DNA from: an uncultured Bacteroides sp.
GTDB taxonomy: Bacteria > Bacteroidota > Bacteroidia > Bacteroidales > Bacteroidaceae
Length of the DNA: 64,000 nucleotides
Assembly (NCBI GenBank): GCA_947646015.1
Contig: CANSEY010000001.1
Location: forward strand, 405,445 to 469,444
Direction of reading: 5' to 3'
A model generated the notes under the pieces. That model saw only the letters and a list, made by a program, of their open reading frames with translations. It did not search any database and was not told the origin of the DNA. Positions 1-64,000 of this stretch are shown one piece after another (within the stretch, counting starts at the first letter, position 1; each line of letters starts with the position of its first letter). Made by a program: the position numbers and the translations under genes.

Positions 1-653
1 CTGTTGGCAGGGTCTTTCCCCTCAGCCATCCGCTTCAGGTTCAGCGGATGATCTTTCAGCAGTTCCTGAGACTTCAGGATCAGTTCATTGAGCAGGCTAG
101 CAGTCTCTTCGGCCTCCGGTACCAAAGGTTTCACCATCAGCGGACGGAAAGGCTTCAAAGGCACATCGTGCGGAGGGGTGCAGTCGAGTTGCTTGTTTCC
201 GCCTTTCACCACCAGCAGATGGCGGTATTGCACCCCGGTATGAAACCTCACCCGGTCGTCCCCCAGTTTCTCCTGAAGGTATTGAATCAACACATCCGCC
301 TCTTCTGTTGTGATATGCCCTGCCGAATGATTCTTCAGGATATCTCCTTCCGTACAAATCAGATTGCAACGCATTGCCATCTCGCCCGGCTGCAAATCGA
401 CACCGATGCTGGCAGCCTCGAGTGGTCCGCGCCCTTCGTATACTTTCGGAAGATTGTATCCCAGAACCGACATATTGGCTACTTCACTTCCCGGATGGAA
501 CCCGTCGGCTACGGTTATCAACCGTCCGTTCCGTCCCATACGGGCCAGTTTATCCATATAAGGCGTTTTTGCATATTGCAGGAGCGTCTTGTCTCCCAAC
601 GACTTTACAGCCCAGTCGGCCATTCCGTCACCCAGTATGATGATGTGTTTCAT
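1..653 (-). CDS. apgM: Cofactor-independent phosphoglycerate mutase, archaeal type (partial, C-terminus outside window)
   Basis: The start ATG is the complement of 651-653 and the frame stays open to base 1, so about 217 residues of a roughly 400-residue family are visible. The N-terminus reads IIILGDGMADW, the metal-binding start typical of alkaline-phosphatase-fold phosphoglycerate mutases, followed by SEVANMSVLGYN and NHSAGHITTEEA. The family interconverts 3- and 2-phosphoglycerate; homologues near threonine genes are often annotated as putative homoserine kinases because they share that fold and position. The gene begins 11 nt after the thrA stop and is surely co-transcribed with it. In Bacteroides threonine synthase commonly follows, but that would lie outside this window. 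The family call is firm; the true substrate (phosphoglycerate or homoserine) is not settled by sequence. Confidence 0.9.
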   Translation of the reverse strand, partial: MKHIIILGDGMADWAVKSLGDKTLLQYAKTPYMDKLARMGRNGRLITVADGFHPGSEVANMSVLGYNLPKVYEGRGPLEAASIGVDLQPGEMAMRCNLICTEGDILKNHSAGHITTEEADVLIQYLQEKLGDDRVRFHTGVQYRHLLVVKGGNKQLDCTPPHDVPLKPFRPLMVKPLVPEAEETASLLNELILKSQELLKDHPLNLKRMAEGKDPAN

Positions 654-664
654 AAGCTTCTTTT

Positions 665-3100
665 TTATACGTTTGCAATGCTCATAATGTCAGCAAATAC
701 ACCGGCCGCCGTCACTCCGGCACCCGCACCGTATCCCTGAATCATCATCGGATATTCTTTATAGCGTTCGGTGGTGAGCAAGATGATGTTATTGCTGCCT
801 TCCAATCCGTAGAAAGGATGGTTGCGGTCCACTTCCTGCAAACCGACGGATGCTTTGCCGTTCTCCAGCTTGGCAACGAAACGCCAATGTTTATTCTCAC
901 TCTCGAGCACCTTGCGGCGAGCTTCGAAATCAGCATCCAGACTAGGCACTTTTTTCCAGAAGTCTTCCAGTGAACCTTCAAAGAAGTCATTCGGTACGAA
1001 AAGATTTTTCTCCACGTCTTCCTGTTCCAGCTTGTATCCGGCCTCACGCGCCAGGATCACGAGCTTACGGATCACGTCCTTACCGCTCAAGTCAATGCGC
1101 GGATCGGGTTCCGAATAACGCTCTTCCTGCGCCATCTTGATGGTACGGCTGAAGGGAACATCGGCACTGATCTTATTGAAAATATAGTTCAGCGTACCCG
1201 AAAGCACTGCCTCGATCTTCAGAATCTTATCACCGCTATGTATCAGGTCATTGATGGTATTGATAATCGGAAGTCCAGCCCCCACGTTGGTTTCAAACAG
1301 ATATTTCACACCACGCTGACGGGCTATCAGCTTCAGTTCACGGTAATTCTCGTAAGCCGATGAAGCAGCAATCTTATTGGCCGCCACCACAGAAATGTTA
1401 TGTTGCAGGAAGTCCTTATATAGAGAGGCTATGTCCGGACTGGCCGTACAATCCACAAATACCGAATTGAATATATTCATGCCGATAATCTCGTCACGTA
1501 TAGTATCCAGCGAACTGTCCACTCCCTTCTCTTTCAGCTCTTCGCGATAGTTGGCCAGATCGAATCCGGCACGGCTGAACATCGCCTTCGTCGCATCGAT
1601 AATACCTACCACATGGAGTTTCAGGCCATTTTCTACCATCAGCTTCTTCTGCTGCTGGCGGATCTGCTCGACAAGACTTCCTCCCACCGTGCCCACACCG
1701 CAGATAAAGAGGTTGAGCACCTGATATTCGGAGAGGAAGAACGAGTCGTGAATCACATTCAGCGATTTACGCAACGACTTTGAATCGACAACAAACGAGA
1801 TGTTGGTCTCGGAAGCTCCCTGTGCACAGGCTATCACATTGATGCCATTTCGTCCCAGCGTACCGAACAGCTTTCCGGCAATGCCCGGCGTATGTTTCAT
1901 GTTCTCACCCACGATAGCTACCGTAGCCAGGTTCTTCTCTGCCTGGATAGGCGAAATCTCACCCATTTCGATCTCTTTGGCAAACTCTTCGTTCAGCACT
2001 TCGCAAGCCAGATCGGCATCGGCATTACGCACACCGATAGAGGTACTGTTCTCCGATGAAGCCTGCGAAACGAGGAACACACTGATTCCATTCTTTGCCA
2101 GCGCCTTAAAGATGCGGTAGTTGACACCGATCACGCCCACCATACCTAAACCCTGTACGGTAATCAGGCTCGTGTCGTTGATGGACGAAATCCCTTTGAT
2201 GGCTTTGCTCTTCGTGTGGTCTACGTGTTGTTTGATCACCGTTCCCTGGGCATCCGGGTTGAAAGTATTCTTAATCAGGATCGGTATGTTTTTGTGACAT
2301 ACCGGATAGATGGTAGGCGGATACACCACTTTTGCACCGAAATTACAAAGTTCGGTAGCCTCTACATAAGTCAGCTCGCTGATAGTATAGGCCGTACTGA
2401 TCACACGCGGGTCGGCTGTCATGAAGCCGTCTACATCCGTCCAAATCTCCAGACTATCGGCATCGAGAGCTGCGGCAATAACAGCTGCGGTATAGTCGGA
2501 ACCGCCCCTGCCCAGATTCGTTACGTCTCCCGAAACCTTATCCGAAGAGATGAATCCGGGTACCAGCGAAACCCGGGGGATTTCTTTGAAAGCTTCCCGC
2601 ACCAACCGATTGGTCAGTTCCGTGTCCAGTGTATGTTTATTATGTTTCTTTTCTGTCTTGATAAAAGTACGTGAGTCGAACCATACAGCCCCTTGGATCA
2701 GTCTTGACGCAATCAGTGAAGACAGACGTTCACCATAACTGACAATGGTATCGGACGTTTTCGGAGAAAGATCTTTAATCAGATAAATACCCTGAAAGAT
2801 ATCTTTCAGTTCGTCGAGCAATTCATTCACCTGATAGTGCAACAGGGTCTGAGTCTCTCCGGCAGGAATCACTCCCTGCACCATCTCTTCGTGGCGACGA
2901 ACTATTTCCCGGTATGCCCCTTCGTAAGCTGCATCACCCATGGCGGCCATTCGGGAGGTACTGATCAACTGGTCAGTGATCCCGCCCAATGCAGACACTA
3001 CTACGATTACCGGTTCACCGGCAGACTCTACGATTTTCTTTACGCTTAAAATGCTGTTCACGGAACCTACGGACGTTCCGCCGAATTTCATTACTTTCAT
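665..3100 (-). CDS. thrA: Bifunctional aspartate kinase / homoserine dehydrogenase I
   Basis: This 811-residue fusion catalyses the first and third steps from aspartate to homoserine, feeding threonine and methionine. Residues about 1-285 are the aspartokinase domain, with the start KFGGTSVGS and the later GRGGSDYTAA and TDVDGFMTADPR motifs. About 310-455 hold two ACT-type regulatory modules. About 460-811 are homoserine dehydrogenase, opening with the nucleotide-binding GVGTVGGSLVEQI and containing the conserved region near AANKIA and GLPIINTI. Length matches the ThrA/MetL fusion family (about 810). It leads the operon thrA-apgM and is preceded by a candidate threonine-rich leader ORF at 3244-3330. 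The intact catalytic motifs contrast with the degenerate aspartokinase relative at 49560-50924. Confidence 0.97.
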   Translation of the reverse strand: MKVMKFGGTSVGSVNSILSVKKIVESAGEPVIVVVSALGGITDQLISTSRMAAMGDAAYEGAYREIVRRHEEMVQGVIPAGETQTLLHYQVNELLDELKDIFQGIYLIKDLSPKTSDTIVSYGERLSSLIASRLIQGAVWFDSRTFIKTEKKHNKHTLDTELTNRLVREAFKEIPRVSLVPGFISSDKVSGDVTNLGRGGSDYTAAVIAAALDADSLEIWTDVDGFMTADPRVISTAYTISELTYVEATELCNFGAKVVYPPTIYPVCHKNIPILIKNTFNPDAQGTVIKQHVDHTKSKAIKGISSINDTSLITVQGLGMVGVIGVNYRIFKALAKNGISVFLVSQASSENSTSIGVRNADADLACEVLNEEFAKEIEMGEISPIQAEKNLATVAIVGENMKHTPGIAGKLFGTLGRNGINVIACAQGASETNISFVVDSKSLRKSLNVIHDSFFLSEYQVLNLFICGVGTVGGSLVEQIRQQQKKLMVENGLKLHVVGIIDATKAMFSRAGFDLANYREELKEKGVDSSLDTIRDEIIGMNIFNSVFVDCTASPDIASLYKDFLQHNISVVAANKIAASSAYENYRELKLIARQRGVKYLFETNVGAGLPIINTINDLIHSGDKILKIEAVLSGTLNYIFNKISADVPFSRTIKMAQEERYSEPDPRIDLSGKDVIRKLVILAREAGYKLEQEDVEKNLFVPNDFFEGSLEDFWKKVPSLDADFEARRKVLESENKHWRFVAKLENGKASVGLQEVDRNHPFYGLEGSNNIILLTTERYKEYPMMIQGYGAGAGVTAAGVFADIMSIANV

Positions 3101-3243
3101 GCAGATACTTATTTAATGGAATGCCTTGTACGCTCTTTCAGACATACAAAACCATCTTTGTTGATACGAATAATAAAATATAAAATTGAGTTTTGCTTAC
3201 TTCCTGTAAGCGTGAATCACGTAGATACACATCATACTATATA
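3101..3243 (-). promoter_or_regulatory. Putative attenuator region of the thr operon
   Basis: Between the leader ORF and thrA the minus strand carries several possible stems. A GCTTAC/GTAAGC hairpin at about 3190-3211 is followed by an AT-rich, T-rich run, and a CGTG/CACG stem lies just upstream of it. Within the leader ORF, CACATCGATGTG is a perfect 12-nt palindrome, and a second GATGTGT copy about 60 nt downstream could compete for the same partner. An ACCCCTAGGGGT palindrome overlaps the leader stop codon. These are the elements of a terminator/antiterminator switch, but the actual alternative folds were not computed. Confidence 0.4.
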
Positions 3244-3330
3244 TTAACCCCTAGGGGTCATCCCCATTGTCCCCTGTGTCCCAATCATGGTACACATCGA
3301 TGTGACTGTATGTGGATAGCATTGCATCAT
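3244..3330 (-). CDS. Candidate thr operon leader peptide (28 aa)
   Basis: A small ORF reads from the ATG at 3330 (with a second ATG directly after it) to TAA at 3244-3246, ending about 143 nt upstream of the thrA start on the same strand. Of 28 residues, 6 are Thr (ACA/ACC), 6 are Met including the two at the start, and 1 is Ile. The Thr codons cluster in the second half, in short alternations such as TMIGT and GTMGMT. Such enrichment is what a ribosome-mediated attenuator of threonine/methionine synthesis would use; enteric thrL is Thr- and Ile-rich instead. No protein homologue is claimed; the evidence is codon content, position and strand. Confidence 0.6.
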   Translation of the reverse strand: MMQCYPHTVTSMCTMIGTQGTMGMTPRG

Positions 3331-3558
3331 TGTTTCTGTTTCTACGTTCGATTTTGATAAGATGTTGCAAAAATAAGAATAATTTCATTCAATCTATCAC
3401 TTTTTGCGATTATTTTGCGATAAAAGCACAGAAAGCCCCAGAAAGAGGGGTAAAAATGTAACATAGAACAATTACATTTTTATAGTGCCCATTGCTTTTT
3501 CTCCGGATAAAGCGGATCACTTTCTTGACACTTTGCTGCCATTTACAAGATATATCAT

Positions 3559-3566
3559 TATCTTTG
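3559..3566 (+). promoter_or_regulatory. Bacteroides -7 promoter element before ansA
   Basis: TATCTTTG matches the Bacteroides -7 consensus TAnnTTTG and lies 28 nt before the ansA ATG. A TTTG lies 23 nt upstream of it, slightly longer than the usual 19-21 nt spacing. The rest of 3331-3593 is AT-rich and shows no other gene. Confidence 0.55.
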
Positions 3567-3593
3567 CAACGATACATTCTTCATTTAAGGACT

Positions 3594-4643
3594 ATGAACC
3601 CATCAGACACTTCCATATTGTTAATATATACGGGCGGAACCATCGGTATGATAGAAAACCCTGAAACCGGAGCACTCGAAAACTTCAATTTCGAGCAATT
3701 GCAGAAGCATGTACCCGAACTTCAGAAGTTTACCTTCCCGATAGACTCTTACCAATTCGATCCGCCTATGGACTCTTCGGACATGGAACCGGAAGCCTGG
3801 AGGAAACTGGTACACGTCATCAGTGAACACTACCACCAGTACACCGGCTTTGTCATCCTGCATGGTACGGATACGATGGCCTTCACCGCTTCAGCCCTCA
3901 GCTTCATGCTCGAAGGACTCGACAAACCGGTTATCCTGACAGGTTCACAACTGCCCATAGGAGTGCTTCGTACCGATGGCAAGGAGAATCTGATGACCAG
4001 CATCGAAATAGCATCGGCACGCGACAGAAGCGGTAATCCCATGGTTCCTGAAGTATGTATATTTTTCGAGAACCGGTTAATGCGTGGCAATCGTACGACC
4101 AAAATGAGTGCGGAGAATTTCAACGCCTTCCGTTCGTTCAATTATCCGGTACTGGCAGAGGCAGGGATACATATTAAATACAACAATGTGCAGATTCACA
4201 TTGAAGGGGAGAAACGCGAACTGCATCCTCACTATCTGCTGGACACCAATATAGCTATCCTCAAACTCTTTCCGGGCATACAAGAGAACGTCGTAACCGC
4301 TACACTCGCCATCGAAGGATTGAAGGCAGTGGTACTCGAAACGTATGGTTCGGGCAACGCTTCCCGCAAGGAGTGGTTTCTGCGGAGGCTTCGTGATGCC
4401 AGCGAACGGGGTGTTGTCATTGTCAACGTAACCCAATGTAGCGCCGGTAGCGTAGAGATGGAACGTTACGAAACGGGATATCATCTGCTGAAGGCGGGCA
4501 TCGTCAGTGGACACGACAGTACTACCGAATCGGCCGTAACCAAACTGATGTTTCTGTTAGGACACGGATATTCGCCGGACGAAGTACGCCGGAGGATGAA
4601 CGAGTCGATGGCAGGAGAGATTAGTATCGATTTGTCAAAATGA
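3594..4643 (+). CDS. ansA: L-asparaginase, type I (cytoplasmic)
   Basis: This 349-residue protein hydrolyses asparagine to aspartate and ammonia. The ATG at 3594 is preferred over an in-frame ATG 34 codons upstream, because the protein then begins a few residues before the family's first active-site motif YTGGTIGM (nucleophile Thr about 16) and the upstream ATG would precede the promoter-like TATCTTTG. The second catalytic block, HGTDTMAFTASALSFML, and the loop TGSQLPIG follow. No signal peptide is present, which fits the low-affinity cytoplasmic AnsA type of about 340 residues rather than periplasmic AnsB. It stands alone between the divergent thr operon and radA. Confidence 0.95.
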   Translation: MNPSDTSILLIYTGGTIGMIENPETGALENFNFEQLQKHVPELQKFTFPIDSYQFDPPMDSSDMEPEAWRKLVHVISEHYHQYTGFVILHGTDTMAFTASALSFMLEGLDKPVILTGSQLPIGVLRTDGKENLMTSIEIASARDRSGNPMVPEVCIFFENRLMRGNRTTKMSAENFNAFRSFNYPVLAEAGIHIKYNNVQIHIEGEKRELHPHYLLDTNIAILKLFPGIQENVVTATLAIEGLKAVVLETYGSGNASRKEWFLRRLRDASERGVVIVNVTQCSAGSVEMERYETGYHLLKAGIVSGHDSTTESAVTKLMFLLGHGYSPDEVRRRMNESMAGEISIDLSK

Positions 4644-5246
4644 TATTCAGGAGGCCTCAGAATCCGTTTTTCCGAACAGATGCCGACGGAGTACGAAAAA
4701 AACGCATCCACGCCATTCGGGCAATTATCAGTTTGACAGGTATATTCAGAATTTCTCGCCAAAAGTCAAAGCAATACCTCTTCGTACTATCTCCGACAAC
4801 GTCCGGAAGCAAAAACAGATTCTTTATGCCATCTCGCGGCAGTATCCGCCAAGGGACAAAGCAGACGGAAAGATACCGGAAAATTCTTTAAGGCAAGGCT
4901 CTCCTTTCAAGAAACAAAGCCTCTGTCTACAGGAAGTTAACACTCTATTTGCAGGAAGTTAACATCGTATTCCGATGAAGTTAACAGTTTATCGGCACGA
5001 AGTTAATAATCCGGAGATCTAAATCCCAATAAACCGATAACAGAAGTGACGGATATGCAGTTATCCGGGAGTATTTATCCGGATTCCATTTCCGGATCAC
5101 TGTCTTTCTACACAGAGCTTGTCAGCGAAACCGCATGATACGCTCCATAGAGTCAGTAATCCATCCATTTCACTGACAATCGGTCAGGGGCTTTATCAAA
5201 AAGAAAAACGACTTCACGGGGTTCAAGAGTCAAAAGCTATATTCTG
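4644..5246. other. Intergenic region, no convincing gene
   Basis: About 600 bp separate ansA from the radA promoter. A short open frame starting four bases before the ansA stop (to 4891) has an implausible composition. Another frame across about 4750-4890 has more protein-like composition and might be a decayed fragment, but I recognise no family. The clear structure here is the 22-bp repeat array at 4933-5007. Confidence 0.5.
4933..5007. repeat. Four GAAGTTAAC repeats at exact 22-bp period
   Basis: GAAGTTAAC begins at 4933, 4955 and 4977, and GAAGTTAAT at 4999, so the period is exactly 22 bp, about two helical turns. Each unit contains the palindrome GTTAAC (the last is GTTAAT) followed by A, and the first three also share TAT at unit positions 14-16. 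The remaining unit positions differ, so selection or copying appears focused on the 9-10 nt core. It is too short in period and too variable to be a CRISPR array. Confidence 0.85.
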
Positions 5247-5278
5247 TTTGGCAGAAAAAGACGAAATGCGTAACTTTG
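5247..5278 (+). promoter_or_regulatory. radA promoter
   Basis: TTTG at 5247-5250, a 20-nt spacer and TAACTTTG at 5271-5278 give a textbook Bacteroides promoter (TTTG, 19-21 nt, TAnnTTTG). It lies 22 nt upstream of the radA ATG. Confidence 0.75.
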
Positions 5279-5300
5279 AGACCTATTTATCAAGAGATCA

Positions 5301-6668
5301 ATGGCAAAAGAGAAAACCGTTTATGTATGCAGTAACTGCGGACAGGAATCACCCAAATGGGTGGGCAAATGTCCTTCGTGTGGCGAATGGAATACCTATG
5401 TAGAAGAGATTGTTCGCAAGGAAGTTCCGAATAAACGTCCGGTATCAGGCATCGAATCGCCCAAAGCCAAACCCGTCACCCTGAGCGAGATCGAAGCAGA
5501 TGAAGAACCCCGCATCGACATGCACGACGAGGAGCTGAACCGGGTGCTGGGAGGAGGGCTGGTACCCGGATCGCTGGTACTGATCGGTGGCGAACCCGGC
5601 ATCGGGAAGTCCACACTGGTGCTCCAAACCGTGCTCCACATGCCTGAGCGGAGGATACTCTACATCTCGGGAGAAGAGAGCGCAAGGCAACTGAAACTTC
5701 GTGCCGACCGGTTAACCCGAACTTCGAGCGACTGCCTGATTGTCTGCGAAACATCGTTGGAACAGATCTATGTACATATCAAAAATACACGTCCGGACCT
5801 AGTAATCATCGACTCCATACAGACGATATCGACCGAAAGCATCGAATCGTCACCGGGAAGCATCGCGCAAGTCCGGGAGTGCTCGGCATCCATCCTCCGT
5901 TTTGCCAAAGAGACGCATACCCCGGTGTTGCTGATCGGGCATATCAACAAAGAAGGCAGCATTGCCGGACCGAAGGTTCTAGAGCACATCGTAGACACCG
6001 TACTCCAATTCGAGGGAGACCAGCATTATATGTACCGTATCCTGCGCAGCATCAAGAACCGCTTTGGAAGTACCGCTGAATTGGGCATCTATGAGATGCG
6101 TCAAGACGGGCTTCGCCAAGTCAGCAACCCTTCGGAATTGTTACTGTCGCAGGACCACGAAGGCATGAGCGGGGTAGCCATCGCATCTGCCATCGAAGGG
6201 GTAAGACCCTTCCTGATAGAGACGCAAGCACTTGTCAGCTCTGCGGTTTACGGCAATCCGCAACGTTCGGCAACGGGATTCGATATTCGCCGCATGAACA
6301 TGCTGCTGGCCGTATTAGAGAAGCGTGTCGGATTTAAGCTGGCACAAAAAGATGTCTTTCTAAATATTGCCGGAGGACTGAAGGTTAACGACCCTGCCAT
6401 CGACCTGGCTGTTATCAGTGCCATCCTTTCATCCAATATGGATGCTGCCATCGAACCTGAGGTTTGCATGGCCGGAGAAATCGGATTATCCGGTGAAATC
6501 CGTCCGGTAAACCGGATCGAACAACGTATCGGTGAAGCTGAGAAGCTCGGGTTCAAACGGTTCATCCTACCTAAATACAACATGCAGGGCATCGATACAA
6601 AGAAGCTGAGGATAGAACTGGTGCCGGTAAGAAAGGTGGAAGAAGCATTCCGGACGCTCTTCGGGTGA
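5301..6668 (+). CDS. radA: DNA repair protein RadA (Sms)
   Basis: This 455-residue RecA-like ATPase promotes branch migration during recombinational repair. The N-terminal zinc finger is seen as CSNCGQESPKWVGKCPSCGEW (residues about 10-30). The Walker A motif GGEPGIGKST lies near residue 95, and the RadA-specific KNRFGS motif near residue 250. The C-terminal quarter is the Lon-protease-like domain (GGLKVNDPAIDLAV, GEIGLSGEIRPV). Length matches the family (about 455). The ATG follows a consensus promoter by 22 nt. It is followed by the repeat-flanked GxxExxY gene, which does not look functionally linked. Confidence 0.97.
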   Translation: MAKEKTVYVCSNCGQESPKWVGKCPSCGEWNTYVEEIVRKEVPNKRPVSGIESPKAKPVTLSEIEADEEPRIDMHDEELNRVLGGGLVPGSLVLIGGEPGIGKSTLVLQTVLHMPERRILYISGEESARQLKLRADRLTRTSSDCLIVCETSLEQIYVHIKNTRPDLVIIDSIQTISTESIESSPGSIAQVRECSASILRFAKETHTPVLLIGHINKEGSIAGPKVLEHIVDTVLQFEGDQHYMYRILRSIKNRFGSTAELGIYEMRQDGLRQVSNPSELLLSQDHEGMSGVAIASAIEGVRPFLIETQALVSSAVYGNPQRSATGFDIRRMNMLLAVLEKRVGFKLAQKDVFLNIAGGLKVNDPAIDLAVISAILSSNMDAAIEPEVCMAGEIGLSGEIRPVNRIEQRIGEAEKLGFKRFILPKYNMQGIDTKKLRIELVPVRKVEEAFRTLFG

Positions 6669-6670
6669 GT

Positions 6671-6702
6671 TCACCACAGAGAACACGGAGTCACACAGAG
6701 TT
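6671..6702. repeat. Left inverted repeat of the GxxExxY unit
   Basis: Three ACAGAG-like words sit at 9-10 nt spacing: CACAGAG, CACGGAG and CACAGAG, preceded by TCAC. The mirror copy lies at 7106-7137. The repeat begins 2 nt after the radA stop. Confidence 0.75.
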
Positions 6703-6723
6703 CTTACCATTAAACATTAAAAC

Positions 6724-7095
6724 ATGGAGATAAATGAATTAACAGGACTGATACTAAAGAAAGCTTATGAAGTACATACTGTTTTAGGACCCAGATTACT
6801 AGAAAGTGCTTATGAAGAATGCTTATGCTACGAATTAATCCAATGTGGATTAAACGTAGAAAAACAGAAAGCACTACCCGTAGTATATAAAAACATTAAA
6901 GTAGATGCAGGTTACAGATTGGATATTGTAGTCAACAATGCTGTTATAATAGAGATAAAAGCTGTAGAAGAATTACATCCCGTTCACACCGCACAGCTAA
7001 TAACCTATTTAAAACTATCAGGAATCAAATATGGCCTGCTTATCAATTTTAATGTAAGAAGCCTCAAAGAAGGCATCAGAAGATATATTGTTTAA
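6724..7095 (+). CDS. GxxExxY family protein (PD-(D/E)XK nuclease-like)
   Basis: This 123-residue protein matches the GxxExxY family: an N-terminal LTGLILKKAYEVHTVLG segment, the signature region LLESAYEECL (residues about 25-34), and then YRLDIVVNNAVIIEIKAV, whose Asp and Glu-x-Lys pattern resembles a PD-(D/E)XK nuclease core. The usual first glycine of the signature appears to be Arg here (RLLESAY). Function is unknown for the family. Base composition is richer in A and T than the flanking radA and flavoprotein genes, and the gene sits precisely between inverted ACCACAGAG repeats, which suggests acquisition as a unit rather than operon membership. Confidence 0.85.
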   Translation: MEINELTGLILKKAYEVHTVLGPRLLESAYEECLCYELIQCGLNVEKQKALPVVYKNIKVDAGYRLDIVVNNAVIIEIKAVEELHPVHTAQLITYLKLSGIKYGLLINFNVRSLKEGIRRYIV

Positions 7096-7105
7096 TTAAA
7101 AAAGA

Positions 7106-7137
7106 CTCAGTGAAACTCTGTGTCACTCTGTGGTAAA
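7106..7137. repeat. Right inverted repeat of the GxxExxY unit
   Basis: Read on the minus strand this block is TTTACCACAGAG, then CACAGAG and CACTGAG at 10-nt spacing, mirroring 6671-6702. Its outer end stops 3 nt before the start codon of the next gene, so an insertion here would have replaced that gene's leader. Confidence 0.75.
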
Positions 7138-7139
7138 CC

Positions 7140-8729
7140 ATGATACAAGAATACCAACTCCGCATCCTCCCCGAAATTGCCGCCAGCGAGCAGCAACTCA
7201 AAGCATACCTTTCACAGGAGAAAGGACTGAATCAGCGCGATATTACCGCCCTGCGTACACTGAAACGGAGTATTGATGCCCGCCAACGCACGATCTACGT
7301 CAATCTCAAAGTTCGGGTATACCTGAACGAAATGCCTAAGGACGATGAGTACGAACATACTATATATAATAATGTGGAAGGAAAACCGCAGGTTATTGTG
7401 GTAGGTGCAGGCCCCGGAGGACTGTTTGCCGCATTACGGCTGATAGAACTGGGGCTGCGTCCTGTCGTCGTGGAGCGTGGCAAGGATGTGCGCGAACGTA
7501 AGAAAGACCTGGCACAGATCAGCCGGGAGCATCGGGTAGACCCGGAATCAAACTACAGTTTCGGTGAAGGAGGAGCCGGTGCATACTCGGACGGAAAGCT
7601 GTATACCCGAAGCAAGAAGCGCGGGAATGTGGACAAGATACTCAATGTATTCTGCCAACATGGTGCTTCTACGGCCATTCTGGTAGATGCCCATCCGCAT
7701 ATCGGCACGGACAAGCTGCCACGGGTGATAGAGAATATGCGCAATACGATTATTGAATGTGGAGGCGAAGTACACTTCAAGACACGGATGGATGCATTGA
7801 TCATCGAACAGGGAGAAGTGAAAGGAATAGAGACGAATACGGGCGAAACATTCCTCGGTCCGGTCATCCTGGCAACAGGTCATTCGGCAAGAGATGTATA
7901 TCGCTGGCTGGCCGCCAACAACGTGACTATCGAAGCCAAAGGAATAGCCGTCGGAGTGCGTCTGGAACATCCTGCAGGATTGATAGACCAAATACAATAC
8001 CACAACCGGAGCGGAAGAGGTAAATACCTGCCGGCTGCCGAATACAGTTTCGTCACACAAGTGGACGGCCGCGGAGTATACAGTTTCTGCATGTGTCCCG
8101 GGGGATTCATCGTACCGGCGGCCAGCGGTCCCGAACAGGTGGTAGTCAACGGAATGTCGCCATCCAATCGCGGATCCCGGTGGAGTAACTCGGGAATGGT
8201 GGTGGAGATACAACCGGAAGACATCATCAACGATAAACGGTTAACGGTAAACAATGAAGCAGAAGAAACCTTCCCCGAACTGGCTGTGCTGCACTTCCAG
8301 GAAGAGTTGGAACGCCAGTGTTGGTTGCAAGGAGGCAGACGCCAAACGGCACCCGCACAACGCATGGTGGACTTTACACGCAAGAAACTGAGTTACGACT
8401 TGCCGGAGTCTTCGTACAGCCCCGGATTGATATCCTCCCCCTTGCATTTCTGGATGCCGGAATTCATTGCCGGACGACTGTCACAAGGCTTCCAACAGTT
8501 CGGGCGCAGCAGCCACGGTTTCCTGACCAACGAAGCCGTGATGATAGGGGTAGAAACCCGTACCTCTTCTCCGGTCCGCATCGTACGAGACAAGGATACC
8601 CTGCAACACATCACCTTACGCGGTCTCTTCCCCTGTGGCGAAGGAGCCGGTTATGCGGGCGGCATCGTCTCGGCAGGAATCGATGGAGAACGATGCGCAG
8701 AAGCAGTAGCACAATTTATGAATCCATAG
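7140..8729 (+). CDS. FAD-dependent oxidoreductase, COG2509 type (uncharacterised)
   Basis: This 529-residue flavoprotein has an N-terminal region of about 80 residues (RBD/ferredoxin-like, with VNLKVRVYLNEMP), then the dinucleotide-binding motif VVGAGPGGLFAALRLIELG near residue 85. The stretch NYSFGEGGAGAYSDGKLYTR is characteristic of the COG2509 'FAD-dependent dehydrogenase' family. The C-terminus PCGEGAGYAGGIVSAGIDG is the second FAD contact. The substrate is unknown. The start ATG lies only 3 nt after the GxxExxY right repeat, and the gene is followed after 4 nt by a LuxR-type regulator, so these two probably form a transcription unit. Confidence 0.85.
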   Translation: MIQEYQLRILPEIAASEQQLKAYLSQEKGLNQRDITALRTLKRSIDARQRTIYVNLKVRVYLNEMPKDDEYEHTIYNNVEGKPQVIVVGAGPGGLFAALRLIELGLRPVVVERGKDVRERKKDLAQISREHRVDPESNYSFGEGGAGAYSDGKLYTRSKKRGNVDKILNVFCQHGASTAILVDAHPHIGTDKLPRVIENMRNTIIECGGEVHFKTRMDALIIEQGEVKGIETNTGETFLGPVILATGHSARDVYRWLAANNVTIEAKGIAVGVRLEHPAGLIDQIQYHNRSGRGKYLPAAEYSFVTQVDGRGVYSFCMCPGGFIVPAASGPEQVVVNGMSPSNRGSRWSNSGMVVEIQPEDIINDKRLTVNNEAEETFPELAVLHFQEELERQCWLQGGRRQTAPAQRMVDFTRKKLSYDLPESSYSPGLISSPLHFWMPEFIAGRLSQGFQQFGRSSHGFLTNEAVMIGVETRTSSPVRIVRDKDTLQHITLRGLFPCGEGAGYAGGIVSAGIDGERCAEAVAQFMNP

Positions 8730-8733
8730 ACTT

Positions 8734-9333
8734 ATGATGAATCACCAACCAGAAATAGCTATCGTAGAGGCGAACACCCTCACCAGCCTGGGACTGAAAA
8801 CAATCCTGGAGAGAATGATCCCCATGGCAGTCATCCGCACGTTCCATAGCTTCGGCGAACTGACAGATGACACCCCGGATATGTATGCCCACTACTTCAT
8901 CTCGGCACAGATTTATGTGGAGCACAACGCTTTCTTCCTCCCCCGAAAGCGGAAAACCATCGTGTTGGCGGGAGACAGCCACCAGTTCCAACTCTCCGGC
9001 GTCCCCATACTCAACATCTACCAGGCAGAGGAACAGTTGGTGAAAGACATCCTAAAGCTCCACCAGCATGCACATCATGACGGCTATCCGGTAAAGGACA
9101 TGCCTCCTACCCCGCCGACCACCGGACACGAACTCTCGGCACGCGAAATCGAGGTTCTGGTCCTGATCACCAAAGGACTGATCAACAAAGAGATCGCGGA
9201 CAAACTGAATATCGGCCTGACCACCGTAATCACGCATCGGAAGAACATTACCGAAAAGCTGGGCATCAAATCGGTTTCGGGCCTAACCATCTATGCGGTG
9301 ATGAACGGGTATGTGGAGGCAGACCGCATATAG
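8734..9333 (+). CDS. LuxR-family transcriptional regulator with atypical receiver-like N-terminus
   Basis: The last 65 residues are a clear LuxR/NarL helix-turn-helix (LSAREIEVLVLITKGLINKE, IADKLNIGLTTVITHRKNI). The N-terminal 120 residues begin like a response-regulator receiver (IAIVEANTLTSLGLKTILE), but no phospho-acceptor Asp is seen in the expected strand after the second helix. This suggests a receiver that is not phosphorylated in the usual way. Two ATG codons open the frame; the first starts 4 nt after the flavoprotein stop. The gene precedes a TonB-dependent receptor by 110 nt, so regulation of metal-complex or cofactor uptake is a reasonable guess, not shown. Confidence 0.85.
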   Translation: MMNHQPEIAIVEANTLTSLGLKTILERMIPMAVIRTFHSFGELTDDTPDMYAHYFISAQIYVEHNAFFLPRKRKTIVLAGDSHQFQLSGVPILNIYQAEEQLVKDILKLHQHAHHDGYPVKDMPPTPPTTGHELSAREIEVLVLITKGLINKEIADKLNIGLTTVITHRKNITEKLGIKSVSGLTIYAVMNGYVEADRI

Positions 9334-9443
9334 CGAACTATGTGGTGAATCCATGGTGAAAGCATATATCCTAATAAATGAGGATTGCCGTTTAACATTT
9401 TTTGCTGCATCTTTGCAAACGAATCAATGAAAAGATACAGCAC

Positions 9444-11831
9444 ATGAAGAAAAACAGTATTCTTATTGCCCTTGCCCTCTTTTCTGCCAGTGGCACATGG
9501 GCTGAAGAGCTTCCGAAAGACACACTGAAAGTGATAGATGTGGAAGAGATTGTAGTCATCGCAGCTCCGAAAGAAAACCGCAAACTACGCGAACAGCCAA
9601 CCGCGGTAACCATGCTCTCACAACAGGATATGCAGGCCAATCAGGTGAACTCCATCAAGAGCCTGACGGCACTTGTTCCGAATATCTTCATCCCCGACTA
9701 TGGCTCGAAACTGACTTCCGCCATCTACATCCGTGGGATCGGTTCACGCATCAATACACCGTCAGTAGGTTTGTACGTAGACAATGTCCCTTACATCGAC
9801 AAATCAGCTTTCGACTTCAACTATGCCGACATTGAGCGCATCGACGTGTTGCGCGGTCCGCAGGGAACCCTCTATGGACGCAACACCATGGGAGGACTGA
9901 TCAAGGTACACACCAAATCGCCTTTCAGTTATCAAGGCACCGACCTTCGACTGAGTGCCGGAACTTACGATAATTACAATGCTTCCGTGACTCACTATCA
10001 CCGCATGTCGAATCAGTTTGCCTTCTCCACCGGAGCATTTTATGAATACGGAGGAGGTTTTTTCAAGAATACCTACCTTAACAAAAAGATAGACAAAAGC
10101 CAAGCTGCCGGAGGACGGTTCCGAGGCATCTACCTGCCCAGCGAGAACATGAAGCTGGACTTGAACGTCAGCTATGAGTACAGCGATCAGGGAGGATATG
10201 CTTACGGAGCTTATGACAAGCACACGGGAACCTACCTGAAACCGGCCTACAATGATCCCAGCAGTTACTATCGCAATCTGCTGAATGCAGGGTTGAATCT
10301 GGAATATCAGGGAGACCACTTCACACTGAGTTCGGTAACGGGACTGCAACACTTGCGTGACCGTATGTTTATCGATCAAGACTTCTCTCCTGCCAATATC
10401 TATGTGCTGGAACAGAAGCAGAAGCTGACCACGATCTCCGAAGAAATCGTCCTCAAATCGAAATCCGGACGACGCTGGGAATGGACCACAGGTGCCTTCG
10501 GGTTCTATCAGTGGCTCACCACCAACGGACCGGTTACATTCAAGGAAGACGGGGTGACAGAAATGCTGGAGAAAGGCATCAACAGTCACTTCCCCGATCT
10601 CTCGGCGATGGGAATGAAAATGAACCTGAACATCACGAACCCTACGTTGTTGGTGGACGGACGCTTCCACACACCGATCCTCAGTGGAGCAGTCTATCAT
10701 CAGTCCACCTTCCGTGACTTGCTGATAGAAGGACTTTCGGCTACCGTAGGACTACGTCTGGACTACGAAAAGAACTGGATGAAATACAACTCAGGCAGCA
10801 CCATTGACTATCAGTTCAACATGACAAGCCCTTTCATGCCTATACGCCTGGAACAGACCAGTTCACCACGCCTGAACGGCAAGTTCAGCAACGACTATCT
10901 GCAGCTATTACCCAAGTTCGCCCTGCAATACGAATGGAAGAAGGGTAACAACGTATATGCCACCGTATCACGCGGATACCGTTCGGGAGGATACAATATA
11001 CAGATGTTCTCGGATCTGATACAGGGTAATATGCAAAACGACATGCAAGGACAGATCAAGGCAGGCACGAAACAGATCTTCGACCGCCTTGTGACTCAAG
11101 GCATGCCACAGGCCATCGCGGACCGCATCTTGTCGAATATTCCGGATGCGGGTGAGAATGCGGATCCGAAAGCATCGACCATCTACAAGCCCGAATATTC
11201 CTGGAATTACGAAGTGGGTAGTCACCTCACTCTGTGGGAAGGTAAGCTGTGGATGGATCTTGCCGCCTTCCTGATGGATACGCGTGATCAGCAAATCGCC
11301 CAGTTTGCCAAAAGCGGATTGGGGCGTATTACGGTCAATGCCGGCAAAAGCCGGAGCTATGGGGCTGAAGCGGCACTGCGTGCTAACCTGACCGATGCTC
11401 TCAGCATGAACGCAAGCTACGGATATACGTATGCCACGTTCACCGATTATAAAACCATCGACCGGGGACAAAATGAAATCAGCTATGACGGCAATTATGT
11501 ACCTTTCGTTCCGAAACATACCCTCAACGTGGGTGGGCAATACATCTTCCGCATTGCTCCCCGCCACTGGCTGGACCGTATACAGGTGAACGTGAATTAT
11601 AATGGTGCCGGACGCATCTACTGGACAGAGCAAAACGATGTAAGCCAGTCATTCTACGGAACGCTGAATAGCCGTGTCAGCCTGGCGAAGGGGAACGGAC
11701 AAATCGACTTCTGGGTTCGCAATGCGCTGGATAAGAAGTATGCTACTTTCTACTTCGAATCGATGGGCAACGGATTTATGCAGAAAGGACGTCCGGTACA
11801 CTTCGGGGTAGACATAAGATGCCGATTCTAA
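9444..11831 (+). CDS. TonB-dependent outer-membrane receptor (siderophore/cofactor type, not SusC)
   Basis: The ATG at 9444 gives 795 residues beginning with a signal peptide (MKKNSILIALALFSASGTWA); an in-frame ATG 14 codons upstream would bury it. A TonB-box-like stretch (EEIVVIAAPKE) precedes the plug (VTMLSQQDMQANQ, IYIRGIGSRINTPSVGLYVD, LRGPQGTLYGRNTMGG). The remainder is a 22-strand-type barrel ending in the aromatic GVDIRCRF. There is no carboxypeptidase-like N-terminal domain and no adjacent susD gene, so it resembles iron-complex, heme or cobalamin receptors rather than glycan importers. CATCTTTG about 30 nt upstream is one base from the -7 consensus. The transported ligand is not identifiable. 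Confidence 0.9.
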   Translation: MKKNSILIALALFSASGTWAEELPKDTLKVIDVEEIVVIAAPKENRKLREQPTAVTMLSQQDMQANQVNSIKSLTALVPNIFIPDYGSKLTSAIYIRGIGSRINTPSVGLYVDNVPYIDKSAFDFNYADIERIDVLRGPQGTLYGRNTMGGLIKVHTKSPFSYQGTDLRLSAGTYDNYNASVTHYHRMSNQFAFSTGAFYEYGGGFFKNTYLNKKIDKSQAAGGRFRGIYLPSENMKLDLNVSYEYSDQGGYAYGAYDKHTGTYLKPAYNDPSSYYRNLLNAGLNLEYQGDHFTLSSVTGLQHLRDRMFIDQDFSPANIYVLEQKQKLTTISEEIVLKSKSGRRWEWTTGAFGFYQWLTTNGPVTFKEDGVTEMLEKGINSHFPDLSAMGMKMNLNITNPTLLVDGRFHTPILSGAVYHQSTFRDLLIEGLSATVGLRLDYEKNWMKYNSGSTIDYQFNMTSPFMPIRLEQTSSPRLNGKFSNDYLQLLPKFALQYEWKKGNNVYATVSRGYRSGGYNIQMFSDLIQGNMQNDMQGQIKAGTKQIFDRLVTQGMPQAIADRILSNIPDAGENADPKASTIYKPEYSWNYEVGSHLTLWEGKLWMDLAAFLMDTRDQQIAQFAKSGLGRITVNAGKSRSYGAEAALRANLTDALSMNASYGYTYATFTDYKTIDRGQNEISYDGNYVPFVPKHTLNVGGQYIFRIAPRHWLDRIQVNVNYNGAGRIYWTEQNDVSQSFYGTLNSRVSLAKGNGQIDFWVRNALDKKYATFYFESMGNGFMQKGRPVHFGVDIRCRF

Positions 11832-11875
11832 TATAATAAAACCAGACATAAGATCGACTAATTTTTAATTTAAAA

Positions 11876-11955
11876 GGTAAGGGGTGTTGGTTTAAAACCA
11901 ATGCCCCTTACCTCTCTGGGTAAACTCCTCTTGGTTTTAAACCAACGGAGAGTAC
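11876..11955. repeat. Nested dyad array between convergent genes
   Basis: Two almost identical 15-nt palindromes, TTGGTTTAAAACCAA (11887-11901) and TTGGTTTTAAACCAA (11931-11945), are 44 bp apart. Each sits inside longer arms: GGTAAGGGG/CCCCTTACC around the first (11876-11912), CTCC/GGAG around the second. A further dyad TTACC/GGTAA is centred halfway between them. Dyad centres fall at about 11894, 11915.5 and 11938, a period near 22 bp. The array lies between convergent genes and may also serve as a bidirectional terminator. Confidence 0.8.
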
Positions 11956-11984
11956 CTCCCCAACATTCATACCACATTCCCGAT

Positions 11985-12959
11985 TTATTCGTTAACAGCC
12001 CCACAGTGAGGACATTGCCCTTTCTCCCGAAGCTTTTGTCCACAGTTCCCACAACGGTATTTATAGCCGGAACCCCTACGTACTTTCTTTACAAAAAGCC
12101 AGATGAAACAGGCCAGAAAGAAATAGCCGATATAGATGTGAGTGGTGAGAATAAAGAAAAAGTAACAAAAAATGCAGCACGACATCAGTCCCAGCAAGTA
12201 GAAAACAGCAGCGGCAGGAGTAAGCTGACGGAACAGATCATCAAGTACGGCCAAAGTGACGATGATAAACAGCCAAATGCCGGTCAGGAATACCGAAAGA
12301 ATGAAAGGCACCTTGAACGGAGACAAGGTGGGATTGAAGTAAAAATGCTCCCAGGTGTCGGGTACAAACACCTGCATCGTCTCGTAGACTGTAGCGCTGA
12401 ATGCCATCAACAGGCAAAGAAACAACGGATAGACGCTGTCGATATCATTAAAGTAAACCATCTGTAACCGCTTCTTCATAAAAGCACGGAGCAGATAGAC
12501 CCCGACAAACAAGGCGAATATGAAAACGAAATATGAAGCGTGGGTATCGCTGAACAGATGGATGAACTGCGAAATACTATCAGTCGGTACGAACGAACCA
12601 ACCAACTCTTTATTGCGTACCCACCCCTGCACTTCCTGAGAATGGGCTACTTTTACCCAGATACTGTCTACACTGTCCTGCGGATGGACAGAAAACTCTG
12701 CCACAACCACACGGTCACCTTTATACAGATTGACATAGGCATCCTTCAACGGAAGATATTCCAGACGAACCGAATCGTCCAACACCTCCAGGTTCGTATT
12801 CCACGTATAATGATACTTGGAAAGGTAAGTCAGAGAGTCTTTGGTCTTCCGGCTCATTCCCTCCGCCGGAAGATCGGGCAGGGAATAACGGCAAGAGGCC
12901 AACAGAACCATGACCACCGAACAACACAAGGCTACGCAGAACCGGACCTTCTCTCTCAT
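11985..12959 (-). CDS. Membrane lipoprotein with SH3-like region and C-terminal zinc ribbon
   Basis: This 324-residue protein starts with a lipoprotein signal (VVMVLLASC, lipobox Cys about 23). Residues about 65-115 resemble a bacterial SH3 fold (YVNLYKGDRVVV, WVKV, GWVRNKEL). Five or so hydrophobic segments span about 135-285, and the end holds a CGNCGQKLREKGQCPHCG zinc ribbon. That combination puts the SH3 part outside and the ribbon inside the cytoplasm. Its start codon overlaps the stop of the U32 peptidase gene by 4 nt (ATGA), so it is translationally coupled with that gene and MetA. Function unknown. Confidence 0.75.
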   Translation of the reverse strand: MREKVRFCVALCCSVVMVLLASCRYSLPDLPAEGMSRKTKDSLTYLSKYHYTWNTNLEVLDDSVRLEYLPLKDAYVNLYKGDRVVVAEFSVHPQDSVDSIWVKVAHSQEVQGWVRNKELVGSFVPTDSISQFIHLFSDTHASYFVFIFALFVGVYLLRAFMKKRLQMVYFNDIDSVYPLFLCLLMAFSATVYETMQVFVPDTWEHFYFNPTLSPFKVPFILSVFLTGIWLFIIVTLAVLDDLFRQLTPAAAVFYLLGLMSCCIFCYFFFILTTHIYIGYFFLACFIWLFVKKVRRGSGYKYRCGNCGQKLREKGQCPHCGAVNE

Positions 12960-14782
12960 ACGGCATTCACTTTCATTTGGCAGTTCTTACAGTCAAACTC
13001 GAGGCGGAAGCGTTTACCATCTGTCGACACCAGATAATAAGGCTCACGGTACGGAGAGCGTTCCCGTTGATGGACAGGACACCATCCCATGCTGTAGCGC
13101 AGGCAATGTTTGCAAAACATCAATACCGCCTTTTCTGCCGGTGCCCGCTCAAAAGCAGGAGCGATGCTTGCCACGCCGTGCCCGGCATAGAAAGAAACGG
13201 CTTGTGCATTCATCACATTTCCCAGATAGGTAAGCGTGCTTTGTGGAAAGGCATGAGCGGTAGGTTTCAGTACAAATAATTCCCTCCGATAATTGATACG
13301 GCGGGCGGAAATCAGTTTCTCAACGGCCTGCCGGCGAAAATCGGCGAGTACCGAAGCAGGTAGAAACCAGTTCCCGGCAAAGTCGATATCGATGCGTACC
13401 GCTTCGAAAGGGGTGTTGCCAAACTTAGCCAACTGTGTTTTCAGATTCTCTTCCTGTGGTGTACGTGCCGGCTCTTTCTCACGCGCCAGAGACAGGGTTA
13501 CACTGTTATCATCTTCATCTGTCAGTGTCAGAGCGAATCCGAAAGGAGTATCCGTCAATCGGACAGACACAGCTATCCTGCGCTCGGACGACTTACGAAC
13601 CAGAATCTTTTCGAACTCCTGATCGAAATTTCGATATAACACCGTACGGGGTTTGATACGGGGCATCTCCTGCGGATAAAGCTTATTGCCCTCCACCCGG
13701 TTGATGCGGAAGCCTTGCAGCCTGCCTTGCTCATCGATGTAGCACACCCCGTCACCGTTATTAAAAGATTTCAATCCCGCTACGGTCAGATAGTTTCCTC
13801 TTGCCTCTTTCATCGTACCCATCTCCTCGCCCAACGACTTAGGGGTGTCGAACGAAAAAACGTCCTTGGTACGTCCATGCAGGTAATAATGGGTAAAGCC
13901 TCGGCTGAAACTCTTGTCGAGCTGAGGGTTAAAGGCATAACGGCAACTCCCGGACGAGGCACGCGCGTACTCTTTGCGGCGGGCAAAGATGGCATCCAGC
14001 TTCCGGCGATAGGCAGCCGTCACATTCTTTACATAAGAGACATCCTTCAGTCGTCCCTCTATCTTGAAAGAAGAGGCACCGGCATCGAGCAGTGCTTCCA
14101 ATTCGTCACTCTGATTGAGGTCTTTGAGTGAAAGGAGGTGCTTGTCCTTCACGATCACCCGTCCCTCAGCATCGACCAGACTGAACGGCAAACGGCAAAA
14201 CTGGGCACATTCGCCCCGGTTGGCGCTACGCCCGAAACAAGCCTGACTGACATAACACTGCCCGCTATAGCTGACGCAGAGAGCTCCATGCACGAATATT
14301 TCCAAAGGTACATCCGGACAAGCTTCGTGTATCTTGCTGATCTCACGCAGCGAAAGTTCGCGCGCCAACACCACTTGCCGGAAACCGGCATCAGCCAGAA
14401 ATCGCACCTTCTCCACCGTACGGTTATCCATCTGGGTACTGGCGTGCAGCGGAATAGGCGGCAGATTCAGGCCGGTGATTCCCATATCCTGCACAATCAG
14501 TGCATCTACACCGGCACGGAACAAAGCCCAAATCATCTTCTCCGTCTCTTGCAGTTCTTCATCTTTCAAGATAGTATTGACTGTCACATAAATCCGGGCA
14601 TTGTACAGATGGGCATACTCTACCAAAGCAGCTATGTCCTCCAATGAATTGACTGCCGCCGCGCGGGCACCAAACTTCGGCGCACCGATATACACAGCAT
14701 CCGCTCCATGATCAATAGCAGCTATGCCACATTCCAGATTTTTGGCCGGAGCCAGCAATTCTATTTTACGTTGTTTTATCAT
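12956..14782 (-). CDS. Peptidase U32 family protein, RlhA-like
   Basis: This 608-residue protein has the U32 'collagenase-like' core ([27 protein letters not shown] at the start, the [17 protein letters not shown] and [16 protein letters not shown] cysteine region near 165-200). A long C-terminal part ends in paired cysteines ([25 protein letters not shown]). This layout matches E. coli RlhA (YdcP), which is needed for hydroxylation of 23S rRNA C2501, more than the short peptidase-like members; the ribosomal role here is inferred. It overlaps metA by 4 nt upstream and the zinc-ribbon gene by 4 nt downstream, forming a tight three-gene operon metA-U32-zinc ribbon. Confidence 0.88.
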
Positions 14783-15696
14783 CGGATATCTTCAATATTA
14801 TAAGGAGTCTCCTGATAGACGAAATAGTTCAGCCAATTGGAGAACAACAGGTTGGCATGTCCGCGCCAACGCACCAGCGGTCCTTTGTCCGGATCATCAT
14901 TCACGTAATAGTTACGGGGAATCTCGATGGGAAGCCCTTTCGAAACATCCCGGCGATATTCCGTATCCAGTGTCAGTGGAGAGTACTCGGAGTGCCCGGT
15001 AACAAAAAACTCACGCCCGCCACGGGCTACCACCATATATACCCCCGAATCATCCGACTCGGAAAGTAATGTCAATTCCGGTACTTTCAGTATATCTTCC
15101 TTTCGCACTTCCGTATGCCGGCTATGGGGCACATAGAATTCATCATCGAAGCCACGGAAGATGGGATGCAGCGGAAGCAGCGTGCGATGCTTGAAAATGC
15201 CGAACATTTTCTTATCCAAAGCATACTTGGGGATACCGTAATGATGATACAGTCCCGCCTGTGCTGCCCAACAAATATAGAGTGTGGAGGTGACATGGGT
15301 ACGTGCCCAGTCGAATATCTCCGTTATTTCATCCCAATAGTTCACTTCCTCAAACTCCATTTGCTCTACCGGTGCACCGGTGATAATCATACCGTCATAC
15401 CTGTCTTCTCTCATCTTGTCGAAGTCGGTATAAAATGTTTTCATGTGCTCTATCGGTGTATTCTTCGAGGTGTGGCTTTTAATCTTCATAAAAGAAATTT
15501 CCACCTGAAGCGGAGTGTTTGAGAGTAAACGCACCAAGTCTGTTTCTGTCGTAATCTTCAACGGCATCAGGTTGAGGATAACAATTCGTAGCGGACGGAT
15601 GTCTTGTTGTGTTGCGCGGGAGTTATCTATCACAAAGATATTCTCCTCTTTTAATAGTTCTATCGCAGGAAGCTTATCGGGTAAATTTAAAGGCAT
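14779..15696 (-). CDS. metA: Homoserine O-acyltransferase MetA (predicted acetyl-CoA type)
   Basis: This 305-residue enzyme activates homoserine for methionine synthesis. The catalytic Cys142 lies in [14 protein letters not shown], and the His/Glu of the triad in the [11 protein letters not shown] stretch near 235. Length and start agree with the family (about 300-310). Residue 111, in GAPVEQMEF, is Glu. In characterised MetA proteins Glu111 goes with acetyl-CoA and Gly111 (E. coli) with succinyl-CoA, so the usual label 'homoserine O-succinyltransferase' is probably wrong here. It is first of a three-gene operon with 4-nt overlaps. A -7-like element (TATTTTTG on the minus strand) is at 15724-15731. 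No SAM riboswitch is apparent in the short leader. Confidence 0.95.
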
Positions 15697-15723
15697 AATT
15701 GCATACGTATTTAATAATCAATG

Positions 15724-15731
15724 CAAAAATA
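15724..15731 (-). promoter_or_regulatory. -7 element before metA
   Basis: On the minus strand this reads TATTTTTG (TAnnTTTG), 28 nt upstream of the metA ATG. A TTTG lies 25 nt further upstream, longer than ideal. The whole interval 15697-15855 is a divergent promoter region shared with the ferredoxin gene. Confidence 0.5.
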
Positions 15732-15807
15732 GTGTTTTCCTTATTTAGAAGATATACAAATTAAAACATTTTAATCAAAAACGATACCAACTAATGATTA
15801 AAAACTC

Positions 15808-15815
15808 TATTTTTG
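15808..15815 (+). promoter_or_regulatory. -7 element before ferredoxin gene
   Basis: TATTTTTG matches TAnnTTTG and lies 40 nt before the ferredoxin ATG, in the divergent region with metA. Confidence 0.55.
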
Positions 15816-15855
15816 TACCTACAAATTAGTACTAATAATTAAAATATCAAACAAA

Positions 15856-16026
15856 ATGGCTTACGTAATTAGTGAAGATTGTATTGCTTGCGGAACTTGT
15901 ATTGACGAGTGTCCGGTTGGCGCTATCTCTGAAGGTGATATTTACTCAATTGATCCTGAGCAGTGTACAGATTGTGGTACTTGCGCAGATGTATGTCCTT
16001 CTGAAGCAATTCACCCAGCTGAATAA
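15856..16026 (+). CDS. 2[4Fe-4S] ferredoxin
   Basis: This 56-residue clostridial-type ferredoxin has two complete cluster motifs, CIACGTCIDECP and CTDCGTCADVCP, in the usual repeated halves. It is a small soluble electron carrier for anaerobic redox reactions (for example pyruvate:ferredoxin oxidoreductase or Rnf). The ATG at 15856 follows a -7 element by 40 nt, and a strong hairpin terminator begins 22 nt after the stop, so it is a monocistronic gene. Coding uses common codons, as expected of a highly expressed protein. Confidence 0.96.
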   Translation: MAYVISEDCIACGTCIDECPVGAISEGDIYSIDPEQCTDCGTCADVCPSEAIHPAE

Positions 16027-16047
16027 TACAATCCCCAACAAAAAAGA

Positions 16048-16091
16048 TAAAGGCTGCCTTCCTAATGGAAAGCAGCCTTTATTTATTTCTT
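16048..16091 (+). terminator. Rho-independent terminator after ferredoxin (probably bidirectional)
   Basis: TAAAGGCTGC and GCAGCCTTTA form a perfect 10-bp stem (16048-16081, 14-nt loop), followed by a T-rich run. An A-run on the other side lets it also serve the convergent rhamnosidase gene. Confidence 0.85.
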
Positions 16092-16108
16092 TTCAGACGT
16101 TTGGCAAA

Positions 16109-18844
16109 TTATAACCGTGTCTTCAATCGATAACTTCCCGAAGGAAAACTAAAGACAGCATAACTACCTTCCATCCGGAGAAAAGTCCCCCCCTCTCCGA
16201 CGATCCGCTTCTTTTCTTTCGGATCGATACTTTTATCTGCTACCGGCACATAAACCAAAGCAGAAGTATTGCACGGCACCGAGATGTCCCAACAGAACGA
16301 ACCGTCCTCTTTTTTCCAATGACTTCTCACCTCACCGTAGATAGAGTGAAACGAAGTATTCACAAAATCGAGGCCATCTACCGGGTAAGGCTTTAGCTGT
16401 ATCTGTTTAAAACCGACACTCCCGGGAGCATTGCTAATACCTCCCAGATAGCCATATGCCCATACAATCAGATCGCCCAACAGCATCACATGGTTGGCAG
16501 AATTCATAGCCGGGTCGGCTGTATTACCATTCCACAACTCCCAGATTGTGGTTGCCCCATTATCTACCATATATCCCCAACTCGGATAAGTCCGGTTAGT
16601 CGCTATCCGATAGGCGAGGTCAGTTCTTCCATAATCCGATAGTCCGCGCATCAACTGCTGGATACCGACCAGGCCGGTACTGACATGCCCATTGAAATCT
16701 TTCATTGTTTTCTCAACTATATTCCGGAACACGACTTCCTTATAAGCCTCAGGAACCATGCCGAACCGCAGGGAAAGGATATTTGCAGTAACTGTATTGT
16801 TGCTATAATACCCCAATTCCGTATGAAGGTATTTTGAATTAAAAGCTTCTTTAACCAGTTCACTCTCTTTCCGAAAATTGTCAGCATCCTGCGGATAACC
16901 GGCCAACGCTGCAAACCGTACCATCAAATTGGACAAATAATAATAAAAGGTTGTTCCCAGCACCGCAGCTTCCGTGATACGTGAAGGATCTTTAGAGTGG
17001 ATCAGTTCGGGAGATTCGGGAGGCATACACCAGTCTCCAAAATTATCTTTCGTCATAATATGATCTACCATATACTTATCTTTCATATAACGCATCCACT
17101 TCTTCATCGAAGGATAATGTTTGATGATGGGTTGTTTATCGCCAAACTGATCATAAAGCATATTTGCTATGATTAAATAGGCACCGGGCCAGGTCATATT
17201 GTCAGTGCAAACGTCCCAGTAGTTAGGAGCCACATCGGGTACAGCTCCATTTTCTTTCTGCGCCTGTTCAATATCATCGAGCCATTTGGCGTAAAGAAGA
17301 TGATTATTAAAAATATAACTTTCTCCTTGCGAACCAACCGCACGGTCACCCAGCCACCCCATACGTTCGTCACGCTGCGGACAGTCGGTAGGCATGCCGC
17401 GATAATTACCGCGTATACCCCAATAAGCGTTCTTGTAAATCCGGTTGATCATCGGGTCGGAGGTTTCCAGATTACCCGTAGTCTCCATTTCATCATAAAT
17501 CACTTGTCCCTCGAAGTCGGATAGAGAAGGTTTTTCCCTGAAACCCGTCAATTCAACAAAACGAAATCCATGATAAGTAAAAGTCGGTTGCCACTCTTCC
17601 ATAGAATTTCCCTTTAAGATATAGGTATCTGCCGAATGTGCCGTTCGCAGATTTGCCGTATAAATAGAACCGTCTTTCTGCAACAACTCGGCAAAACGCA
17701 GTTTCAACGTATCGCCGGATTGCCCCTTTACTTTCATGCGAAGCCAACCAACCATATTTTGTCCCATATCCAGAATATATACTCCGGGAGCCGATTCGGT
17801 AATACCGATAGGTTTCACGGTATCCATCACTTTCATATTACGATTGAGTTGGGCCTCCAACTTTCCTCCCGGCAGGCTTACAACTTCTGCCTGAAGCCAC
17901 TTCGTATCATCAAACGGATATGTATTCCATCCCGGCATCTCTTTTCTTGCATCATACTCTTCACCGTCAAACTCATTATTTGTCCCGATGGGACCTTCGG
18001 CCGTTATTTTCCAGGAAGCATCGCTCGCAATCACCCGTTTCTCTCCATCTTCATAGTATACCTCAAGTTGGGCAATCATTTTAGGTACATCAAAATGGCG
18101 CACTCCCGGCATACGCATCGAAGTATACCGTCCGTTGCCCAAGATGACACCGATGGCATTAGCTCCCTTTAATAATTGTCCGGTCACATCAAACCGATTA
18201 TACTTCACCGATTTGGAATAATCCGTAGGCGTAGGAGCCAATACCTGATCTCCAATCTTCTTTCCGTTAATATAGGCCTCATAAAATCCTAATCCGCAAA
18301 TGTACAGGGTAGCCTTTCTCACTTTCTTCGAGTTCAAATTGAAAGGTTTGCGCAGATAACGGGCAGGGACTCGCGTATTCCCCTCCAGTTTATCTTGTGG
18401 AAAAGCTCTCCCTATCCACACAGCCTGCCAGTCCGACGGATGCAACAGTCCCATCTCCCAACTGGCAGGTTCACTCCAAGCGGAAATACCTTTATTGGTT
18501 TTTACCCTCACTTTCCAATAACATTGGGTACGGCTATCGAGCATATCGCCGCCATACGAAATATATGCGGACTGATCGGACGCCACATCACCCGTATCCC
18601 ACAAATCACCTTCTTCCCGGTTTAATTTCTCCAACGAAGTGGATACGAGGATATGGTAGGAGACTTGTCTTACATCTCTCACATCAGATAAAATCTCCCA
18701 ACTCAAACGGGGAGAGGGACAATCAATGTTTTGGGGATTTACAAGCATCTCGGTTTTCAGACAGGAGATACTCACTTGAGCCTTCTTACCGGATACGGCG
18801 AGGCTCATGCTTAAGAATAAGCAGATAAAAAAAATGTTCTTCAT
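16109..18844 (-). CDS. Alpha-L-rhamnosidase, GH78
   Basis: The ATG at 18844 gives 911 residues with a signal peptide (MKNIFFICLFLSMSLAVSG); the frame could open 28 codons earlier but would then lack an exported N-terminus. The protein shows the GH78 order: N-terminal beta domains with SPRLSWEI and the AYINGKKIGD jelly-roll-like part, WQPTFTYHGFRFVELTG near 430, the catalytic-barrel motif TDCPQRDERMGWLGDR near 495, and GATTIWELWNG near 770. It should release terminal alpha-L-rhamnose from plant pectin or glycosides in the periplasm or at the surface. No SusC/SusD pair is adjacent, so it is an orphan enzyme relative to a PUL. Confidence 0.93.
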   Translation of the reverse strand: MKNIFFICLFLSMSLAVSGKKAQVSISCLKTEMLVNPQNIDCPSPRLSWEILSDVRDVRQVSYHILVSTSLEKLNREEGDLWDTGDVASDQSAYISYGGDMLDSRTQCYWKVRVKTNKGISAWSEPASWEMGLLHPSDWQAVWIGRAFPQDKLEGNTRVPARYLRKPFNLNSKKVRKATLYICGLGFYEAYINGKKIGDQVLAPTPTDYSKSVKYNRFDVTGQLLKGANAIGVILGNGRYTSMRMPGVRHFDVPKMIAQLEVYYEDGEKRVIASDASWKITAEGPIGTNNEFDGEEYDARKEMPGWNTYPFDDTKWLQAEVVSLPGGKLEAQLNRNMKVMDTVKPIGITESAPGVYILDMGQNMVGWLRMKVKGQSGDTLKLRFAELLQKDGSIYTANLRTAHSADTYILKGNSMEEWQPTFTYHGFRFVELTGFREKPSLSDFEGQVIYDEMETTGNLETSDPMINRIYKNAYWGIRGNYRGMPTDCPQRDERMGWLGDRAVGSQGESYIFNNHLLYAKWLDDIEQAQKENGAVPDVAPNYWDVCTDNMTWPGAYLIIANMLYDQFGDKQPIIKHYPSMKKWMRYMKDKYMVDHIMTKDNFGDWCMPPESPELIHSKDPSRITEAAVLGTTFYYYLSNLMVRFAALAGYPQDADNFRKESELVKEAFNSKYLHTELGYYSNNTVTANILSLRFGMVPEAYKEVVFRNIVEKTMKDFNGHVSTGLVGIQQLMRGLSDYGRTDLAYRIATNRTYPSWGYMVDNGATTIWELWNGNTADPAMNSANHVMLLGDLIVWAYGYLGGISNAPGSVGFKQIQLKPYPVDGLDFVNTSFHSIYGEVRSHWKKEDGSFCWDISVPCNTSALVYVPVADKSIDPKEKKRIVGEGGTFLRMEGSYAVFSFPSGSYRLKTRL

Positions 18845-18973
18845 GTGTTGTGTATATTTTGTGTTGTAATGTCTCTTTAGAGAACAGAGTATCGAAACCA
18901 AATACTCTAAAAGTAAAGAAGGATGCACCTTTTCACAGATAACACCCTCCTTTTTTATCTGATTGGCTGAATC

Positions 18974-20167
18974 TTATTTCAACTTCGCCAATGCTTCTTT
19001 AATACGGCGAATTGCTTCAACGATATTTTCATCGCTGGTAGCATAACTCATGCGAATGCATTCAGGAGCTCCGAAAGAAGTACCGCCTACACATGCTACG
19101 TGAGCATCTTCAAGCAGATACATCGCCAGATCATCCGAATTCTCAATCTTACGGTCACCCGCTGATTTACCAAAGAAAGAACTGCATTTAGGGAACAGGT
19201 AGAAAGCACCTTCCGGTACATTTACCTCAAATCCGGGAACTTCCTTTGCCAATTTTACAATCAGGTCACGACGACGTTCGAAGGCTTGACGCATCTCCTC
19301 AACCGGAGCCTGAGAACCTGTATAAGCAGCCTCGGCAGCCTTCTGAGATACCGAACAAGGGCCTGAAGTATACTGTCCCTGAAGTTTATTGCAAGCCTTC
19401 ACAATCCATTCCGGGCCGGCTATGAACCCAATTCTCCATCCGGTCATCGCATACGCCTTTGACACACCGTTAACAATCACGGTACGATCTTTCATCTCGG
19501 GGAACTGAGCAATGCTCTGATGTTTTCCGATATAATTGATGTGTTCATAGATCTCGTCGGCAACGACTATGACTTGTGGATACTTTGCCAACACAGCAGC
19601 CAAACCAGCCAATTCTTCTTTGCTGTAAACCGAACCGGTCGGGTTAGACGGTGAGCAAAGTATCAATGCTTTGGTTTTGGGAGTAATGGCAGCTTCCAGT
19701 TGCGCAGGAGTAATTTTGAAATCCTGTTCGATACCGGCAGTCACAATCACCGGTGTACCTTCTGCCAGTTTCACCATTTCAGGATAGCTTACCCAATAAG
19801 GAGCAGGTACAATGACCTCGTCACCCGGATTCACCAACACCATAATAGTGTTACATACAGATTGTTTTGCCCCATTTGCACAAGAAATCTGAGCGGCTGT
19901 ATATTCCAGACCGTTTTCTTTCTTCAGTTTCTCTACGATAGCATTACGCAAAGCCGGATAACCCGGAACCGGAGAGTAGCGAGAGAAGTTGTCATCTACC
20001 GCTTTCTTGGCAGCTTCTTTGATGTGGTCGGGAGTATTGAAGTCAGGTTCTCCCACACTGAGGTTAATTACATCAACACCCTGAGCTTTCAGCTCAGCAC
20101 TTTTTTGCGACATAGCAAGAGTCGCCGAGGGCGACAAGCTGTTCAAACGGTCTGATAGTTGGTTCAT
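18974..20167 (-). CDS. Aspartate aminotransferase (class I/II, PLP)
   Basis: This 397-residue fold-type I aminotransferase shows NLSVGEPDFNTP near the N-terminus, the PLP-contact region CSPSNPTGSVYS, VVADEIYEH, and the lysine motif VSKAYAMTGWRIGF (PLP Schiff base near residue 235). These agree with the prokaryotic AspC/AspB type acting on aspartate and oxaloacetate. It lies 82 nt downstream of ribBA on the same strand and may be read through from it, though the spacing leaves room for its own promoter. Confidence 0.93.
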   Translation of the reverse strand: MNQLSDRLNSLSPSATLAMSQKSAELKAQGVDVINLSVGEPDFNTPDHIKEAAKKAVDDNFSRYSPVPGYPALRNAIVEKLKKENGLEYTAAQISCANGAKQSVCNTIMVLVNPGDEVIVPAPYWVSYPEMVKLAEGTPVIVTAGIEQDFKITPAQLEAAITPKTKALILCSPSNPTGSVYSKEELAGLAAVLAKYPQVIVVADEIYEHINYIGKHQSIAQFPEMKDRTVIVNGVSKAYAMTGWRIGFIAGPEWIVKACNKLQGQYTSGPCSVSQKAAEAAYTGSQAPVEEMRQAFERRRDLIVKLAKEVPGFEVNVPEGAFYLFPKCSSFFGKSAGDRKIENSDDLAMYLLEDAHVACVGGTSFGAPECIRMSYATSDENIVEAIRRIKEALAKLK

Positions 20168-20249
20168 TTCGTATCTATTTTATTGTTGTTGAGTGAATTT
20201 GATTGCAAAATAAACTATAATATTTGATATATGAAAGCAAATAGACAGT

Positions 20250-21464
20250 TTACTTATTAAAATGAAGCGTATGACCCATTCTATCTTTCTTAGTCTTCAG
20301 GTAGCGTTCATTATAAGGATTCGGCTTAATCTCAATTCCCACATTCTCGGTAATCTCTAACCCATAGGCTTCCAGACCGATACGTTTCACCGGATTGTTA
20401 GTCATCAGTTTCATCTTCTTCACTCCGATCTCACGCAAAATCTGTGCACCGACTCCATAATCACGTTCGTCGGCATCAAAACCCAAATGGAGATTGGCAT
20501 CTACCGTGTCATAACCTTCTTCCTGAAGTTTATAAGCAGCAATCTTATTCATCAGGCCGATGCCACGACCTTCCTGATTCATGTAAACGATCACCCCTTT
20601 ACCGGCAGCCTCAATCATTTCCATAGCTTTGTGAAGCTGTTCACCACACTCACAACGACATGAACCAAAGATATCACCCGTCATACAAGAAGAGTGCACA
20701 CGCACCAGAATCGGTTCGTCTGTATCCCAGGTTCCCTTTATCAATGCAATGTGTTCCATTCCATTTGATTTCTGGCGGAAAGGTATCAGACGGAAATGCC
20801 CGAACTGTGTAGGCATATCCACTTCAACACCTCTATCGACAATAGACTCCATCTGGAGACGATAAGCAATCAGATCTTTAATGGAGATTATTTTCAATCC
20901 GAAGCGACGGGCTACTTCTACCAACTGAGGCAGACGGGCCATGGTGCCGTCTTCATTGATAATTTCGATCAATGCAGCGGCAGGATATAATCCGGCAAGC
21001 TTAGCCAGATCAACACTTGCCTCGGTATGACCTGCACGACGAAGTACCCCGCGAGAGCGGGCACGCAAAGGATTGATATGTCCCGGACGCCCCAGGTCGG
21101 CAGGTTTTGTCTTCGGATCAGCCAAAGCGCGAATAGTCATTGCACGGTCATGCATGGAAACTCCGGTTGTACACCCCTCAAGCAAGTCGACAGTAACAGT
21201 AAACGGAGTTTCGTAAATTGAAGTGTTGGACGACACCTGCATATCCAGTTCCAACTCAGCGCAGCGTTCTTCTGTGATTGGAGCACAAAGTACTCCACGA
21301 CCGTGAGTCAGCATGAAATTTACTTTTTCCGGAGTAATCTTCTCGGCAGCAATAATGAAATCACCTTCATTTTCACGATCTTCATCATCTACCACAATTA
21401 CAAAATTACCTTCTTTGAAGTCAGCTATCGCCTCTTCAATGGTATTCAGTCTGATTGGTTCCAT
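20250..21464 (-). CDS. ribBA: Bifunctional DHBP synthase / GTP cyclohydrolase II
   Basis: This 404-residue fusion catalyses the two entry reactions of riboflavin synthesis. Residues about 1-205 are 3,4-dihydroxy-2-butanone-4-phosphate synthase ([27 protein letters not shown]). About 206-404 are GTP cyclohydrolase II with the zinc cysteines in [20 protein letters not shown] and the [10 protein letters not shown] loop. It starts 4 nt after the stop of the LptF/LptG-type permease gene, so it is co-transcribed with it. No FMN riboswitch is visible immediately upstream because the upstream gene leaves no leader. Confidence 0.96.
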
Positions 21465-21468
21465 ACTT

Positions 21469-23379
21469 TTATATCTTGTTTTCGTTATTAATATCTTTTA
21501 TTGTCAATTCCACATCCCGGTTCAATGCGATAATCCGCTCCATGTCTTTATTCAGACGTATACGAAAAGCCCAGATCCGGAAATAAAAGAACAGACCAAT
21601 AGGAATCACAATTCCTATTGCCATATTAAGCCAATAATTATGGAATGGGCGCACATGCGCATTTACAGGGATAATCGGATATTTTTCCAACTTCTGAAGT
21701 AGTATCAGTGAACGGGTATTAGACATCTCATCAACCAATGCTTCCATACGGCTGTTTATAGCGATAATTTCCTGATCTTGCCCGCCGGACATCCACAGGC
21801 TAAAATAATTGGGTGCCTTGGCCAATCGGTTCTTTTGCATATAAGCCCTACACTCCTCTGAAAGGCCATTCAAATCGAACGGAAGACGTTGATAATCCGG
21901 ATCATGAATAATAACTTCCTTCTTGGACAGATGTCGGACACTACGTACCCCAAACACTCTTTTGAACCAAGAGATATATACATCCGTATTCAATACAACG
22001 GAGTCTTTATTCGATTTATAAGTCAGGAAATATCCAAGCGGAGCCAGAATGGCAGAACTCATCCACATCCCCATCCACACAATCCACTTTCCATCACGGG
22101 CCATTTTATAACCCGTGTTGTCTATTATATAGTAAATAATAAAGGTAAGTACGGAAACAATAACAGGCATTCCCAATCCACCTTTACGAATAATCCCTCC
22201 CAAAGGTGCACCAATGAAAAAGAATAAAAGACAGGATAGAGAAATCGTGATCTTCCGGTGCCATTCTATTTTATGTTTCCTTATACTGAAGTCATTCTGG
22301 GTCATCGTAAAGCTCTTAAATCCCCAGTCACTCGACAGATTCTCTGTACGCCCAACAGCTGATGCTATAATCTTCTGCTTATTCATCAACGTAGCAGCCT
22401 CAAACAGACTATCTACATTATAGTCACGAATCTGCGCTTCCTGCATTTTCAAGGTATCTTCTTTCGTCAATCCGACTGCTGTACGATAGGGTCCCTTACT
22501 TGCTTCAACAAAATACTGTCTTCCGATACTATCGGCCAATACGGTCATAGAATCGATAGATGCCTGTATTTTTATCATATCTTTGGTAGTGGACTGATTG
22601 CTCATGATGCTGGCATCAGCCATATTAAAATCTGAGTCGAACTGAATAATCGAATGCTTTTCCCGGAAAGACTCACGACGGTAAGGAACATTCTTCGAAC
22701 TCATGCTCTGTGCTTTCAGATTCTCAAACATCTCGCCGCTGTACAGATGCAAGTAGAGATGCTGTTTATCAGCGGTCATTTCCAAACGTCCCGAATCAGC
22801 AACTATAATGCGAGCATTATCAAAGTTGTTGGAGAAATCATAAATGATCACATCATAAAGCATACCCGTTTTACGGTCTTTCCTTTGTACTTTCAGGTTA
22901 TAACCATCTATTTCATCATAGAAAACTCCTTCGGGAATATCAACTTCAGGAGATTTCTGCTTCATCGAAATAAGCAGGGTTCCCAACTTGGCTTGCGCCT
23001 GCGGACCGATGACGTTCTGGAAATAAAAGGATACACAACAAATGGCAAAGACGAGAACAATAAGCGGGCGCATGATTTTAAGTAATGAAATCCCCGCCGC
23101 TTTCATGGCAAGCAACTCAAAACGTTCACCAAAATTACCAAATGTTATCAAAGAAGCCAACAACACTGCCAAGGGTAGTGACATCGGTACCAGACTCAAC
23201 GCAGAATAAAAGAAGAATTGAGCCAGTACACTCATCTCCAACCCTTTTCCCACCAATTCGTCTACATACTTCCACAAAAACTGCATCATGAAGATGAAGA
23301 GGCAGATGAAAAATGTACCGACAAAGAGTAATAAAAAACTCTTTATTATAAAAATATCTAATCTTTTTATGCGTAGCAT
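21469..23379 (-). CDS. LptF/LptG (YjgP/YjgQ) family permease
   Basis: About 636 residues from the second possible ATG ([10 protein letters not shown]); an alternative ATG lies 6 codons upstream. The N-terminal segment has transmembrane helices and the family-typical [21 protein letters not shown] and [17 protein letters not shown] long periplasmic beta-jellyroll region follows (about 110-390), then [35 protein letters not shown] with the remaining helices. The family forms the inner-membrane part of the Lpt LPS-transport ATPase complex. It is nearly twice the length of E. coli LptF/G because of the expanded middle and a C-terminal extension with another helix, as seen in Bacteroidetes members. 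It leads the permease-ribBA(-aminotransferase) unit. Confidence 0.88.
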
Positions 23380-23405
23380 CTTAATAGTTTCATGCAATTA
23401 AGATA

Positions 23406-23413
23406 CAAAATTA
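23406..23413 (-). promoter_or_regulatory. -7 element before the LptF/LptG gene
   Basis: On the minus strand this is TAATTTTG (TAnnTTTG), about 26 nt upstream of the chosen ATG. Confidence 0.5.
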
Positions 23414-23455
23414 GCACAAAAAAAGGAGTGCGAAAAATTTTTGGTCGAAAGTTAA

Positions 23456-23842
23456 CTAAAAACCACATGTTCTCCGTAACTTACTCACCTGAGAATCCCA
23501 CAATTCCTTCAAATCATCCTCTTCATCCGCTTCAGAAAAGTCAGTAATTTCGAGCACATAGTCACCCGTCAATTCATTATAACTCATCTTAATTTCAAAA
23601 TAGTCCCTTTCATTTTCGTCATCAAGCCAGTGGAAACGAATGAACGAATATGCCCGAATCGCAACAATACCAGCCTGACGCTGTTCGGTTTTGCCCCAAC
23701 AAAAGGTCACCGTTTTATCATCTGATACTACTTTGTCTGCGAACCAGTCCTCCAAACCGGTAGGTGTGCTAATTGCTGACCAAAGAATATTTTTAGAGGT
23801 CGCATTCAGAAGGTATTCCAAATGTATTTTCTCTTTTTTCAT
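23456..23842 (-). CDS. START-like (SRPBCC) domain protein
   Basis: This 128-residue acidic protein reads KIHLEYLLNATSKNILWSAISTPTGLEDWFAD, the opening beta strand and helices of an Aha1/START-like fold, and ends with a long helix (EDDLKELWDSQVSKLRRTCGF). Bacteroidetes carry this as a widely conserved single-domain protein of unknown function. An in-frame ATG four codons upstream is the alternative start. It is transcribed toward the LptF/G gene but 76 nt and a promoter separate them. Confidence 0.85.
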   Translation of the reverse strand: MKKEKIHLEYLLNATSKNILWSAISTPTGLEDWFADKVVSDDKTVTFCWGKTEQRQAGIVAIRAYSFIRFHWLDDENERDYFEIKMSYNELTGDYVLEITDFSEADEEDDLKELWDSQVSKLRRTCGF

Positions 23843-24014
23843 AGCTTCATTCATTATTGATTGTGTGTGCCAAGATAAATACTTTTTTCTAATTACAAGG
23901 CATAATTAATTCACTTTCTTCATTACATCTCTTCTTTCCGGGTCAGGAACAGCCTGTCCATCGTACTTTCAAAGATCTTTTTTTTAAGTTAAACACAAAA
24001 AAGATAGAAAATGT

Positions 24015-24045
24015 TTTGGAGATTTAAAAAAAGGCTCTATCTTTG
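24015..24045 (+). promoter_or_regulatory. tRNA promoter
   Basis: TTTG at 24015-24018, a 19-nt spacer and TATCTTTG at 24038-24045 form a consensus Bacteroides promoter 21 nt before the tRNA. Confidence 0.75.
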
Positions 24046-24066
24046 CACCCGCAATCGAGAAACAAT

Positions 24067-24143
24067 GGCGGGATAGCTCAGCTGGTTAGAGCGCATGATT
24101 CATAATCATGAGGTCCCCGGTTCAATCCCGGGTCCCGCTACCA
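24067..24143 (+). tRNA. tRNA with CAU anticodon (Met, or Ile2 if lysidine-modified)
   Basis: A full cloverleaf can be drawn: acceptor GGCGGGA/TCCCGCT (first pair G-U), D-arm GCTCAGCTGGTTAGAGC, anticodon arm CATGA-TTCATAA-TCATG, T-arm CCGGG-TTCAATC-CCGGG, discriminator A and encoded CCA at 24141-24143. The paired first acceptor position and the lack of three G-C pairs in the anticodon stem exclude an initiator tRNA. Elongator Met versus Ile(CAU) cannot be decided by eye. Confidence 0.93.
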
Positions 24144-24153
24144 AAAGAAAATT

Positions 24154-24275
24154 AGCGTTTAGGAGGCTTCCACTCTTGGGCGCTTTTTTATTGCCACATA
24201 CTCTCCTATAGTTAGATTCTTAACACAGTTATCAACATAGTTATTAACAGATATACACCAAAGTTATTAACAGGT
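24154..24275 (+). repeat. Block copy 1: terminator-like stem plus TTATYAACA boxes
   Basis: An AGCGTTTA...CGCT stem followed by TTTTTTATTGCC acts as the tRNA terminator (24154-24195). It is followed by nine-mers at 24217 (TTCTTAACA), 24229 (TTATCAACA), 24241 and 24264 (TTATTAACA), spaced 12, 12 and 23. A further TTATCAACA is at 24342. A diverged copy of the whole block occurs at 25545-25680. Confidence 0.75.
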
Positions 24276-24716
24276 TAACAGACTACAATTCAATAAATTA
24301 AGTATTTTACCTCCATATCAATCAACTAGCTTTTCAAAAGGTTATCAACAAGCTGGAAAATACTCAATTTTTCCATTTCAACATTCAAAAGCATTACAAA
24401 CTCCGTTGCTCACCTTATGAAATAAAAAAGTGACTAACAGATCCCAAAGAATATATTGTATATCAAAACAAAACATTTATTTTTGCATAAATCATGATGC
24501 TACAGATACTAAAAATAGAGACACATGACCAAGCTAAAAAGTGTAACAGCTTAAAATAATAAAAAGAAAAGTACTTTCAGAGAGCCATTCTTTGCGTATC
24601 AGCAGCCGTCTGATGTAACATAGTGAACTAATCTTGAGAGTTATTTATGATATTAACCTGAAACCCAGTATAGATGTAAATATAGTATTAGGGATATAAT
24701 TTAAAGAATAACAAAA
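24276..24716. other. AT-rich intergenic / possible long leader of lipocalin-like gene
   Basis: No gene is evident. TATTTTTG at 24478-24485 matches the -7 consensus; if it is the promoter of the next gene the 5' leader is about 225 nt. A 21-codon ORF (about 24494-24559) begins almost at the inferred start site. An ATCA/TGAT dyad lies near 24597-24616. Confidence 0.4.
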
Positions 24717-25373
24717 ATGGAGATATTTAGAAATTTAACCGTTGTCCTTGCCATAACTACCTTGGTGGCTTGTAATGATGTTACGATAGAAGGCTCTTGG
24801 GTGGAATCGGTTCCCGGAATATCTAATTTAAAACAAGGATTCACGCTTGAAGCAAACGGAAGTGCTTCTTCCATCAATATGGCCACTTTGAAATATGAGA
24901 AATGGAAGAAAGAAGGAAACTTATTACTCCTTTCCGGTATAAGCATCGGCAACCACCAAAGTATATCCTTTACAGATACACTAACAGTAGAGCAATTGAC
25001 TCAGGACAGTTTGATTCTCAAAAAAGGCGAGTTGGTTTTGAGGTATTCCAAGACGAATGAAATACCAGACGAAGAAGCTATACCGACACCGGACACTCCT
25101 ACCCAGAAACTTTTGTCCGTAAAAGGTAAATTGATCATCGGACATGAAACACGTTCTTTCACTTCAGAAGGGGATTCCACTGATTATTGGATTGTTGATA
25201 AAACAGGAGAACTCCTACAAAAGTATGATGGTGAAACAAAAGGAATCAAAAATGGAACACCTGTATATGTGGAATTAGAAGTTATTGATATGGGTAAATC
25301 AGACGAAGGCTTTGCCGCCGATTATGCCGGTGTTTATCATGTCATGAAAATCAATAAAATAACTGTAAAATAA
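24717..25373 (+). CDS. Lipocalin-like lipoprotein
   Basis: This 218-residue protein has a lipoprotein signal with lipobox TTLVAC (Cys about 19), so it is likely exported and lipid-anchored. Residues about 24-115 look like a lipocalin-like beta-barrel start (IEGSWVESVPG, GFTLEANGSA, DSLILKKG). After a Pro/Thr-rich linker (about 118-130) a second beta-rich domain follows (KLLSVKGKLIIGHETRSF to the end), recalling the two-domain layout of NlpE-like copper-sensing lipoproteins, although no CxxC metal motif is visible. It is a single gene bracketed by the two copies of the TTATYAACA block. Function unknown. Confidence 0.75.
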   Translation: MEIFRNLTVVLAITTLVACNDVTIEGSWVESVPGISNLKQGFTLEANGSASSINMATLKYEKWKKEGNLLLLSGISIGNHQSISFTDTLTVEQLTQDSLILKKGELVLRYSKTNEIPDEEAIPTPDTPTQKLLSVKGKLIIGHETRSFTSEGDSTDYWIVDKTGELLQKYDGETKGIKNGTPVYVELEVIDMGKSDEGFAADYAGVYHVMKINKITVK

Positions 25374-25544
25374 CATCTTACACCAAAATTGCACAAAGCA
25401 TGGAAAAAAGGGGAAACAACCTAATTGTCGATAAAAAAAAGCAAATGCGTGGAACGTAAAGAAATAGAAAATCATTGATTAGTATCCAATTCATACCTAC
25501 GAGTGCCTTAGGCAAATCTCAAATTCCATTAACACCCAGAAATC
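25374..25544. other. Intergenic, nothing recognised
   Basis: AT-rich sequence following the lipocalin-like gene. No terminator of normal strength was seen directly after the stop; the first clear stem is in the repeat block that follows. Confidence 0.4.
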
Positions 25545-25680
25545 AGCGTTTAAGAAATTTAGACTCTTAAACGCTGTTTTATTGCCTAACATTTCCAGAC
25601 ACTTAATTCCCCCACGCAGTTGTCAACAAAGTTATTAACATAGTTATCAACAGATATCAACCGAAGTTATCAACAGGATA
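25545..25680 (+). repeat. Block copy 2: stem plus TTATYAACA boxes
   Basis: The first 42 nt align without gaps to 24154-24195: AGCGTTTA, ACTCTT, CGCT and TTTTATTGCC are shared, and here the stem AGCGTTTA/TAAACGCT is perfect. Nine-mers follow at 25620 (TTGTCAACA), 25632 (TTATTAACA), 25644 and 25667 (TTATCAACA), with the same 12-12-23 spacing as copy 1. No tRNA precedes this copy. Confidence 0.75.
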
Positions 25681-26155
25681 ATTCACTATTGAACAATGAA
25701 TTAGCAATCCAAATACAATCTACAACATCACCATGTATAGTTTCACCCTAACACATTGTTCTTTTTTCAAATACACCTACACTATAGATCGCGGTTACTA
25801 TATGATCTCATTCATCAAAAAGGTACTTCTCACCACGTCTTTGACCTTTAAGCAAATTACTGATAAACTAAATTCAGCATCAGGAAAAGACATATCTAAA
25901 TGTATCCTGGCTTGAAACAGTCAAGGAACAACACAACAGTCGATATCCTAGAGAATTTCAACAAAGTAGTTTCCACCTCCAAACGAATGTACTAATATAA
26001 CAAGTATACGGATTCAACTTCAAAAGAGACAAATAAAGAAGAAGAAGTTGAATTTACAATATATCACTTATTATCAATCTGTTAATATTCTCCCTTTTGT
26101 ATTTGGAAAACACCTGATTTAACAGTATGTTAAAATAAGTTCTTTAATGATAGAA
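25681..26155. other. Intergenic, no supported gene
   Basis: A 60-codon open frame at 25733-25915 has no recognisable features and composition typical of AT-rich noncoding DNA. Nothing else is seen. Confidence 0.4.
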
Positions 26156-26190
26156 AACAAGTCTTTGAGATGCTAAAGACTTGTTTTTTG
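26156..26190. terminator. Strong bidirectional terminator
   Basis: AACAAGTCTTT and AAAGACTTGTT make a perfect 11-bp stem with an 8-nt loop, followed by T-rich sequence on both strands. It closes the minus-strand PUL transcript and would also stop plus-strand transcription. Confidence 0.8.
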
Positions 26191-26242
26191 CCGGTAAAAA
26201 AAGAATGAAAGAGAAATGCCATTAACAATGTTAATGAAAACA

Positions 26243-26318
26243 ATACTGCGCTTCTATGCACTTCTGAATATTCGGAAAGTAATACGATCTCAATTCAAAA
26301 AGAATAGAAACGCAGTAT
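26243..26318. repeat. 15-bp inverted repeat with 46-nt spacer
   Basis: The arms ATACTGCGCTTCTAT (26243-26257) and ATAGAAACGCAGTAT (26304-26318) match at 14 of 15 positions. The right arm lies 11 nt from the stop of the NigD-like gene. The spacer has no ORF. Confidence 0.7.
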
Positions 26319-26329
26319 GCCCAAGAAAA

Positions 26330-27085
26330 CTATTTTAAATTTAAATTGCTCCTTACAGAAACAATGGCCGGTTTAGCCGGTGTAACGGCTTTTTGAGTAC
26401 AATAATCAAATACAGCCGATTTATCTCCACTAAATGACTTCCATTTCAAAGTCAACGGAACCGTTTTTCCATTCGTATCCGGAAGTCCCACCAGCTTAAA
26501 GGCTACCAAGCCATCACCAACCGTACCATATGTATCGCCATATGCATTATGGCGAAACTCAACCTCATATGGGTCAGACGGATTTTGCCCCAACAATAAA
26601 TTTACGAAATGGGCTTTATTATAATCACCCCATTTTGTTCTGAATCGTAGGGTCAAATAACCATCTTCCGCAATAGTCACCCAATCGTTTACTATTTCCA
26701 CGGGATCCGTTCCATAAACAACGTCATTTTCTGATCCTAAATCCGGGGCAATCGATTTCGTCAAAATACTATCTATCCAGTTCACCTGTACCGCCTTATC
26801 ATATCTGCCACCAGACTCACTCACTTCATTATAATTCACCAATGCCCTGACTTCTTTATCTCCAAAAGGTGAAGAGGACATATTGGTCGGCAACAAAGTC
26901 GTGCTATCATTCAGCTGTAAGAAGAATGAACCATCAGTCGCATTTTTTACCGTAACAAGAGCATTGGGAAATCCTTCCACATAATAGTACTTATCATTGT
27001 CATCCAGACAAGACTGTAAACCGGCAGAACAAACAACTGCCACTGCAATCATAACTCCTTTATTCAAGCATGAACAGATCTTCAT
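26330..27085 (-). CDS. NigD-like lipoprotein
   Basis: This 251-residue protein has a lipoprotein signal (VVCSAGLQSC, lipobox Cys about 26) followed by the NigD-type opening LDDNDKYYYVEGFPNALVTVKN. Two beta domains make up the rest, with GYLTLRFRTKWGDYNKAHFVNLL in the middle. NigD-like proteins are common last genes of Bacteroides PULs and other loci; their role is unknown, although the name comes from a bacteriocin locus. It lies 105 nt after the GH115 gene and ends before a strong terminator, so it is the last gene of this transcription unit. Confidence 0.82.
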   Translation of the reverse strand: MKICSCLNKGVMIAVAVVCSAGLQSCLDDNDKYYYVEGFPNALVTVKNATDGSFFLQLNDSTTLLPTNMSSSPFGDKEVRALVNYNEVSESGGRYDKAVQVNWIDSILTKSIAPDLGSENDVVYGTDPVEIVNDWVTIAEDGYLTLRFRTKWGDYNKAHFVNLLLGQNPSDPYEVEFRHNAYGDTYGTVGDGLVAFKLVGLPDTNGKTVPLTLKWKSFSGDKSAVFDYCTQKAVTPAKPAIVSVRSNLNLK

Positions 27086-27190
27086 AATAAATTTCTTTTT
27101 TCGTTAGATATTCAAAATATGTTCTCTTTACTTATAGAAATAGAATATTCATAGAAAGCCTGCATGCAAGAATGTTAATTAAAAATAATA

Positions 27191-30139
27191 TTAACGGCAA
27201 AGAGTTGTTTCAGGTCCTAAATATGACCTTTTGAGCCCACCCATATCAATAACGATTTTCTGAATCACAGTTCCGGGATCTCCACAGCGAATCTGCAATG
27301 TATGCTTACCGGGGGCCTTTACATAAAGAGTGGATTTATTCACTCTACAATTTTTCAGCACACTGTCATACCAGATCTGGGAATATTCTATGGCTGAAGT
27401 GGATGGAGTAGAAATAGATCCGTCATCGATACGGACACTATATTTGGTATCCGAATTGGTATGCTCCGGTAGTTTATAATCCCGATCAGCATGCAAAGGG
27501 AAAGTGGGCAGTACGTAGGTATACACATCAACCATTCCAGCATTGAAAGTATAAAAATCATATTCCACTCTAGGCACCTCGGACGAACGATACATTTGTA
27601 AGGGAGCTATCGGACTTCCTATTTGCAAGGCAGCACCTTCAAAGCCCAAACCGGGAAGTACACTCATCTTGACATCTTCACTCTCAAACTTACGGTGGAA
27701 GGCTGTAGCGGGCAGAGATACGTAGCCATTTTCCTCTATGAAAAGTCCTTGTAATTCGTCGCGTACCGGAGTCTTCGGATTGAATACGGAAACAAGCACC
27801 CGTTCTTTCTGCATTCCGGAAGAGAACTCAATAAATCCTGTGACTTTCTCTCCTGATGGTACTTTACTCCAATCGATCGATACTTGGATACGATCTTCAG
27901 TACGAGTACTGCCCGACTGACGAGACAAAACGATCCACTCGTCAGAAAGTTCCGATTTCCAGTCCAACATTCCTCCCCCCTGATTATAAACATCGATCCA
28001 GTGACTTTTACGGGAGTAAGTATTGAACACGGGTAAAGCCCGGAAACTAAAACCTCCCCGATTCAACTGCTCACTTTCTACCTGAACGGCCAACTTCGGA
28101 TCGCCCGTTGCCACATAACTTTCTTCCATCAATGGAAGCATAAAATAGGAACTGCTTCCATCATAATTTTGTCTTAGTGACATCATGTATTTCCATTTGC
28201 CGTCCAGGAGCGAATTATATCCGTCGGTAATAATCTCCAAACTATCGTGACAAGTCGTTGCTTCTCTCTTCAGATCATCGGCAGCAGCACGTTTCTGACG
28301 AACATATTGCCGATAAAGCTGACCGGTCATATTCATACGATTCATCAGTTCGGCCCCTTTCACCGGATAATACAACAACTGATACAGCGCCGGTTTTGCC
28401 TTTTTATCTACAGTTGCCAACATTTCCTCTGCTTTTTTACCGATCCGCCGGTACTCAGCCAAACGCCTCCCGGCTTCATTGTAATTTATAAAAGAAAACT
28501 CGGTATCGGTACGTTTTTCACCTCCACCCCAATAGTTATTCCAGTATCCCCACCCCATGTATTCCGGTTTTCTGGAAAAAGCCAAATTTATATGTGAGCA
28601 GGTAATGTCTTTCAATGTATCGTAATATTGTTCTCCGAAGATTTTTGCCAACCAACGGGCAGGATAAGTATGCACATTATTTTCGTTGAATTGGTCGATA
28701 TCATAAGCCATATCGAGAAAAAACGATACTTGTGCCTCAGCCCCTTTCAGGTCTCCACAGTTTGCCAACCAGATACGGTCGGCCGTAGTATCATACGCTT
28801 TGCGAAGCTCTTCATACATTAATGCCGGAGGAGTGGTACTAAACCATAAATAGCTATGAGGTACACCGAGGTAAGAAATATGATAGTATACACCTGCACG
28901 TCCTGTACGTTTTTGTTCTTGAGGGCCACTCAAACGCTTCATATAGCCAAAATTATCATCCGCCCAGATAATGGTCACATCATCCGGCAGTTCCAATCCA
29001 TTCGAGTAGATTTCCAGCACCTCTTTATAAGGGGTGAATGCCTGCGGGATAGTTTCGGCAGGCTTATCAATATGCCGGGTTAGCAGGCTTCTCTGGTCTT
29101 TCAAAGCATTCTCCAGCATTTTCACTTTCTCTTTCATCGGTACGTCTCCTCCACCCATGGCAGCATCGTGCAATCCTCTCAAGGCTAATGTGTATACATT
29201 CTCATAAGCACAATTTTCTTTCACACGATTGCCCAAAACTTCATTAATCTTATCCTTATTAGCATTATAATCCCAGGGTCCCATAGTCTTGCTATGCCAC
29301 TCGCTGGCCGTATTCAACAATAAGGGTTCACAATGGCTGGAGCCCATAACAATGGCAAACGTATCTGCTACGAGCTTATTCTCGGGAATCTGATAAAAAG
29401 CGGTAGATACGGGATGCATTGCCGGAGCCAGATGATTAGCTTTCAAACGCAGTAACAGTTCACAAATCTTCGCATAGGTACGGGGGCCAATATTACCGCG
29501 TTCTTTCTCAAAGGTCTTAGCAGCCCAGGGTTTCAGCCCCCAATCTTCATCGTTCAGGAAAATACCCCTATATTTCACGGAAGGTGTTTTAGAATATGTG
29601 GGCGGAGCATCTACATACAAAGCCTTGTGCGTTTTTACCGGGACATCACCCCACCAATACCAAGGGGATACTCCCATCATTTCGGAAATAGAGAACAGGC
29701 CATAAGCCGCTCCCCGCCGATCACTCCCTGCTATAACCAATGCTTTGGCTACTCCTGGAGAAGGGTTGTCGACAGTTTGAATCAAATACCGTTCCCAAGC
29801 ACCCTGCAATGGCCGGATATCAATTTTTCCTTTTTGCGCCAATTCACAAATCCATTGATTCTTTTCAATGGTTCCGACAATAACCAGAGCTTTGGCTCTT
29901 TCCCTTTTTTGGATCAGTTCAGGCTTTTGACCGGTCACCATTTGAATATCGCGGGCAAACAATTCTGCCGATCTCTTGATAACAAGCGCATCATTCACAT
30001 CGTAATAAATCTTAGCCCGTGTTTTCGCAGTAGTCAAAGCAAAACCGGTTTTACTTTTAGGAAGTCGTTCTTGTACACGAATCTGTGCATAAGAAATGCA
30101 GGCACAAAATAGTGCTGCCAATAAAAATAAATGTCTCAT
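27191..30139 (-). CDS. GH115 family alpha-glucuronidase
   Basis: This 982-residue exported enzyme (signal LFLLAALFCACISYA) shows the GH115 layout: an N-terminal domain that binds the backbone (FARDIQMVTGQKPE, IAGSDRRGAAYGLFSISEMMGVSPWYWWGDVP), a TIM-barrel (VKYRGIFLNDEDWGLKPWA, LKANHLAPAMHP, LRGLHDAAMGGG, IIWADDNFGYMKRL) and beta-rich C-terminal domains. The family removes (4-O-methyl)-glucuronic acid from xylan or arabinogalactan side chains. It carries its own -7 element (minus-strand TATCTTTG at 30173-30180) and a large nested hairpin upstream, so it may be expressed partly apart from the SusC/D genes. Confidence 0.92.
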   Translation of the reverse strand: MRHLFLLAALFCACISYAQIRVQERLPKSKTGFALTTAKTRAKIYYDVNDALVIKRSAELFARDIQMVTGQKPELIQKRERAKALVIVGTIEKNQWICELAQKGKIDIRPLQGAWERYLIQTVDNPSPGVAKALVIAGSDRRGAAYGLFSISEMMGVSPWYWWGDVPVKTHKALYVDAPPTYSKTPSVKYRGIFLNDEDWGLKPWAAKTFEKERGNIGPRTYAKICELLLRLKANHLAPAMHPVSTAFYQIPENKLVADTFAIVMGSSHCEPLLLNTASEWHSKTMGPWDYNANKDKINEVLGNRVKENCAYENVYTLALRGLHDAAMGGGDVPMKEKVKMLENALKDQRSLLTRHIDKPAETIPQAFTPYKEVLEIYSNGLELPDDVTIIWADDNFGYMKRLSGPQEQKRTGRAGVYYHISYLGVPHSYLWFSTTPPALMYEELRKAYDTTADRIWLANCGDLKGAEAQVSFFLDMAYDIDQFNENNVHTYPARWLAKIFGEQYYDTLKDITCSHINLAFSRKPEYMGWGYWNNYWGGGEKRTDTEFSFINYNEAGRRLAEYRRIGKKAEEMLATVDKKAKPALYQLLYYPVKGAELMNRMNMTGQLYRQYVRQKRAAADDLKREATTCHDSLEIITDGYNSLLDGKWKYMMSLRQNYDGSSSYFMLPLMEESYVATGDPKLAVQVESEQLNRGGFSFRALPVFNTYSRKSHWIDVYNQGGGMLDWKSELSDEWIVLSRQSGSTRTEDRIQVSIDWSKVPSGEKVTGFIEFSSGMQKERVLVSVFNPKTPVRDELQGLFIEENGYVSLPATAFHRKFESEDVKMSVLPGLGFEGAALQIGSPIAPLQMYRSSEVPRVEYDFYTFNAGMVDVYTYVLPTFPLHADRDYKLPEHTNSDTKYSVRIDDGSISTPSTSAIEYSQIWYDSVLKNCRVNKSTLYVKAPGKHTLQIRCGDPGTVIQKIVIDMGGLKRSYLGPETTLCR

Positions 30140-30172
30140 TTTGTGTTTATGTTAGTGTTTTTTCATTTTATG

Positions 30173-30180
30173 CAAAGATA
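30173..30180 (-). promoter_or_regulatory. -7 element before GH115
   Basis: On the minus strand this is TATCTTTG, a consensus TAnnTTTG, 33 nt upstream of the GH115 ATG; a CTTG at 18 nt further upstream could act as -33. Confidence 0.55.
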
Positions 30181-30232
30181 CGTATTCCTACTATTTTTCA
30201 AGCTTACTACAGAAACTGTTTCTCATAAAAAT

Positions 30233-30291
30233 ATCCCATACACTCACAAACTGAAACATATCGTATGTTTCGTCTTATGAGTATATGGGAT
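30233..30291. repeat. 59-nt nested dyad between PUL genes
   Basis: A perfect inner palindrome GAAACATA-TCG-TATGTTTC (30253-30271) is enclosed by arms ATCCCATACACTCA (30233-30246) and TGAGTATATGGGAT (30278-30291) that match at 13 of 14 positions. All share one centre at 30262, and the unpaired 6-nt gaps are equal on both sides. Confidence 0.85.
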
Positions 30292-30311
30292 TAACAGGAG
30301 TTATTGTAAAG

Positions 30312-32705
30312 TCAATAACCGGACTGCCCAAAAGCCCAATTGCAATATCCTTCAGGCAAAGAACAGGTTTTACCATCGAAAGACACAGAGAAAGAATGCT
30401 TCAAGTTGCAATGTAGATTCACGATCTGTTTCTCGTCTGCCTTTACAGTCAATGTATTCCCCTTCCGGGTTACACGGCAATTGTATCCTACGACTTCTCC
30501 ATTCGGACGTTCTATGACAAAAGCGTTAGTCAGAACAGCTTCACCGATACATTTAAATAATTCGTGCACATCATTATCCTGAGTATTGACCGTCTGCCAA
30601 TCGCTAATCATATTGACATATTGCTCACCAATAACAAACTTACGGGTATCATATAATTTCGGATGCGGATTACCAAAACTAAGATCAGAAAAATCCAGTT
30701 TAGTATCAGCGCTACACGCCTGTTCTACTTCAAGATGCGGATCGACAACAAAAGCCCAACGCAACTGCCCCGTTTTATAATCAATCAAATTGGCAAAAGC
30801 TCCCATCGCATTAAATGTTTGTTCCAGCCATTTCTCGTCGCCTGTCAGCAGATAAGCATAATAAGTAGCATACGCACGCCATCCGCTCCAGCCATGGGGT
30901 GAATTAAACATATTGGGAAGCATCTGTACATCGTATTGCGCTTCCCAATAACGCATAGTTCCTTGCCGACGGCGCCCATCGGGTACACGGAGTTGAGTAA
31001 GGCAATCATGGCTGTTCAGTATCTTCAACATTGCATCGGTATAATATTTGCGTGCAACAGCATCTTGCTCGATGACTCCCATCATACCTATCTGTAAAGC
31101 TGAACAAGAAATCATGCCGTCTTCAAAGGTCAATTCTCCCTCTGTCTGAAAATCTCCTTGTGACGCAACCAGTTGGTCAACCGCCTTTTTTGCAGACAGG
31201 AAATGACGGTCAGCACATGTTCTCCAAAACAAATCCTGTTCACCCAATTTACGTTCGAGGACAGCCAGTTCCAAAACACTTTTAGCGATATAGATCACAC
31301 TGGTATAGACTGTTCCATGATTATAATATGCACCATTTTCGCGCTGGGAGGTCGCGATCATCCAGTCAGCCAACTTCGACGCCTTTTTCAGATCTCCCAA
31401 ATCTCCCTGTGCCTCATATTTATCTACCAACATTCCAATAGTAGTAGAGGTATTTTGAATACGTGTCTTAAAATACAACGGTTCCACTTTTACCGAATCA
31501 TGCAATTTGTTGTAAAGCCGATCAAAATAATTGCTCAATTGCTTATCCAATGACTCATTCGGGAAATAACGGGCAGCAAGAAAAGCCGAATAGAACCCAT
31601 ACCAACTCTCAGCATGTGACGTCGGTTTCTGATGATAACGGGCTGCATTCTCACGTGCCTTTTCCATCACCCATTGCCAAGGATGATGTACTGTCCATAT
31701 CGCTTCGGCAACTTTATTGCCCGAACGGACAGAAAGGGTATAGAGACCTGCATCTTCCAACCGGACTTTTCCTATCCAACGATTCCCTTTGGTTTTAGTC
31801 AGTACGACAGGCAGTTCTTTTCCGGCATCATTGGTCACCTTTACGTTAGGATTATCGGCAGTAAGTGTGAACGATGCTTCCTCACGTGCAGCATGCGAAG
31901 TCTGACGGATATCAATCAAAGGAATATCCGAAACTCGAGCAATGGCATGTTCCAGATTGTCCAAATTACCCACATTGACAAATGTAAAAATCCACTCTTT
32001 ACTTTCCCCCTGTTTCAGTTCATACAGATTCTGCGGATGACGTGCCGGCAAAGGTAATTCATTCAATAAATCGAGATTTAATGATTCGATGCGATGCCCC
32101 ATAAACCAAAATGGGGCCGGATCCTGATAGCCCAGATTATAATCTACACTCCAGGATGCTACAGGCTGCTGTGATACAAGTCCCAATATATGTCCGGAAG
32201 GGGTTTGAAGATAGCCATAAAAATGGGTCTTTTCGTTTCTCATCAAGGTTGGAAAGTATTTACCAAACCAATCCGGAAATTTATCCATATATGTATCGAT
32301 GCCCAACTTCAGACCGGCCTTCTGAGGTTGATAAGGCACCGGTGAGTTGTTTGTCAGCTTTACCCTTAATGCAGGTTGACCATGATCTTTTATATATGAT
32401 ATCCGGCAAAGAACTCCGTCTATCTCGCTCCGATAGGAGGCGTATCCATCCGGAATCCAGGATCCACGCACTTCTTTACCTTCCCGTTTTGCATAAAAGG
32501 ATGGACCGGCATGTTCTCCTTCACGAAAGAAAGGTATGGTATCATTTCGTTTTCCACCTTTAAATATTAGTTGTTCGGCACATCCGGTTTCTGAAATTTT
32601 CCACTCCCAATCAGAGTGCTTCAAAACAATTTGTGCCGACACCCTCAAGCTAAAGCTCAACAGTCCGAGCAATAAGATTGTAACACGTATTCTCTTAAAA
32701 AGCAT
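30312..32705 (-). CDS. Exported six-hairpin-like putative glycosidase, family not assigned
   Basis: This 797-residue protein has a signal peptide (ILLLGLLSFSLRVSA). Residues about 25-330 are beta-rich, and about 345-700 are helical with repeating aromatic stretches (ESWYGFYSAFLAARYF, TSTTIGMLVDKYEAQGDL, NGAYYNHGTVYTSVIYIAKSVLELA, GWSGWRAYATYYAYLLTGDE) that look like an (alpha/alpha)6 toroid. That shape occurs in many glycoside hydrolases and polysaccharide lyases. Given the neighbouring GH115 it may act on a uronic-acid-containing glycan, but I cannot assign a CAZy family or catalytic residues. It lies between SusD and GH115 on the same strand, with hairpins in both flanking gaps. Confidence 0.7.
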   Translation of the reverse strand: MLFKRIRVTILLLGLLSFSLRVSAQIVLKHSDWEWKISETGCAEQLIFKGGKRNDTIPFFREGEHAGPSFYAKREGKEVRGSWIPDGYASYRSEIDGVLCRISYIKDHGQPALRVKLTNNSPVPYQPQKAGLKLGIDTYMDKFPDWFGKYFPTLMRNEKTHFYGYLQTPSGHILGLVSQQPVASWSVDYNLGYQDPAPFWFMGHRIESLNLDLLNELPLPARHPQNLYELKQGESKEWIFTFVNVGNLDNLEHAIARVSDIPLIDIRQTSHAAREEASFTLTADNPNVKVTNDAGKELPVVLTKTKGNRWIGKVRLEDAGLYTLSVRSGNKVAEAIWTVHHPWQWVMEKARENAARYHQKPTSHAESWYGFYSAFLAARYFPNESLDKQLSNYFDRLYNKLHDSVKVEPLYFKTRIQNTSTTIGMLVDKYEAQGDLGDLKKASKLADWMIATSQRENGAYYNHGTVYTSVIYIAKSVLELAVLERKLGEQDLFWRTCADRHFLSAKKAVDQLVASQGDFQTEGELTFEDGMISCSALQIGMMGVIEQDAVARKYYTDAMLKILNSHDCLTQLRVPDGRRRQGTMRYWEAQYDVQMLPNMFNSPHGWSGWRAYATYYAYLLTGDEKWLEQTFNAMGAFANLIDYKTGQLRWAFVVDPHLEVEQACSADTKLDFSDLSFGNPHPKLYDTRKFVIGEQYVNMISDWQTVNTQDNDVHELFKCIGEAVLTNAFVIERPNGEVVGYNCRVTRKGNTLTVKADEKQIVNLHCNLKHSFSVSFDGKTCSLPEGYCNWAFGQSGY

Positions 32706-32733
32706 GATTTAATTTTTCAATTCTAGTTGTGCA

Positions 32734-32797
32734 AGAACGGACTTCGGCAATTTAGAAATCATAAGACGTCTCCATGACACATTGCGAAATCCGTTCT
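32734..32797. repeat. Nested dyad in the SusD-enzyme gap
   Basis: Arms AGAACGGACTTCGGCAAT and ATTGCGAAATCCGTTCT pair with two mismatches or bulges and surround a central palindrome AGACGTCT (32764-32771). The structure lies in the 123-nt gap between the SusD and hydrolase genes. Confidence 0.7.
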
Positions 32798-32828
32798 GAA
32801 TTAATTTATAATAATCTCTTAAGAAGCA

Positions 32829-34316
32829 TTAGTATCCTTCATTCTGAATGACCTGACCACTGCTTTCCGTTATGACACTCTGTGGCAAAGGCATCAGGTT
32901 CATATACTCTTTTGCGGTAGTCGATCCTTTGTATTTGATAGCATAGTCGATATACAATCCATAGCGGATCAGATCACTGCGACGACAACCCTCACCCCAT
33001 AATTCATGCCCACGTTCTTTAAGAACAGCTCCAAGAAAATCGTCCAGTGAGGTAAAATCACTCAACTGATAAGCAGCCAGTCCTGCACGTGTATGTACAT
33101 CATTCAGACGGTCCACAGCTTCCTGAGTAACCGCATTATTACTACGTGCCAATGCCTCAGCCATCAGAGTCAATACATCGGCATAACGGTAAACAACCAC
33201 ATCGACTTCACTATTTTCACTGGTTTGTGTCGGATCTTCTCCATATTTGATGGGTAAAGCCCCTTTATCCAAATACTCACCGGGATTAGTTTCATTGTAT
33301 GTCACTCCATCTGTTCCTACATATTCACTACAGATAACTTCCAGGCGCTTGTCTTTAGGATCGAAACTGTGGTAAAACTGCCATGGCATACGATAACCAT
33401 TCCATTTTTGTATGTTCGGATTAGTTGTAGGATAGTTGCTTGGCAACACATGCGCATGCCACATCTGTTCGTTTACTCCTCTGGTTTCAATGCATGAAAA
33501 GATCATTTCATCATTACCCTCATTGTCTAAAGTAAAAATGTCCTTATAATTAGTAACCAACGAATATCCACATTTCATGACTTCTCTGCCACATTCCACA
33601 GCCTTGCCCCATTCTTTTTCATGCATATAAAGTTTCATCAACACCGTATATGCCAGTCCTTTGGTGAACCGTCCAAAGTTCTCATCAGATTTACTATATT
33701 TAGCAGGAAGTACCTCAGCTGCCGCTTTCAAGTCATCTTCAATCAACTTCACTGTTTCCTCTTTTGAAGAACGGGGTACAATAACCTTTTGGGTAGGATT
33801 CTGTAAAACTTCTAATGAAGGAATCTGAATAGGGCCATACAAGTCGTAAAGAATATATGCCAACCATCCACGCCCACAACGTGTTTCGGCAATTAAACGT
33901 GTTTTTTCCTCTTCTTTCATATCAATACCAGAGATACGGTCTAATGTCAATGTCATCTTTCCGATATGATTCGCCCATGTTCCGTAAAAAGAAGTAGGAA
34001 TATCAGAGGTAGCAGTGAAATTCAACTGTAATACAGCCGGCCACCACGAATCTCCCCATTTACAATCCAATAGGTCGGTAGACATATCTGTATTAGAGGC
34101 CAAACCACCTTTAGCACATTGAAATAATCCGCTATACCCATCTGCACGGAACGGACCGTAAGCTGCTGCAATAACCAATGCATCAGCATCATCTGCATTA
34201 GTAGGAAATATAGTTGTATTAATTGAGTCATATGATTCGGATTCCAGGTTAATGCAAGAGCCTAATAAACCAATTACTGTGATAAACAGGGAAAATATAT
34301 AAATTATCTTTTTCAT
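32829..34316 (-). CDS. SusD/RagB-family glycan-binding lipoprotein
   Basis: This 495-residue lipoprotein (signal ending TVIGLLGSC, lipobox Cys about 21) carries the SusD helices: RGWLAYILYDLYGPIQIP, the TPR-like segment AYTVLMKLYMHEKEWGKAVECGREVM, and the C-terminal VVVYRYADVLTLMAEALAR. ERGHELWGEGCRRSDLIRYG is the family-typical end. It partners the SusC encoded 23 nt upstream, forming the lid of a bellows-type outer-membrane glycan importer. The bound glycan is not identifiable from sequence. Confidence 0.93.
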   Translation of the reverse strand: MKKIIYIFSLFITVIGLLGSCINLESESYDSINTTIFPTNADDADALVIAAAYGPFRADGYSGLFQCAKGGLASNTDMSTDLLDCKWGDSWWPAVLQLNFTATSDIPTSFYGTWANHIGKMTLTLDRISGIDMKEEEKTRLIAETRCGRGWLAYILYDLYGPIQIPSLEVLQNPTQKVIVPRSSKEETVKLIEDDLKAAAEVLPAKYSKSDENFGRFTKGLAYTVLMKLYMHEKEWGKAVECGREVMKCGYSLVTNYKDIFTLDNEGNDEMIFSCIETRGVNEQMWHAHVLPSNYPTTNPNIQKWNGYRMPWQFYHSFDPKDKRLEVICSEYVGTDGVTYNETNPGEYLDKGALPIKYGEDPTQTSENSEVDVVVYRYADVLTLMAEALARSNNAVTQEAVDRLNDVHTRAGLAAYQLSDFTSLDDFLGAVLKERGHELWGEGCRRSDLIRYGLYIDYAIKYKGSTTAKEYMNLMPLPQSVITESSGQVIQNEGY

Positions 34317-34339
34317 ATCATTCTTTATTTTTTTATTGC

Positions 34340-37300
34340 TTAGAAAGTAATATCCAGACCAATACTAAAACTACGTACATTGGGATATGCCCAATAAGAA
34401 TCATCTGTTTCCACATCCAAACCATCATACGGAGTAATAGTAAACAAGTTGTTCACATCGGCGTAGATACGTACATTGGAAACCAGTTTCTTTGCCGACT
34501 TAACAGGCAATGTATATCCCAGCGTAATATTGCGACAGCGAATAAACCAGCTCTTCTCCAGGAAATAGTCTCCATATCCATAATTACTCATATACTGAAA
34601 ATAACCCGGCATCTTACCCGATGTATTGTCATGCGACCACACTTCTTTGGCCGAAGTAGGCATGTTATAACCGCGATATAAGTTATTCACCCCGGTCATT
34701 GTTCCTGAACCGACAATCCAATAATCTTTATAAGAACCACTCTTTAATAAATCCAACTGACCATAGAAATAAACATTCAAGTCGAAATTCTTATAACGGA
34801 AAGTATTATTCAATCCCAGTAAATAACCCGGATCACTACAACCTTTAAACACAGCGTCCGCATAATCTATCTTTCCATCGGGCTTTCCAGTCCTCAATGG
34901 AATGCCATGTTTGTCGGTCTTATAAGTTCCGTCTTCATTGTATGCGTATCCATCAATATCTTTTAATTTCACCTGTCCCGGTAGAGCTCCCGGCATCCAG
35001 GATACTTCCTCCCCCGGCTGAATCAACCCGTCAGACAAATACATATAGTATCCTCTCAACGGAGCATTATACATATCGTATGGATTCGGGCTCCAATTCT
35101 CATCACGTTCTTTCCACTTATCACGATAGAACGAGAAAGTAAAATCGGTATTCCAACTAAAATCTTTTGTATCAAAATTCTTTGTATTGATTGTCAACTC
35201 AAATCCCTGACTCTGCGTTTTACCGATATTGGCAGCAATCGAACCTACTTCATTATACGAAAGTACACTACGGGAACTAAGCAAATCAGAAACTACCTTA
35301 TGAAAGTATTCTGCAGTTACATTAAAACGATTGTTTAAGAACCCCAGATCCAATCCTACATTCCACTCGGTTGTCGTCTCCCATTTTAAATCCGGATTAC
35401 CGATCTGACTGACATAGACTCCTGTATATTCTTTATTACCGAAAACTTTATTATATCCTGTACCATAATAAGTGACTGATTTATCTCCGATATTCGAGTT
35501 ACCTGTTTGTCCGTAACTTAATCTTAACTTACCGTTAGAGAGCACTTTATCCAAATTCAAAGACCGGGCAAAGTTTTCTTCCGTAAATCTCCAGCCCAGA
35601 GCCACAGAAGGAAAATATCCCCAACGGTTATTTTTTGCAAAGTTAGAGGCACCATCAGCACGAAGAGTGGCGGTCACCAAGTAACGATCTTTATAGGTAT
35701 AATTTACACGACCGAAGAAAGAGGCCATTTCACTTTTAGAAGCGGAAGAACCAACCCATGGTTTTTCATAAGTACCTGCACCCAGATTATTAAACAGAAA
35801 GGCATCTGTCAGAAATCCTTGGTTACCCGCATTGAGATACTTACTGGTGAATCTTTGAAAAGAGTATCCAACCAAAGCATTCAGATTATGATCACCCAAA
35901 CGTTTTGCATAATTGGCAGTCAGTTCTAACAAATAATCAGACCTGTCATATTGCCCGATGTCTGCACGGCCATCAGCCTTTTCTCCGTAAAGAGTTGTTT
36001 TAGGCATGTATACCTCACGACGCTGATAGTTACGATCGATACCAAAACTGGCTTTCAATGTGAGCTCATTGATTGGTTTGATTTCAACAAACGGAGTGGC
36101 CAGGAAACGTTCTTTAGTCGTCTGATCACTGATCTCAAGTAGCGAAACAGGATTTGGAATATAAGCAGCCTGTTGGTTCAGACTGTAATCACCATTTTCA
36201 TCTTTCACAGACAATAGTGGACTAAACTGAGCAGCAGACACTAAAATACTGGCATATTCATTTTGCCCTGCTCCCAACGGAACATTGTCCAATGTATTAC
36301 GACTCACTGTCAGGTTGATACCTACTTTTGCATATTTACTGAGCTTCTGATCTAGATTTACACGGCCAGTATAACGCGACATGCCATTATTCTTTACAAT
36401 GCCCTTTTGATTAAAGAAGTTACCAGAAATCAGATATTTGGTATACTCCGTACCTCCATTGATTGAGATATTATGCTGTGTCTGAAAACCCGTACGAGTA
36501 ATACGATCATACCAATCTGTATCATTTACCGGATTCGCAATATCCGCATCCGAATATTTGGGATGATATGCACTGCCGGCCTCCGATTCATTTTTACCAC
36601 CATAAATGCCGACTTTATTATCATACATCCACTTTTCTTTAAACCAGCGGTTAGACTGAATCATAAAATCCTGTGCATCCAGCATTTCATATTTAGTAGC
36701 CATAGTCTGCACAGTGGCAGATCCTGAATAGGTAACTTTCGGTTTACCCTCTTTTCCCCGTTTGGTTGTAATGATAATAACACCACTGCCCGCACGTGCA
36801 CCGTAAATAGCAGTAGAACTGGCATCCTTCAATACTTCAATTGATTCGATATCATTGGGGTTGATCGAGGCCAATATATTGTCAGTCGTACCATTATCAC
36901 TGTTATAACCGACACTCACATTACCTGCATTACTTACAGGAAATCCATCCACAATAATCAACGGATCATTGCCTGCTCCGGTCGAAGCAGCTCCACGAAT
37001 CCGAAACGTTGTGCCGCCACCAGGCTGGGCACTGATTGTATTTACCTGTAAACCTGCTGCTTTTCCGGCTAACGCATGGCTCACTGTAGATATCGTACTT
37101 AGGGGAGTATCGTCCATCTTCACTGATGCTACTGCACCGGTCAGGTCCTTTTTCTTCATTGTACCATAACCTACGACAACAACCTCATCCAAGGTTTTAG
37201 TATCTTCTTTCAGTAACACAGCCAATTGGTCCCGGTTTTTTACAGCAACATCCTGCTGTACATATCCAATATAGGTGATCTGCAATACTGCGTTACCCGG

Positions 37301-37753
37301 CACTTCCAACTCAAAACTTCCGTTCATATCGGTGATCACGCCTGTTGCCGTACCCTTTACCAATACGTTTGCTCCGATAATCGCTTCACCGCTGGCATCT
37401 TTCACAACTCCTTTTACCTTTTTGACTTTTGAAGCCGGCTTTTGTTCCACGGGAACAATCACAATGTAGTTACCGTTCTTTTTGTACGTATAACCCGTAT
37501 CTTTCAGGATAGTTGCCAATATCTCCAGTACTTCGGTTTCTTTTTGATTCAACGAAACTTTACGAGAAACATTCAGGTGTGAATCATTATAAGCGATTTT
37601 ATACTTCGAAGATGCTTCGATCTTTTCAAACGCTTGTTTCAACGACACTGTTCCATCCCGAAATGTTACTTTCTGGGCATGTACTTGCAGAGAACCCGCC
37701 AACATCAAACCAAGGCAAAAAGCTGCCACTCGGATTGATCGATTTTTGTTCAT
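34340..37753 (-). CDS. SusC/RagA-family TonB-linked outer-membrane transporter with STN domain
   Basis: This 1137-residue transporter has a signal peptide (CLGLMLAGSLQVHA), then an STN (secretin/TonB short N-terminal) domain at about 27-105 (SLKQAFEKIEASSKYKIAYN). A carboxypeptidase-D-like domain follows (about 115-195, VKDASGEAIIGANVLVKG), then the TonB box and plug (DEVVVVGYGTMKKKDLTGAV, IRGAAST, IEVLKDASSTAIYGARAGSGVIIITTKRGKEG) and the barrel. The STN domain is the part that signals to FecR-type anti-sigma factors, which matches the fecR and ECF sigma genes directly upstream. With SusD it imports oligosaccharides for the GH115 and six-hairpin enzymes downstream. Confidence 0.95.
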   Translation of the reverse strand: MNKNRSIRVAAFCLGLMLAGSLQVHAQKVTFRDGTVSLKQAFEKIEASSKYKIAYNDSHLNVSRKVSLNQKETEVLEILATILKDTGYTYKKNGNYIVIVPVEQKPASKVKKVKGVVKDASGEAIIGANVLVKGTATGVITDMNGSFELEVPGNAVLQITYIGYVQQDVAVKNRDQLAVLLKEDTKTLDEVVVVGYGTMKKKDLTGAVASVKMDDTPLSTISTVSHALAGKAAGLQVNTISAQPGGGTTFRIRGAASTGAGNDPLIIVDGFPVSNAGNVSVGYNSDNGTTDNILASINPNDIESIEVLKDASSTAIYGARAGSGVIIITTKRGKEGKPKVTYSGSATVQTMATKYEMLDAQDFMIQSNRWFKEKWMYDNKVGIYGGKNESEAGSAYHPKYSDADIANPVNDTDWYDRITRTGFQTQHNISINGGTEYTKYLISGNFFNQKGIVKNNGMSRYTGRVNLDQKLSKYAKVGINLTVSRNTLDNVPLGAGQNEYASILVSAAQFSPLLSVKDENGDYSLNQQAAYIPNPVSLLEISDQTTKERFLATPFVEIKPINELTLKASFGIDRNYQRREVYMPKTTLYGEKADGRADIGQYDRSDYLLELTANYAKRLGDHNLNALVGYSFQRFTSKYLNAGNQGFLTDAFLFNNLGAGTYEKPWVGSSASKSEMASFFGRVNYTYKDRYLVTATLRADGASNFAKNNRWGYFPSVALGWRFTEENFARSLNLDKVLSNGKLRLSYGQTGNSNIGDKSVTYYGTGYNKVFGNKEYTGVYVSQIGNPDLKWETTTEWNVGLDLGFLNNRFNVTAEYFHKVVSDLLSSRSVLSYNEVGSIAANIGKTQSQGFELTINTKNFDTKDFSWNTDFTFSFYRDKWKERDENWSPNPYDMYNAPLRGYYMYLSDGLIQPGEEVSWMPGALPGQVKLKDIDGYAYNEDGTYKTDKHGIPLRTGKPDGKIDYADAVFKGCSDPGYLLGLNNTFRYKNFDLNVYFYGQLDLLKSGSYKDYWIVGSGTMTGVNNLYRGYNMPTSAKEVWSHDNTSGKMPGYFQYMSNYGYGDYFLEKSWFIRCRNITLGYTLPVKSAKKLVSNVRIYADVNNLFTITPYDGLDVETDDSYWAYPNVRSFSIGLDITF

Positions 37754-37769
37754 AATATTATTTTTTTTA

Positions 37770-37825
37770 GTTAAACAATAGCCGTCCTTTGGCGGCTTTT
37801 ACAATAGGACAGTCTGTTGTTTAAC
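37770..37825 (-). promoter_or_regulatory. Stem structures in the SusC upstream region
   Basis: GTTAAACAA (37770-37778) and TTGTTTAAC (37817-37825) are perfect inverted arms, with a second stem AGCCG/CGGCT (37780-37797) between them. They lie in the 118-bp gap between fecR and susC, where an ECF-dependent promoter would be expected. Which sigma factor acts here is not visible. Confidence 0.5.
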
Positions 37826-37871
37826 TACACCCAACGATATAATGTTAACAAATGATAATATAGGCCAAGCC

Positions 37872-38882
37872 TTAATCTATATAAATATCTTTCCCCTCTA
37901 TCTGGTATTCAAGTCCAGGGATCATTTCTTTAATCAACATCATAATATTCTCGATGGACTCATTAGGATAGAAATGAATAGTCAGATTATTGGATTGATA
38001 AATAGAAGTCTGCAAATGTACCTGAACCGAATAGGTACGTTCTATAGTCTGTATCACTTCTTTGAATGGACTATTACTGAAATACAAACCTCCACCTCTC
38101 CAATCAGAATAATCAGAGGCCTTCACGCGTTTTCTCTCTATATGTCCGGTGGACGGAATATAAACAATCTGATCATCCGGCTCCAACAAATAGGATGAAT
38201 CGAAACGATTCAGCGACATACGGATAGATCCTTCTTCCAAAGTAGTCACTACCTTATCTATATTCGGATAAGCGTTTATATTGAATTCCGTACCAAGTAC
38301 ACTTACAGAAACAGAGTTCGTTTTTACAATAAATGGGCATTCTTTATCTTTTGTCACCGAGAAATAGCCTTCACCAGCCAGATAGACCTCACGTTCGTTT
38401 CCTATAAACGCAGACGGATAGATCAGCAAAGAACCGGAATTAAGCCAAACTTTCGATCGATCGGGTAAAGTGACTTGCTCCCGTTTTCCATTACTAACAT
38501 AATATTGAATGAAAGTCACATTGCTAAGTTCGTTCTTAATGATAAGAGTTTCTTTGTATAAGTAAGCGGAACCGAACAATAGTAATAAGGGGACGATGAT
38601 AGAAGCAGCAATCCAACTCCATCGGGGAATACGAAAACGCGAAAAAGAAGATTCCGATTTTAAAGAATCTCCTCCAATCTGTTGTTCCAGCTTTTCAAAA
38701 GCTCTCAGCGTTTGATGTTCATCCGCCTGTGGAAAACCGATCTGTTCCCAAATACCGGACAAGACCTCTTCTTTCTCTTGTCCGCTGTTTGTATCGGCCA
38801 GTCGTTGATGTACTCTTTCCACCACTCCGTCCGATGCCGGATGATGAAAAAAGTAAGTAATTATATTTTTTAAATAACTCAT
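37872..38882 (-). CDS. FecR-family anti-sigma factor
   Basis: This 336-residue membrane protein has a cytoplasmic N-terminal part of about 85 residues, one transmembrane helix (WIAASIIVPLLLLFGSAYLY, about 90-112) and a periplasmic FecR domain (VTLPDRSKVWLNSGSLLIYPSAF, GEGYFSVTKDKECPFIVKT, SVLGTEFNINAY), ending in the DUF4974-like STN-fold tail (LEYQIEGKDIYID). It should hold the neighbouring ECF sigma factor inactive until the SusC STN domain reports ligand. It lies 53 nt downstream of the sigma gene. Confidence 0.94.
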   Translation of the reverse strand: MSYLKNIITYFFHHPASDGVVERVHQRLADTNSGQEKEEVLSGIWEQIGFPQADEHQTLRAFEKLEQQIGGDSLKSESSFSRFRIPRWSWIAASIIVPLLLLFGSAYLYKETLIIKNELSNVTFIQYYVSNGKREQVTLPDRSKVWLNSGSLLIYPSAFIGNEREVYLAGEGYFSVTKDKECPFIVKTNSVSVSVLGTEFNINAYPNIDKVVTTLEEGSIRMSLNRFDSSYLLEPDDQIVYIPSTGHIERKRVKASDYSDWRGGGLYFSNSPFKEVIQTIERTYSVQVHLQTSIYQSNNLTIHFYPNESIENIMMLIKEMIPGLEYQIEGKDIYID

Positions 38883-38935
38883 TCTACCACTAATTTATAA
38901 TAGGACGCATAAATCCGGATATATCCCCAACCGTA

Positions 38936-39499
38936 TTAACATAAATAGAGAAATATAAAGAATAACAAAGCATTTTTCAGTTCTTTCAACGCTAAGTTAA
39001 GATGGTTCTCAACAGTTTTTTTACTAATCTGCAACTTCTCCGCTATTTCTGCATTGGTCAGTCCGGCCTCCCGATTCAACCGAAAAATCATTTGCCGTTG
39101 AGGAGGCATATTCTCCACCACCATATCAATCAATAGCTGCAAGTCTTTAGCAACCAACTCTTCATAAGGAGTCGTGTCTGTAGACTCTTCTACCCATTCT
39201 GTCCCCTGACTATCCTGACGATTCTGCCGGGAACGCAAATAATTGAAAGTTGTATTTTTAGTCAAGACATACAGATAGGTTCCGAACACTTCTACTTCAC
39301 AAAATTTCTCACGGTGCGTCCACAGTTTGAGAAAAACTTCTTGTGTCAAATCTTCGGCTTCACTCTCCGATTTAACCAGTCCCATTATAAAAGAGCGCAC
39401 CTTCGGATAATAACGCATAAACAATGCCTTAAACGCTATATGGCTTCCTTGGGAGAATTGGGAGACCAGTAATTTTTCTTCTGCGATTTCAGAATGCAT
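38936..39499 (-). CDS. ECF-type RNA polymerase sigma factor
   Basis: This 187-residue protein has sigma region 2 (FKALFMRYYPKVRSFIMGLV, SEAEDLTQEVFLKLWTHREKF) and region 4 (MPPQRQMIFRLNREAGLTNA, EIAEKLQISKKTVENHLNLA), in the Bacteroidetes PUL-associated ECF pattern. Together with FecR and the STN-type SusC it makes a trans-envelope induction circuit for this PUL. A -7 element (TATTTTTG on the minus strand, 39558-39565) precedes it, suggesting basal housekeeping expression of the sigma/anti-sigma pair. Confidence 0.95.
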   Translation of the reverse strand: MHSEIAEEKLLVSQFSQGSHIAFKALFMRYYPKVRSFIMGLVKSESEAEDLTQEVFLKLWTHREKFCEVEVFGTYLYVLTKNTTFNYLRSRQNRQDSQGTEWVEESTDTTPYEELVAKDLQLLIDMVVENMPPQRQMIFRLNREAGLTNAEIAEKLQISKKTVENHLNLALKELKNALLFFIFLYLC

Positions 39500-39557
39500 T
39501 ATTATCCACTTAAAAGATTAACTTAGACAAGTATCATATTATATATCAATACGTCGG

Positions 39558-39565
39558 CAAAAATA
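39558..39565 (-). promoter_or_regulatory. -7 element before the ECF sigma gene
   Basis: Minus-strand TATTTTTG (TAnnTTTG), 58 nt upstream of the sigma-factor ATG. The interval 39500-39657 otherwise holds nothing recognised. Confidence 0.5.
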
Positions 39566-39657
39566 ATAAAAAACCTTAATATAATAATGTCATAAGTAGT
39601 TTTTCTAGGAAAAAGTCCCACAGAATCACAAGTCTATCTCCATAATTTCCAGCATTA

Positions 39658-41097
39658 TCATGCCTTCAACCTTATCACAAAGCAACTCCCCTTACCCGGT
39701 TCGCTCTGTACGGTCAATGTTCCTCCATGTGCTTCTACAAAGTCTTTCGAAATGGACAATCCCAAACCGCTACCCTGAACTTTAGTTCCCGGTACACGGA
39801 AATAACGATCAAAAATGCTTTGGTGATATCTTGGATCGATTCCTTTGCCAAAGTCTTGCACATAGAGCTCGATATACTCTTTTTTATGCCTTACGCCAAT
39901 CACTACCCGGCCATTCTCTTTCGAATAGCGAATCGCATTGCTTAAAAGATTAGTAAGTACCCAAGCTATTTTTTCACTATCTACAAATAGTTTCGGTATC
40001 TTCTCTTGAGGATAGTCAACTTCTATTTGTATATTAAACTTATCAGCCTGTACCTGATTGGCCTTGATGGCGTACTCAATCAGTTCGATAGGTTTCGTAA
40101 TTTTAGGCATCATTTGAAGCTTGCCGGCTTCCACCTGCGTCATGTTCAGTAACTCTCCGGTAATATCGAGTAAGCGCTGGCTATTGTCCCTTATATTCTT
40201 CGATAATTGTTCTTGTTCGCCATTCAAAGAGCCCACTCTTTTGTCCTCCAGCAATTGAAGACTCATCATTATGGCAGAAATAGGAGTCTTCAGTTCGTGG
40301 GAGATGGTAGAGATAAAAGTGGTTTTTGCAGAATCGAGTTCTTTGAACTCTGTAATATTTTTCAGCAAGATAACGTCTCCCAGGTTTCGAGCCTCTCCTT
40401 CTTCTGCCGCCGCATTCTCAATCGGAATATACGAGGCTTGGAAATAGCTTTCTTTATTGTCCGCATAAATTTTTAAAGGTTCATTCTTCTCACCGGGAGT
40501 CACCAACTCACGTATCAGCCTGCGAAGCAAATCATTCTTCAGAGAAAGTTCTTCGGCGGACTTCCGGATTACATTCTCACGCTTCATATTGAGTACATTC
40601 AATGCTTCATTATTGATAAAAAGAATTTCCCGTTCGGTATTTAAGCCGATAATCGGCTCATGAATACTGTTAACAACGGCTTCAAGGAATTTTTTTGCAG
40701 AAAGAATATCAGCCAATGTACTGTCACGATACTCTGTCAGTTTCTCAGCCATGCGGTTAAAACTATCCGAAACTTCCCTGAACTCTTCGTATCCTCTCAT
40801 ATCCAATCTCTTTTCATAATTATGATTGGCTATTTCCAAGATACCACAAGTCAGTTCTTTTACCGGCCTATTAATAGAACGGGGTAGCCAGATAAGCAGG
40901 ACCAAACCCGTGAGGATACAAATGCCACCTGTTACGGAGATCCATAAGAGCGCACGCTCCAAAGCAGGCATGGCAACCGGACTATCAGGTTCCGTGGCCG
41001 TTAGAATCTGAAGGTTTACTACTGAAAGTGTTACCAGTAAAATAATCATTCCGGCCAATATTCCAATGCCGAAAAGTAGTTTGGTTTTTATATTCAT
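39658..41097 (-). CDS. Sensor histidine kinase of the kdp locus
   Basis: This 479-residue membrane kinase has two transmembrane helices (about 5-30 and 49-71), a HAMP segment (about 72-125), a PAS domain (about 133-250), the phospho-acceptor His267 in FISTISHELKTPISAI, and the HATPase boxes NLLSNAIRYS, DFGKGID and GSGLGLSISKDFVEAHGG. It lies 28 nt downstream of the KdpD N-terminal gene. In E. coli these two parts form one KdpD polypeptide; here the kinase is a separate protein, presumably working with the KdpD sensor fragment and the sigma-54 activator at 47912-49255. Specific pairing is inferred from position. Confidence 0.9.
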   Translation of the reverse strand: MNIKTKLLFGIGILAGMIILLVTLSVVNLQILTATEPDSPVAMPALERALLWISVTGGICILTGLVLLIWLPRSINRPVKELTCGILEIANHNYEKRLDMRGYEEFREVSDSFNRMAEKLTEYRDSTLADILSAKKFLEAVVNSIHEPIIGLNTEREILFINNEALNVLNMKRENVIRKSAEELSLKNDLLRRLIRELVTPGEKNEPLKIYADNKESYFQASYIPIENAAAEEGEARNLGDVILLKNITEFKELDSAKTTFISTISHELKTPISAIMMSLQLLEDKRVGSLNGEQEQLSKNIRDNSQRLLDITGELLNMTQVEAGKLQMMPKITKPIELIEYAIKANQVQADKFNIQIEVDYPQEKIPKLFVDSEKIAWVLTNLLSNAIRYSKENGRVVIGVRHKKEYIELYVQDFGKGIDPRYHQSIFDRYFRVPGTKVQGSGLGLSISKDFVEAHGGTLTVQSEPGKGSCFVIRLKA

Positions 41098-41125
41098 AAT
41101 GGATAACTAAGACTAAATCATTTTT

Positions 41126-42253
41126 TTATGCAAGTATAATCAAATCTACGTTCGCTTGTGCCAGATTATTTAAAAATCTGCGATATTTCAGCACGCTACA
41201 CAATGCTCCCGGCAGGCGAAGGCCTGGGGAACCCATGCAAACAGTGGATATCTGTTTCTCCTTACAAACCTGCACAATGCTGCCTAATATATCTTTCGAC
41301 TGTACCTGGACGACTTCCCCACCCAACTCAGTCACCAACTTAAAATGATTCAGCAGATGTCTCTGGCTGGCCAAATCGATACGTTCCATGCTTTCTTTGG
41401 GAACTTGTACGTAAAGAGCGACAAACGAGGTATTATATCGGGTAGCCAAACGGGCTACTTTCCTTATAATACGGCGGGGCGTCTTCTCTTGGCTACTGAT
41501 GCACGCCATAAACTTTTCATGACGAACTCCCAAACCAATACCCATCACAACCTCATTCTCTACTTTCTTTTCCACTCGCAAGGCAACCTCCTTCAGTGCA
41601 AGTTCACGGAGTTGCAGGATATTCTCGGTCTTAAAGAAATTATTGAGTGCAGTCTGTATTTTTTCCGGCTTATATATCTTTCCAGCTTTAAGTCTGGTTA
41701 TCAGTTCTTCGGCCGTAAGATCAATATTTACGACCTCATCAGCCTCTTGAAGAACGCTATCGGGAATACGCTCCTTCACTTCAATACCTGCGATATCTTG
41801 CACCTCTTCATTCACACTCTCGATGTGCTGAATGTTGACTGCCGAAATCACGTTAATCCCTTCATCAAGCAGTGTCATCACATCTTGCCAACGTTTCTCA
41901 TTCAAGCTTCCTTCCACATTGGTATGTGCCAGTTCGTCTACAATTACAATTTCGGGATGAATACGGATAATCGCTTCCAGATCCATCTCCTCGAGCTCTT
42001 TCCCCTTATAAAACAGTTTCCTGCGCCGGATAACAGGTAAACCTTTCAACAGGGCTTCCGTCCCGGCACGACCATGTGTCTCAATATATCCGATCCGGAC
42101 ATCCACCCCGTTATCAATCAGATCATGTGCTTCCTGGAGCATCCGGTACGATTTGCCTACACCGGCAATCATACCGATATAAACCTTAAACTTGCCACGA
42201 CGGGATTTTTTTATCAAGTCGAGGAAATGCTGTACACTTTCTTCTCTATCCAT
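41126..42253 (-). CDS. kdpD: KdpD N-terminal sensor protein (stand-alone, with Usp domain)
   Basis: This 375-residue soluble protein corresponds to the cytoplasmic N-terminus of KdpD: the Walker-A-like GMIAGVGKS at residues 27-35, IGYIETHGRAGTEALLKGLP, IVIVDELAHTNVEGS and the NVQHIES-type segment (INVISAVNIQHIESVN). Residues about 245-375 are a universal-stress-protein fold. It ends before any transmembrane or kinase domain, so KdpD is split, with the kinase in the next gene. It senses K+ or turgor signals in the family. It follows the outer-membrane protein gene by 95 nt. Confidence 0.92.
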   Translation of the reverse strand: MDREESVQHFLDLIKKSRRGKFKVYIGMIAGVGKSYRMLQEAHDLIDNGVDVRIGYIETHGRAGTEALLKGLPVIRRRKLFYKGKELEEMDLEAIIRIHPEIVIVDELAHTNVEGSLNEKRWQDVMTLLDEGINVISAVNIQHIESVNEEVQDIAGIEVKERIPDSVLQEADEVVNIDLTAEELITRLKAGKIYKPEKIQTALNNFFKTENILQLRELALKEVALRVEKKVENEVVMGIGLGVRHEKFMACISSQEKTPRRIIRKVARLATRYNTSFVALYVQVPKESMERIDLASQRHLLNHFKLVTELGGEVVQVQSKDILGSIVQVCKEKQISTVCMGSPGLRLPGALCSVLKYRRFLNNLAQANVDLIILA

Positions 42254-42348
42254 CTTTTCTTCAATTTTTATACTGCATAACCCGTAACAGTATCGCTACT
42301 GCCACGGGTTGACTAACCACTTTTTAAATTCCTAAGTTATATCTGATT

Positions 42349-43098
42349 TCATGGCTTTAAAGTAATACCAAACACTAAATGCGCATCTTCCATACGGGGA
42401 TTCCAAACAGCCTGTGCAAATACAGGCAAAGCAAACTTATCAGTGAACCTGATCTGAGTAGTTCCTTTCAAAGCAACATTGGTTACGGCAAACCCATCAC
42501 AATTGTATTGGGGAGCGGCATAAGGAACCATTCCACACGTTACGTTTAAATCCACCATTCTCACTCTGAAGGGATAGTTGAATTCAACATAAGACGAATA
42601 ATTCTGGCCTCCCTCCGCATTCTTATCTTGCCCTGCAAACATGGTATACCATGCAATAGACAAAGGAAATGTTTCGGACTGCACAGTATAAGCCACTCCT
42701 GCCTCAAAGTGGTGAGCCGTTTCATGACTCTTAAAATTAAAGTATTTACGTGCTCCCTGTCCTGCCCACCACAAGTCGGCAACCGATACGGTCAGACCGG
42801 AACGACCTAATGTGTATGCAGCCGTCAGATCGATCTCCTTGGCGGCAGCTCCTGCCGAAGCAGAAGTTCCGTCAAAATCGGTGGAGCCCCATGCGGTCAA
42901 TGAAAAGTTTCCGACACTAAATCCCAAAGTCGGCTGGATACTCGCTCCTGTCTGATACATTCCGCGCCAGACATATGAACTTACGAGATCTCCCTGAACA
43001 TTAAGCTGTTGGGCATTCGCGTTCATACTTCCCCAGAAGCACATCATTCCAATCACCATCAAGGCTAAAATCGTGTTTTTATTTATGACATTTTTCAT
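42349..43098 (-). CDS. Outer-membrane beta-barrel protein inside the kdp operon
   Basis: This 249-residue protein has a signal peptide (ILALMVIGMMCFWGSMNANA) and a beta-barrel pattern of short amphipathic strands starting VQGDLVSSYVWRGMYQTGASIQPTLGF and ending in VFGITLKP. The opening resembles the TorF/Gcw_chp putative-porin family. Its ATG is 9 nt after the kdpC stop, closer than any other pair at this end of the operon, so co-expression with the K+ pump is very likely. A role in passing K+ across the outer membrane is an inference from position alone. Confidence 0.8.
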   Translation of the reverse strand: MKNVINKNTILALMVIGMMCFWGSMNANAQQLNVQGDLVSSYVWRGMYQTGASIQPTLGFSVGNFSLTAWGSTDFDGTSASAGAAAKEIDLTAAYTLGRSGLTVSVADLWWAGQGARKYFNFKSHETAHHFEAGVAYTVQSETFPLSIAWYTMFAGQDKNAEGGQNYSSYVEFNYPFRVRMVDLNVTCGMVPYAAPQYNCDGFAVTNVALKGTTQIRFTDKFALPVFAQAVWNPRMEDAHLVFGITLKP

Positions 43099-43107
43099 CT
43101 TTACTTT

Positions 43108-43683
43108 CTATCTGTTTTTTAACTCTTCCAGAGCTATATTCAACTTTAATACATTTACTTTCTCGGTTCCGAATATCCCCAGCAACGGCTTCTCTACAGC
43201 TTTATCTACGACTCTTCTCACCTCTTCCACATCCATGCCACGTGCCTGCGCCACTCTTTTCACTTGTACATAAGCACTCTGTGGAGTGATGTCCGGATCC
43301 AGTCCCGAGGCACTGGCTGTCACCATCTCGGCAGGTACATCCTTGCGTGCCAGATACGGATGATGAATAAGGAAAGTATCGATGCGTGCCTCCACCTCTG
43401 CCAGATATTCAGGATTGGTCGGCCCTTTATTGCTACCTGCCGAACTGGTTGCATCATAGCCATCACCGGCACATGAGGGGCGTCCCCAAAAATATTTTTC
43501 TTCCGTAAAAGTCTGTCCTACATTGGCAGCCCCTACCACTTTTCCGTTTAAGGTAACTACTTCTGCATTTCCCCGGTTAGGACCGGCTACCTGTGCAAAC
43601 AGCCACAGCACGAGGATATAAAATACAGAGAAGAATACACAAAAGACGAGAGTTATCTTGATAGATTTTAATAATGTTTTCAT
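43108..43683 (-). CDS. kdpC: Potassium-transporting ATPase subunit C
   Basis: This 191-residue protein has one N-terminal helix (ITLVFCVFFSVFYILVLWLFAQ) and the KdpC periplasmic region: FTEEKYFWGRPSC, SSAGSNKGPTNPEYL, VTASASGLDPDITPQSAYVQVKRVA and the end LLGIFGTEKVNVLKLNIALEEL. It assembles with KdpF, KdpA and KdpB. It starts 11 nt after the kdpB stop. Confidence 0.97.
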   Translation of the reverse strand: MKTLLKSIKITLVFCVFFSVFYILVLWLFAQVAGPNRGNAEVVTLNGKVVGAANVGQTFTEEKYFWGRPSCAGDGYDATSSAGSNKGPTNPEYLAEVEARIDTFLIHHPYLARKDVPAEMVTASASGLDPDITPQSAYVQVKRVAQARGMDVEEVRRVVDKAVEKPLLGIFGTEKVNVLKLNIALEELKNR

Positions 43684-43694
43684 TGCTTGAATAT

Positions 43695-45743
43695 TTAAAA
43701 GAATAAACTGACAACCAAATCGATTAACTTGATTCCGACAAAGGGAACGATCACTCCTCCTAACCCATAGATTAAAAGGTTTCGACGGAGCAAAGCCGAT
43801 GCACCGATCGGTTTATATTGTACTCCTTTCAGCGCCAATGGTATCAGGATCGGGATAATGATGGCATTGAATATGACAGCAGAGAGTATAGCACTTTCCG
43901 GACTATGCAGATTCATAATATTGAGTGCACCCAACTCTGGAATGGCCACCATAAACAAAGCAGGTACAATGGCAAAGTATTTTGCCACATCGTTGGCAAT
44001 AGAGAAAGTAGTCAGGGTTCCACGAGTCATCAGCAACTGCTTTCCGATTTCCACAATCTCTATCAATTTAGTCGGGTCATTATCGAGGTCGACCATATTG
44101 CCGGCCTCCTTGGCTGCCTGCGTACCGCTATTCATTGCCACACCGACATTTGCCTGCGCCAATGCAGGAGCATCATTCGTTCCGTCTCCCATCATCGCCA
44201 CCAACTTACCGGACTGTTGTTCTTTACGGATGTATTCCATCTTGTCTTCAGGCTTTGCCTCAGCTATAAAGTCGTCCACCCCCGCCTTTTCGGCAATGTA
44301 CTTGGCGGTCAAAGGATTGTCACCGGTTACCATCACTGTCTTCACTCCCATCTTGCGCAGACGTTCAAAACGTTCCTGAATGCCCGGTTTTATAATATCC
44401 TGCAACTCGATAACCCCGGTCACCTTCCGGTCGACACACACTACCAGCGGTGTACCTCCATTACCAGAGATCTCACTGATCACTTCTTCTATTTCTTTCG
44501 GGAATTTATTCCCAGCTGCTTCCGTAATCTTACGGATCGCATCGAACGCTCCTTTACGTATCTGTGTGCCATCGGCCAGATCAACACCCGAACATTTGGT
44601 TTCAGCCGTAAACTGAATCATCCGGGCACCGGCCGTCTGAAGACTCCGCATCCGTACCCCCGATTCACGTCCTAACTCTACAATAGATTTACCCTCGGGC
44701 GTCTCGTCCGAAAGCGAAGCCAACAGACAGGTTGTTACAAACTCCCGCGGACCGACTCCCGGTGCCGAATGGAATTTCGTTGCCCTGCGGTTACCAATCG
44801 TAATAGTACCGGTTTTATCAAGCAACAGTGTATCGATATCTCCTGCCGTCTCCACCGCTTTACCCGACTTTGTAATCACATTGGCACGCAATGCACGATC
44901 CATACCGGCAATACCGATGGCAGAAAGTAATCCTCCGATAGTAGTCGGAATCAAACAGACAAACAGAGAGAGGATGGCTGCAATCGAGATAGCTGTTCCC
45001 GGATGTTCAAGACTGGTATAGTCAGCAAACGGGATCAGAGTAACACATACGATGACAAAGACCAGTGTAAAGCCTGCCAACAAAATGGTCAGGGCTATCT
45101 CGTTCGGCGTCTTCTGCCTGCTTGCGCCTTCGACCAACGCAATCATTTTGTCAAGAAAGCTTTCGCCCGGTTGCTGTGTGACCAATACCTTGATATGATC
45201 TGAAAGCACTTTGGTACCACCGGTCACAGAGCTTTTATCTCCACCCGCCTCACGGATCACCGGAGCAGATTCACCGGTAATGGCACTTTCGTCAATGGAA
45301 GCCAATCCTTCAATAATCTCTCCATCGGCAGGGATCGTATCACCGGCTTCACAAACAAAAACATCCCCCTTCTTCAGTTTAGAACTACTTACGGTCTGAA
45401 CCTTGTCTCCTATTACCAGTTTAGCAGGAGTCTCTTCACGCGTTTTGCGTAAGCTGTCGGCTTGTGCTTTACCACGGGCTTCGGCTATCGCTTCAGCAAA
45501 ATTGGCAAACAACAAGGTCACAAACAAAATTAAGAACACACACAAATTATATCCGAAAGTACCATATTCCGGAGTGAAGAGAGAGAGTAACGTTACCACC
45601 AGCATAATAACGGTAACCACTTCTACCGTAAACATAATCGGGTTCTTTATCATCATTCGCGGATTCAACTTCACAAACGACTGCCTGATACTTTCTATTA
45701 CTTGCTCCTTTTGAAACATAGAAGCTGACATCTTATTTTTCAT
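43695..45743 (-). CDS. kdpB: Potassium-transporting P-type ATPase subunit B
   Basis: This 682-residue P-type ATPase couples ATP hydrolysis to K+ movement through KdpA. The actuator TGES is at residues 156-159, and the phosphorylated Asp309 lies in [12 protein letters not shown]. The hinge [21 protein letters not shown] is near residue 520, and [17 protein letters not shown] marks the transmembrane segment before the phosphorylation site. Length agrees with the family (about 680). It starts 21 nt after kdpA. Confidence 0.98.
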
Positions 45744-45764
45744 AACTTTATTATCCTGCTATTC

Positions 45765-47471
45765 TTATAAACTTAAATGTTCGGCGATTGTACTCAACGC
45801 ATGTACAGGGAAGAAAGACAAAGCTGCAACAATGAAAATGACGGCAAAAGTCATTACTGCAAAAGTCACAGTATCCGTTTTCAAGGTACCGGCACTCTCG
45901 GGAATAAACTTTTTTTGAGCCAATAGTCCTGCAATGGCTACCTGTCCGACAATCGGAATAAACCGACTCAGGATAAGTACAATGCCACATGTCCAGTTCC
46001 AGAAATATGTATTATCACCCAGTCCCTCGAAACCCGAACCATTGTTGGCAGCCGATGAGGTGTATTCGTAAAGCTGCTCGCTGAGACCATGAAATCCGAG
46101 ATTGTTCAGCCATCCGCCCTCACTCTCCACAAAATCGGGGTGATGTGTATAGACGTAACTTGAGATGGCAGTAAATACCAGAATTACAAACGGATGCAAC
46201 AAAGCGACGAAGGTTGCTATTTTCATTTCCCGGGCTTCTACCTTCTTACCTAGAAATTCCGGCGTACGCCCCACCATCAGTCCGCTGATAAAAACGGCCA
46301 TGATAATAAAGGTATAATAGTTCAGCCATCCTACACCAACACCGCCAAACCAAGTATTGATCTGCATATTCAGCATCTCGACCATTCCACTGAGCGGCAT
46401 AGTCGAATCGTGCATCCCATTGACCGAACCATTGGAAGTAACCGTTGTGGTGACACTCCATAGGGCTGTGGCTCCGGCTCCAAGCCGTACCTCTTTTCCT
46501 TCCATCGCACCATGATCCTGGGCAATTCCCATTTCGCTGATACGCGGATTACCTCCCATCTCCTGACCGACATTGATAAAGACACCTGCCAGATAAGCAA
46601 ACAGCATCACTCCAAAGATACTATATCCCAACTTCCTGCGATTGGTATAAAAGCCCAAGGCCAATACCATCGCCATCGGCATGATCAGGATCGACCAACA
46701 CTCTACCATATTAGTCAGATAGGTAGGATTCTCCAACGGATGCGAAGAATTGACACCAAAATAACCACCACCATTGGTTCCTAATTGTTTAATGGGAACA
46801 ATCGCAGCCGTAGGTCCCTGGGATACCATCTGCTCCTGTCCTTCGAGTGTAGTCAGTTGCATCCGACCGTCAAAGCCCATCGGTGTTCCCTGCAAAATCA
46901 GAATGAAACCTACCACCAATGAAAGCGGTAACAGAATACGTGTGCAACTGATCACCAGAAAGTGCCAAAAGTTACCAATCGTTTGAGTGCTCTTGGCAGC
47001 CATACTTTTCATAACTCCGGCCATGGCAGCCATTCCTGTGGCAGCAGTAATAAACTGGAACAACATGATGACAAACAATTGAGTGAAATAAGTCAGACCA
47101 CTCTCACCGCTGTAGTGTTGCAAATTACAGTTTACCATAAAACTGATGCAAGTATTAAATGCTTGGTCAGGTGTTTGAGCCCCGTTTCCGTCGGGATTGA
47201 GCGGAAGCCAACCTTGCGATACCAGTAACACCATTCCCCATACAAACCAAAATGCATTCAGGATCAGTAACGCCTTGAGGAACTGTTTCCAGTTCATCTC
47301 CTCCTGCGGATTAATACCACATATCTTATAAATCACTCGCTCTATAGGCGCCATGAAGTCCGACCAAGTCTTCTCTCCCTTATAAACCCGGGCTATGTAA
47401 CGTCCCAACGGATAAGCTAATACCACCATCAGGACAATCTGCACCGCCACTCCTAAAATTTCTGTATTCAT
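45765..47471 (-). CDS. kdpA: Potassium-transporting ATPase subunit A
   Basis: This 568-residue membrane protein is the K+ channel-like subunit related to Trk/Ktr transporters. It has about ten hydrophobic segments and family motifs YKICGINPQEEMNWKQF, SFMVNCNLQHYSGE, IVPIKQLGTNGGGYFGVNSSHP (selectivity-filter region) and YEYTSSAANNGSGFEGL. It starts 15 nt after the kdpF stop. Confidence 0.97.
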   Translation of the reverse strand: MNTEILGVAVQIVLMVVLAYPLGRYIARVYKGEKTWSDFMAPIERVIYKICGINPQEEMNWKQFLKALLILNAFWFVWGMVLLVSQGWLPLNPDGNGAQTPDQAFNTCISFMVNCNLQHYSGESGLTYFTQLFVIMLFQFITAATGMAAMAGVMKSMAAKSTQTIGNFWHFLVISCTRILLPLSLVVGFILILQGTPMGFDGRMQLTTLEGQEQMVSQGPTAAIVPIKQLGTNGGGYFGVNSSHPLENPTYLTNMVECWSILIMPMAMVLALGFYTNRRKLGYSIFGVMLFAYLAGVFINVGQEMGGNPRISEMGIAQDHGAMEGKEVRLGAGATALWSVTTTVTSNGSVNGMHDSTMPLSGMVEMLNMQINTWFGGVGVGWLNYYTFIIMAVFISGLMVGRTPEFLGKKVEAREMKIATFVALLHPFVILVFTAISSYVYTHHPDFVESEGGWLNNLGFHGLSEQLYEYTSSAANNGSGFEGLGDNTYFWNWTCGIVLILSRFIPIVGQVAIAGLLAQKKFIPESAGTLKTDTVTFAVMTFAVIFIVAALSFFPVHALSTIAEHLSL

Positions 47472-47486
47472 TGCTTTATTTTCAAA

Positions 47487-47567
47487 TTAAAACTTCTCTG
47501 GACGAATGAGCACATACGTCAAATAACTGAAAAGTATGATACCTACTACAAATAGTGTTGTGTACAT
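47487..47567 (-). CDS. kdpF: KdpF small subunit (26 aa)
   Basis: This ORF encodes 26 residues: a single hydrophobic helix (TTLFVVGIILFSYLTYVLI) followed by the RPEKF end that is typical of KdpF. KdpF is a lipid-like stabiliser of the KdpFABC complex. It sits directly before kdpA, with GAGAGGAGA about 10 nt upstream of its ATG as a good ribosome-binding site. Confidence 0.9.
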   Translation of the reverse strand: MYTTLFVVGIILFSYLTYVLIRPEKF

Positions 47568-47584
47568 AAAATAAATTCTCCTCT

Positions 47585-47680
47585 CTAAATTGTTTCAAAC
47601 CAGTCAACGCATTTCCAAAATAGCCAGAAGCAGGCAAACCCGCTCAACAGGCAGAAAATAAATGAAACTGTTATTCCCAT
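47585..47680 (-). CDS. Unrecognised 31-residue membrane peptide ahead of kdpF
   Basis: From ATG at 47680 to TAG at 47585-47587 the minus strand encodes 31 residues that form one strongly hydrophobic, aromatic- and Cys-rich helix (segments VSFIFCLLSGF and CFWLFWKCVDWF, charges only near the end). It begins about 47 nt after the inferred sigma-54 start site and ends 17 nt before kdpF, in the position of the first operon gene. I know no named family. Position, hydrophobicity and clean boundaries argue that it is translated, perhaps as an extra Kdp-associated microprotein or a leader. Confidence 0.6.
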   Translation of the reverse strand: MGITVSFIFCLLSGFACFWLFWKCVDWFETI

Positions 47681-47737
47681 GTTTTTTACCTTTTAATTAA
47701 AATGTTTATACTTATGTTTTTTACCTGTAACTCTTCA

Positions 47738-47753
47738 TGCCAAATGCGTGCCA
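47738..47753 (-). promoter_or_regulatory. Sigma-54 (-24/-12) promoter of the kdp operon
   Basis: On the minus strand this reads TGGCACGCATTTGGCA. Against the consensus TGGCAC-N5-TTGCA only the second T of TTGC differs, and the GG/GC spacing is exact. Transcription would start near 47727, just before the 31-aa ORF. The gene immediately upstream encodes a sigma-54 activator, which supports the assignment. Confidence 0.75.
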
Positions 47754-47803
47754 GAAACAGTCAAGGATAAGATAAGTCACTATCATACAGAGATATAAAA
47801 CAA

Positions 47804-47838
47804 ATAGGGTATCTTCGCCTTGTACGAAGATACCCTAT
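47804..47838 (-). terminator. Terminator of the sigma-54 activator gene
   Basis: A perfect 14-bp stem (47804-47817 with 47825-47838, 7-nt loop) is followed on the minus strand by a T-rich run. It lies about 75 nt after the activator stop and about 50 nt before the kdp -24/-12 promoter, insulating the two units. It could also overlap activator binding sites. Confidence 0.8.
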
Positions 47839-47911
47839 CATTATGAAAAGGTTCGTTTTATTTTGAAAAGGAAAGAAGCATAAAACTCAGGCAACGATAT
47901 TCACGCGCGAC

Positions 47912-49255
47912 TCAGAGCTTATATTCTTCTATTTTTCGGTATAAAGTAGTCAATCCGATTTTCAGTAAACGTGCTGCTTCTGTTTTATTGCCTTTAGTAT
48001 ACTCCAATACCCTCGCTATATGCCTGCGTTCCATAGCCGAAAGTTCAAAACTGCCCGGCATTCCTTCGTCGGATTTCTCGTAGTGGCTGTTCTGTATTTC
48101 CAACGGAAGATCGTCTACATCCAGACGGTCGCCCTCACAAACGATCAGGCTGCGTTCGATTACATTACGTAATTCGCGGATATTTCCTTTCCAGGGTTGT
48201 TGGCATAGGGCCTCCAGATAAGCGGGAGCAATCCTATTGACCGGATGTGAAAGTTTTTCGGAGAAGGAACGGACAAACGATTCAGCCAGTATCTTAATAT
48301 CTCCCGTACGTTCACGCAAAGGCGGAAGATGTACCTGAAACACGGAGAGCCGATAGAACAGATCTTCACGAAAACGTCCCGCAGCTATCTCGGCAGGTAA
48401 ATTACGGTTTGTAGCAGCAATGATACGCACATCAATGTGGGTCGGCTTCGTGTCACCTATCTTGATGTATTCGCCGGTTTCGAGGATACGCAACAGCTTG
48501 GCTTGCAACTCAAAAGCCATTTCACCGATTTCATCCAAAAAGATTGTTCCGTTATTGGCTTCTTCAAAAAGTCCCTTCTTATCTTTCAACGCACCGGTAA
48601 AGGAACCCGCCTTATGCCCGAACATCTCGCTCTCCAGCAACTCTTTACTAAACGAAGAGCAGTTAACTGCCACAAAGTTTTGCCGGGCACGCTTACTACT
48701 ATAATGTATGGACTGGGCAAACACCTCTTTTCCGGTTCCCGTCTCACCCGTCAGCAATACAGGTACATCAGTCACCGATACCTTACGGGCTAACGAAACC
48801 GCTTCTTTCAATGCTTTCGATTCACCGAGTATGGAATCGAACGAATACATCAGTCCCATCTTCTTCTCCAGTTTGTCCAGGCGGATATTCATCCGTGCCT
48901 TTTCTACAGCGCGACTGATCAGGGGAATAATTTTATTGTTATCATCCCCTTTCGTTATGTAATCGAAAGCTCCGTTCTTGATTGCCTGCACACCATCAGG
49001 TATGTTTCCATGTGCCGTCAGCAGAATAATCTCTACTCCCGGAGATTTTTTCTTCATCTCCGTCACCAGATCCACCCCGTTTCCATCCGGCAGAAATACA
49101 TCACACAAAGCCACGTCGGGCATTTGAAGTTCCAATTGTCTGAGTGCTGTCTTACAATCGCCGGCCTGACACACTTCGTAACCTTCAAGTTCCATCATAC
49201 GTGCCAGCAGACCACGAATCTGCACTTCGTCATCAATAATCAGAATTTTACTCAT
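47912..49255 (-). CDS. Sigma-54-dependent response regulator (NtrC type), probably controlling kdp
   Basis: This 447-residue activator has a receiver domain (residues 1-120, acceptor Asp52 in ALCDVFLPDGNG), an AAA+ domain with GETGTGKEVF, the sigma-54-contacting loop GSFTGALKDKKG and LFLDEIGEM, and a C-terminal Fis-type helix-turn-helix (NKTEAARLLKIGLTTLYRKIEEY). It is encoded just upstream of a -24/-12 promoter that heads the kdp operon, while the operon's last gene is a histidine kinase. In most bacteria this position belongs to KdpE, an OmpR-type regulator; none is present in the window. Functional pairing is inferred from gene order. Confidence 0.93.
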   Translation of the reverse strand: MSKILIIDDEVQIRGLLARMMELEGYEVCQAGDCKTALRQLELQMPDVALCDVFLPDGNGVDLVTEMKKKSPGVEIILLTAHGNIPDGVQAIKNGAFDYITKGDDNNKIIPLISRAVEKARMNIRLDKLEKKMGLMYSFDSILGESKALKEAVSLARKVSVTDVPVLLTGETGTGKEVFAQSIHYSSKRARQNFVAVNCSSFSKELLESEMFGHKAGSFTGALKDKKGLFEEANNGTIFLDEIGEMAFELQAKLLRILETGEYIKIGDTKPTHIDVRIIAATNRNLPAEIAAGRFREDLFYRLSVFQVHLPPLRERTGDIKILAESFVRSFSEKLSHPVNRIAPAYLEALCQQPWKGNIRELRNVIERSLIVCEGDRLDVDDLPLEIQNSHYEKSDEGMPGSFELSAMERRHIARVLEYTKGNKTEAARLLKIGLTTLYRKIEEYKL

Positions 49256-49559
49256 ATCTGATAAGTTAAAATGTGAATGGTAAAAAACAGGGTGTGCAAA
49301 TATAATGGTTTTCTGCTACAACGCAAATGATCGGACTGCTGAAAAATAAAATTCCGAATGGCATGTCTTTTGAACTTTTATTCATGACTCAGCGCCCGAT
49401 AATCTTCCCTACCCCTTTTCTGATCGCTCAGAAGCGGTTTTTAACGGGTAAGGAATCATCTGAACGGGCAAATGCCACCTTTTCATTTTGATAAAACAAA
49501 CTAAAATGAAAAGGAGACAGATAAGAAAAAAGAATCGTATAACTAAAAAAAATAGAGAA
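49256..49559. other. Divergent intergenic region between activator and aspartokinase-like gene
   Basis: Contains a perfect TTCTGA/TCAGAA dyad (49418-49433). A weak -24/-12-like sequence, TGGCATGTCTTTTGAA at 49359-49374, lacks the C of the -12 GC. No standard TAnnTTTG element is clear. An in-frame extension of the next gene to 49488 is Lys/Arg-only in composition and probably noncoding. Confidence 0.4.
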
Positions 49560-50924
49560 ATGAAAATCTACAAATTCGGTAAGATTCCCACAGGCTCAGT
49601 ACAGGAAATGAAAGGAATGCTCCGCCTGATTGACAACAGTATCCCCCAAATAATCGTTCTGTCCGCCACTACAGAGACTACGGAACGTCTGGTCGGAATA
49701 GCTGCCCATCTTTTCAACAGAGATACAGAACAGGCGCATGACGAGATAAGCAGGCTTGAATTCAGGTTTATCGATTTCGCCAACGAACTATTCAATGACG
49801 AATCGATCAAGCAACAGGCGGTCGATTCCATCATCGATCGTTTCCGGACTCTATGGAACTTTACCCGCCAACGTTTTACATCTGTCGACGAGAAAGACAT
49901 ACTGGCGCAGGGAGAATTTATCAGCAGTATGCTAGTCAGCCTCTATCTGAAAGAGCAGGGAATCAACAACCGACTACTCAACAGCCTCGACTTCATGCGA
50001 CTGGCTCCGGAAGAAGAACCGGACATGGAATACATCGGTACAAAGCTACACTTGCTCTTGGCAGAGCATAAGTCGACCAATGTATTTCTTACTCAAGGAC
50101 ATCTTTGCCGGAATGCTTACAACGAAACCTGTTACTTGAAACAAGGCGGAGATGATGTTTCAGCCACACTGATCGGAGCCGCTCTTCAGGCACAAGAAGT
50201 ATGTCTGTGGACAGACAGCAAAGAGTTGCACAGTTGTGACCCGCGCTTTGTGAAGCATCCGGCAATGGTGAAGCAGCTCAGTTTCGACGAAGCCGAGCAA
50301 CTGGCCTATTGCGGCTGGACGGGATTCAACCCTCACTGCATCCTGCCCGCAAGAGAAAACAACATACCGATACGTTTGCTATGTTCGATGGAGCCTGCAG
50401 AAGGAGGAACTTTGATTTCAAATTCACAAAGCGGAGAAAACATAAAGGCCATTACCGCCAGAGACAATATTTATTACATTAAATTCCAATCGAACCGGAC
50501 GTTACGCCCCTATCTGTTCATCAGCAAAATATTCGATACTTTTGCCAAATACCACACTTCCCTGTGCCTGTTCGCCTCGTCCGGTTCTGATGTATCTGTT
50601 GCCATCAACGACAAAGAGCGTTTATCGCATATACTCCACGAACTCTCACGATATGCAGTCACGGTGGTAAAAGACCACATGTGCATCCTTTCGGCCATAG
50701 GTAACATGCAGTGGCAATGCGCCGGATTTGAAGCCCGAATCATAAATGCTTTGGCCACCATCCCGATCCGAATGATCTCTTATGGCAGTAATAACAACAA
50801 TGTTTCACTTGTCATCAGGGCAGAAGATAAGAGAGAAGCATTGCAACGACTGAACGACACGCTGTTCGCTCCCTGCCATGCAAATCCTTTTCAGATACAT
50901 GTTCCGACATTAAAACACAGTTAG
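49560..50924 (+). CDS. Aspartokinase-like protein with degenerate catalytic motifs
   Basis: The ATG at 49560 (MKIYKFGKIPTGSVQEMK) aligns with the usual aspartokinase start. This gives 454 residues, the normal length of a monofunctional enzyme with two ACT-like C-terminal modules (about 310-454). The order of motifs is kept but their residues are not: KFGKIPTGS replaces KFGGTSVGS, QGGDDVSATLIG replaces GRGGSDTTA, and TDSKELHSCDPRFV replaces TDVDG-type TADPR. LSFDEAEQLAYCGW follows the family. It may be catalytically weak or dead and act as a regulatory relative of aspartokinase. It stands alone after the divergent sigma-54 activator. Confidence 0.75.
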   Translation: MKIYKFGKIPTGSVQEMKGMLRLIDNSIPQIIVLSATTETTERLVGIAAHLFNRDTEQAHDEISRLEFRFIDFANELFNDESIKQQAVDSIIDRFRTLWNFTRQRFTSVDEKDILAQGEFISSMLVSLYLKEQGINNRLLNSLDFMRLAPEEEPDMEYIGTKLHLLLAEHKSTNVFLTQGHLCRNAYNETCYLKQGGDDVSATLIGAALQAQEVCLWTDSKELHSCDPRFVKHPAMVKQLSFDEAEQLAYCGWTGFNPHCILPARENNIPIRLLCSMEPAEGGTLISNSQSGENIKAITARDNIYYIKFQSNRTLRPYLFISKIFDTFAKYHTSLCLFASSGSDVSVAINDKERLSHILHELSRYAVTVVKDHMCILSAIGNMQWQCAGFEARIINALATIPIRMISYGSNNNNVSLVIRAEDKREALQRLNDTLFAPCHANPFQIHVPTLKHS

Positions 50925-50969
50925 CAAAACACTACGGGCCGGCAGTCTTTCCCTTTAATGGGAGATTGA

Positions 50970-51054
50970 ACAACATGGGGATGTTTTGGTGCAAAACATC
51001 CCCATGTTGTATATAAGAACATCCCCATGTTATCACACACAACATCCCCATGTT
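50970..51054. repeat. Four AACATCCCCATGTT dyads at exact 23-bp period
   Basis: AACATGGGGATGTT at 50972 and AACATCCCCATGTT at 50995, 51018 and 51041 are spaced exactly 23 bp. The first is the inverted form, so copies 1 and 2 make a perfect 19-bp stem with a 3-nt loop (50970-51010). The hairpin follows the aspartokinase-like gene by 45 nt and can act as its terminator, but it lacks a long T-run. Between this array and the next gene (51055-51242) nothing else is recognised. Confidence 0.9.
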
Positions 51055-51242
51055 TTAATATCTAACATACCTGTATCACTCCACAAACGATAAGGAGATA
51101 GTAGTATATCTTTTGGTGTAACTGCACTTCCGTAAGTAAGATAACCCATACTTGTTAATTTTTTAAGCTTTTCCATGAACCTTTTTAAGTCGGCAAACGT
51201 TTATTTCCACAGGAAACTATTTTAAAACGAAAATATATTCAA

Positions 51243-53723
51243 ATGAAGATTATTATTATTGGAGGCGTAGCAGGAGGAGCTACTACTGCAGCCCGTATCA
51301 GACGTTCGGACGAAACAGCGGAAATCATCTTGTTGGAAAAAGGAAAGTACATATCTTATGCCAACTGCGGACTGCCCTATTATATAGGGGACGTTATCGA
51401 AGAGCGTGAGAAACTATTTGTACAGACTCCCGAAGCTTTCGGAGTACGTTTCAGGGTAGACGTGCGTACCGAGAATGAAGTTATTTTTATCGACCGGAAG
51501 AAAAAGACAGTAACCGTCCGCCTTAAAAGTGAAGACACTTACGAGGAGAGTTATGACAAACTGTTAATATCCACCGGTGCATCTCCTGTACGCCCACCAT
51601 TACCGGGCATTGACTCAACCGGCATCTTTACTTTGCGGAATGTAGCAGACACTGACCGCATTAAAGCATATGTCAACAATCGGCCTCCCCGTCGGGCTGT
51701 CGTGATCGGGGCCGGATTCATCGGACTGGAAATGGCAGAAAACCTGCACGCACTGGGAGCGCAAGTATCTATTGTCGAGATGGGCAACCAGGTGATGGCA
51801 CCTATTGACTTTTCAATGGCAGCACTGGTTCATCAACATTTGATGGAGAAGGGTGTCAACTTATACCTGGAGCAAGCTGTCGCATCGTTTGAGCAAGCAG
51901 GCAAAGAAGTGAAGGTAGTCTTCAAGAACGGACAATCCATCCTGGCGGATATCGTGATTCTATCTATCGGCGTGCGCCCGGAGACAACGCTGGCAAGAGC
52001 TGCCGAACTTACGATCGGTGAAGCGGGAGGTATCGCAGTAAATGATTATTTGCAGACTTCCGACGAGTCGATCTATGCCATCGGTGATGCCATTGAATTC
52101 CGCCATCCCATTACGGGCAAACCTTGGCTGAACTATCTTGCCGGACCCGCCAACCGACAGGGACGTATTGTTGCCGACAACCTGCTGGGTGCACAGATTC
52201 CTTATGAAGGAGCCATCGGTACCTCCATCGCAAAAGTATTTGACATGACAGTAGCCTCAACCGGACTTCCGGGAAAGCGGTTAAAGCAGGCGGGCATTGT
52301 ATATGCATCTTCAACCACTCATCCGGCCTCGCATGCAGGATACTATCCGGACGCTATGCCGATGAGTATCAAAATAACCTTCGATCCCCAAACAGGCAAG
52401 TTGTATGGCGGCCAAATTGTGGGGTATGATGGCGTGGACAAACGAATTGACGAACTTTCTCTTGTCATCAAACACGAGGGAACGATCTATGACCTGATGA
52501 AAGTGGAGCAGGCGTATGCGCCTCCTTTCTCTTCGGCAAAGGACCCCGTAGCCATCGCCGGTTATGTAGCCGAAAACATCATCCTCGGCAGAGTAAAACC
52601 CGTATACTGGCGCGACCTGAGAGATATCGAACTGAAAGATGTGTTCCTGCTGGATGTGCGTACACCGGACGAATTTGCATTGGGTTCACTGCCCGGAGCA
52701 GTAAATATACCATTGGATGAAATACGTGACCGTATTGCTGAACTTCCTTCGAACAAGCCAATCTACACCTTCTGCGCCGTAGGGCTGAGAGGATATCTTG
52801 CTTACCGCATCCTGATCCAGCACGGTTTCAAAGAAGTATATAACCTCTCCGGCGGATTGAAGACCTATCGTGCTGCTACCGCTCCCATCATCTTGCACGA
52901 AAATGAAGAAACAGACGACACGCCTTCTGCGCAAGACAGCCCGGCGAAACCTTCTGTGACAGCTGAGGCACCCCAAACTACAACGGCTGCAAATCCTAAG
53001 ACAATCCGGGTGGATGCCTGCGGATTACAATGTCCGGGCCCGGTCCTAAAGATGAAGAAAACAATGGATACGCTTGTTCCGGGCGAGAGAGTTGAAATTG
53101 TGGCTACAGACCCGGGATTCTCGCGGGATGCTGCCGCATGGTGCAACTCTACCGGAAATAAATTTATCTCCAAGGATAGTACCGGAGGGAAATCGGTAGT
53201 AGTCATTGAGAAAGGCGAACCCCAGGCTTGTAACCTGACTACGACATGTGACAGCAAAGGTAAAACTCTGATTATGTTCAGTGACGACTTGGACAAGGCA
53301 CTTGCCACTTTCGTCCTGGCCAACGGCGCAGCTGCCACCGGACAAAAAGTAACTATCTTCTTTACTTTCTGGGGGCTGAATGTGATTAAGAAATTGCATA
53401 AGCCCAAAGTAGAGAAAGACATTTTCGGCAAGATGTTTGGTACAATGCTCCCATCCAGTTCGCTGAAACTGAAACTTTCTAAAATGAGCATGGGAGGTAT
53501 GGGTGGAAAGATGATGCGATACATCATGCACCGGAAAGGCATCGACTCACTGGAATCCCTGCGGCAGCAGGCTCTGGAGAACGGGGTGGAGTTTATTGCT
53601 TGCCAAATGTCGATGGATGTGATGGGAGTAAAACGTGAAGAGTTGCTTGATGAAGTTACAGTAGGCGGAGTAGCCACTTATATGGAACGTGCCGATAATG
53701 CTAACATCAATCTGTTTATTTAA
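51243..53723 (+). CDS. CoA-disulfide/persulfide reductase fused to rhodanese, TusA and DsrE-like domains
   Basis: This 826-residue protein combines four sulfur-handling modules. Residues 1-450 are a pyridine-nucleotide disulfide reductase of the CoADR/NADH persulfide reductase type (GGVAGGATTAARIRR; single active Cys42 in SYANCGLPYYIGD; second nucleotide motif VVIGAGFIGLEMAENL). Residues about 460-545 are a rhodanese (LLDVRTPDEFALG, Cys511 in TFCAVGLRGY). Residues about 587-658 are TusA-like (DACGLQCPGPVLKMKK, Cys597). Residues about 672-826 are DsrE-like (LIMFSDDLDKALATFVLANGA, Cys787 in FIACQMSMDVMG). All four cysteines are in place, so a persulfide could be passed between domains within one chain. 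A MarR gene follows after 9 nt. Confidence 0.95.
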   Translation: MKIIIIGGVAGGATTAARIRRSDETAEIILLEKGKYISYANCGLPYYIGDVIEEREKLFVQTPEAFGVRFRVDVRTENEVIFIDRKKKTVTVRLKSEDTYEESYDKLLISTGASPVRPPLPGIDSTGIFTLRNVADTDRIKAYVNNRPPRRAVVIGAGFIGLEMAENLHALGAQVSIVEMGNQVMAPIDFSMAALVHQHLMEKGVNLYLEQAVASFEQAGKEVKVVFKNGQSILADIVILSIGVRPETTLARAAELTIGEAGGIAVNDYLQTSDESIYAIGDAIEFRHPITGKPWLNYLAGPANRQGRIVADNLLGAQIPYEGAIGTSIAKVFDMTVASTGLPGKRLKQAGIVYASSTTHPASHAGYYPDAMPMSIKITFDPQTGKLYGGQIVGYDGVDKRIDELSLVIKHEGTIYDLMKVEQAYAPPFSSAKDPVAIAGYVAENIILGRVKPVYWRDLRDIELKDVFLLDVRTPDEFALGSLPGAVNIPLDEIRDRIAELPSNKPIYTFCAVGLRGYLAYRILIQHGFKEVYNLSGGLKTYRAATAPIILHENEETDDTPSAQDSPAKPSVTAEAPQTTTAANPKTIRVDACGLQCPGPVLKMKKTMDTLVPGERVEIVATDPGFSRDAAAWCNSTGNKFISKDSTGGKSVVVIEKGEPQACNLTTTCDSKGKTLIMFSDDLDKALATFVLANGAAATGQKVTIFFTFWGLNVIKKLHKPKVEKDIFGKMFGTMLPSSSLKLKLSKMSMGGMGGKMMRYIMHRKGIDSLESLRQQALENGVEFIACQMSMDVMGVKREELLDEVTVGGVATYMERADNANINLFI

Positions 53724-53732
53724 TAAGGAAGT

Positions 53733-54083
53733 ATGAATACAATATGTAAGATGCGCGATATCTACAAAGCACTCTCCATTTTCGAAACGGCATTTGAAGA
53801 GGTGTATGGAATATCGCTGAACGAAGCAATGGTGCTATGTGCGTTGCGCGAAGCCGGAAAGGAAATTACCTCGACTGCTATAGCCGAACGAACGGAAATG
53901 GCTCCGTCGCATACGTCGAAAGTCATCCGTGCGGTAGAAGATAAAGGACTCATCCGACGGGCATTGGGTGAAGTAGACAAACGCCAGATGTACTTCAGCC
54001 TCACAGAGGCAGGCAAGAAGCGTTTAAACGAACTGGATCTGGACAAAGTAGAGATACCGGAAATGTTAAAACCACTGATATAA
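53733..54083 (+). CDS. MarR-family transcriptional regulator
   Basis: This 116-residue winged-helix protein has the MarR recognition helix region (ITSTAIAERTEMAPSHTSKVIRAVE) and wing (KGLIRRALGEVDKRQMYFSLTEAG). It is 9 nt downstream of the CoADR fusion gene and so co-transcribed. It may sense persulfide or oxidant through its Cys6 or Cys27, but no conserved pair typical of known persulfide sensors is obvious. It is short for MarR proteins (usually about 140), mostly by lacking the long N-terminal helix. Confidence 0.9.
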   Translation: MNTICKMRDIYKALSIFETAFEEVYGISLNEAMVLCALREAGKEITSTAIAERTEMAPSHTSKVIRAVEDKGLIRRALGEVDKRQMYFSLTEAGKKRLNELDLDKVEIPEMLKPLI

Positions 54084-54100
54084 GTTTGTAACATCAGAGG

Positions 54101-54192
54101 TCACCACAGGTTACACGGATTATCACAGATCACCCATACAGACAGTCATCCATTTGACCTTCATCTGTACAGGTTTGTGTAATCTGTGGTGA
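54101..54192. repeat. ACCACAG-ended inverted repeat, gene-free copy
   Basis: Left end TCACCACAGGTTACACGGAT and right end (minus strand) TCACCACAGATTACACA are inverted; about 90 bp in all without ORF. It lies between convergent MarR and peptidase genes. Same end sequence as at 6671-7137 and 58635-58713. Confidence 0.75.
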
Positions 54193-54241
54193 AAACACCT
54201 CTGTAACTTTTCTATTCATCTACAAAGGGGCAAGAATGGGG

Positions 54242-55540
54242 TCACTCTTCCAACCACTTCTTTATCAACCCGATGGCTTCTTCTTTCTCTTTTTGAGGCA
54301 AAGTGCCGATACGGGCCAAATGACTTCCGTTGGGTTCCACAAAGACATGAATATTCTTTTTCCCTTTCAGCCAGGTGACACCTGCTGCCGTCCATGGATC
54401 GTTCTGCCCATAAATAAAGATCATTTTCGGATCATTGTTCTTCAGGAAATGAATTATTTTCCGACTCAGAGTCTTATCAAACTTCATATCACCGAGTTCT
54501 TCGGGAAGCATCAAACGCTTCAAGTAATCTTTACTGGTTTTAATGGTAAGGTATTTTTTGAATGGACGGATATCATACCCATAATATCCCAACTCGCGGG
54601 CAGCTTGTACAAAGAAAGAAGTATTGGCACCCTCTTCCTCAAAATAAGACGGTTCGCTGATAGCGAGTAAATGTTTAAAGAGTTCGTCATCCGAAGCTGT
54701 AACGGCAGGAATCTGATCGACCGGAGTTCCCCATTGCCAGATAGAAAACGAATATTCGAGCACCGAATAATCATAAATCTCCTCTACAGGAGCACGGAAC
54801 TTATATTTCTTTCCGGCACAATACTTCTCGAAACGAGGTAACAAAGTAGGTTTACGTTTCAACACCTCCAACTGAAAATCTTCAATTTTCTTACGAGCTT
54901 CGGGAGTAGATACCATCTTTAAAAAAGGTTCATGACGCCCGTCTTCAACTCCATAGCAAAGCGGAGCCACATATGGAACAGAGATATCCACATCCTCGGG
55001 AAAGAAAGTACGATAAAGCATTGCCGTCTGTCCTCCTTTACTGATGCCGGTGGCAATCCACTTACCGGGATAGATGGAACGGAAAGCCTCCCGTACGGCA
55101 TGTAAATCTTCGGCAGAATTCTCGGCTGTCAGATATTGCCAATCTTTAGGAGTAGGAGTCGATTCAAGGAAATAGCGGTATTCCACGAATATCATATTAG
55201 TATTAAATAGTTTCGATAATTCCTCCCGGTAATTGGCTCCCAAGGCGTAAGAAGCGCCATAGCCTTCGGTAACCATCACAGTAGGACGATCAAATCCGAC
55301 ATGAGAAACAATAACACGCTGACTGAAAGAACCCTTCTCCGGATGACGATGATCTAACGGCTGTGTGAAATAAGCCACATATTTTTCAACAAATTCTGTA
55401 GATTCCAAGGGTTGGGTTCCGGTGATGTCGGCAATCTTACCCAATTTCTCTAATAAAGCTGTTTGGGCAGACAGAGGCAAGGATGTAACAAGCAAGACGA
55501 GCCATAAGGAAAGTGTCTGCCAGATGCGTAGGTTCTTCAT
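54242..55540 (-). CDS. S37-type secreted tripeptidyl aminopeptidase
   Basis: The ATG at 55540 gives 432 residues with a signal peptide (LSLWLVLLVTSLPLSA); the frame is open 56 codons further up but would bury it. The alpha/beta-hydrolase serine is Ser167 in GISKGGQTA. YFTQPLDHRHPEKGSFSQRV, FVEYRYF, the FIYGQNDPW strand (Asp of the triad) and the EPNGSHLARI stretch (His) match the PS-10 / S37 peptidase family. Such enzymes remove N-terminal tri- or tetrapeptides in the periplasm. A minus-strand TATCTTTG element at 55565-55572 is 24 nt upstream of the ATG, which supports this start. Confidence 0.88.
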   Translation of the reverse strand: MKNLRIWQTLSLWLVLLVTSLPLSAQTALLEKLGKIADITGTQPLESTEFVEKYVAYFTQPLDHRHPEKGSFSQRVIVSHVGFDRPTVMVTEGYGASYALGANYREELSKLFNTNMIFVEYRYFLESTPTPKDWQYLTAENSAEDLHAVREAFRSIYPGKWIATGISKGGQTAMLYRTFFPEDVDISVPYVAPLCYGVEDGRHEPFLKMVSTPEARKKIEDFQLEVLKRKPTLLPRFEKYCAGKKYKFRAPVEEIYDYSVLEYSFSIWQWGTPVDQIPAVTASDDELFKHLLAISEPSYFEEEGANTSFFVQAARELGYYGYDIRPFKKYLTIKTSKDYLKRLMLPEELGDMKFDKTLSRKIIHFLKNNDPKMIFIYGQNDPWTAAGVTWLKGKKNIHVFVEPNGSHLARIGTLPQKEKEEAIGLIKKWLEE

Positions 55541-55564
55541 ATTTATTTCGGTTTTAATTTTGTA

Positions 55565-55572
55565 CAAAGATA
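55565..55572 (-). promoter_or_regulatory. -7 element before the S37 peptidase gene
   Basis: Minus-strand TATCTTTG matches TAnnTTTG; CTTG at 19 nt upstream is a possible -33. Its position downstream of the longer frame's first ATG argues for the short start. Confidence 0.6.
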
Positions 55573-55717
55573 GATCTTTCACCAAAGCCTCCAAGTAATC
55601 ATACTGCATTTTAACATTATTCTTTGCGAACCTTTTAACAAGAGTCTTGTTATTTTCTGCAAACGCCTTAAGGTACCAGGGCAAGATTTTTTTAATTAAC
55701 CTAAACATTATAAAGAT

Positions 55718-56350
55718 ATGAAGAGATTAATTCCCATCTTATTGGCGGTCTTTGCATTCGCAGCCTGCGAAAAAGACCCTGACATGGACAAATTGGACAA
55801 TGACTATTTGGTTTACACCAACTACGACAAGAAAGCTGACTTCAAACAATTCAGCACGTACTACATCCCTGACAGCGTTCTCGTCATCGGAGATAAAAAA
55901 GATCCGGAATACTGGAAAGGTGAAGCAGCAGAAGCTATCATCAATGCGTACAAAGAAAACCTGAATAGCAAAGGTTTTACATATACAGACAATAAAGATG
56001 CTGCCGACCTGGGTATACAGGTAAGTTACGTTCAAAGTACTTATTACTTCACCGATTACGGACAACCTGAGTGGTGGTGGAACTATCCCGGATACTGGGA
56101 TGCACCTTACTGGGGTAATTGGGGCGGCTGGTATTATCCGTATGTTGTAAACTATAGCATTACAACCAACTCATTCCTTACTGAGATTATGAACCTGAAA
56201 GCTCCTGAGGGTGAAAAACAAAAACTCCCCGTTTTGTGGAGCAGCTTCCTGAGCGGACCTGCAAGCTATTCCGGTAAAGTGAACCAAACTCTGGTTGTTC
56301 GCGCAATCAATCAGTCGTTTGCACAGTCACCCTATCTCACTAACAAATAA
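55718..56350 (+). CDS. DUF4136 lipoprotein
   Basis: This 210-residue protein has a short lipoprotein signal (LLAVFAFAAC, Cys17). The DUF4136 pattern follows: DYLVYTNYDKKADFKQFSTYYIPDS, a helix with EAIINAYKENLNSKGFTYT, then the aromatic stretch YFTDYGQPEWWWNYPGYW and GGWYYPY. The family is exported and of unknown function. It is 17 nt upstream of the small beta-barrel gene, so the two form an envelope-protein operon. Confidence 0.88.
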   Translation: MKRLIPILLAVFAFAACEKDPDMDKLDNDYLVYTNYDKKADFKQFSTYYIPDSVLVIGDKKDPEYWKGEAAEAIINAYKENLNSKGFTYTDNKDAADLGIQVSYVQSTYYFTDYGQPEWWWNYPGYWDAPYWGNWGGWYYPYVVNYSITTNSFLTEIMNLKAPEGEKQKLPVLWSSFLSGPASYSGKVNQTLVVRAINQSFAQSPYLTNK

Positions 56351-56367
56351 TTTAATCAAGAACCGTT

Positions 56368-56994
56368 ATGAAAACAATGAAATATATTTCTCTTAGAGTA
56401 CTGGCCATAGCGGCCCTTGCTCTGGCCTTTGCCATGCCGGCCAAGGCACAGTTATCAGATAATGGATACGCTAACGTGGACTGGCAGTTCAACGCACCAC
56501 TGAAGAATCACTTTGCCGATAAAGCCAGCGGATGGGGTATGAACTTCGAAGGCGGTTACTTTGTAACTCCTAATCTCGGACTCGGACTCTTTATGAACTA
56601 CAGCAGTAACCACGAATACTTCCCACGCGCAACTTTCCCTGTTGGCGAAGGAACCGTGAATACTGACCAGCAACATACCATCTTCCAGTTACCTTTTGGT
56701 GCCGCTGCACGTTATCAAATGAATCGTGGCGGAGCATGGCAACCTTATTTCGGTGTCAAGCTGGGTGCCAATTATGCGAAAGTACGTTCTAACTACAATA
56801 TGTTCGAAACCCGCGATAATACTTGGGGATTCTACGTATCACCGGAAATCGGTCTTAACGTATACCCTTGGGCTTACGGTCCGGGTCTGCATATCGCCGT
56901 TTACTACAGCTATGCTACCAACAAGGCCAATGTGCTGACTTACAATGTAGACAAGCTCAACAACTTCGGCTTCAGGGTAGGTCTTGCCTTCTAA
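56368..56994 (+). CDS. Small outer-membrane beta-barrel protein
   Basis: This 208-residue protein has a signal peptide (VLAIAALALAFAMPAKA) and an OmpX/OmpW-like eight-strand pattern: FEGGYFVTPNLGLGLFMNYSS, LPFGAAARYQMNR, PYFGVKLGANYAKV and the terminal FGFRVGLAF with the outer-membrane C-terminal Phe. It is the second gene of the operon with the DUF4136 lipoprotein and ends before a strong terminator. Function unknown; likely structural or adhesion-related. Confidence 0.87.
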   Translation: MKTMKYISLRVLAIAALALAFAMPAKAQLSDNGYANVDWQFNAPLKNHFADKASGWGMNFEGGYFVTPNLGLGLFMNYSSNHEYFPRATFPVGEGTVNTDQQHTIFQLPFGAAARYQMNRGGAWQPYFGVKLGANYAKVRSNYNMFETRDNTWGFYVSPEIGLNVYPWAYGPGLHIAVYYSYATNKANVLTYNVDKLNNFGFRVGLAF

Positions 56995-57025
56995 AAAGAG
57001 CAGAGGTACCTGACTATATATACAA

Positions 57026-57061
57026 AAGAGGCTGTTATATCACATGACAGCCTCTTCCTTT
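57026..57061 (+). terminator. Rho-independent terminator
   Basis: AAGAGGCTGT and ACAGCCTCTT form a perfect 10-bp stem (57026-57056) followed by CCTTTTT. It closes the DUF4136/beta-barrel operon and also lies 62 nt beyond the end of the convergent sulfatase gene. Confidence 0.85.
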
Positions 57062-57117
57062 TTAAAAGCAATACATAGTATGCTTGCCTTTCATTTGACA
57101 ACTTTATCAATCACTAT

Positions 57118-58587
57118 TTATCTAAATAAAGGCCAATTGGAATCTTCTATATGGGCTTCTTTCATAATCGCTTTCAATTCATCCGCTTTCTCAGGATATT
57201 GATTCAGCACATTGTACTTCTCCGACGGATCAGAAGCCAGGTTGTATAATTCGTAATAGGGCTTATTTCCCCGTATATTCATGTGAACAAGCTTCCAGTC
57301 ACCTTTGCGGACTGCCTGACGCCCATTCATCTCAAGAAATTCGAAATAAAGATATTCATGTTCTTTCTGTCCTTTACGGTTTTGTAACAGAGGAAGTATA
57401 CTGACACCATCCATATTCCGGGTATCCGCTTTCGGATTCAACACTTCCCTGAAAGTGGGCATTAAGTCCCAGAATGAACACATGAAATCGGTTTCAGTAC
57501 TGGGTTGTACGTGTCCGGGCCACGATATGATCATGGGTACACGGATACCACCTTCGTACACGTCACGTTTATACCCGCGCCATATGCCATTACTGTTGAA
57601 AAAGTCCGGATCGGCACCACCCTCCATATGAGGACCATTATCACTCGAAAAGATGATAATGGTATTATCGTATACTCCCATATCTTTCAACTTCTGTACA
57701 ATCTGCCCTACATATACATCCAACCGATAGACCATTGCAGCAAATGTAGCGTGCGGATAGAACTGAGTACAATACCCTCCTTTACGGAAAGCAGGATTTC
57801 CGGGCTCCACTCCACGATAAGGCTTCTCGGGGTACTTCCCACGAAACTTCTTAATAATACTATCTTCAGGTACTATCAGTTCGGCATGCGGAATAATAGT
57901 AGGATACCACATAAAGAAAGGTTGATCTTTCTCCTTAGCGGCTTCATCCAGAAAAGCCAATGCTTTAGAGTGAATCAGGTCCTGCGAATAAGTACCCTTC
58001 CCATATTGCACATTGAGATTATTGTCCGGCAAATCTACCCGTTTATCGTTGTCCCACAAATGATCGGGATAATAGCTGTGTGCCAGCAACTGGCAATTAT
58101 ATCCGTAAAACTGATCGATTCCCTGTTTGTAAGGGTCCCCCGCGGAACCGATATAGCCAAGCCCCCATTTACCAAAGGCACCTGTACGATAACCGGCATT
58201 ACGGAAATCATTGAAAATAGTCTGTGAGTTTTCCGGCAATGGGAATTGTCCTTCCGGAGCAAGCTCTTTATTTCCACGGATAGCCGTATGCCCGCTATGG
58301 GTTCCGGTTATCAGACACGAACGTGAGGGAGCACTAACCGTTGTTCCCGAATAACATTGGGTAAAACGCATTCCGTTCTGTGCCAACCGGTCGATATTAG
58401 GAGTCTCAAACTTTTCCTGCCCATAACAGCTTAAGTCTCCGTATCCCAAATCGTCAGCCAATATGAAAACGACATTCGGACGGGTTTGTTCCTTTGCTTT
58501 CTTCTGCCGGGCCAACGCCTGCTGTGTAGAAGCCATTCCCACGAGCAGTGCACTTCCGAGTAATAATTTCTGATTCATAATGTTCAT
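57118..58587 (-). CDS. Sulfatase (serine-type, arylsulfatase A-like)
   Basis: This 489-residue exported enzyme (hydrophobic signal LLLGSALLVGMASTQQALA) has RPNVVFILADDLGYGDLSCYG with the first metal-binding Asp pair. The sulfatase signature is SAPSRSCLITG, so the formylglycine precursor is Ser85, the type matured by anaerobic sulfatase-maturating enzymes. Later metal and substrate motifs IIFSSDNGPHMEG and GKWGLGYIGSAGD are present. It is encoded 186 nt after a SusD gene on the same strand and probably removes sulfate esters from the glycan imported by that SusC/D pair. A second ATG three codons in is an alternative start. Confidence 0.93.
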   Translation of the reverse strand: MNIMNQKLLLGSALLVGMASTQQALARQKKAKEQTRPNVVFILADDLGYGDLSCYGQEKFETPNIDRLAQNGMRFTQCYSGTTVSAPSRSCLITGTHSGHTAIRGNKELAPEGQFPLPENSQTIFNDFRNAGYRTGAFGKWGLGYIGSAGDPYKQGIDQFYGYNCQLLAHSYYPDHLWDNDKRVDLPDNNLNVQYGKGTYSQDLIHSKALAFLDEAAKEKDQPFFMWYPTIIPHAELIVPEDSIIKKFRGKYPEKPYRGVEPGNPAFRKGGYCTQFYPHATFAAMVYRLDVYVGQIVQKLKDMGVYDNTIIIFSSDNGPHMEGGADPDFFNSNGIWRGYKRDVYEGGIRVPMIISWPGHVQPSTETDFMCSFWDLMPTFREVLNPKADTRNMDGVSILPLLQNRKGQKEHEYLYFEFLEMNGRQAVRKGDWKLVHMNIRGNKPYYELYNLASDPSEKYNVLNQYPEKADELKAIMKEAHIEDSNWPLFR

Positions 58588-58634
58588 TTAAAGTTTTCAA
58601 AACAAAAAGAAGAGAATGTTTCAAAAGCCTCCTT

Positions 58635-58713
58635 ACCACAGATCACTCAGATTATAACAGACTATCCATGCGGATAACCTATATTTTACTATTTCATCCG
58701 TGTAATCTGTGGT
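58635..58713. repeat. ACCACAGA-ended inverted repeat, gene-free copy
   Basis: Left end ACCACAGATCACTCAGATTA and right end (minus strand) ACCACAGATTACACGGAT face each other over about 79 bp, inside the SusD-sulfatase gap. Part of the three-locus family with 6671-7137 and 54101-54192. Confidence 0.75.
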
Positions 58714-58772
58714 GCCTTTGACACATTCCCTTCTTCTCAAAATTTAATTAAAAAGAACGGCTACAGATCCTT

Positions 58773-60743
58773 TTATTCCCATCCCGGGTTTTGTGTCAAG
58801 TTAGGATTAAGAGCTATTTCTTCTAACGGAACCTGATAGAGATAATATTTCTCCAGCCAGCCTTTTCCTTCCTTCAACGGATCGTTGAATAGATAGATAT
58901 ACCCTTCGGTCATCGATCCGTTCGCCCCGTCTGAAGTTCCGGTCATTTCGTTGAGCAACGTCAGTGAGCTGAGTTCCGTCTTTGAAATCCACATACCTTT
59001 CTGCTGCATATTGACGAACCAAGGAGCCATTCTCCAGCGACGTACATCATAAAAACCAAATCCTTCGCCCATCAATTCGATAATACGTTCACGACGGATT
59101 TCCCATAATACCGGATCAACGAGTATGCCGTTATCATTTCCTTTCGGATAATATTTTCCACGTTTCGGGTCAAAGTTACCATCAATCTGGGCTACTACCA
59201 TATCGGCTACACCGGCACGTTTACGCAACTTGTTGATCGTCTCGTCGGCAATGGTTTGTGTAAATTGATTCGTTTCGAACATAGCCTCTGCATAGTTCAA
59301 CAAGACCTCTTCAATTTTAAAGACAGGTTTGTCGGCAGTATTCACCTGGGCATTATTATAGTTTTCCTCCCAATTATCCCAGTTCTTCCATACATAATAT
59401 CCCGAACGGGAAGCCACATAGGCATGCGGTCCATATTTCTTTCCTTCAATTGTGTATTGTGCGCCCCCTTGCAGGTTAGGAACACGACGTACCAATGAAG
59501 CACTCCAGTTTTGTCCCGGCAAGCGCTTCATGCCAATACCCGGATTACTGCACGACTCGTTAGCTCCCATGATATCAATATATTCGCGATCGGCAGGATC
59601 ACTGGTATAAGACCATGTGGAATAATCCCCCTTACCATCTTTTACCTTATAAGGCGGCATGATGGTGTGATACATACGCGGGTCACGATTGCGGAAAGTA
59701 GCATAAATATCCTTATCTCCCTGATATTGGTCTGAATGGGAAATAGTCTTGCCATCCTTACACAAATACAAGTCTACCGTTCCCTGATGCATTTCTATAT
59801 CATGTGAAGAGGTGTGTTCATAATAGCACGAATGTCCGGGTTTAATGGTTTCCAGCCACTGCTGATACAGAATGACTCCCTGTACCTTACTCAGATCCTC
59901 TGTTGTCCACATTTCACCATATCCGGCTGCCGGCTGTCCGTCGGTACCATAATATAATGTAGGATAATCCGCCATCAACAGCTTCGATACACGGATACAT
60001 TCATCGAAGTATTTGTCATAACTACCCAATTCATGATATTTGCGCCAAGTTGCTTCGCGAAGTGTGAAACGTGAAAGAGCCGCACGTACACAATCACGGT
60101 TGATAGTATTCGAACCGTCCTTTTTCTCGTAAACGGACGCATCACCGATATTTTGTTCGGCCCATTGCAAGCGCTCCAGGACTTTATCAGCCACTTCCAG
60201 ACGAGGCATCCGCGTTCCGTAAGCTTCTTCAGAGGTTTCGTCCAGTGGTTTATCGATCCAAGGCACATCACCGAAACGGTCTATCAACTCCATATACCAA
60301 AATGAGTGGAAGAAATATCCAACAGCTTTCCAATGATTCTTTTCAGCTTCTGTCATATCAGAATCATCCACATGCGAAAGCATCAGGTTGATACGGCGAA
60401 TGAATGTAGAGAAGTTCCATCCATTACCCGACGTAGCATTGGTCACTGTCTGAAACGCATATTTATTCTGACTGCTGGCTCCACGCTGATTCAGGTATCC
60501 GGCATACACATCACCCATATAGTGAGAGTTACGCCCGATTGCCGTTGTAGAAGTGGCGATATTCGTATTAGAGAACATTTCATAACATGGCCACATAAAG
60601 GCCTTAAAATTGTCATACGACTTGAATGCATTTTCTTCCGTCAGGCTGGTTACAGGATATTTCTCAAGGAAGCTATCGTTGCATCCCGCCAGTATCATCC
60701 CTGTAAAGAGGGTTAAAAACAATAATATCTTTTTCATATTCAT
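58773..60743 (-). CDS. SusD/RagB-family glycan-binding lipoprotein
   Basis: This 656-residue lipoprotein (signal LLFLTLFTGMILAGC) shows the SusD features: EKYPVTSLTEENAFKSYDNFKAF near the N-terminus, TPR-like helices (AALSRFTLREATWRKYHELGS), and the C-terminal FKIEEVLLNYAEAMFE and IRRERIIELMGEGFGFYDVRRW. It is larger than the SusD at 32829-34316, in the range of SusD proteins for complex host or plant glycans. It pairs with the SusC gene 15 nt upstream. The start could also be the ATG two codons further in. Confidence 0.92.
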   Translation of the reverse strand: MNMKKILLFLTLFTGMILAGCNDSFLEKYPVTSLTEENAFKSYDNFKAFMWPCYEMFSNTNIATSTTAIGRNSHYMGDVYAGYLNQRGASSQNKYAFQTVTNATSGNGWNFSTFIRRINLMLSHVDDSDMTEAEKNHWKAVGYFFHSFWYMELIDRFGDVPWIDKPLDETSEEAYGTRMPRLEVADKVLERLQWAEQNIGDASVYEKKDGSNTINRDCVRAALSRFTLREATWRKYHELGSYDKYFDECIRVSKLLMADYPTLYYGTDGQPAAGYGEMWTTEDLSKVQGVILYQQWLETIKPGHSCYYEHTSSHDIEMHQGTVDLYLCKDGKTISHSDQYQGDKDIYATFRNRDPRMYHTIMPPYKVKDGKGDYSTWSYTSDPADREYIDIMGANESCSNPGIGMKRLPGQNWSASLVRRVPNLQGGAQYTIEGKKYGPHAYVASRSGYYVWKNWDNWEENYNNAQVNTADKPVFKIEEVLLNYAEAMFETNQFTQTIADETINKLRKRAGVADMVVAQIDGNFDPKRGKYYPKGNDNGILVDPVLWEIRRERIIELMGEGFGFYDVRRWRMAPWFVNMQQKGMWISKTELSSLTLLNEMTGTSDGANGSMTEGYIYLFNDPLKEGKGWLEKYYLYQVPLEEIALNPNLTQNPGWE

Positions 60744-60758
60744 GTATCAGATTAGAGT

Positions 60759-63700
60759 TTATAATGTGATATTTATACCGAACGAAACTGTACGGAATGC
60801 CGGATAGTTCCATTCTATTCTCTCCGGGTCGATACCCGAAGGCAAAGAGGTGAAAGTAGCTACGTTTTCAACACTGACAAACGCCTTCATTTGTGAAAGG
60901 AAGATCTGAGACAACCACTTCTTTGGTAAATTGTAAGACAAAGTGATGTTCTTAATACGGAGATAAGAAGCATCAGACAAGTATTTGTCGCTCTGACGGA
61001 GGTTTGAACCGGAATTACCTCGGTTACCATACAGACGGGGATACTTCGCATTCGGATTGACTGCCGTCCAGTCACCGTTGTCGGGATCTTTAGGCATCCA
61101 GTAATCACTCAAACCGTCAAACAACGGAATGAAGTTATCACCATTCATCGGGAAAGTCAAGACATTCGAAATCCAGTAATCACGCTTTCCTGTTCCCTGA
61201 AGGATAACATTGAGGTCGAAACCGGCATAGTTAGCTCCCAGATTGATGCCATACTGATAACGCGGAGTCGTATTACCGATCACTTTACGGTCACCCGGAT
61301 TGTCGAATGTATTGTCACCACTGGTAATTACATTAGTAGAACTTTCATCATCACGGAGGTTTTTGAATTTCACATCACCCGGACGTACGTTATAACCATT
61401 GATCGAGGTTATTCCCTCTTTCAGTTTCCAGGATGATGTATCTTCGAAATCGTCCACAGAATAATAACCATCGGCTATATATCCCCATATCTCTCCCATC
61501 ACCTGTCCGGGATAGAAACTGCTCAGCAACTTGGTGGTTGCATTATCATCGTATTTGGTAATTTTCGATTTATAATCCGACAAGTTGAATCCCAAACGAT
61601 ATCCCACCTTACCGATCTGGTCACGCCAGTTCAGGCTCAACTCCCAGCCTCGTGTACGCATATCGGCAGTATTCTGATAAGGAGCACTTGCACCTACGAC
61701 AGCCGGTAGCTGCACACCCGGAGCAAGCATGCCGTTAGTGTTACGCTGATACCATTCAAATACACCATTCAGGCGATTGTTGAATAAGTTAATATCAAGT
61801 CCTACATTGACCGTACCTACTTTCTCCCATGTAAAGTTCTGACTTACCAAAGCCGGCAACGAGCTGATAGAGGTGACATACGTATTGTCGATAATCCAGG
61901 AAGTAGATTTATTGCTGACACTCATTGTCGGAGTGAAAGTATACGGATTCACATTCTGGTTACCGATCACACCATATGATGCGCGAATCTTCAATCCGTC
62001 CAACCAGTTACGGGTAGACTCCATAAACTTCTCCTGAGCGATCTGCCAACCGGCTGATACAGAAGGGAAGAAACCGAAACGAGAGCTCTTCGGGAATTTA
62101 GAAGAACCGTCATAACGTCCGTTCACTTCCAGCAAATATTTGTCCTGATAATTATAGTTGACTCTAAAGAATCCACCACGTACGGCATATTCACTGTATG
62201 AGTCGGTAGCCTTGATGGTGCCGGTTCCCGATCCCATGGCCGGTACGTCTATCACCGCCTGATTGTAAGAATAAGCATCCAATGTTTCCTGATAGCTCGA
62301 CTCCTGGTTGAATCCTGCCATTACTTTGAAATTATGGTCACCGAATTTCTTACTATATGTAGCGTAAACGTTGATAGCGTTATAATTCGTATGCTGTTTG
62401 TACTTTCTCAGATAATCGTCTACAAATGATTTTGAACTTCCTCCCTGAATGGTAGTATAGTCATACTGTCCTGTATACCAGTGGTAATCATAGATGTTTT
62501 TATCAAATGTATATTCAAATACAGCTTCCAGTCCCTTTAGTGGTTTCAATATGGATTTCAGGAAGATACGCGGATTGTCATTATTATTGTTTACCGGATT
62601 CGACAACAAGATCTGGTTGCGTGGAGTGAACAAAGGAAGATCCTCGTTTGCCAACGTATTGACTGATGCCGGCAGATCTCCTTCCGGATAATATGAAACC
62701 AAACGAGTATTATACACACCTCCCATTCCACCGGGTGAAGTCTGTAGACTATGCGCATAGCTCATAGTCACTTCCTGAGTGAACCAGTTGGTTACATCTG
62801 CCGAAATAAAGGTATTGATATTCATACGTTCAAACTTATCACGATCGGACACCAATACACCGTCATTCGAAGTATATCCACCCGAAATACGATAACGCAG
62901 TTTGTCCGTACCTCCTGAAGCGGAAATATTATGAGTCATCTGGAAACTGGTCTCCATAAAGTTCTTATAGAGATCTTTTTCATTCAAATAGTATGGTACA
63001 CCGGATTCATCCATATAAATACCGTCTCCCACCGTATTGAAAGCAGAAGGGTTCTTCTGGTATTCACTCAGATATTCCATCCATTTGCTGACACTTGGCG
63101 AACCGAGCGACCAATAGGCATCTGAATATCCACAATCCAGATAAGCTTGCAGATAGTCCATCAGCGGAGCCTGTTTAGGCAGATTGACAGCTGTTCCGAA
63201 AGCAAAGTTATTGTTGTAATTCAATGAGAACTTAGCAGCACCTTTAGGGCGTTTAGTCGTAACGACAATTACACCACCGGCTGCACGTGCACCATAGATA
63301 GCTGCTGAAGCTGCATCCTTCAGTACACTGATTGACTCGATATCTTCGGGGTTTACCATATCGAGGTCACCTTCCACATTATCAATCAATACGAGTGGCT
63401 TAATGGTGTTTCCGTATGAACCGTCCGAGTTCTTGACACCCACCGAATAGGCTCCACGAATCTGGAACGACTTGCTGGTTCCGGGAGCATTACCTCCATT
63501 AGATACAAACAGTCCCGGCACGGCTCCCTGAAGAGCATCAGATGCATTCAAAATAGGACGGTCACCCAGTACCTCATCCATTTTCACAGAAGATACGGCT
63601 CCGGTCAGATTCGCTTTCTTCTGCGAACCATAACCTACTACCACTACTTCTTCCAGCGCCTGGGTATCATCCATCATAACCACTTTCAGTGAGGTTTGAT

Positions 63701-64000
63701 TAGTTATCTTAATATTTTGTGTTATGTATCCTATATACGAAATACTGATCACAGCATTAGGATGGACCGAAAGAGAGAATTTACCATTGATATCGGTAAT
63801 CGTACCATTGGAAGGGTTTCCTTTTTCTAAAACAGTAGCACCAATAATAGGTTCACCGACAGCATCGGTCAGTGTACCGGTAATCTTCCTTGCTTGCTGA
63901 ACAGCAGCTACAGACTGGTTCTCATAAGTCTCTAAAGACGTAGCGAACACATAGTTCGGAGAGAGCAGGCCGGCAGAAATGCCAAGTCCTATCAGAACTT
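60759..64000 (-). CDS. SusC/RagA-family TonB-linked transporter (partial, N-terminus outside window)
   Basis: The frame remains open to base 64000, so the start lies outside the window; the first visible residues (LIGLGISAGLLSPNYVFA) are the end of a signal peptide. The carboxypeptidase-D-like domain follows (ITGTLTDAVGEPIIGATVLEKG), then the TonB box and plug (LEEVVVVGYGSQKKANLTGAVSSV, IRGAYS, ISVLKDAASAAIYGARAAGG) and a long barrel ending FRTVSFGINITL. No STN domain precedes the carboxypeptidase-D part, unlike the SusC at 34340-37753, so an ECF/FecR circuit is not expected; a hybrid two-component or other regulator may lie beyond the window. It heads susC-susD-sulfatase. Confidence 0.94.
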   Translation of the reverse strand, partial: VLIGLGISAGLLSPNYVFATSLETYENQSVAAVQQARKITGTLTDAVGEPIIGATVLEKGNPSNGTITDINGKFSLSVHPNAVISISYIGYITQNIKITNQTSLKVVMMDDTQALEEVVVVGYGSQKKANLTGAVSSVKMDEVLGDRPILNASDALQGAVPGLFVSNGGNAPGTSKSFQIRGAYSVGVKNSDGSYGNTIKPLVLIDNVEGDLDMVNPEDIESISVLKDAASAAIYGARAAGGVIVVTTKRPKGAAKFSLNYNNNFAFGTAVNLPKQAPLMDYLQAYLDCGYSDAYWSLGSPSVSKWMEYLSEYQKNPSAFNTVGDGIYMDESGVPYYLNEKDLYKNFMETSFQMTHNISASGGTDKLRYRISGGYTSNDGVLVSDRDKFERMNINTFISADVTNWFTQEVTMSYAHSLQTSPGGMGGVYNTRLVSYYPEGDLPASVNTLANEDLPLFTPRNQILLSNPVNNNNDNPRIFLKSILKPLKGLEAVFEYTFDKNIYDYHWYTGQYDYTTIQGGSSKSFVDDYLRKYKQHTNYNAINVYATYSKKFGDHNFKVMAGFNQESSYQETLDAYSYNQAVIDVPAMGSGTGTIKATDSYSEYAVRGGFFRVNYNYQDKYLLEVNGRYDGSSKFPKSSRFGFFPSVSAGWQIAQEKFMESTRNWLDGLKIRASYGVIGNQNVNPYTFTPTMSVSNKSTSWIIDNTYVTSISSLPALVSQNFTWEKVGTVNVGLDINLFNNRLNGVFEWYQRNTNGMLAPGVQLPAVVGASAPYQNTADMRTRGWELSLNWRDQIGKVGYRLGFNLSDYKSKITKYDDNATTKLLSSFYPGQVMGEIWGYIADGYYSVDDFEDTSSWKLKEGITSINGYNVRPGDVKFKNLRDDESSTNVITSGDNTFDNPGDRKVIGNTTPRYQYGINLGANYAGFDLNVILQGTGKRDYWISNVLTFPMNGDNFIPLFDGLSDYWMPKDPDNGDWTAVNPNAKYPRLYGNRGNSGSNLRQSDKYLSDASYLRIKNITLSYNLPKKWLSQIFLSQMKAFVSVENVATFTSLPSGIDPERIEWNYPAFRTVSFGINITL

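What the first reader, a model, noticed from the sequence alone, without database searches (positions are those of the whole stretch)
4933..51054. Several unrelated intergenic sites share a 22-23 bp dyad spacing
Arrays at 4933-5007 (22 bp, GTTAAC), 11876-11955 (about 22 bp, TTGGTTTWAAACCAA), 30233-30291 (arms 22.5 bp from centre) and 50970-51054 (23 bp, AACATSSSSATGTT) have different core sequences but the same period; 32734-32797 is similar with less exact spacing. A shared period with different sequences suggests a common generating or binding mechanism, such as a protein that reads symmetry and spacing, or an enzyme that copies short palindromes. I know of no published description.
Basis: partly seen in the sequence, partly recalled or inferred. 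Interest (0 to 1): 0.75.

Follow-up and report, generated by a model that had tools for sequence, protein, structure and literature searches.

The report
Four-palindrome 22-bp intergenic elements in Bacteroides
Between genes, Bacteroides chromosomes carry many short DNA elements built of four palindrome-like units 22 or 23 bases apart; the sequences differ from species to species but the spacing does not, which points to an unidentified DNA-reading system.

Summary
Three of the five named sites hold up and belong to something wider. Sites 4933-5007 (22 bp), 11876-11955 (22-bp register) and 50970-51054 (23 bp) are elements of four phased dyads; 30233-30291 and 32734-32797 are single inverted repeats. 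A model-free lag count and a four-dyad scan both peak at 22 and 23 bp in the window's genome. The 22-bp peak recurs in all seven other genomes of the genus sampled, mostly with other cores; 14 genomes of other families gave none. The best family, AACATSSSSATGTT (99 arrays), nearly always spans four units, shows no pairing across the core, has species-wide shifts in allowed centres, and keeps site and unit order between species while spacers are nearly randomised. Copies are dispersed; some share flank, most do not. No RAYT transposase in 12 of 13 genomes; no hit in viral contigs. Best reading: dispersed chromosomal elements, each family read by its own dimeric DNA-binding protein, four dimers in register. 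The protein, the way of spreading and the function remain unknown, and a selfish REP-like reading is nearly as likely. Seven literature searches aimed at such repeats listed no description.

The parts
50972..51054 (.). Family A element: four AACATSSSSATGTT dyads at 50972, 50995, 51018, 51041 (centres GGGG, CCCC, CCCC, CCCC), 23-bp steps, 9-bp variable spacers
   Evidence: at this place the relative G014 (94% identical in the downstream stretch) shows only two decayed units 23 bp apart (read by eye)
4933..5008 (.). Family D element: four GAAGTTAAYA units at 4933, 4955, 4977, 4999, 22-bp steps, 12-bp variable spacers
   Evidence: similar element in G014 (position 14996 of the joined stretch)
11869..11957 (.). 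Family E element: dyads centred near 11871 (TTTAAA), 11893 (TTGGTTTAAAACCAA), 11916 (TTACC..GGTAA) and 11938 (TTGGTTTTAAACCAA), 22-bp register; also reads as two hairpins between two convergent ORFs
   Evidence: element at the matching place in G014
30233..30291 (.).
   Evidence: four-dyad score at noise level
32734..32797 (.).
   Evidence: four-dyad score at noise level

Best explanation
The three real sites belong to a class of chromosomal, intergenic elements of about 88-92 bp: four dyads in strict register, 22 bp apart (23 in a minority of families), each dyad made of two sequence-specific half-sites of about 9-10 bp. Shown: the geometry, the usual number four, the intergenic location, several unrelated core families in one genome, different cores in different species, and, for family A, lack of stem covariation and retention of cores and unit order at matching sites while spacers are scrambled. 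Inferred: each family is bound by its own DNA-binding protein as four dimers side by side (about two helical turns apart), the proteins being one family that keeps quaternary geometry while its specificity changes fast; the elements multiply within a species, and some are then kept for the complex they hold, most likely as an architectural or transcription-blocking site behind genes. Not known: the protein, how copies arise, and the benefit.
For: Period: model-free; four-dyad model, periods 16-32: 11 elements at 22 and 6 at 23 above the best score of the first shuffle; 0-2 at each other period. Whole-sequence scan of about 2.15 Mb, periods 18-27, 80 bits or more: 37 of 40 hits at 22 (31) or 23 (6), none of these 37 mostly within an ORF. 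Replication: 3-5 elements at 22 bp in each of 7 other genomes of the genus, shuffles 0 at 22. Number four: 72 of 99 family A arrays span 4 units, 20 span 3, 6 span 2, 1 spans 5; 199 of 211 steps are 23 bp, 11 are 46, 1 is 22; of 37 sampled elements 28 have no further unit with mean identity 0.57 or more next to the four (selected with a 4-unit model). Sequence-specific reading: no excess complementarity at any of nine outward positions in 349 units; A two bases outside the outermost half-sites in 134 of 136 ends, where no neighbour unit exists. Trans-acting factor: centre CCGG is 0 of 74 units in two genomes (CAMTOV, DKPL) but 25 of 70 in B. salyersiae and 20 of 35 in B. nordii; GGCC is 0 of 351. 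Constraint: 11 pairs of matching sites, core identity 556/602, spacer 142/288, unit type kept 31/43; random array pairs 0.84, 0.44, 0.33. With both flanks matching (7 pairs): 356/378, 91/180, 21/27. Not promoter-like: 22 convergent, 31 tandem, 5 divergent of 58.
Against: No binding protein was found; neighbouring genes show no theme. Lrp/AsnC paralogs number 0-4 per genome (own 1), too few for one per family. Core identity between matching sites (92%) is only moderately above that of random arrays (84%), so the constraint argument rests on place and unit order, and 4 of the 11 pairs keep only one or two of four unit types. 9 of 37 sampled elements do have a fifth unit-like neighbour. A selfish element with a sequence-specific mobiliser predicts much of the same, and one site is decayed and others replaced in a close relative. 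28 of 37 elements fold better than shuffles as RNA (z below -3 on the better strand), as palindromic arrays must, so RNA roles are not excluded for families with long hairpins such as E.
Confidence: 0.45

Rival explanations
1. REP-like selfish repeats: short palindromic elements spread by an unrecognised transposase that needs four phased sites; function for the host is absent or incidental, and the core is kept because the mobiliser reads it.
For: Species-specific burst: AAACAMTAKTGTTT pairs at 22 bp, 37 matches at 35 places in G124 and 0 in three other genomes of its genus, with two 8-bp spacers found 7 times each. Similar paralogous arrays: mean flank identity 0.60 in the first 10 bp, then 0.37-0.41 (other pairs 0.31-0.37); a few copies in one genome share about 40 bp of flank on one side, and family B copies share longer flanks, i.e. 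copying. Location behind genes as stated for REPs in the abstract of PMC3733652.
Against: No Y1_Tnp in 12 of 13 genomes. Retention of place and unit order across species with scrambled spacers is not expected of dead copies. No clean empty site was found: the comparison gave decayed or wholly different intergenic DNA.
Confidence: 0.33
2. RNA-level elements: transcribed hairpins (bidirectional terminators or 3' stabilisers), 22 nt being the arm length.
For: Family E (window 11875-11957) and others form long hairpins; 28 of 37 elements have z below -3 on the better strand; family A is biased to gene 3' ends.
Against: Family A shows no pairing beyond the core in 349 units. Some elements fold weakly (G014 D-type element z -1.9, G124 20141 z -1.4). 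A strict 22/23-bp step and the number four are not needed for hairpins. Divergent placements occur (6 of 37).
Confidence: 0.12
3. Ordinary operators of transcription factors, each family being one regulon.
For: Palindromic half-sites with species-specific drift look like transcription factor sites.
Against: Many lie between convergent ORFs (22 of 58; 12 of 37), where no promoter is obviously served; up to 19 family A arrays in one genome with no gene theme in 20 tested neighbours of elements of several families; no single-dyad copy in the 80 family A loci.
Confidence: 0.07
4. Chance or a compositional artefact of AT-rich intergenic DNA.
For: Two of the five sites in the finding are noise.
Against: Shuffled controls give almost nothing at the thresholds used; 13 of 13 strict family A sites in the own genome fall in four phased arrays, reversed-pattern control 0.
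Confidence: 0.02

Closest known systems
REP/BIME repeats and REPINs with RAYT (Y1) transposases (PMC3733652: abstract and passages seen)
   Same: Small dispersed extragenic palindromic repeats, some families species-specific, several types in one organism, mostly behind genes or between convergent genes
   Different: Usually four units at a 22/23-bp step regardless of sequence; no covarying stem in family A; no Y1 transposase in 12 of 13 genomes; GTAG/CGTC tags not tested here
Operator arrays of octameric Lrp/AsnC-type regulators that wrap DNA (BarR, PMC10201364: passages seen)
   Same: Semipalindromic 15-bp sites, 3 shown and 4-5 predicted, regularly spaced and described as two helical turns apart, each thought to be contacted by a dimer of an octamer
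   Different: Spacers given as 15-17 bp, not a 22-bp step; sites in one promoter region; too few Lrp paralogs here for one per family
BrickBuilt elements of Porphyromonas gingivalis with 23-nt tandem repeats (PMC4596501: passages seen)
   Same: 23-nt period in a Bacteroidales relative (kinship recalled), 19 dispersed copies
   Different: 1 to 22.8 imperfect direct repeats with leader and tail regions in an inverted-repeat element; here usually four units with variable spacers and mostly no shared flanks
Cooperative phage repressor operators (lambda/434 type; recalled, no call)
   Same: Dyads about 22-24 bp apart bound by interacting dimers
   Different: Two or three sites at phage promoters; here four, chromosome-wide; three patterns gave 0 hits in viral contigs

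Membership tests
REP / RAYT repeats | RAYT (Y1_Tnp, PF01797) in the genome | tested here: not met
   0 in own genome (74.7% complete); 1 of 12 others, G047 only
REP / RAYT repeats | Extragenic, mainly behind or between convergent genes | tested here: met
   Family A 22 convergent, 31 tandem, 5 divergent of 58; all families sampled 12, 19, 6 of 37 (a weak bias); background ORF pairs with gaps of 100 bp or more 127, 333, 166 of 626
REP / RAYT repeats | Stem-loop with paired arms | tested here: not met
   Family A: no excess pairing outside the core in 349 units; not tested across copies for other families, some of which form long hairpins
REP / RAYT repeats | GTAG or CGTC tag at one end | not tested
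   No call
Lrp/AsnC octamer operator | An Lrp paralog for each family | tested here: not met
   1-4 PF01037 matches per genome in 60 of 61 genomes, 0 in one, 1 in the own genome
Lrp/AsnC octamer operator | Several regularly spaced dyads | tested here: met
Lrp/AsnC octamer operator | Protein bound in vivo or in vitro | not testable with these tools
BrickBuilt-type MITE | Conserved leader and tail around the array | tested here: inconclusive
   Family A: mean flank identity near background beyond 10 bp, but some copies in genome JAGOOC share about 40 bp on one side; family B alignments reach 246-414 bp, element included
Phage operator | Present in phages | tested here: not met
   0 matches in viral contigs for three patterns
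Rfam RNA family | Match to a curated family at the sites | tested here: not met
   Only a tRNA elsewhere in the window

The most novel reading that the evidence does not exclude
Bacteroidaceae carry an undescribed system in which one protein family of fixed quaternary geometry (four dimers, two turns apart) and fast-changing DNA specificity reads, and perhaps disseminates, four-dyad elements. Each genome holds several specificities and, by extrapolation from 17 in 849 kb, about a hundred elements; after spreading they are kept at gene ends as protein-bound sites. Geometry, not sequence, is what is inherited across the family.
Probability: 0.4. Interest if true: 0.9.

Novelty: categorically new. 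Interest (0 to 1): 0.75.

Why it matters
If right, a large class of non-coding elements in a dominant genus of gut bacteria has gone undescribed, and it comes with a testable prediction: a DNA-binding protein family whose geometry is constant while its specificity turns over between species. It would give a handle on chromosome organisation or transcript boundaries in Bacteroides, and a natural series for studying how protein and site co-evolve. Even if the elements are selfish, they would be a REP-like class without the known transposase and with a fixed fourfold build.

Tried and rejected
Lrp/AsnC regulators as the readers, one per family: rejected on paralog number. RAYT-driven REPs: Y1_Tnp missing in 12 of 13 genomes. 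Phage origin: no viral contig hit for three patterns. A gene that recurs next to family A arrays: clustering of proteins within 2.5 kb in loci L048-L136 gave families in at most 5 loci, mostly near-orthologous neighbours or common families such as TonB receptors; Pfam on 20 neighbours of sampled elements gave a mixture. One neighbour is a HU-HIG protein 81 bp from a family A array; not followed up.

Chromosome macrodomain sites: family A clusters in G060 (7 of 10 in 0.56 Mb, P 0.0018), the G021 family lies in one part of the chromosome (13 of 13 within 3 Mb, P 0.0008), the G124 family has one long gap (P 0.02) (windows chosen after seeing the positions). By skew and rRNA orientation the G060 cluster is near the inferred origin, the G021 family lies roughly opposite the stretch that must hold the origin, and the G124 gap overlaps the inferred terminus. 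No common rule, so I read this as local history.

Clean empty sites: own genome against G014 gave 13 comparable loci (of 19 called in own stretches): 10 keep an element of 70 bits or more that looks like the same family, one is decayed (window 50968), one has other intergenic DNA without an element (C1:292637), one has a different-core score (C2:372153); no junction could be read. The lag-10 excess is about half a different repeat (8 of 16 hits are CACAGAGT/CTCTGTG pairs or their one-letter variant). Promoter motif PM2 of B. thetaiotaomicron (PMC7366714, passages) has -10/-30 boxes and is something else. Literature: seven searches aimed at such repeats listed nothing that describes them; only the listed top rows, abstracts and a few passages were seen, the library is open-access only, and two more searches had other aims.

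Rows dropped or chosen: one search used 80 of 98 pattern-matched stretches; its 58 orientation counts leave out 22 arrays with a neighbour missing at a locus edge, and some arrays are orthologs of each other. One search kept only arrays with steps that are multiples of 23 and two or more units (99 arrays). One search scored 11 pairs of equal length picked by me from the sets printed; members of unequal length were left out; 4 of the 11 had only one matching flank. One search printed elements at 68 bits and counted at 66; one search used 80. The 37 include orthologs (own and G014), a cluster of three in G124 and one perfect 22-bp tandem repeat there. One fetched piece of 422 bases was left out of the other-family control, which therefore held 14 genomes. 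ORFs were called by a simple script, not annotated genes.
Full report
What was checked. Five sites were named. Three are arrays: 4933-5008 (four GAAGTTAAYA units, 22-bp steps), 11869-11957 (dyads in 22-bp register, TTGGTTTWAAACCAA at 11887 and 11931 being two steps apart) and 50972-51054 (four AACATSSSSATGTT units, 23-bp steps). A four-dyad score gives 78.1, 68.6 and 105.0 bits at their period, against at most 57.0 in one shuffled window; the other two sites score 36-44 at 22 and 23 and are single inverted repeats.

Is the period real? In 849 kb of the own genome (400 kb of contig C1, contig C2, the window; 86 kb intergenic by a simple ORF script), exact 8-mers recurring at a given lag were counted without any symmetry model. 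Lag 22: 28 against 3.6 expected; lag 23: 19 against 3.2; 44: 9 against 2.3; 46: 7 against 2.2. Most other lags from 9 to 60 are near expectation; lag 10 stands out too (16 against 3.8, about half of it a CACAGAGT-type repeat), and lags 16, 20, 30, 32 and 40 show smaller excesses. A half-site model (four dyads, eight half-sites, periods 16-32) gives 11 elements at 22 and 6 at 23 above the best score of the first shuffle; each other period gives 0-2. At the lower threshold periods 16, 20, 21 and 24 also show excesses (8, 4, 4 and 5 elements); several of those printed (periods 21 and 24) lie in GC-rich or coding-like stretches.

One geometry, many sequences. The own genome holds unrelated cores: AACATSSSSATGTT (23), GGGCYCATRRGCCC (22), ACGGTGCACCGT (22), GAAGTTAAC (22), GGTTTAAACC (22), AAGTAAGC/CTTTTCGG (22), GTATAC (23). 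In 100-200 kb each of seven other genomes of the genus the 22-bp peak recurs (3-5 elements each at 66 bits; 27 at 22, 2 at 23, 6 at the other 15 periods together; shuffles 0 at 22 and 23), for example TAGTGACGSTA in G021, TTGTACAAAA in G026, CTTTGCAAAG in G017; the close relative G014 shares cores with the own genome. In 203 kb of 14 genomes from other families of the order there were 0 at 22 or 23, and 3 at other periods. Within the family, genus g51 (G124) has 7 in 100 kb, one of them a perfect tandem repeat; g50 (G123) has 2, one below its shuffle maximum; g52 (G125) 1; g58 (G168) 0. A scan of whole sequences (about 2.15 Mb, coding included) with periods 18-27 and 80 bits gave 40 elements: 31 at 22, 6 at 23, one each at 18, 19, 21; none of the 37 lies mostly in an ORF.

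Anatomy of family A. All 13 strict sites in the own genome lie in four phased arrays, control 0. The pattern of two adjacent units occurs in 10 of 119 genomes, the own included, all in one genus, and in 98 stretches of named genome contigs, all labelled Bacteroides: B. nordii, salyersiae, fragilis, oleiciplenus, cutis, ihuae, neonati, stercorirosoris, rodentium and MAGs. In 80 of these loci steps are 23 in 199 of 211, 46 in 11 (one unit decayed) and 22 in 1, and no solitary unit was seen. In 99 arrays the span is four units in 72, three in 20, two in 6, five in 1. Centres are CCGG, CCCC or GGGG, rarely others, and GGCC 0 of 351: two half-sites, AACAYCC or AACATGG, never two of the second. Spacers are free except T at position 2 and A at position 8; positions outside the core do not pair beyond shuffles in 349 units, and three positions pair somewhat less. 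The A two bases outside is present in 134 of 136 outermost ends, so it belongs to the half-site and not to the tandem build. This is the signature of protein-DNA reading by dimers rather than of a stem.

Signs of a trans-acting reader. Genomes CAMTOV and DKPL use no CCGG unit (0 of 74) while B. salyersiae uses 25 of 70 and B. nordii 20 of 35: the allowed centre shifts across all copies of a genome together. One search listed 63 locus pairs with matching flanks (duplicates of one genome and shared repeats among them); one search printed sets of them. In 11 pairs that I chose, core identity is 556/602, spacer 142/288, ungapped flank (30 + 30 bp) 294/660, and unit type is kept 31/43; random array pairs give 0.84 core, 0.44 spacer, 0.33 unit type. 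For the 7 pairs with both flanks matching: 356/378, 91/180, 21/27; for the 4 with one flank: 200/224, 51/108, 10/16. So spacers are nearly randomised while the order of units is kept: own C1:154.66k and B. fragilis S82 (L119) both read CCGG CCGG GGGG GGGG between matching flanks. Four of the 11 pairs keep only one or two of four types, which speaks against strong constraint everywhere.

Spread. Among paralogous arrays with similar spacers, mean flank identity is 0.60 in the first 10 bp and 0.37-0.41 beyond (other pairs 0.31-0.37), so as a rule the array is the element. Some copies share more: L057, L062 and L133 of one genome share about 40 bp on one side (by eye), and three family B copies align over 246-414 bp. 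In G124 one core occurs at 35 places and in none of three other genomes of its genus, with two spacer sequences found 7 times each: a recent burst. Between own genome and G014, 13 loci could be compared: 10 keep an element, one is decayed, one has lost it with the whole intergenic sequence, one shows another core; no clean empty site was seen.

Place. Family A: 22 convergent, 31 tandem, 5 divergent neighbours of 58; all families in the sampled stretches 12, 19, 6 of 37, against 127, 333, 166 of 626 background pairs. This resembles REPs as described in PMC3733652 and disfavours promoters, strongly for family A and weakly for the rest. Neighbouring genes have no theme: in the window an asparaginase and a RadA/Lon-like ATPase (4933), a TonB-dependent receptor and an ORF without Pfam match (11876), an amino acid kinase with ACT domain and a redox enzyme (50972).

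Mechanism. I commit to protein reading by four dimers in register (0.45), with REP-like selfish spread by an unknown mobiliser as the main rival (0.33); the two may both be true. The geometry resembles operators of octameric DNA-wrapping regulators: BarR sites are described as 4 to 5, regularly spaced and two helical turns apart, with spacers of 15-17 bp (PMC10201364, passages); but Lrp paralogs are too few here. RAYTs are missing in 12 of 13 genomes. RNA folding is better than shuffles in 28 of 37 (z below -3), which follows from palindromy and does not decide. Viral contigs hold none of three patterns.

Novelty. Seven searches of an open-access library aimed at such repeats listed no description. 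The label 'categorically new' rests on structure: a fourfold 22/23-bp build shared by unrelated sequences, with two tested features of REP membership not met. If a mobiliser is found it may come to be seen as a new variant of REP-like repeats.

Noticed in passing
window 24225-24350 and 25618-25680: Two clusters of TTATYNACA (DnaA-box-like; name recalled) motifs, 7 of the 8 plus-strand matches in the window, with the same 12 + 23 bp spacing, on either side of a lipocalin-like ORF (24717-25373); a tRNA lies at 24067-24140. Third-position skew does not change sign in the window, so this is not clearly the origin.
   Followed up: partly
own genome C1:278.2-278.6k, C2:71.2-71.5k, C2:278.5-278.8k: Family B elements align over 246-414 bp, element included, with ATCTTCCACC repeats in the flank, as if part of a larger mobile element.
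   Followed up: partly
own genome C2:107.98-108.49k and C2:247.36-247.87k: A 508-bp repeat, 94% identical, with inverted ends of about 23-28 bp, next to two family B elements.
   Followed up: no
own genome, e.g. C1:127668-127745, window 7115: CACAGAGTnnCACAGAGT / ACTCTGTGttACTCTGTG pairs at a 10-bp lag, sometimes as facing hairpin arms; about half of the lag-10 excess.
   Followed up: no
G060, G021, G124 chromosomes: Element families are not spread evenly round the chromosome, but with no common rule with respect to inferred origin or terminus.
   Followed up: partly
G124 C1:589.4-589.8k (L254): Perfect 22-bp tandem repeat GTATAATACTTTGGTAGGCTAA between two four-dyad elements of another core.
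   Followed up: no
L057, L062, L133 (genome JAGOOC): Three family A copies share about 40 bp of flank on one side, so the copied piece was larger than the array there.
   Followed up: no
own genome C2:201.4-202.1k: A HU-HIG DNA-binding protein gene lies 81 bp from a family A array.
   Followed up: no
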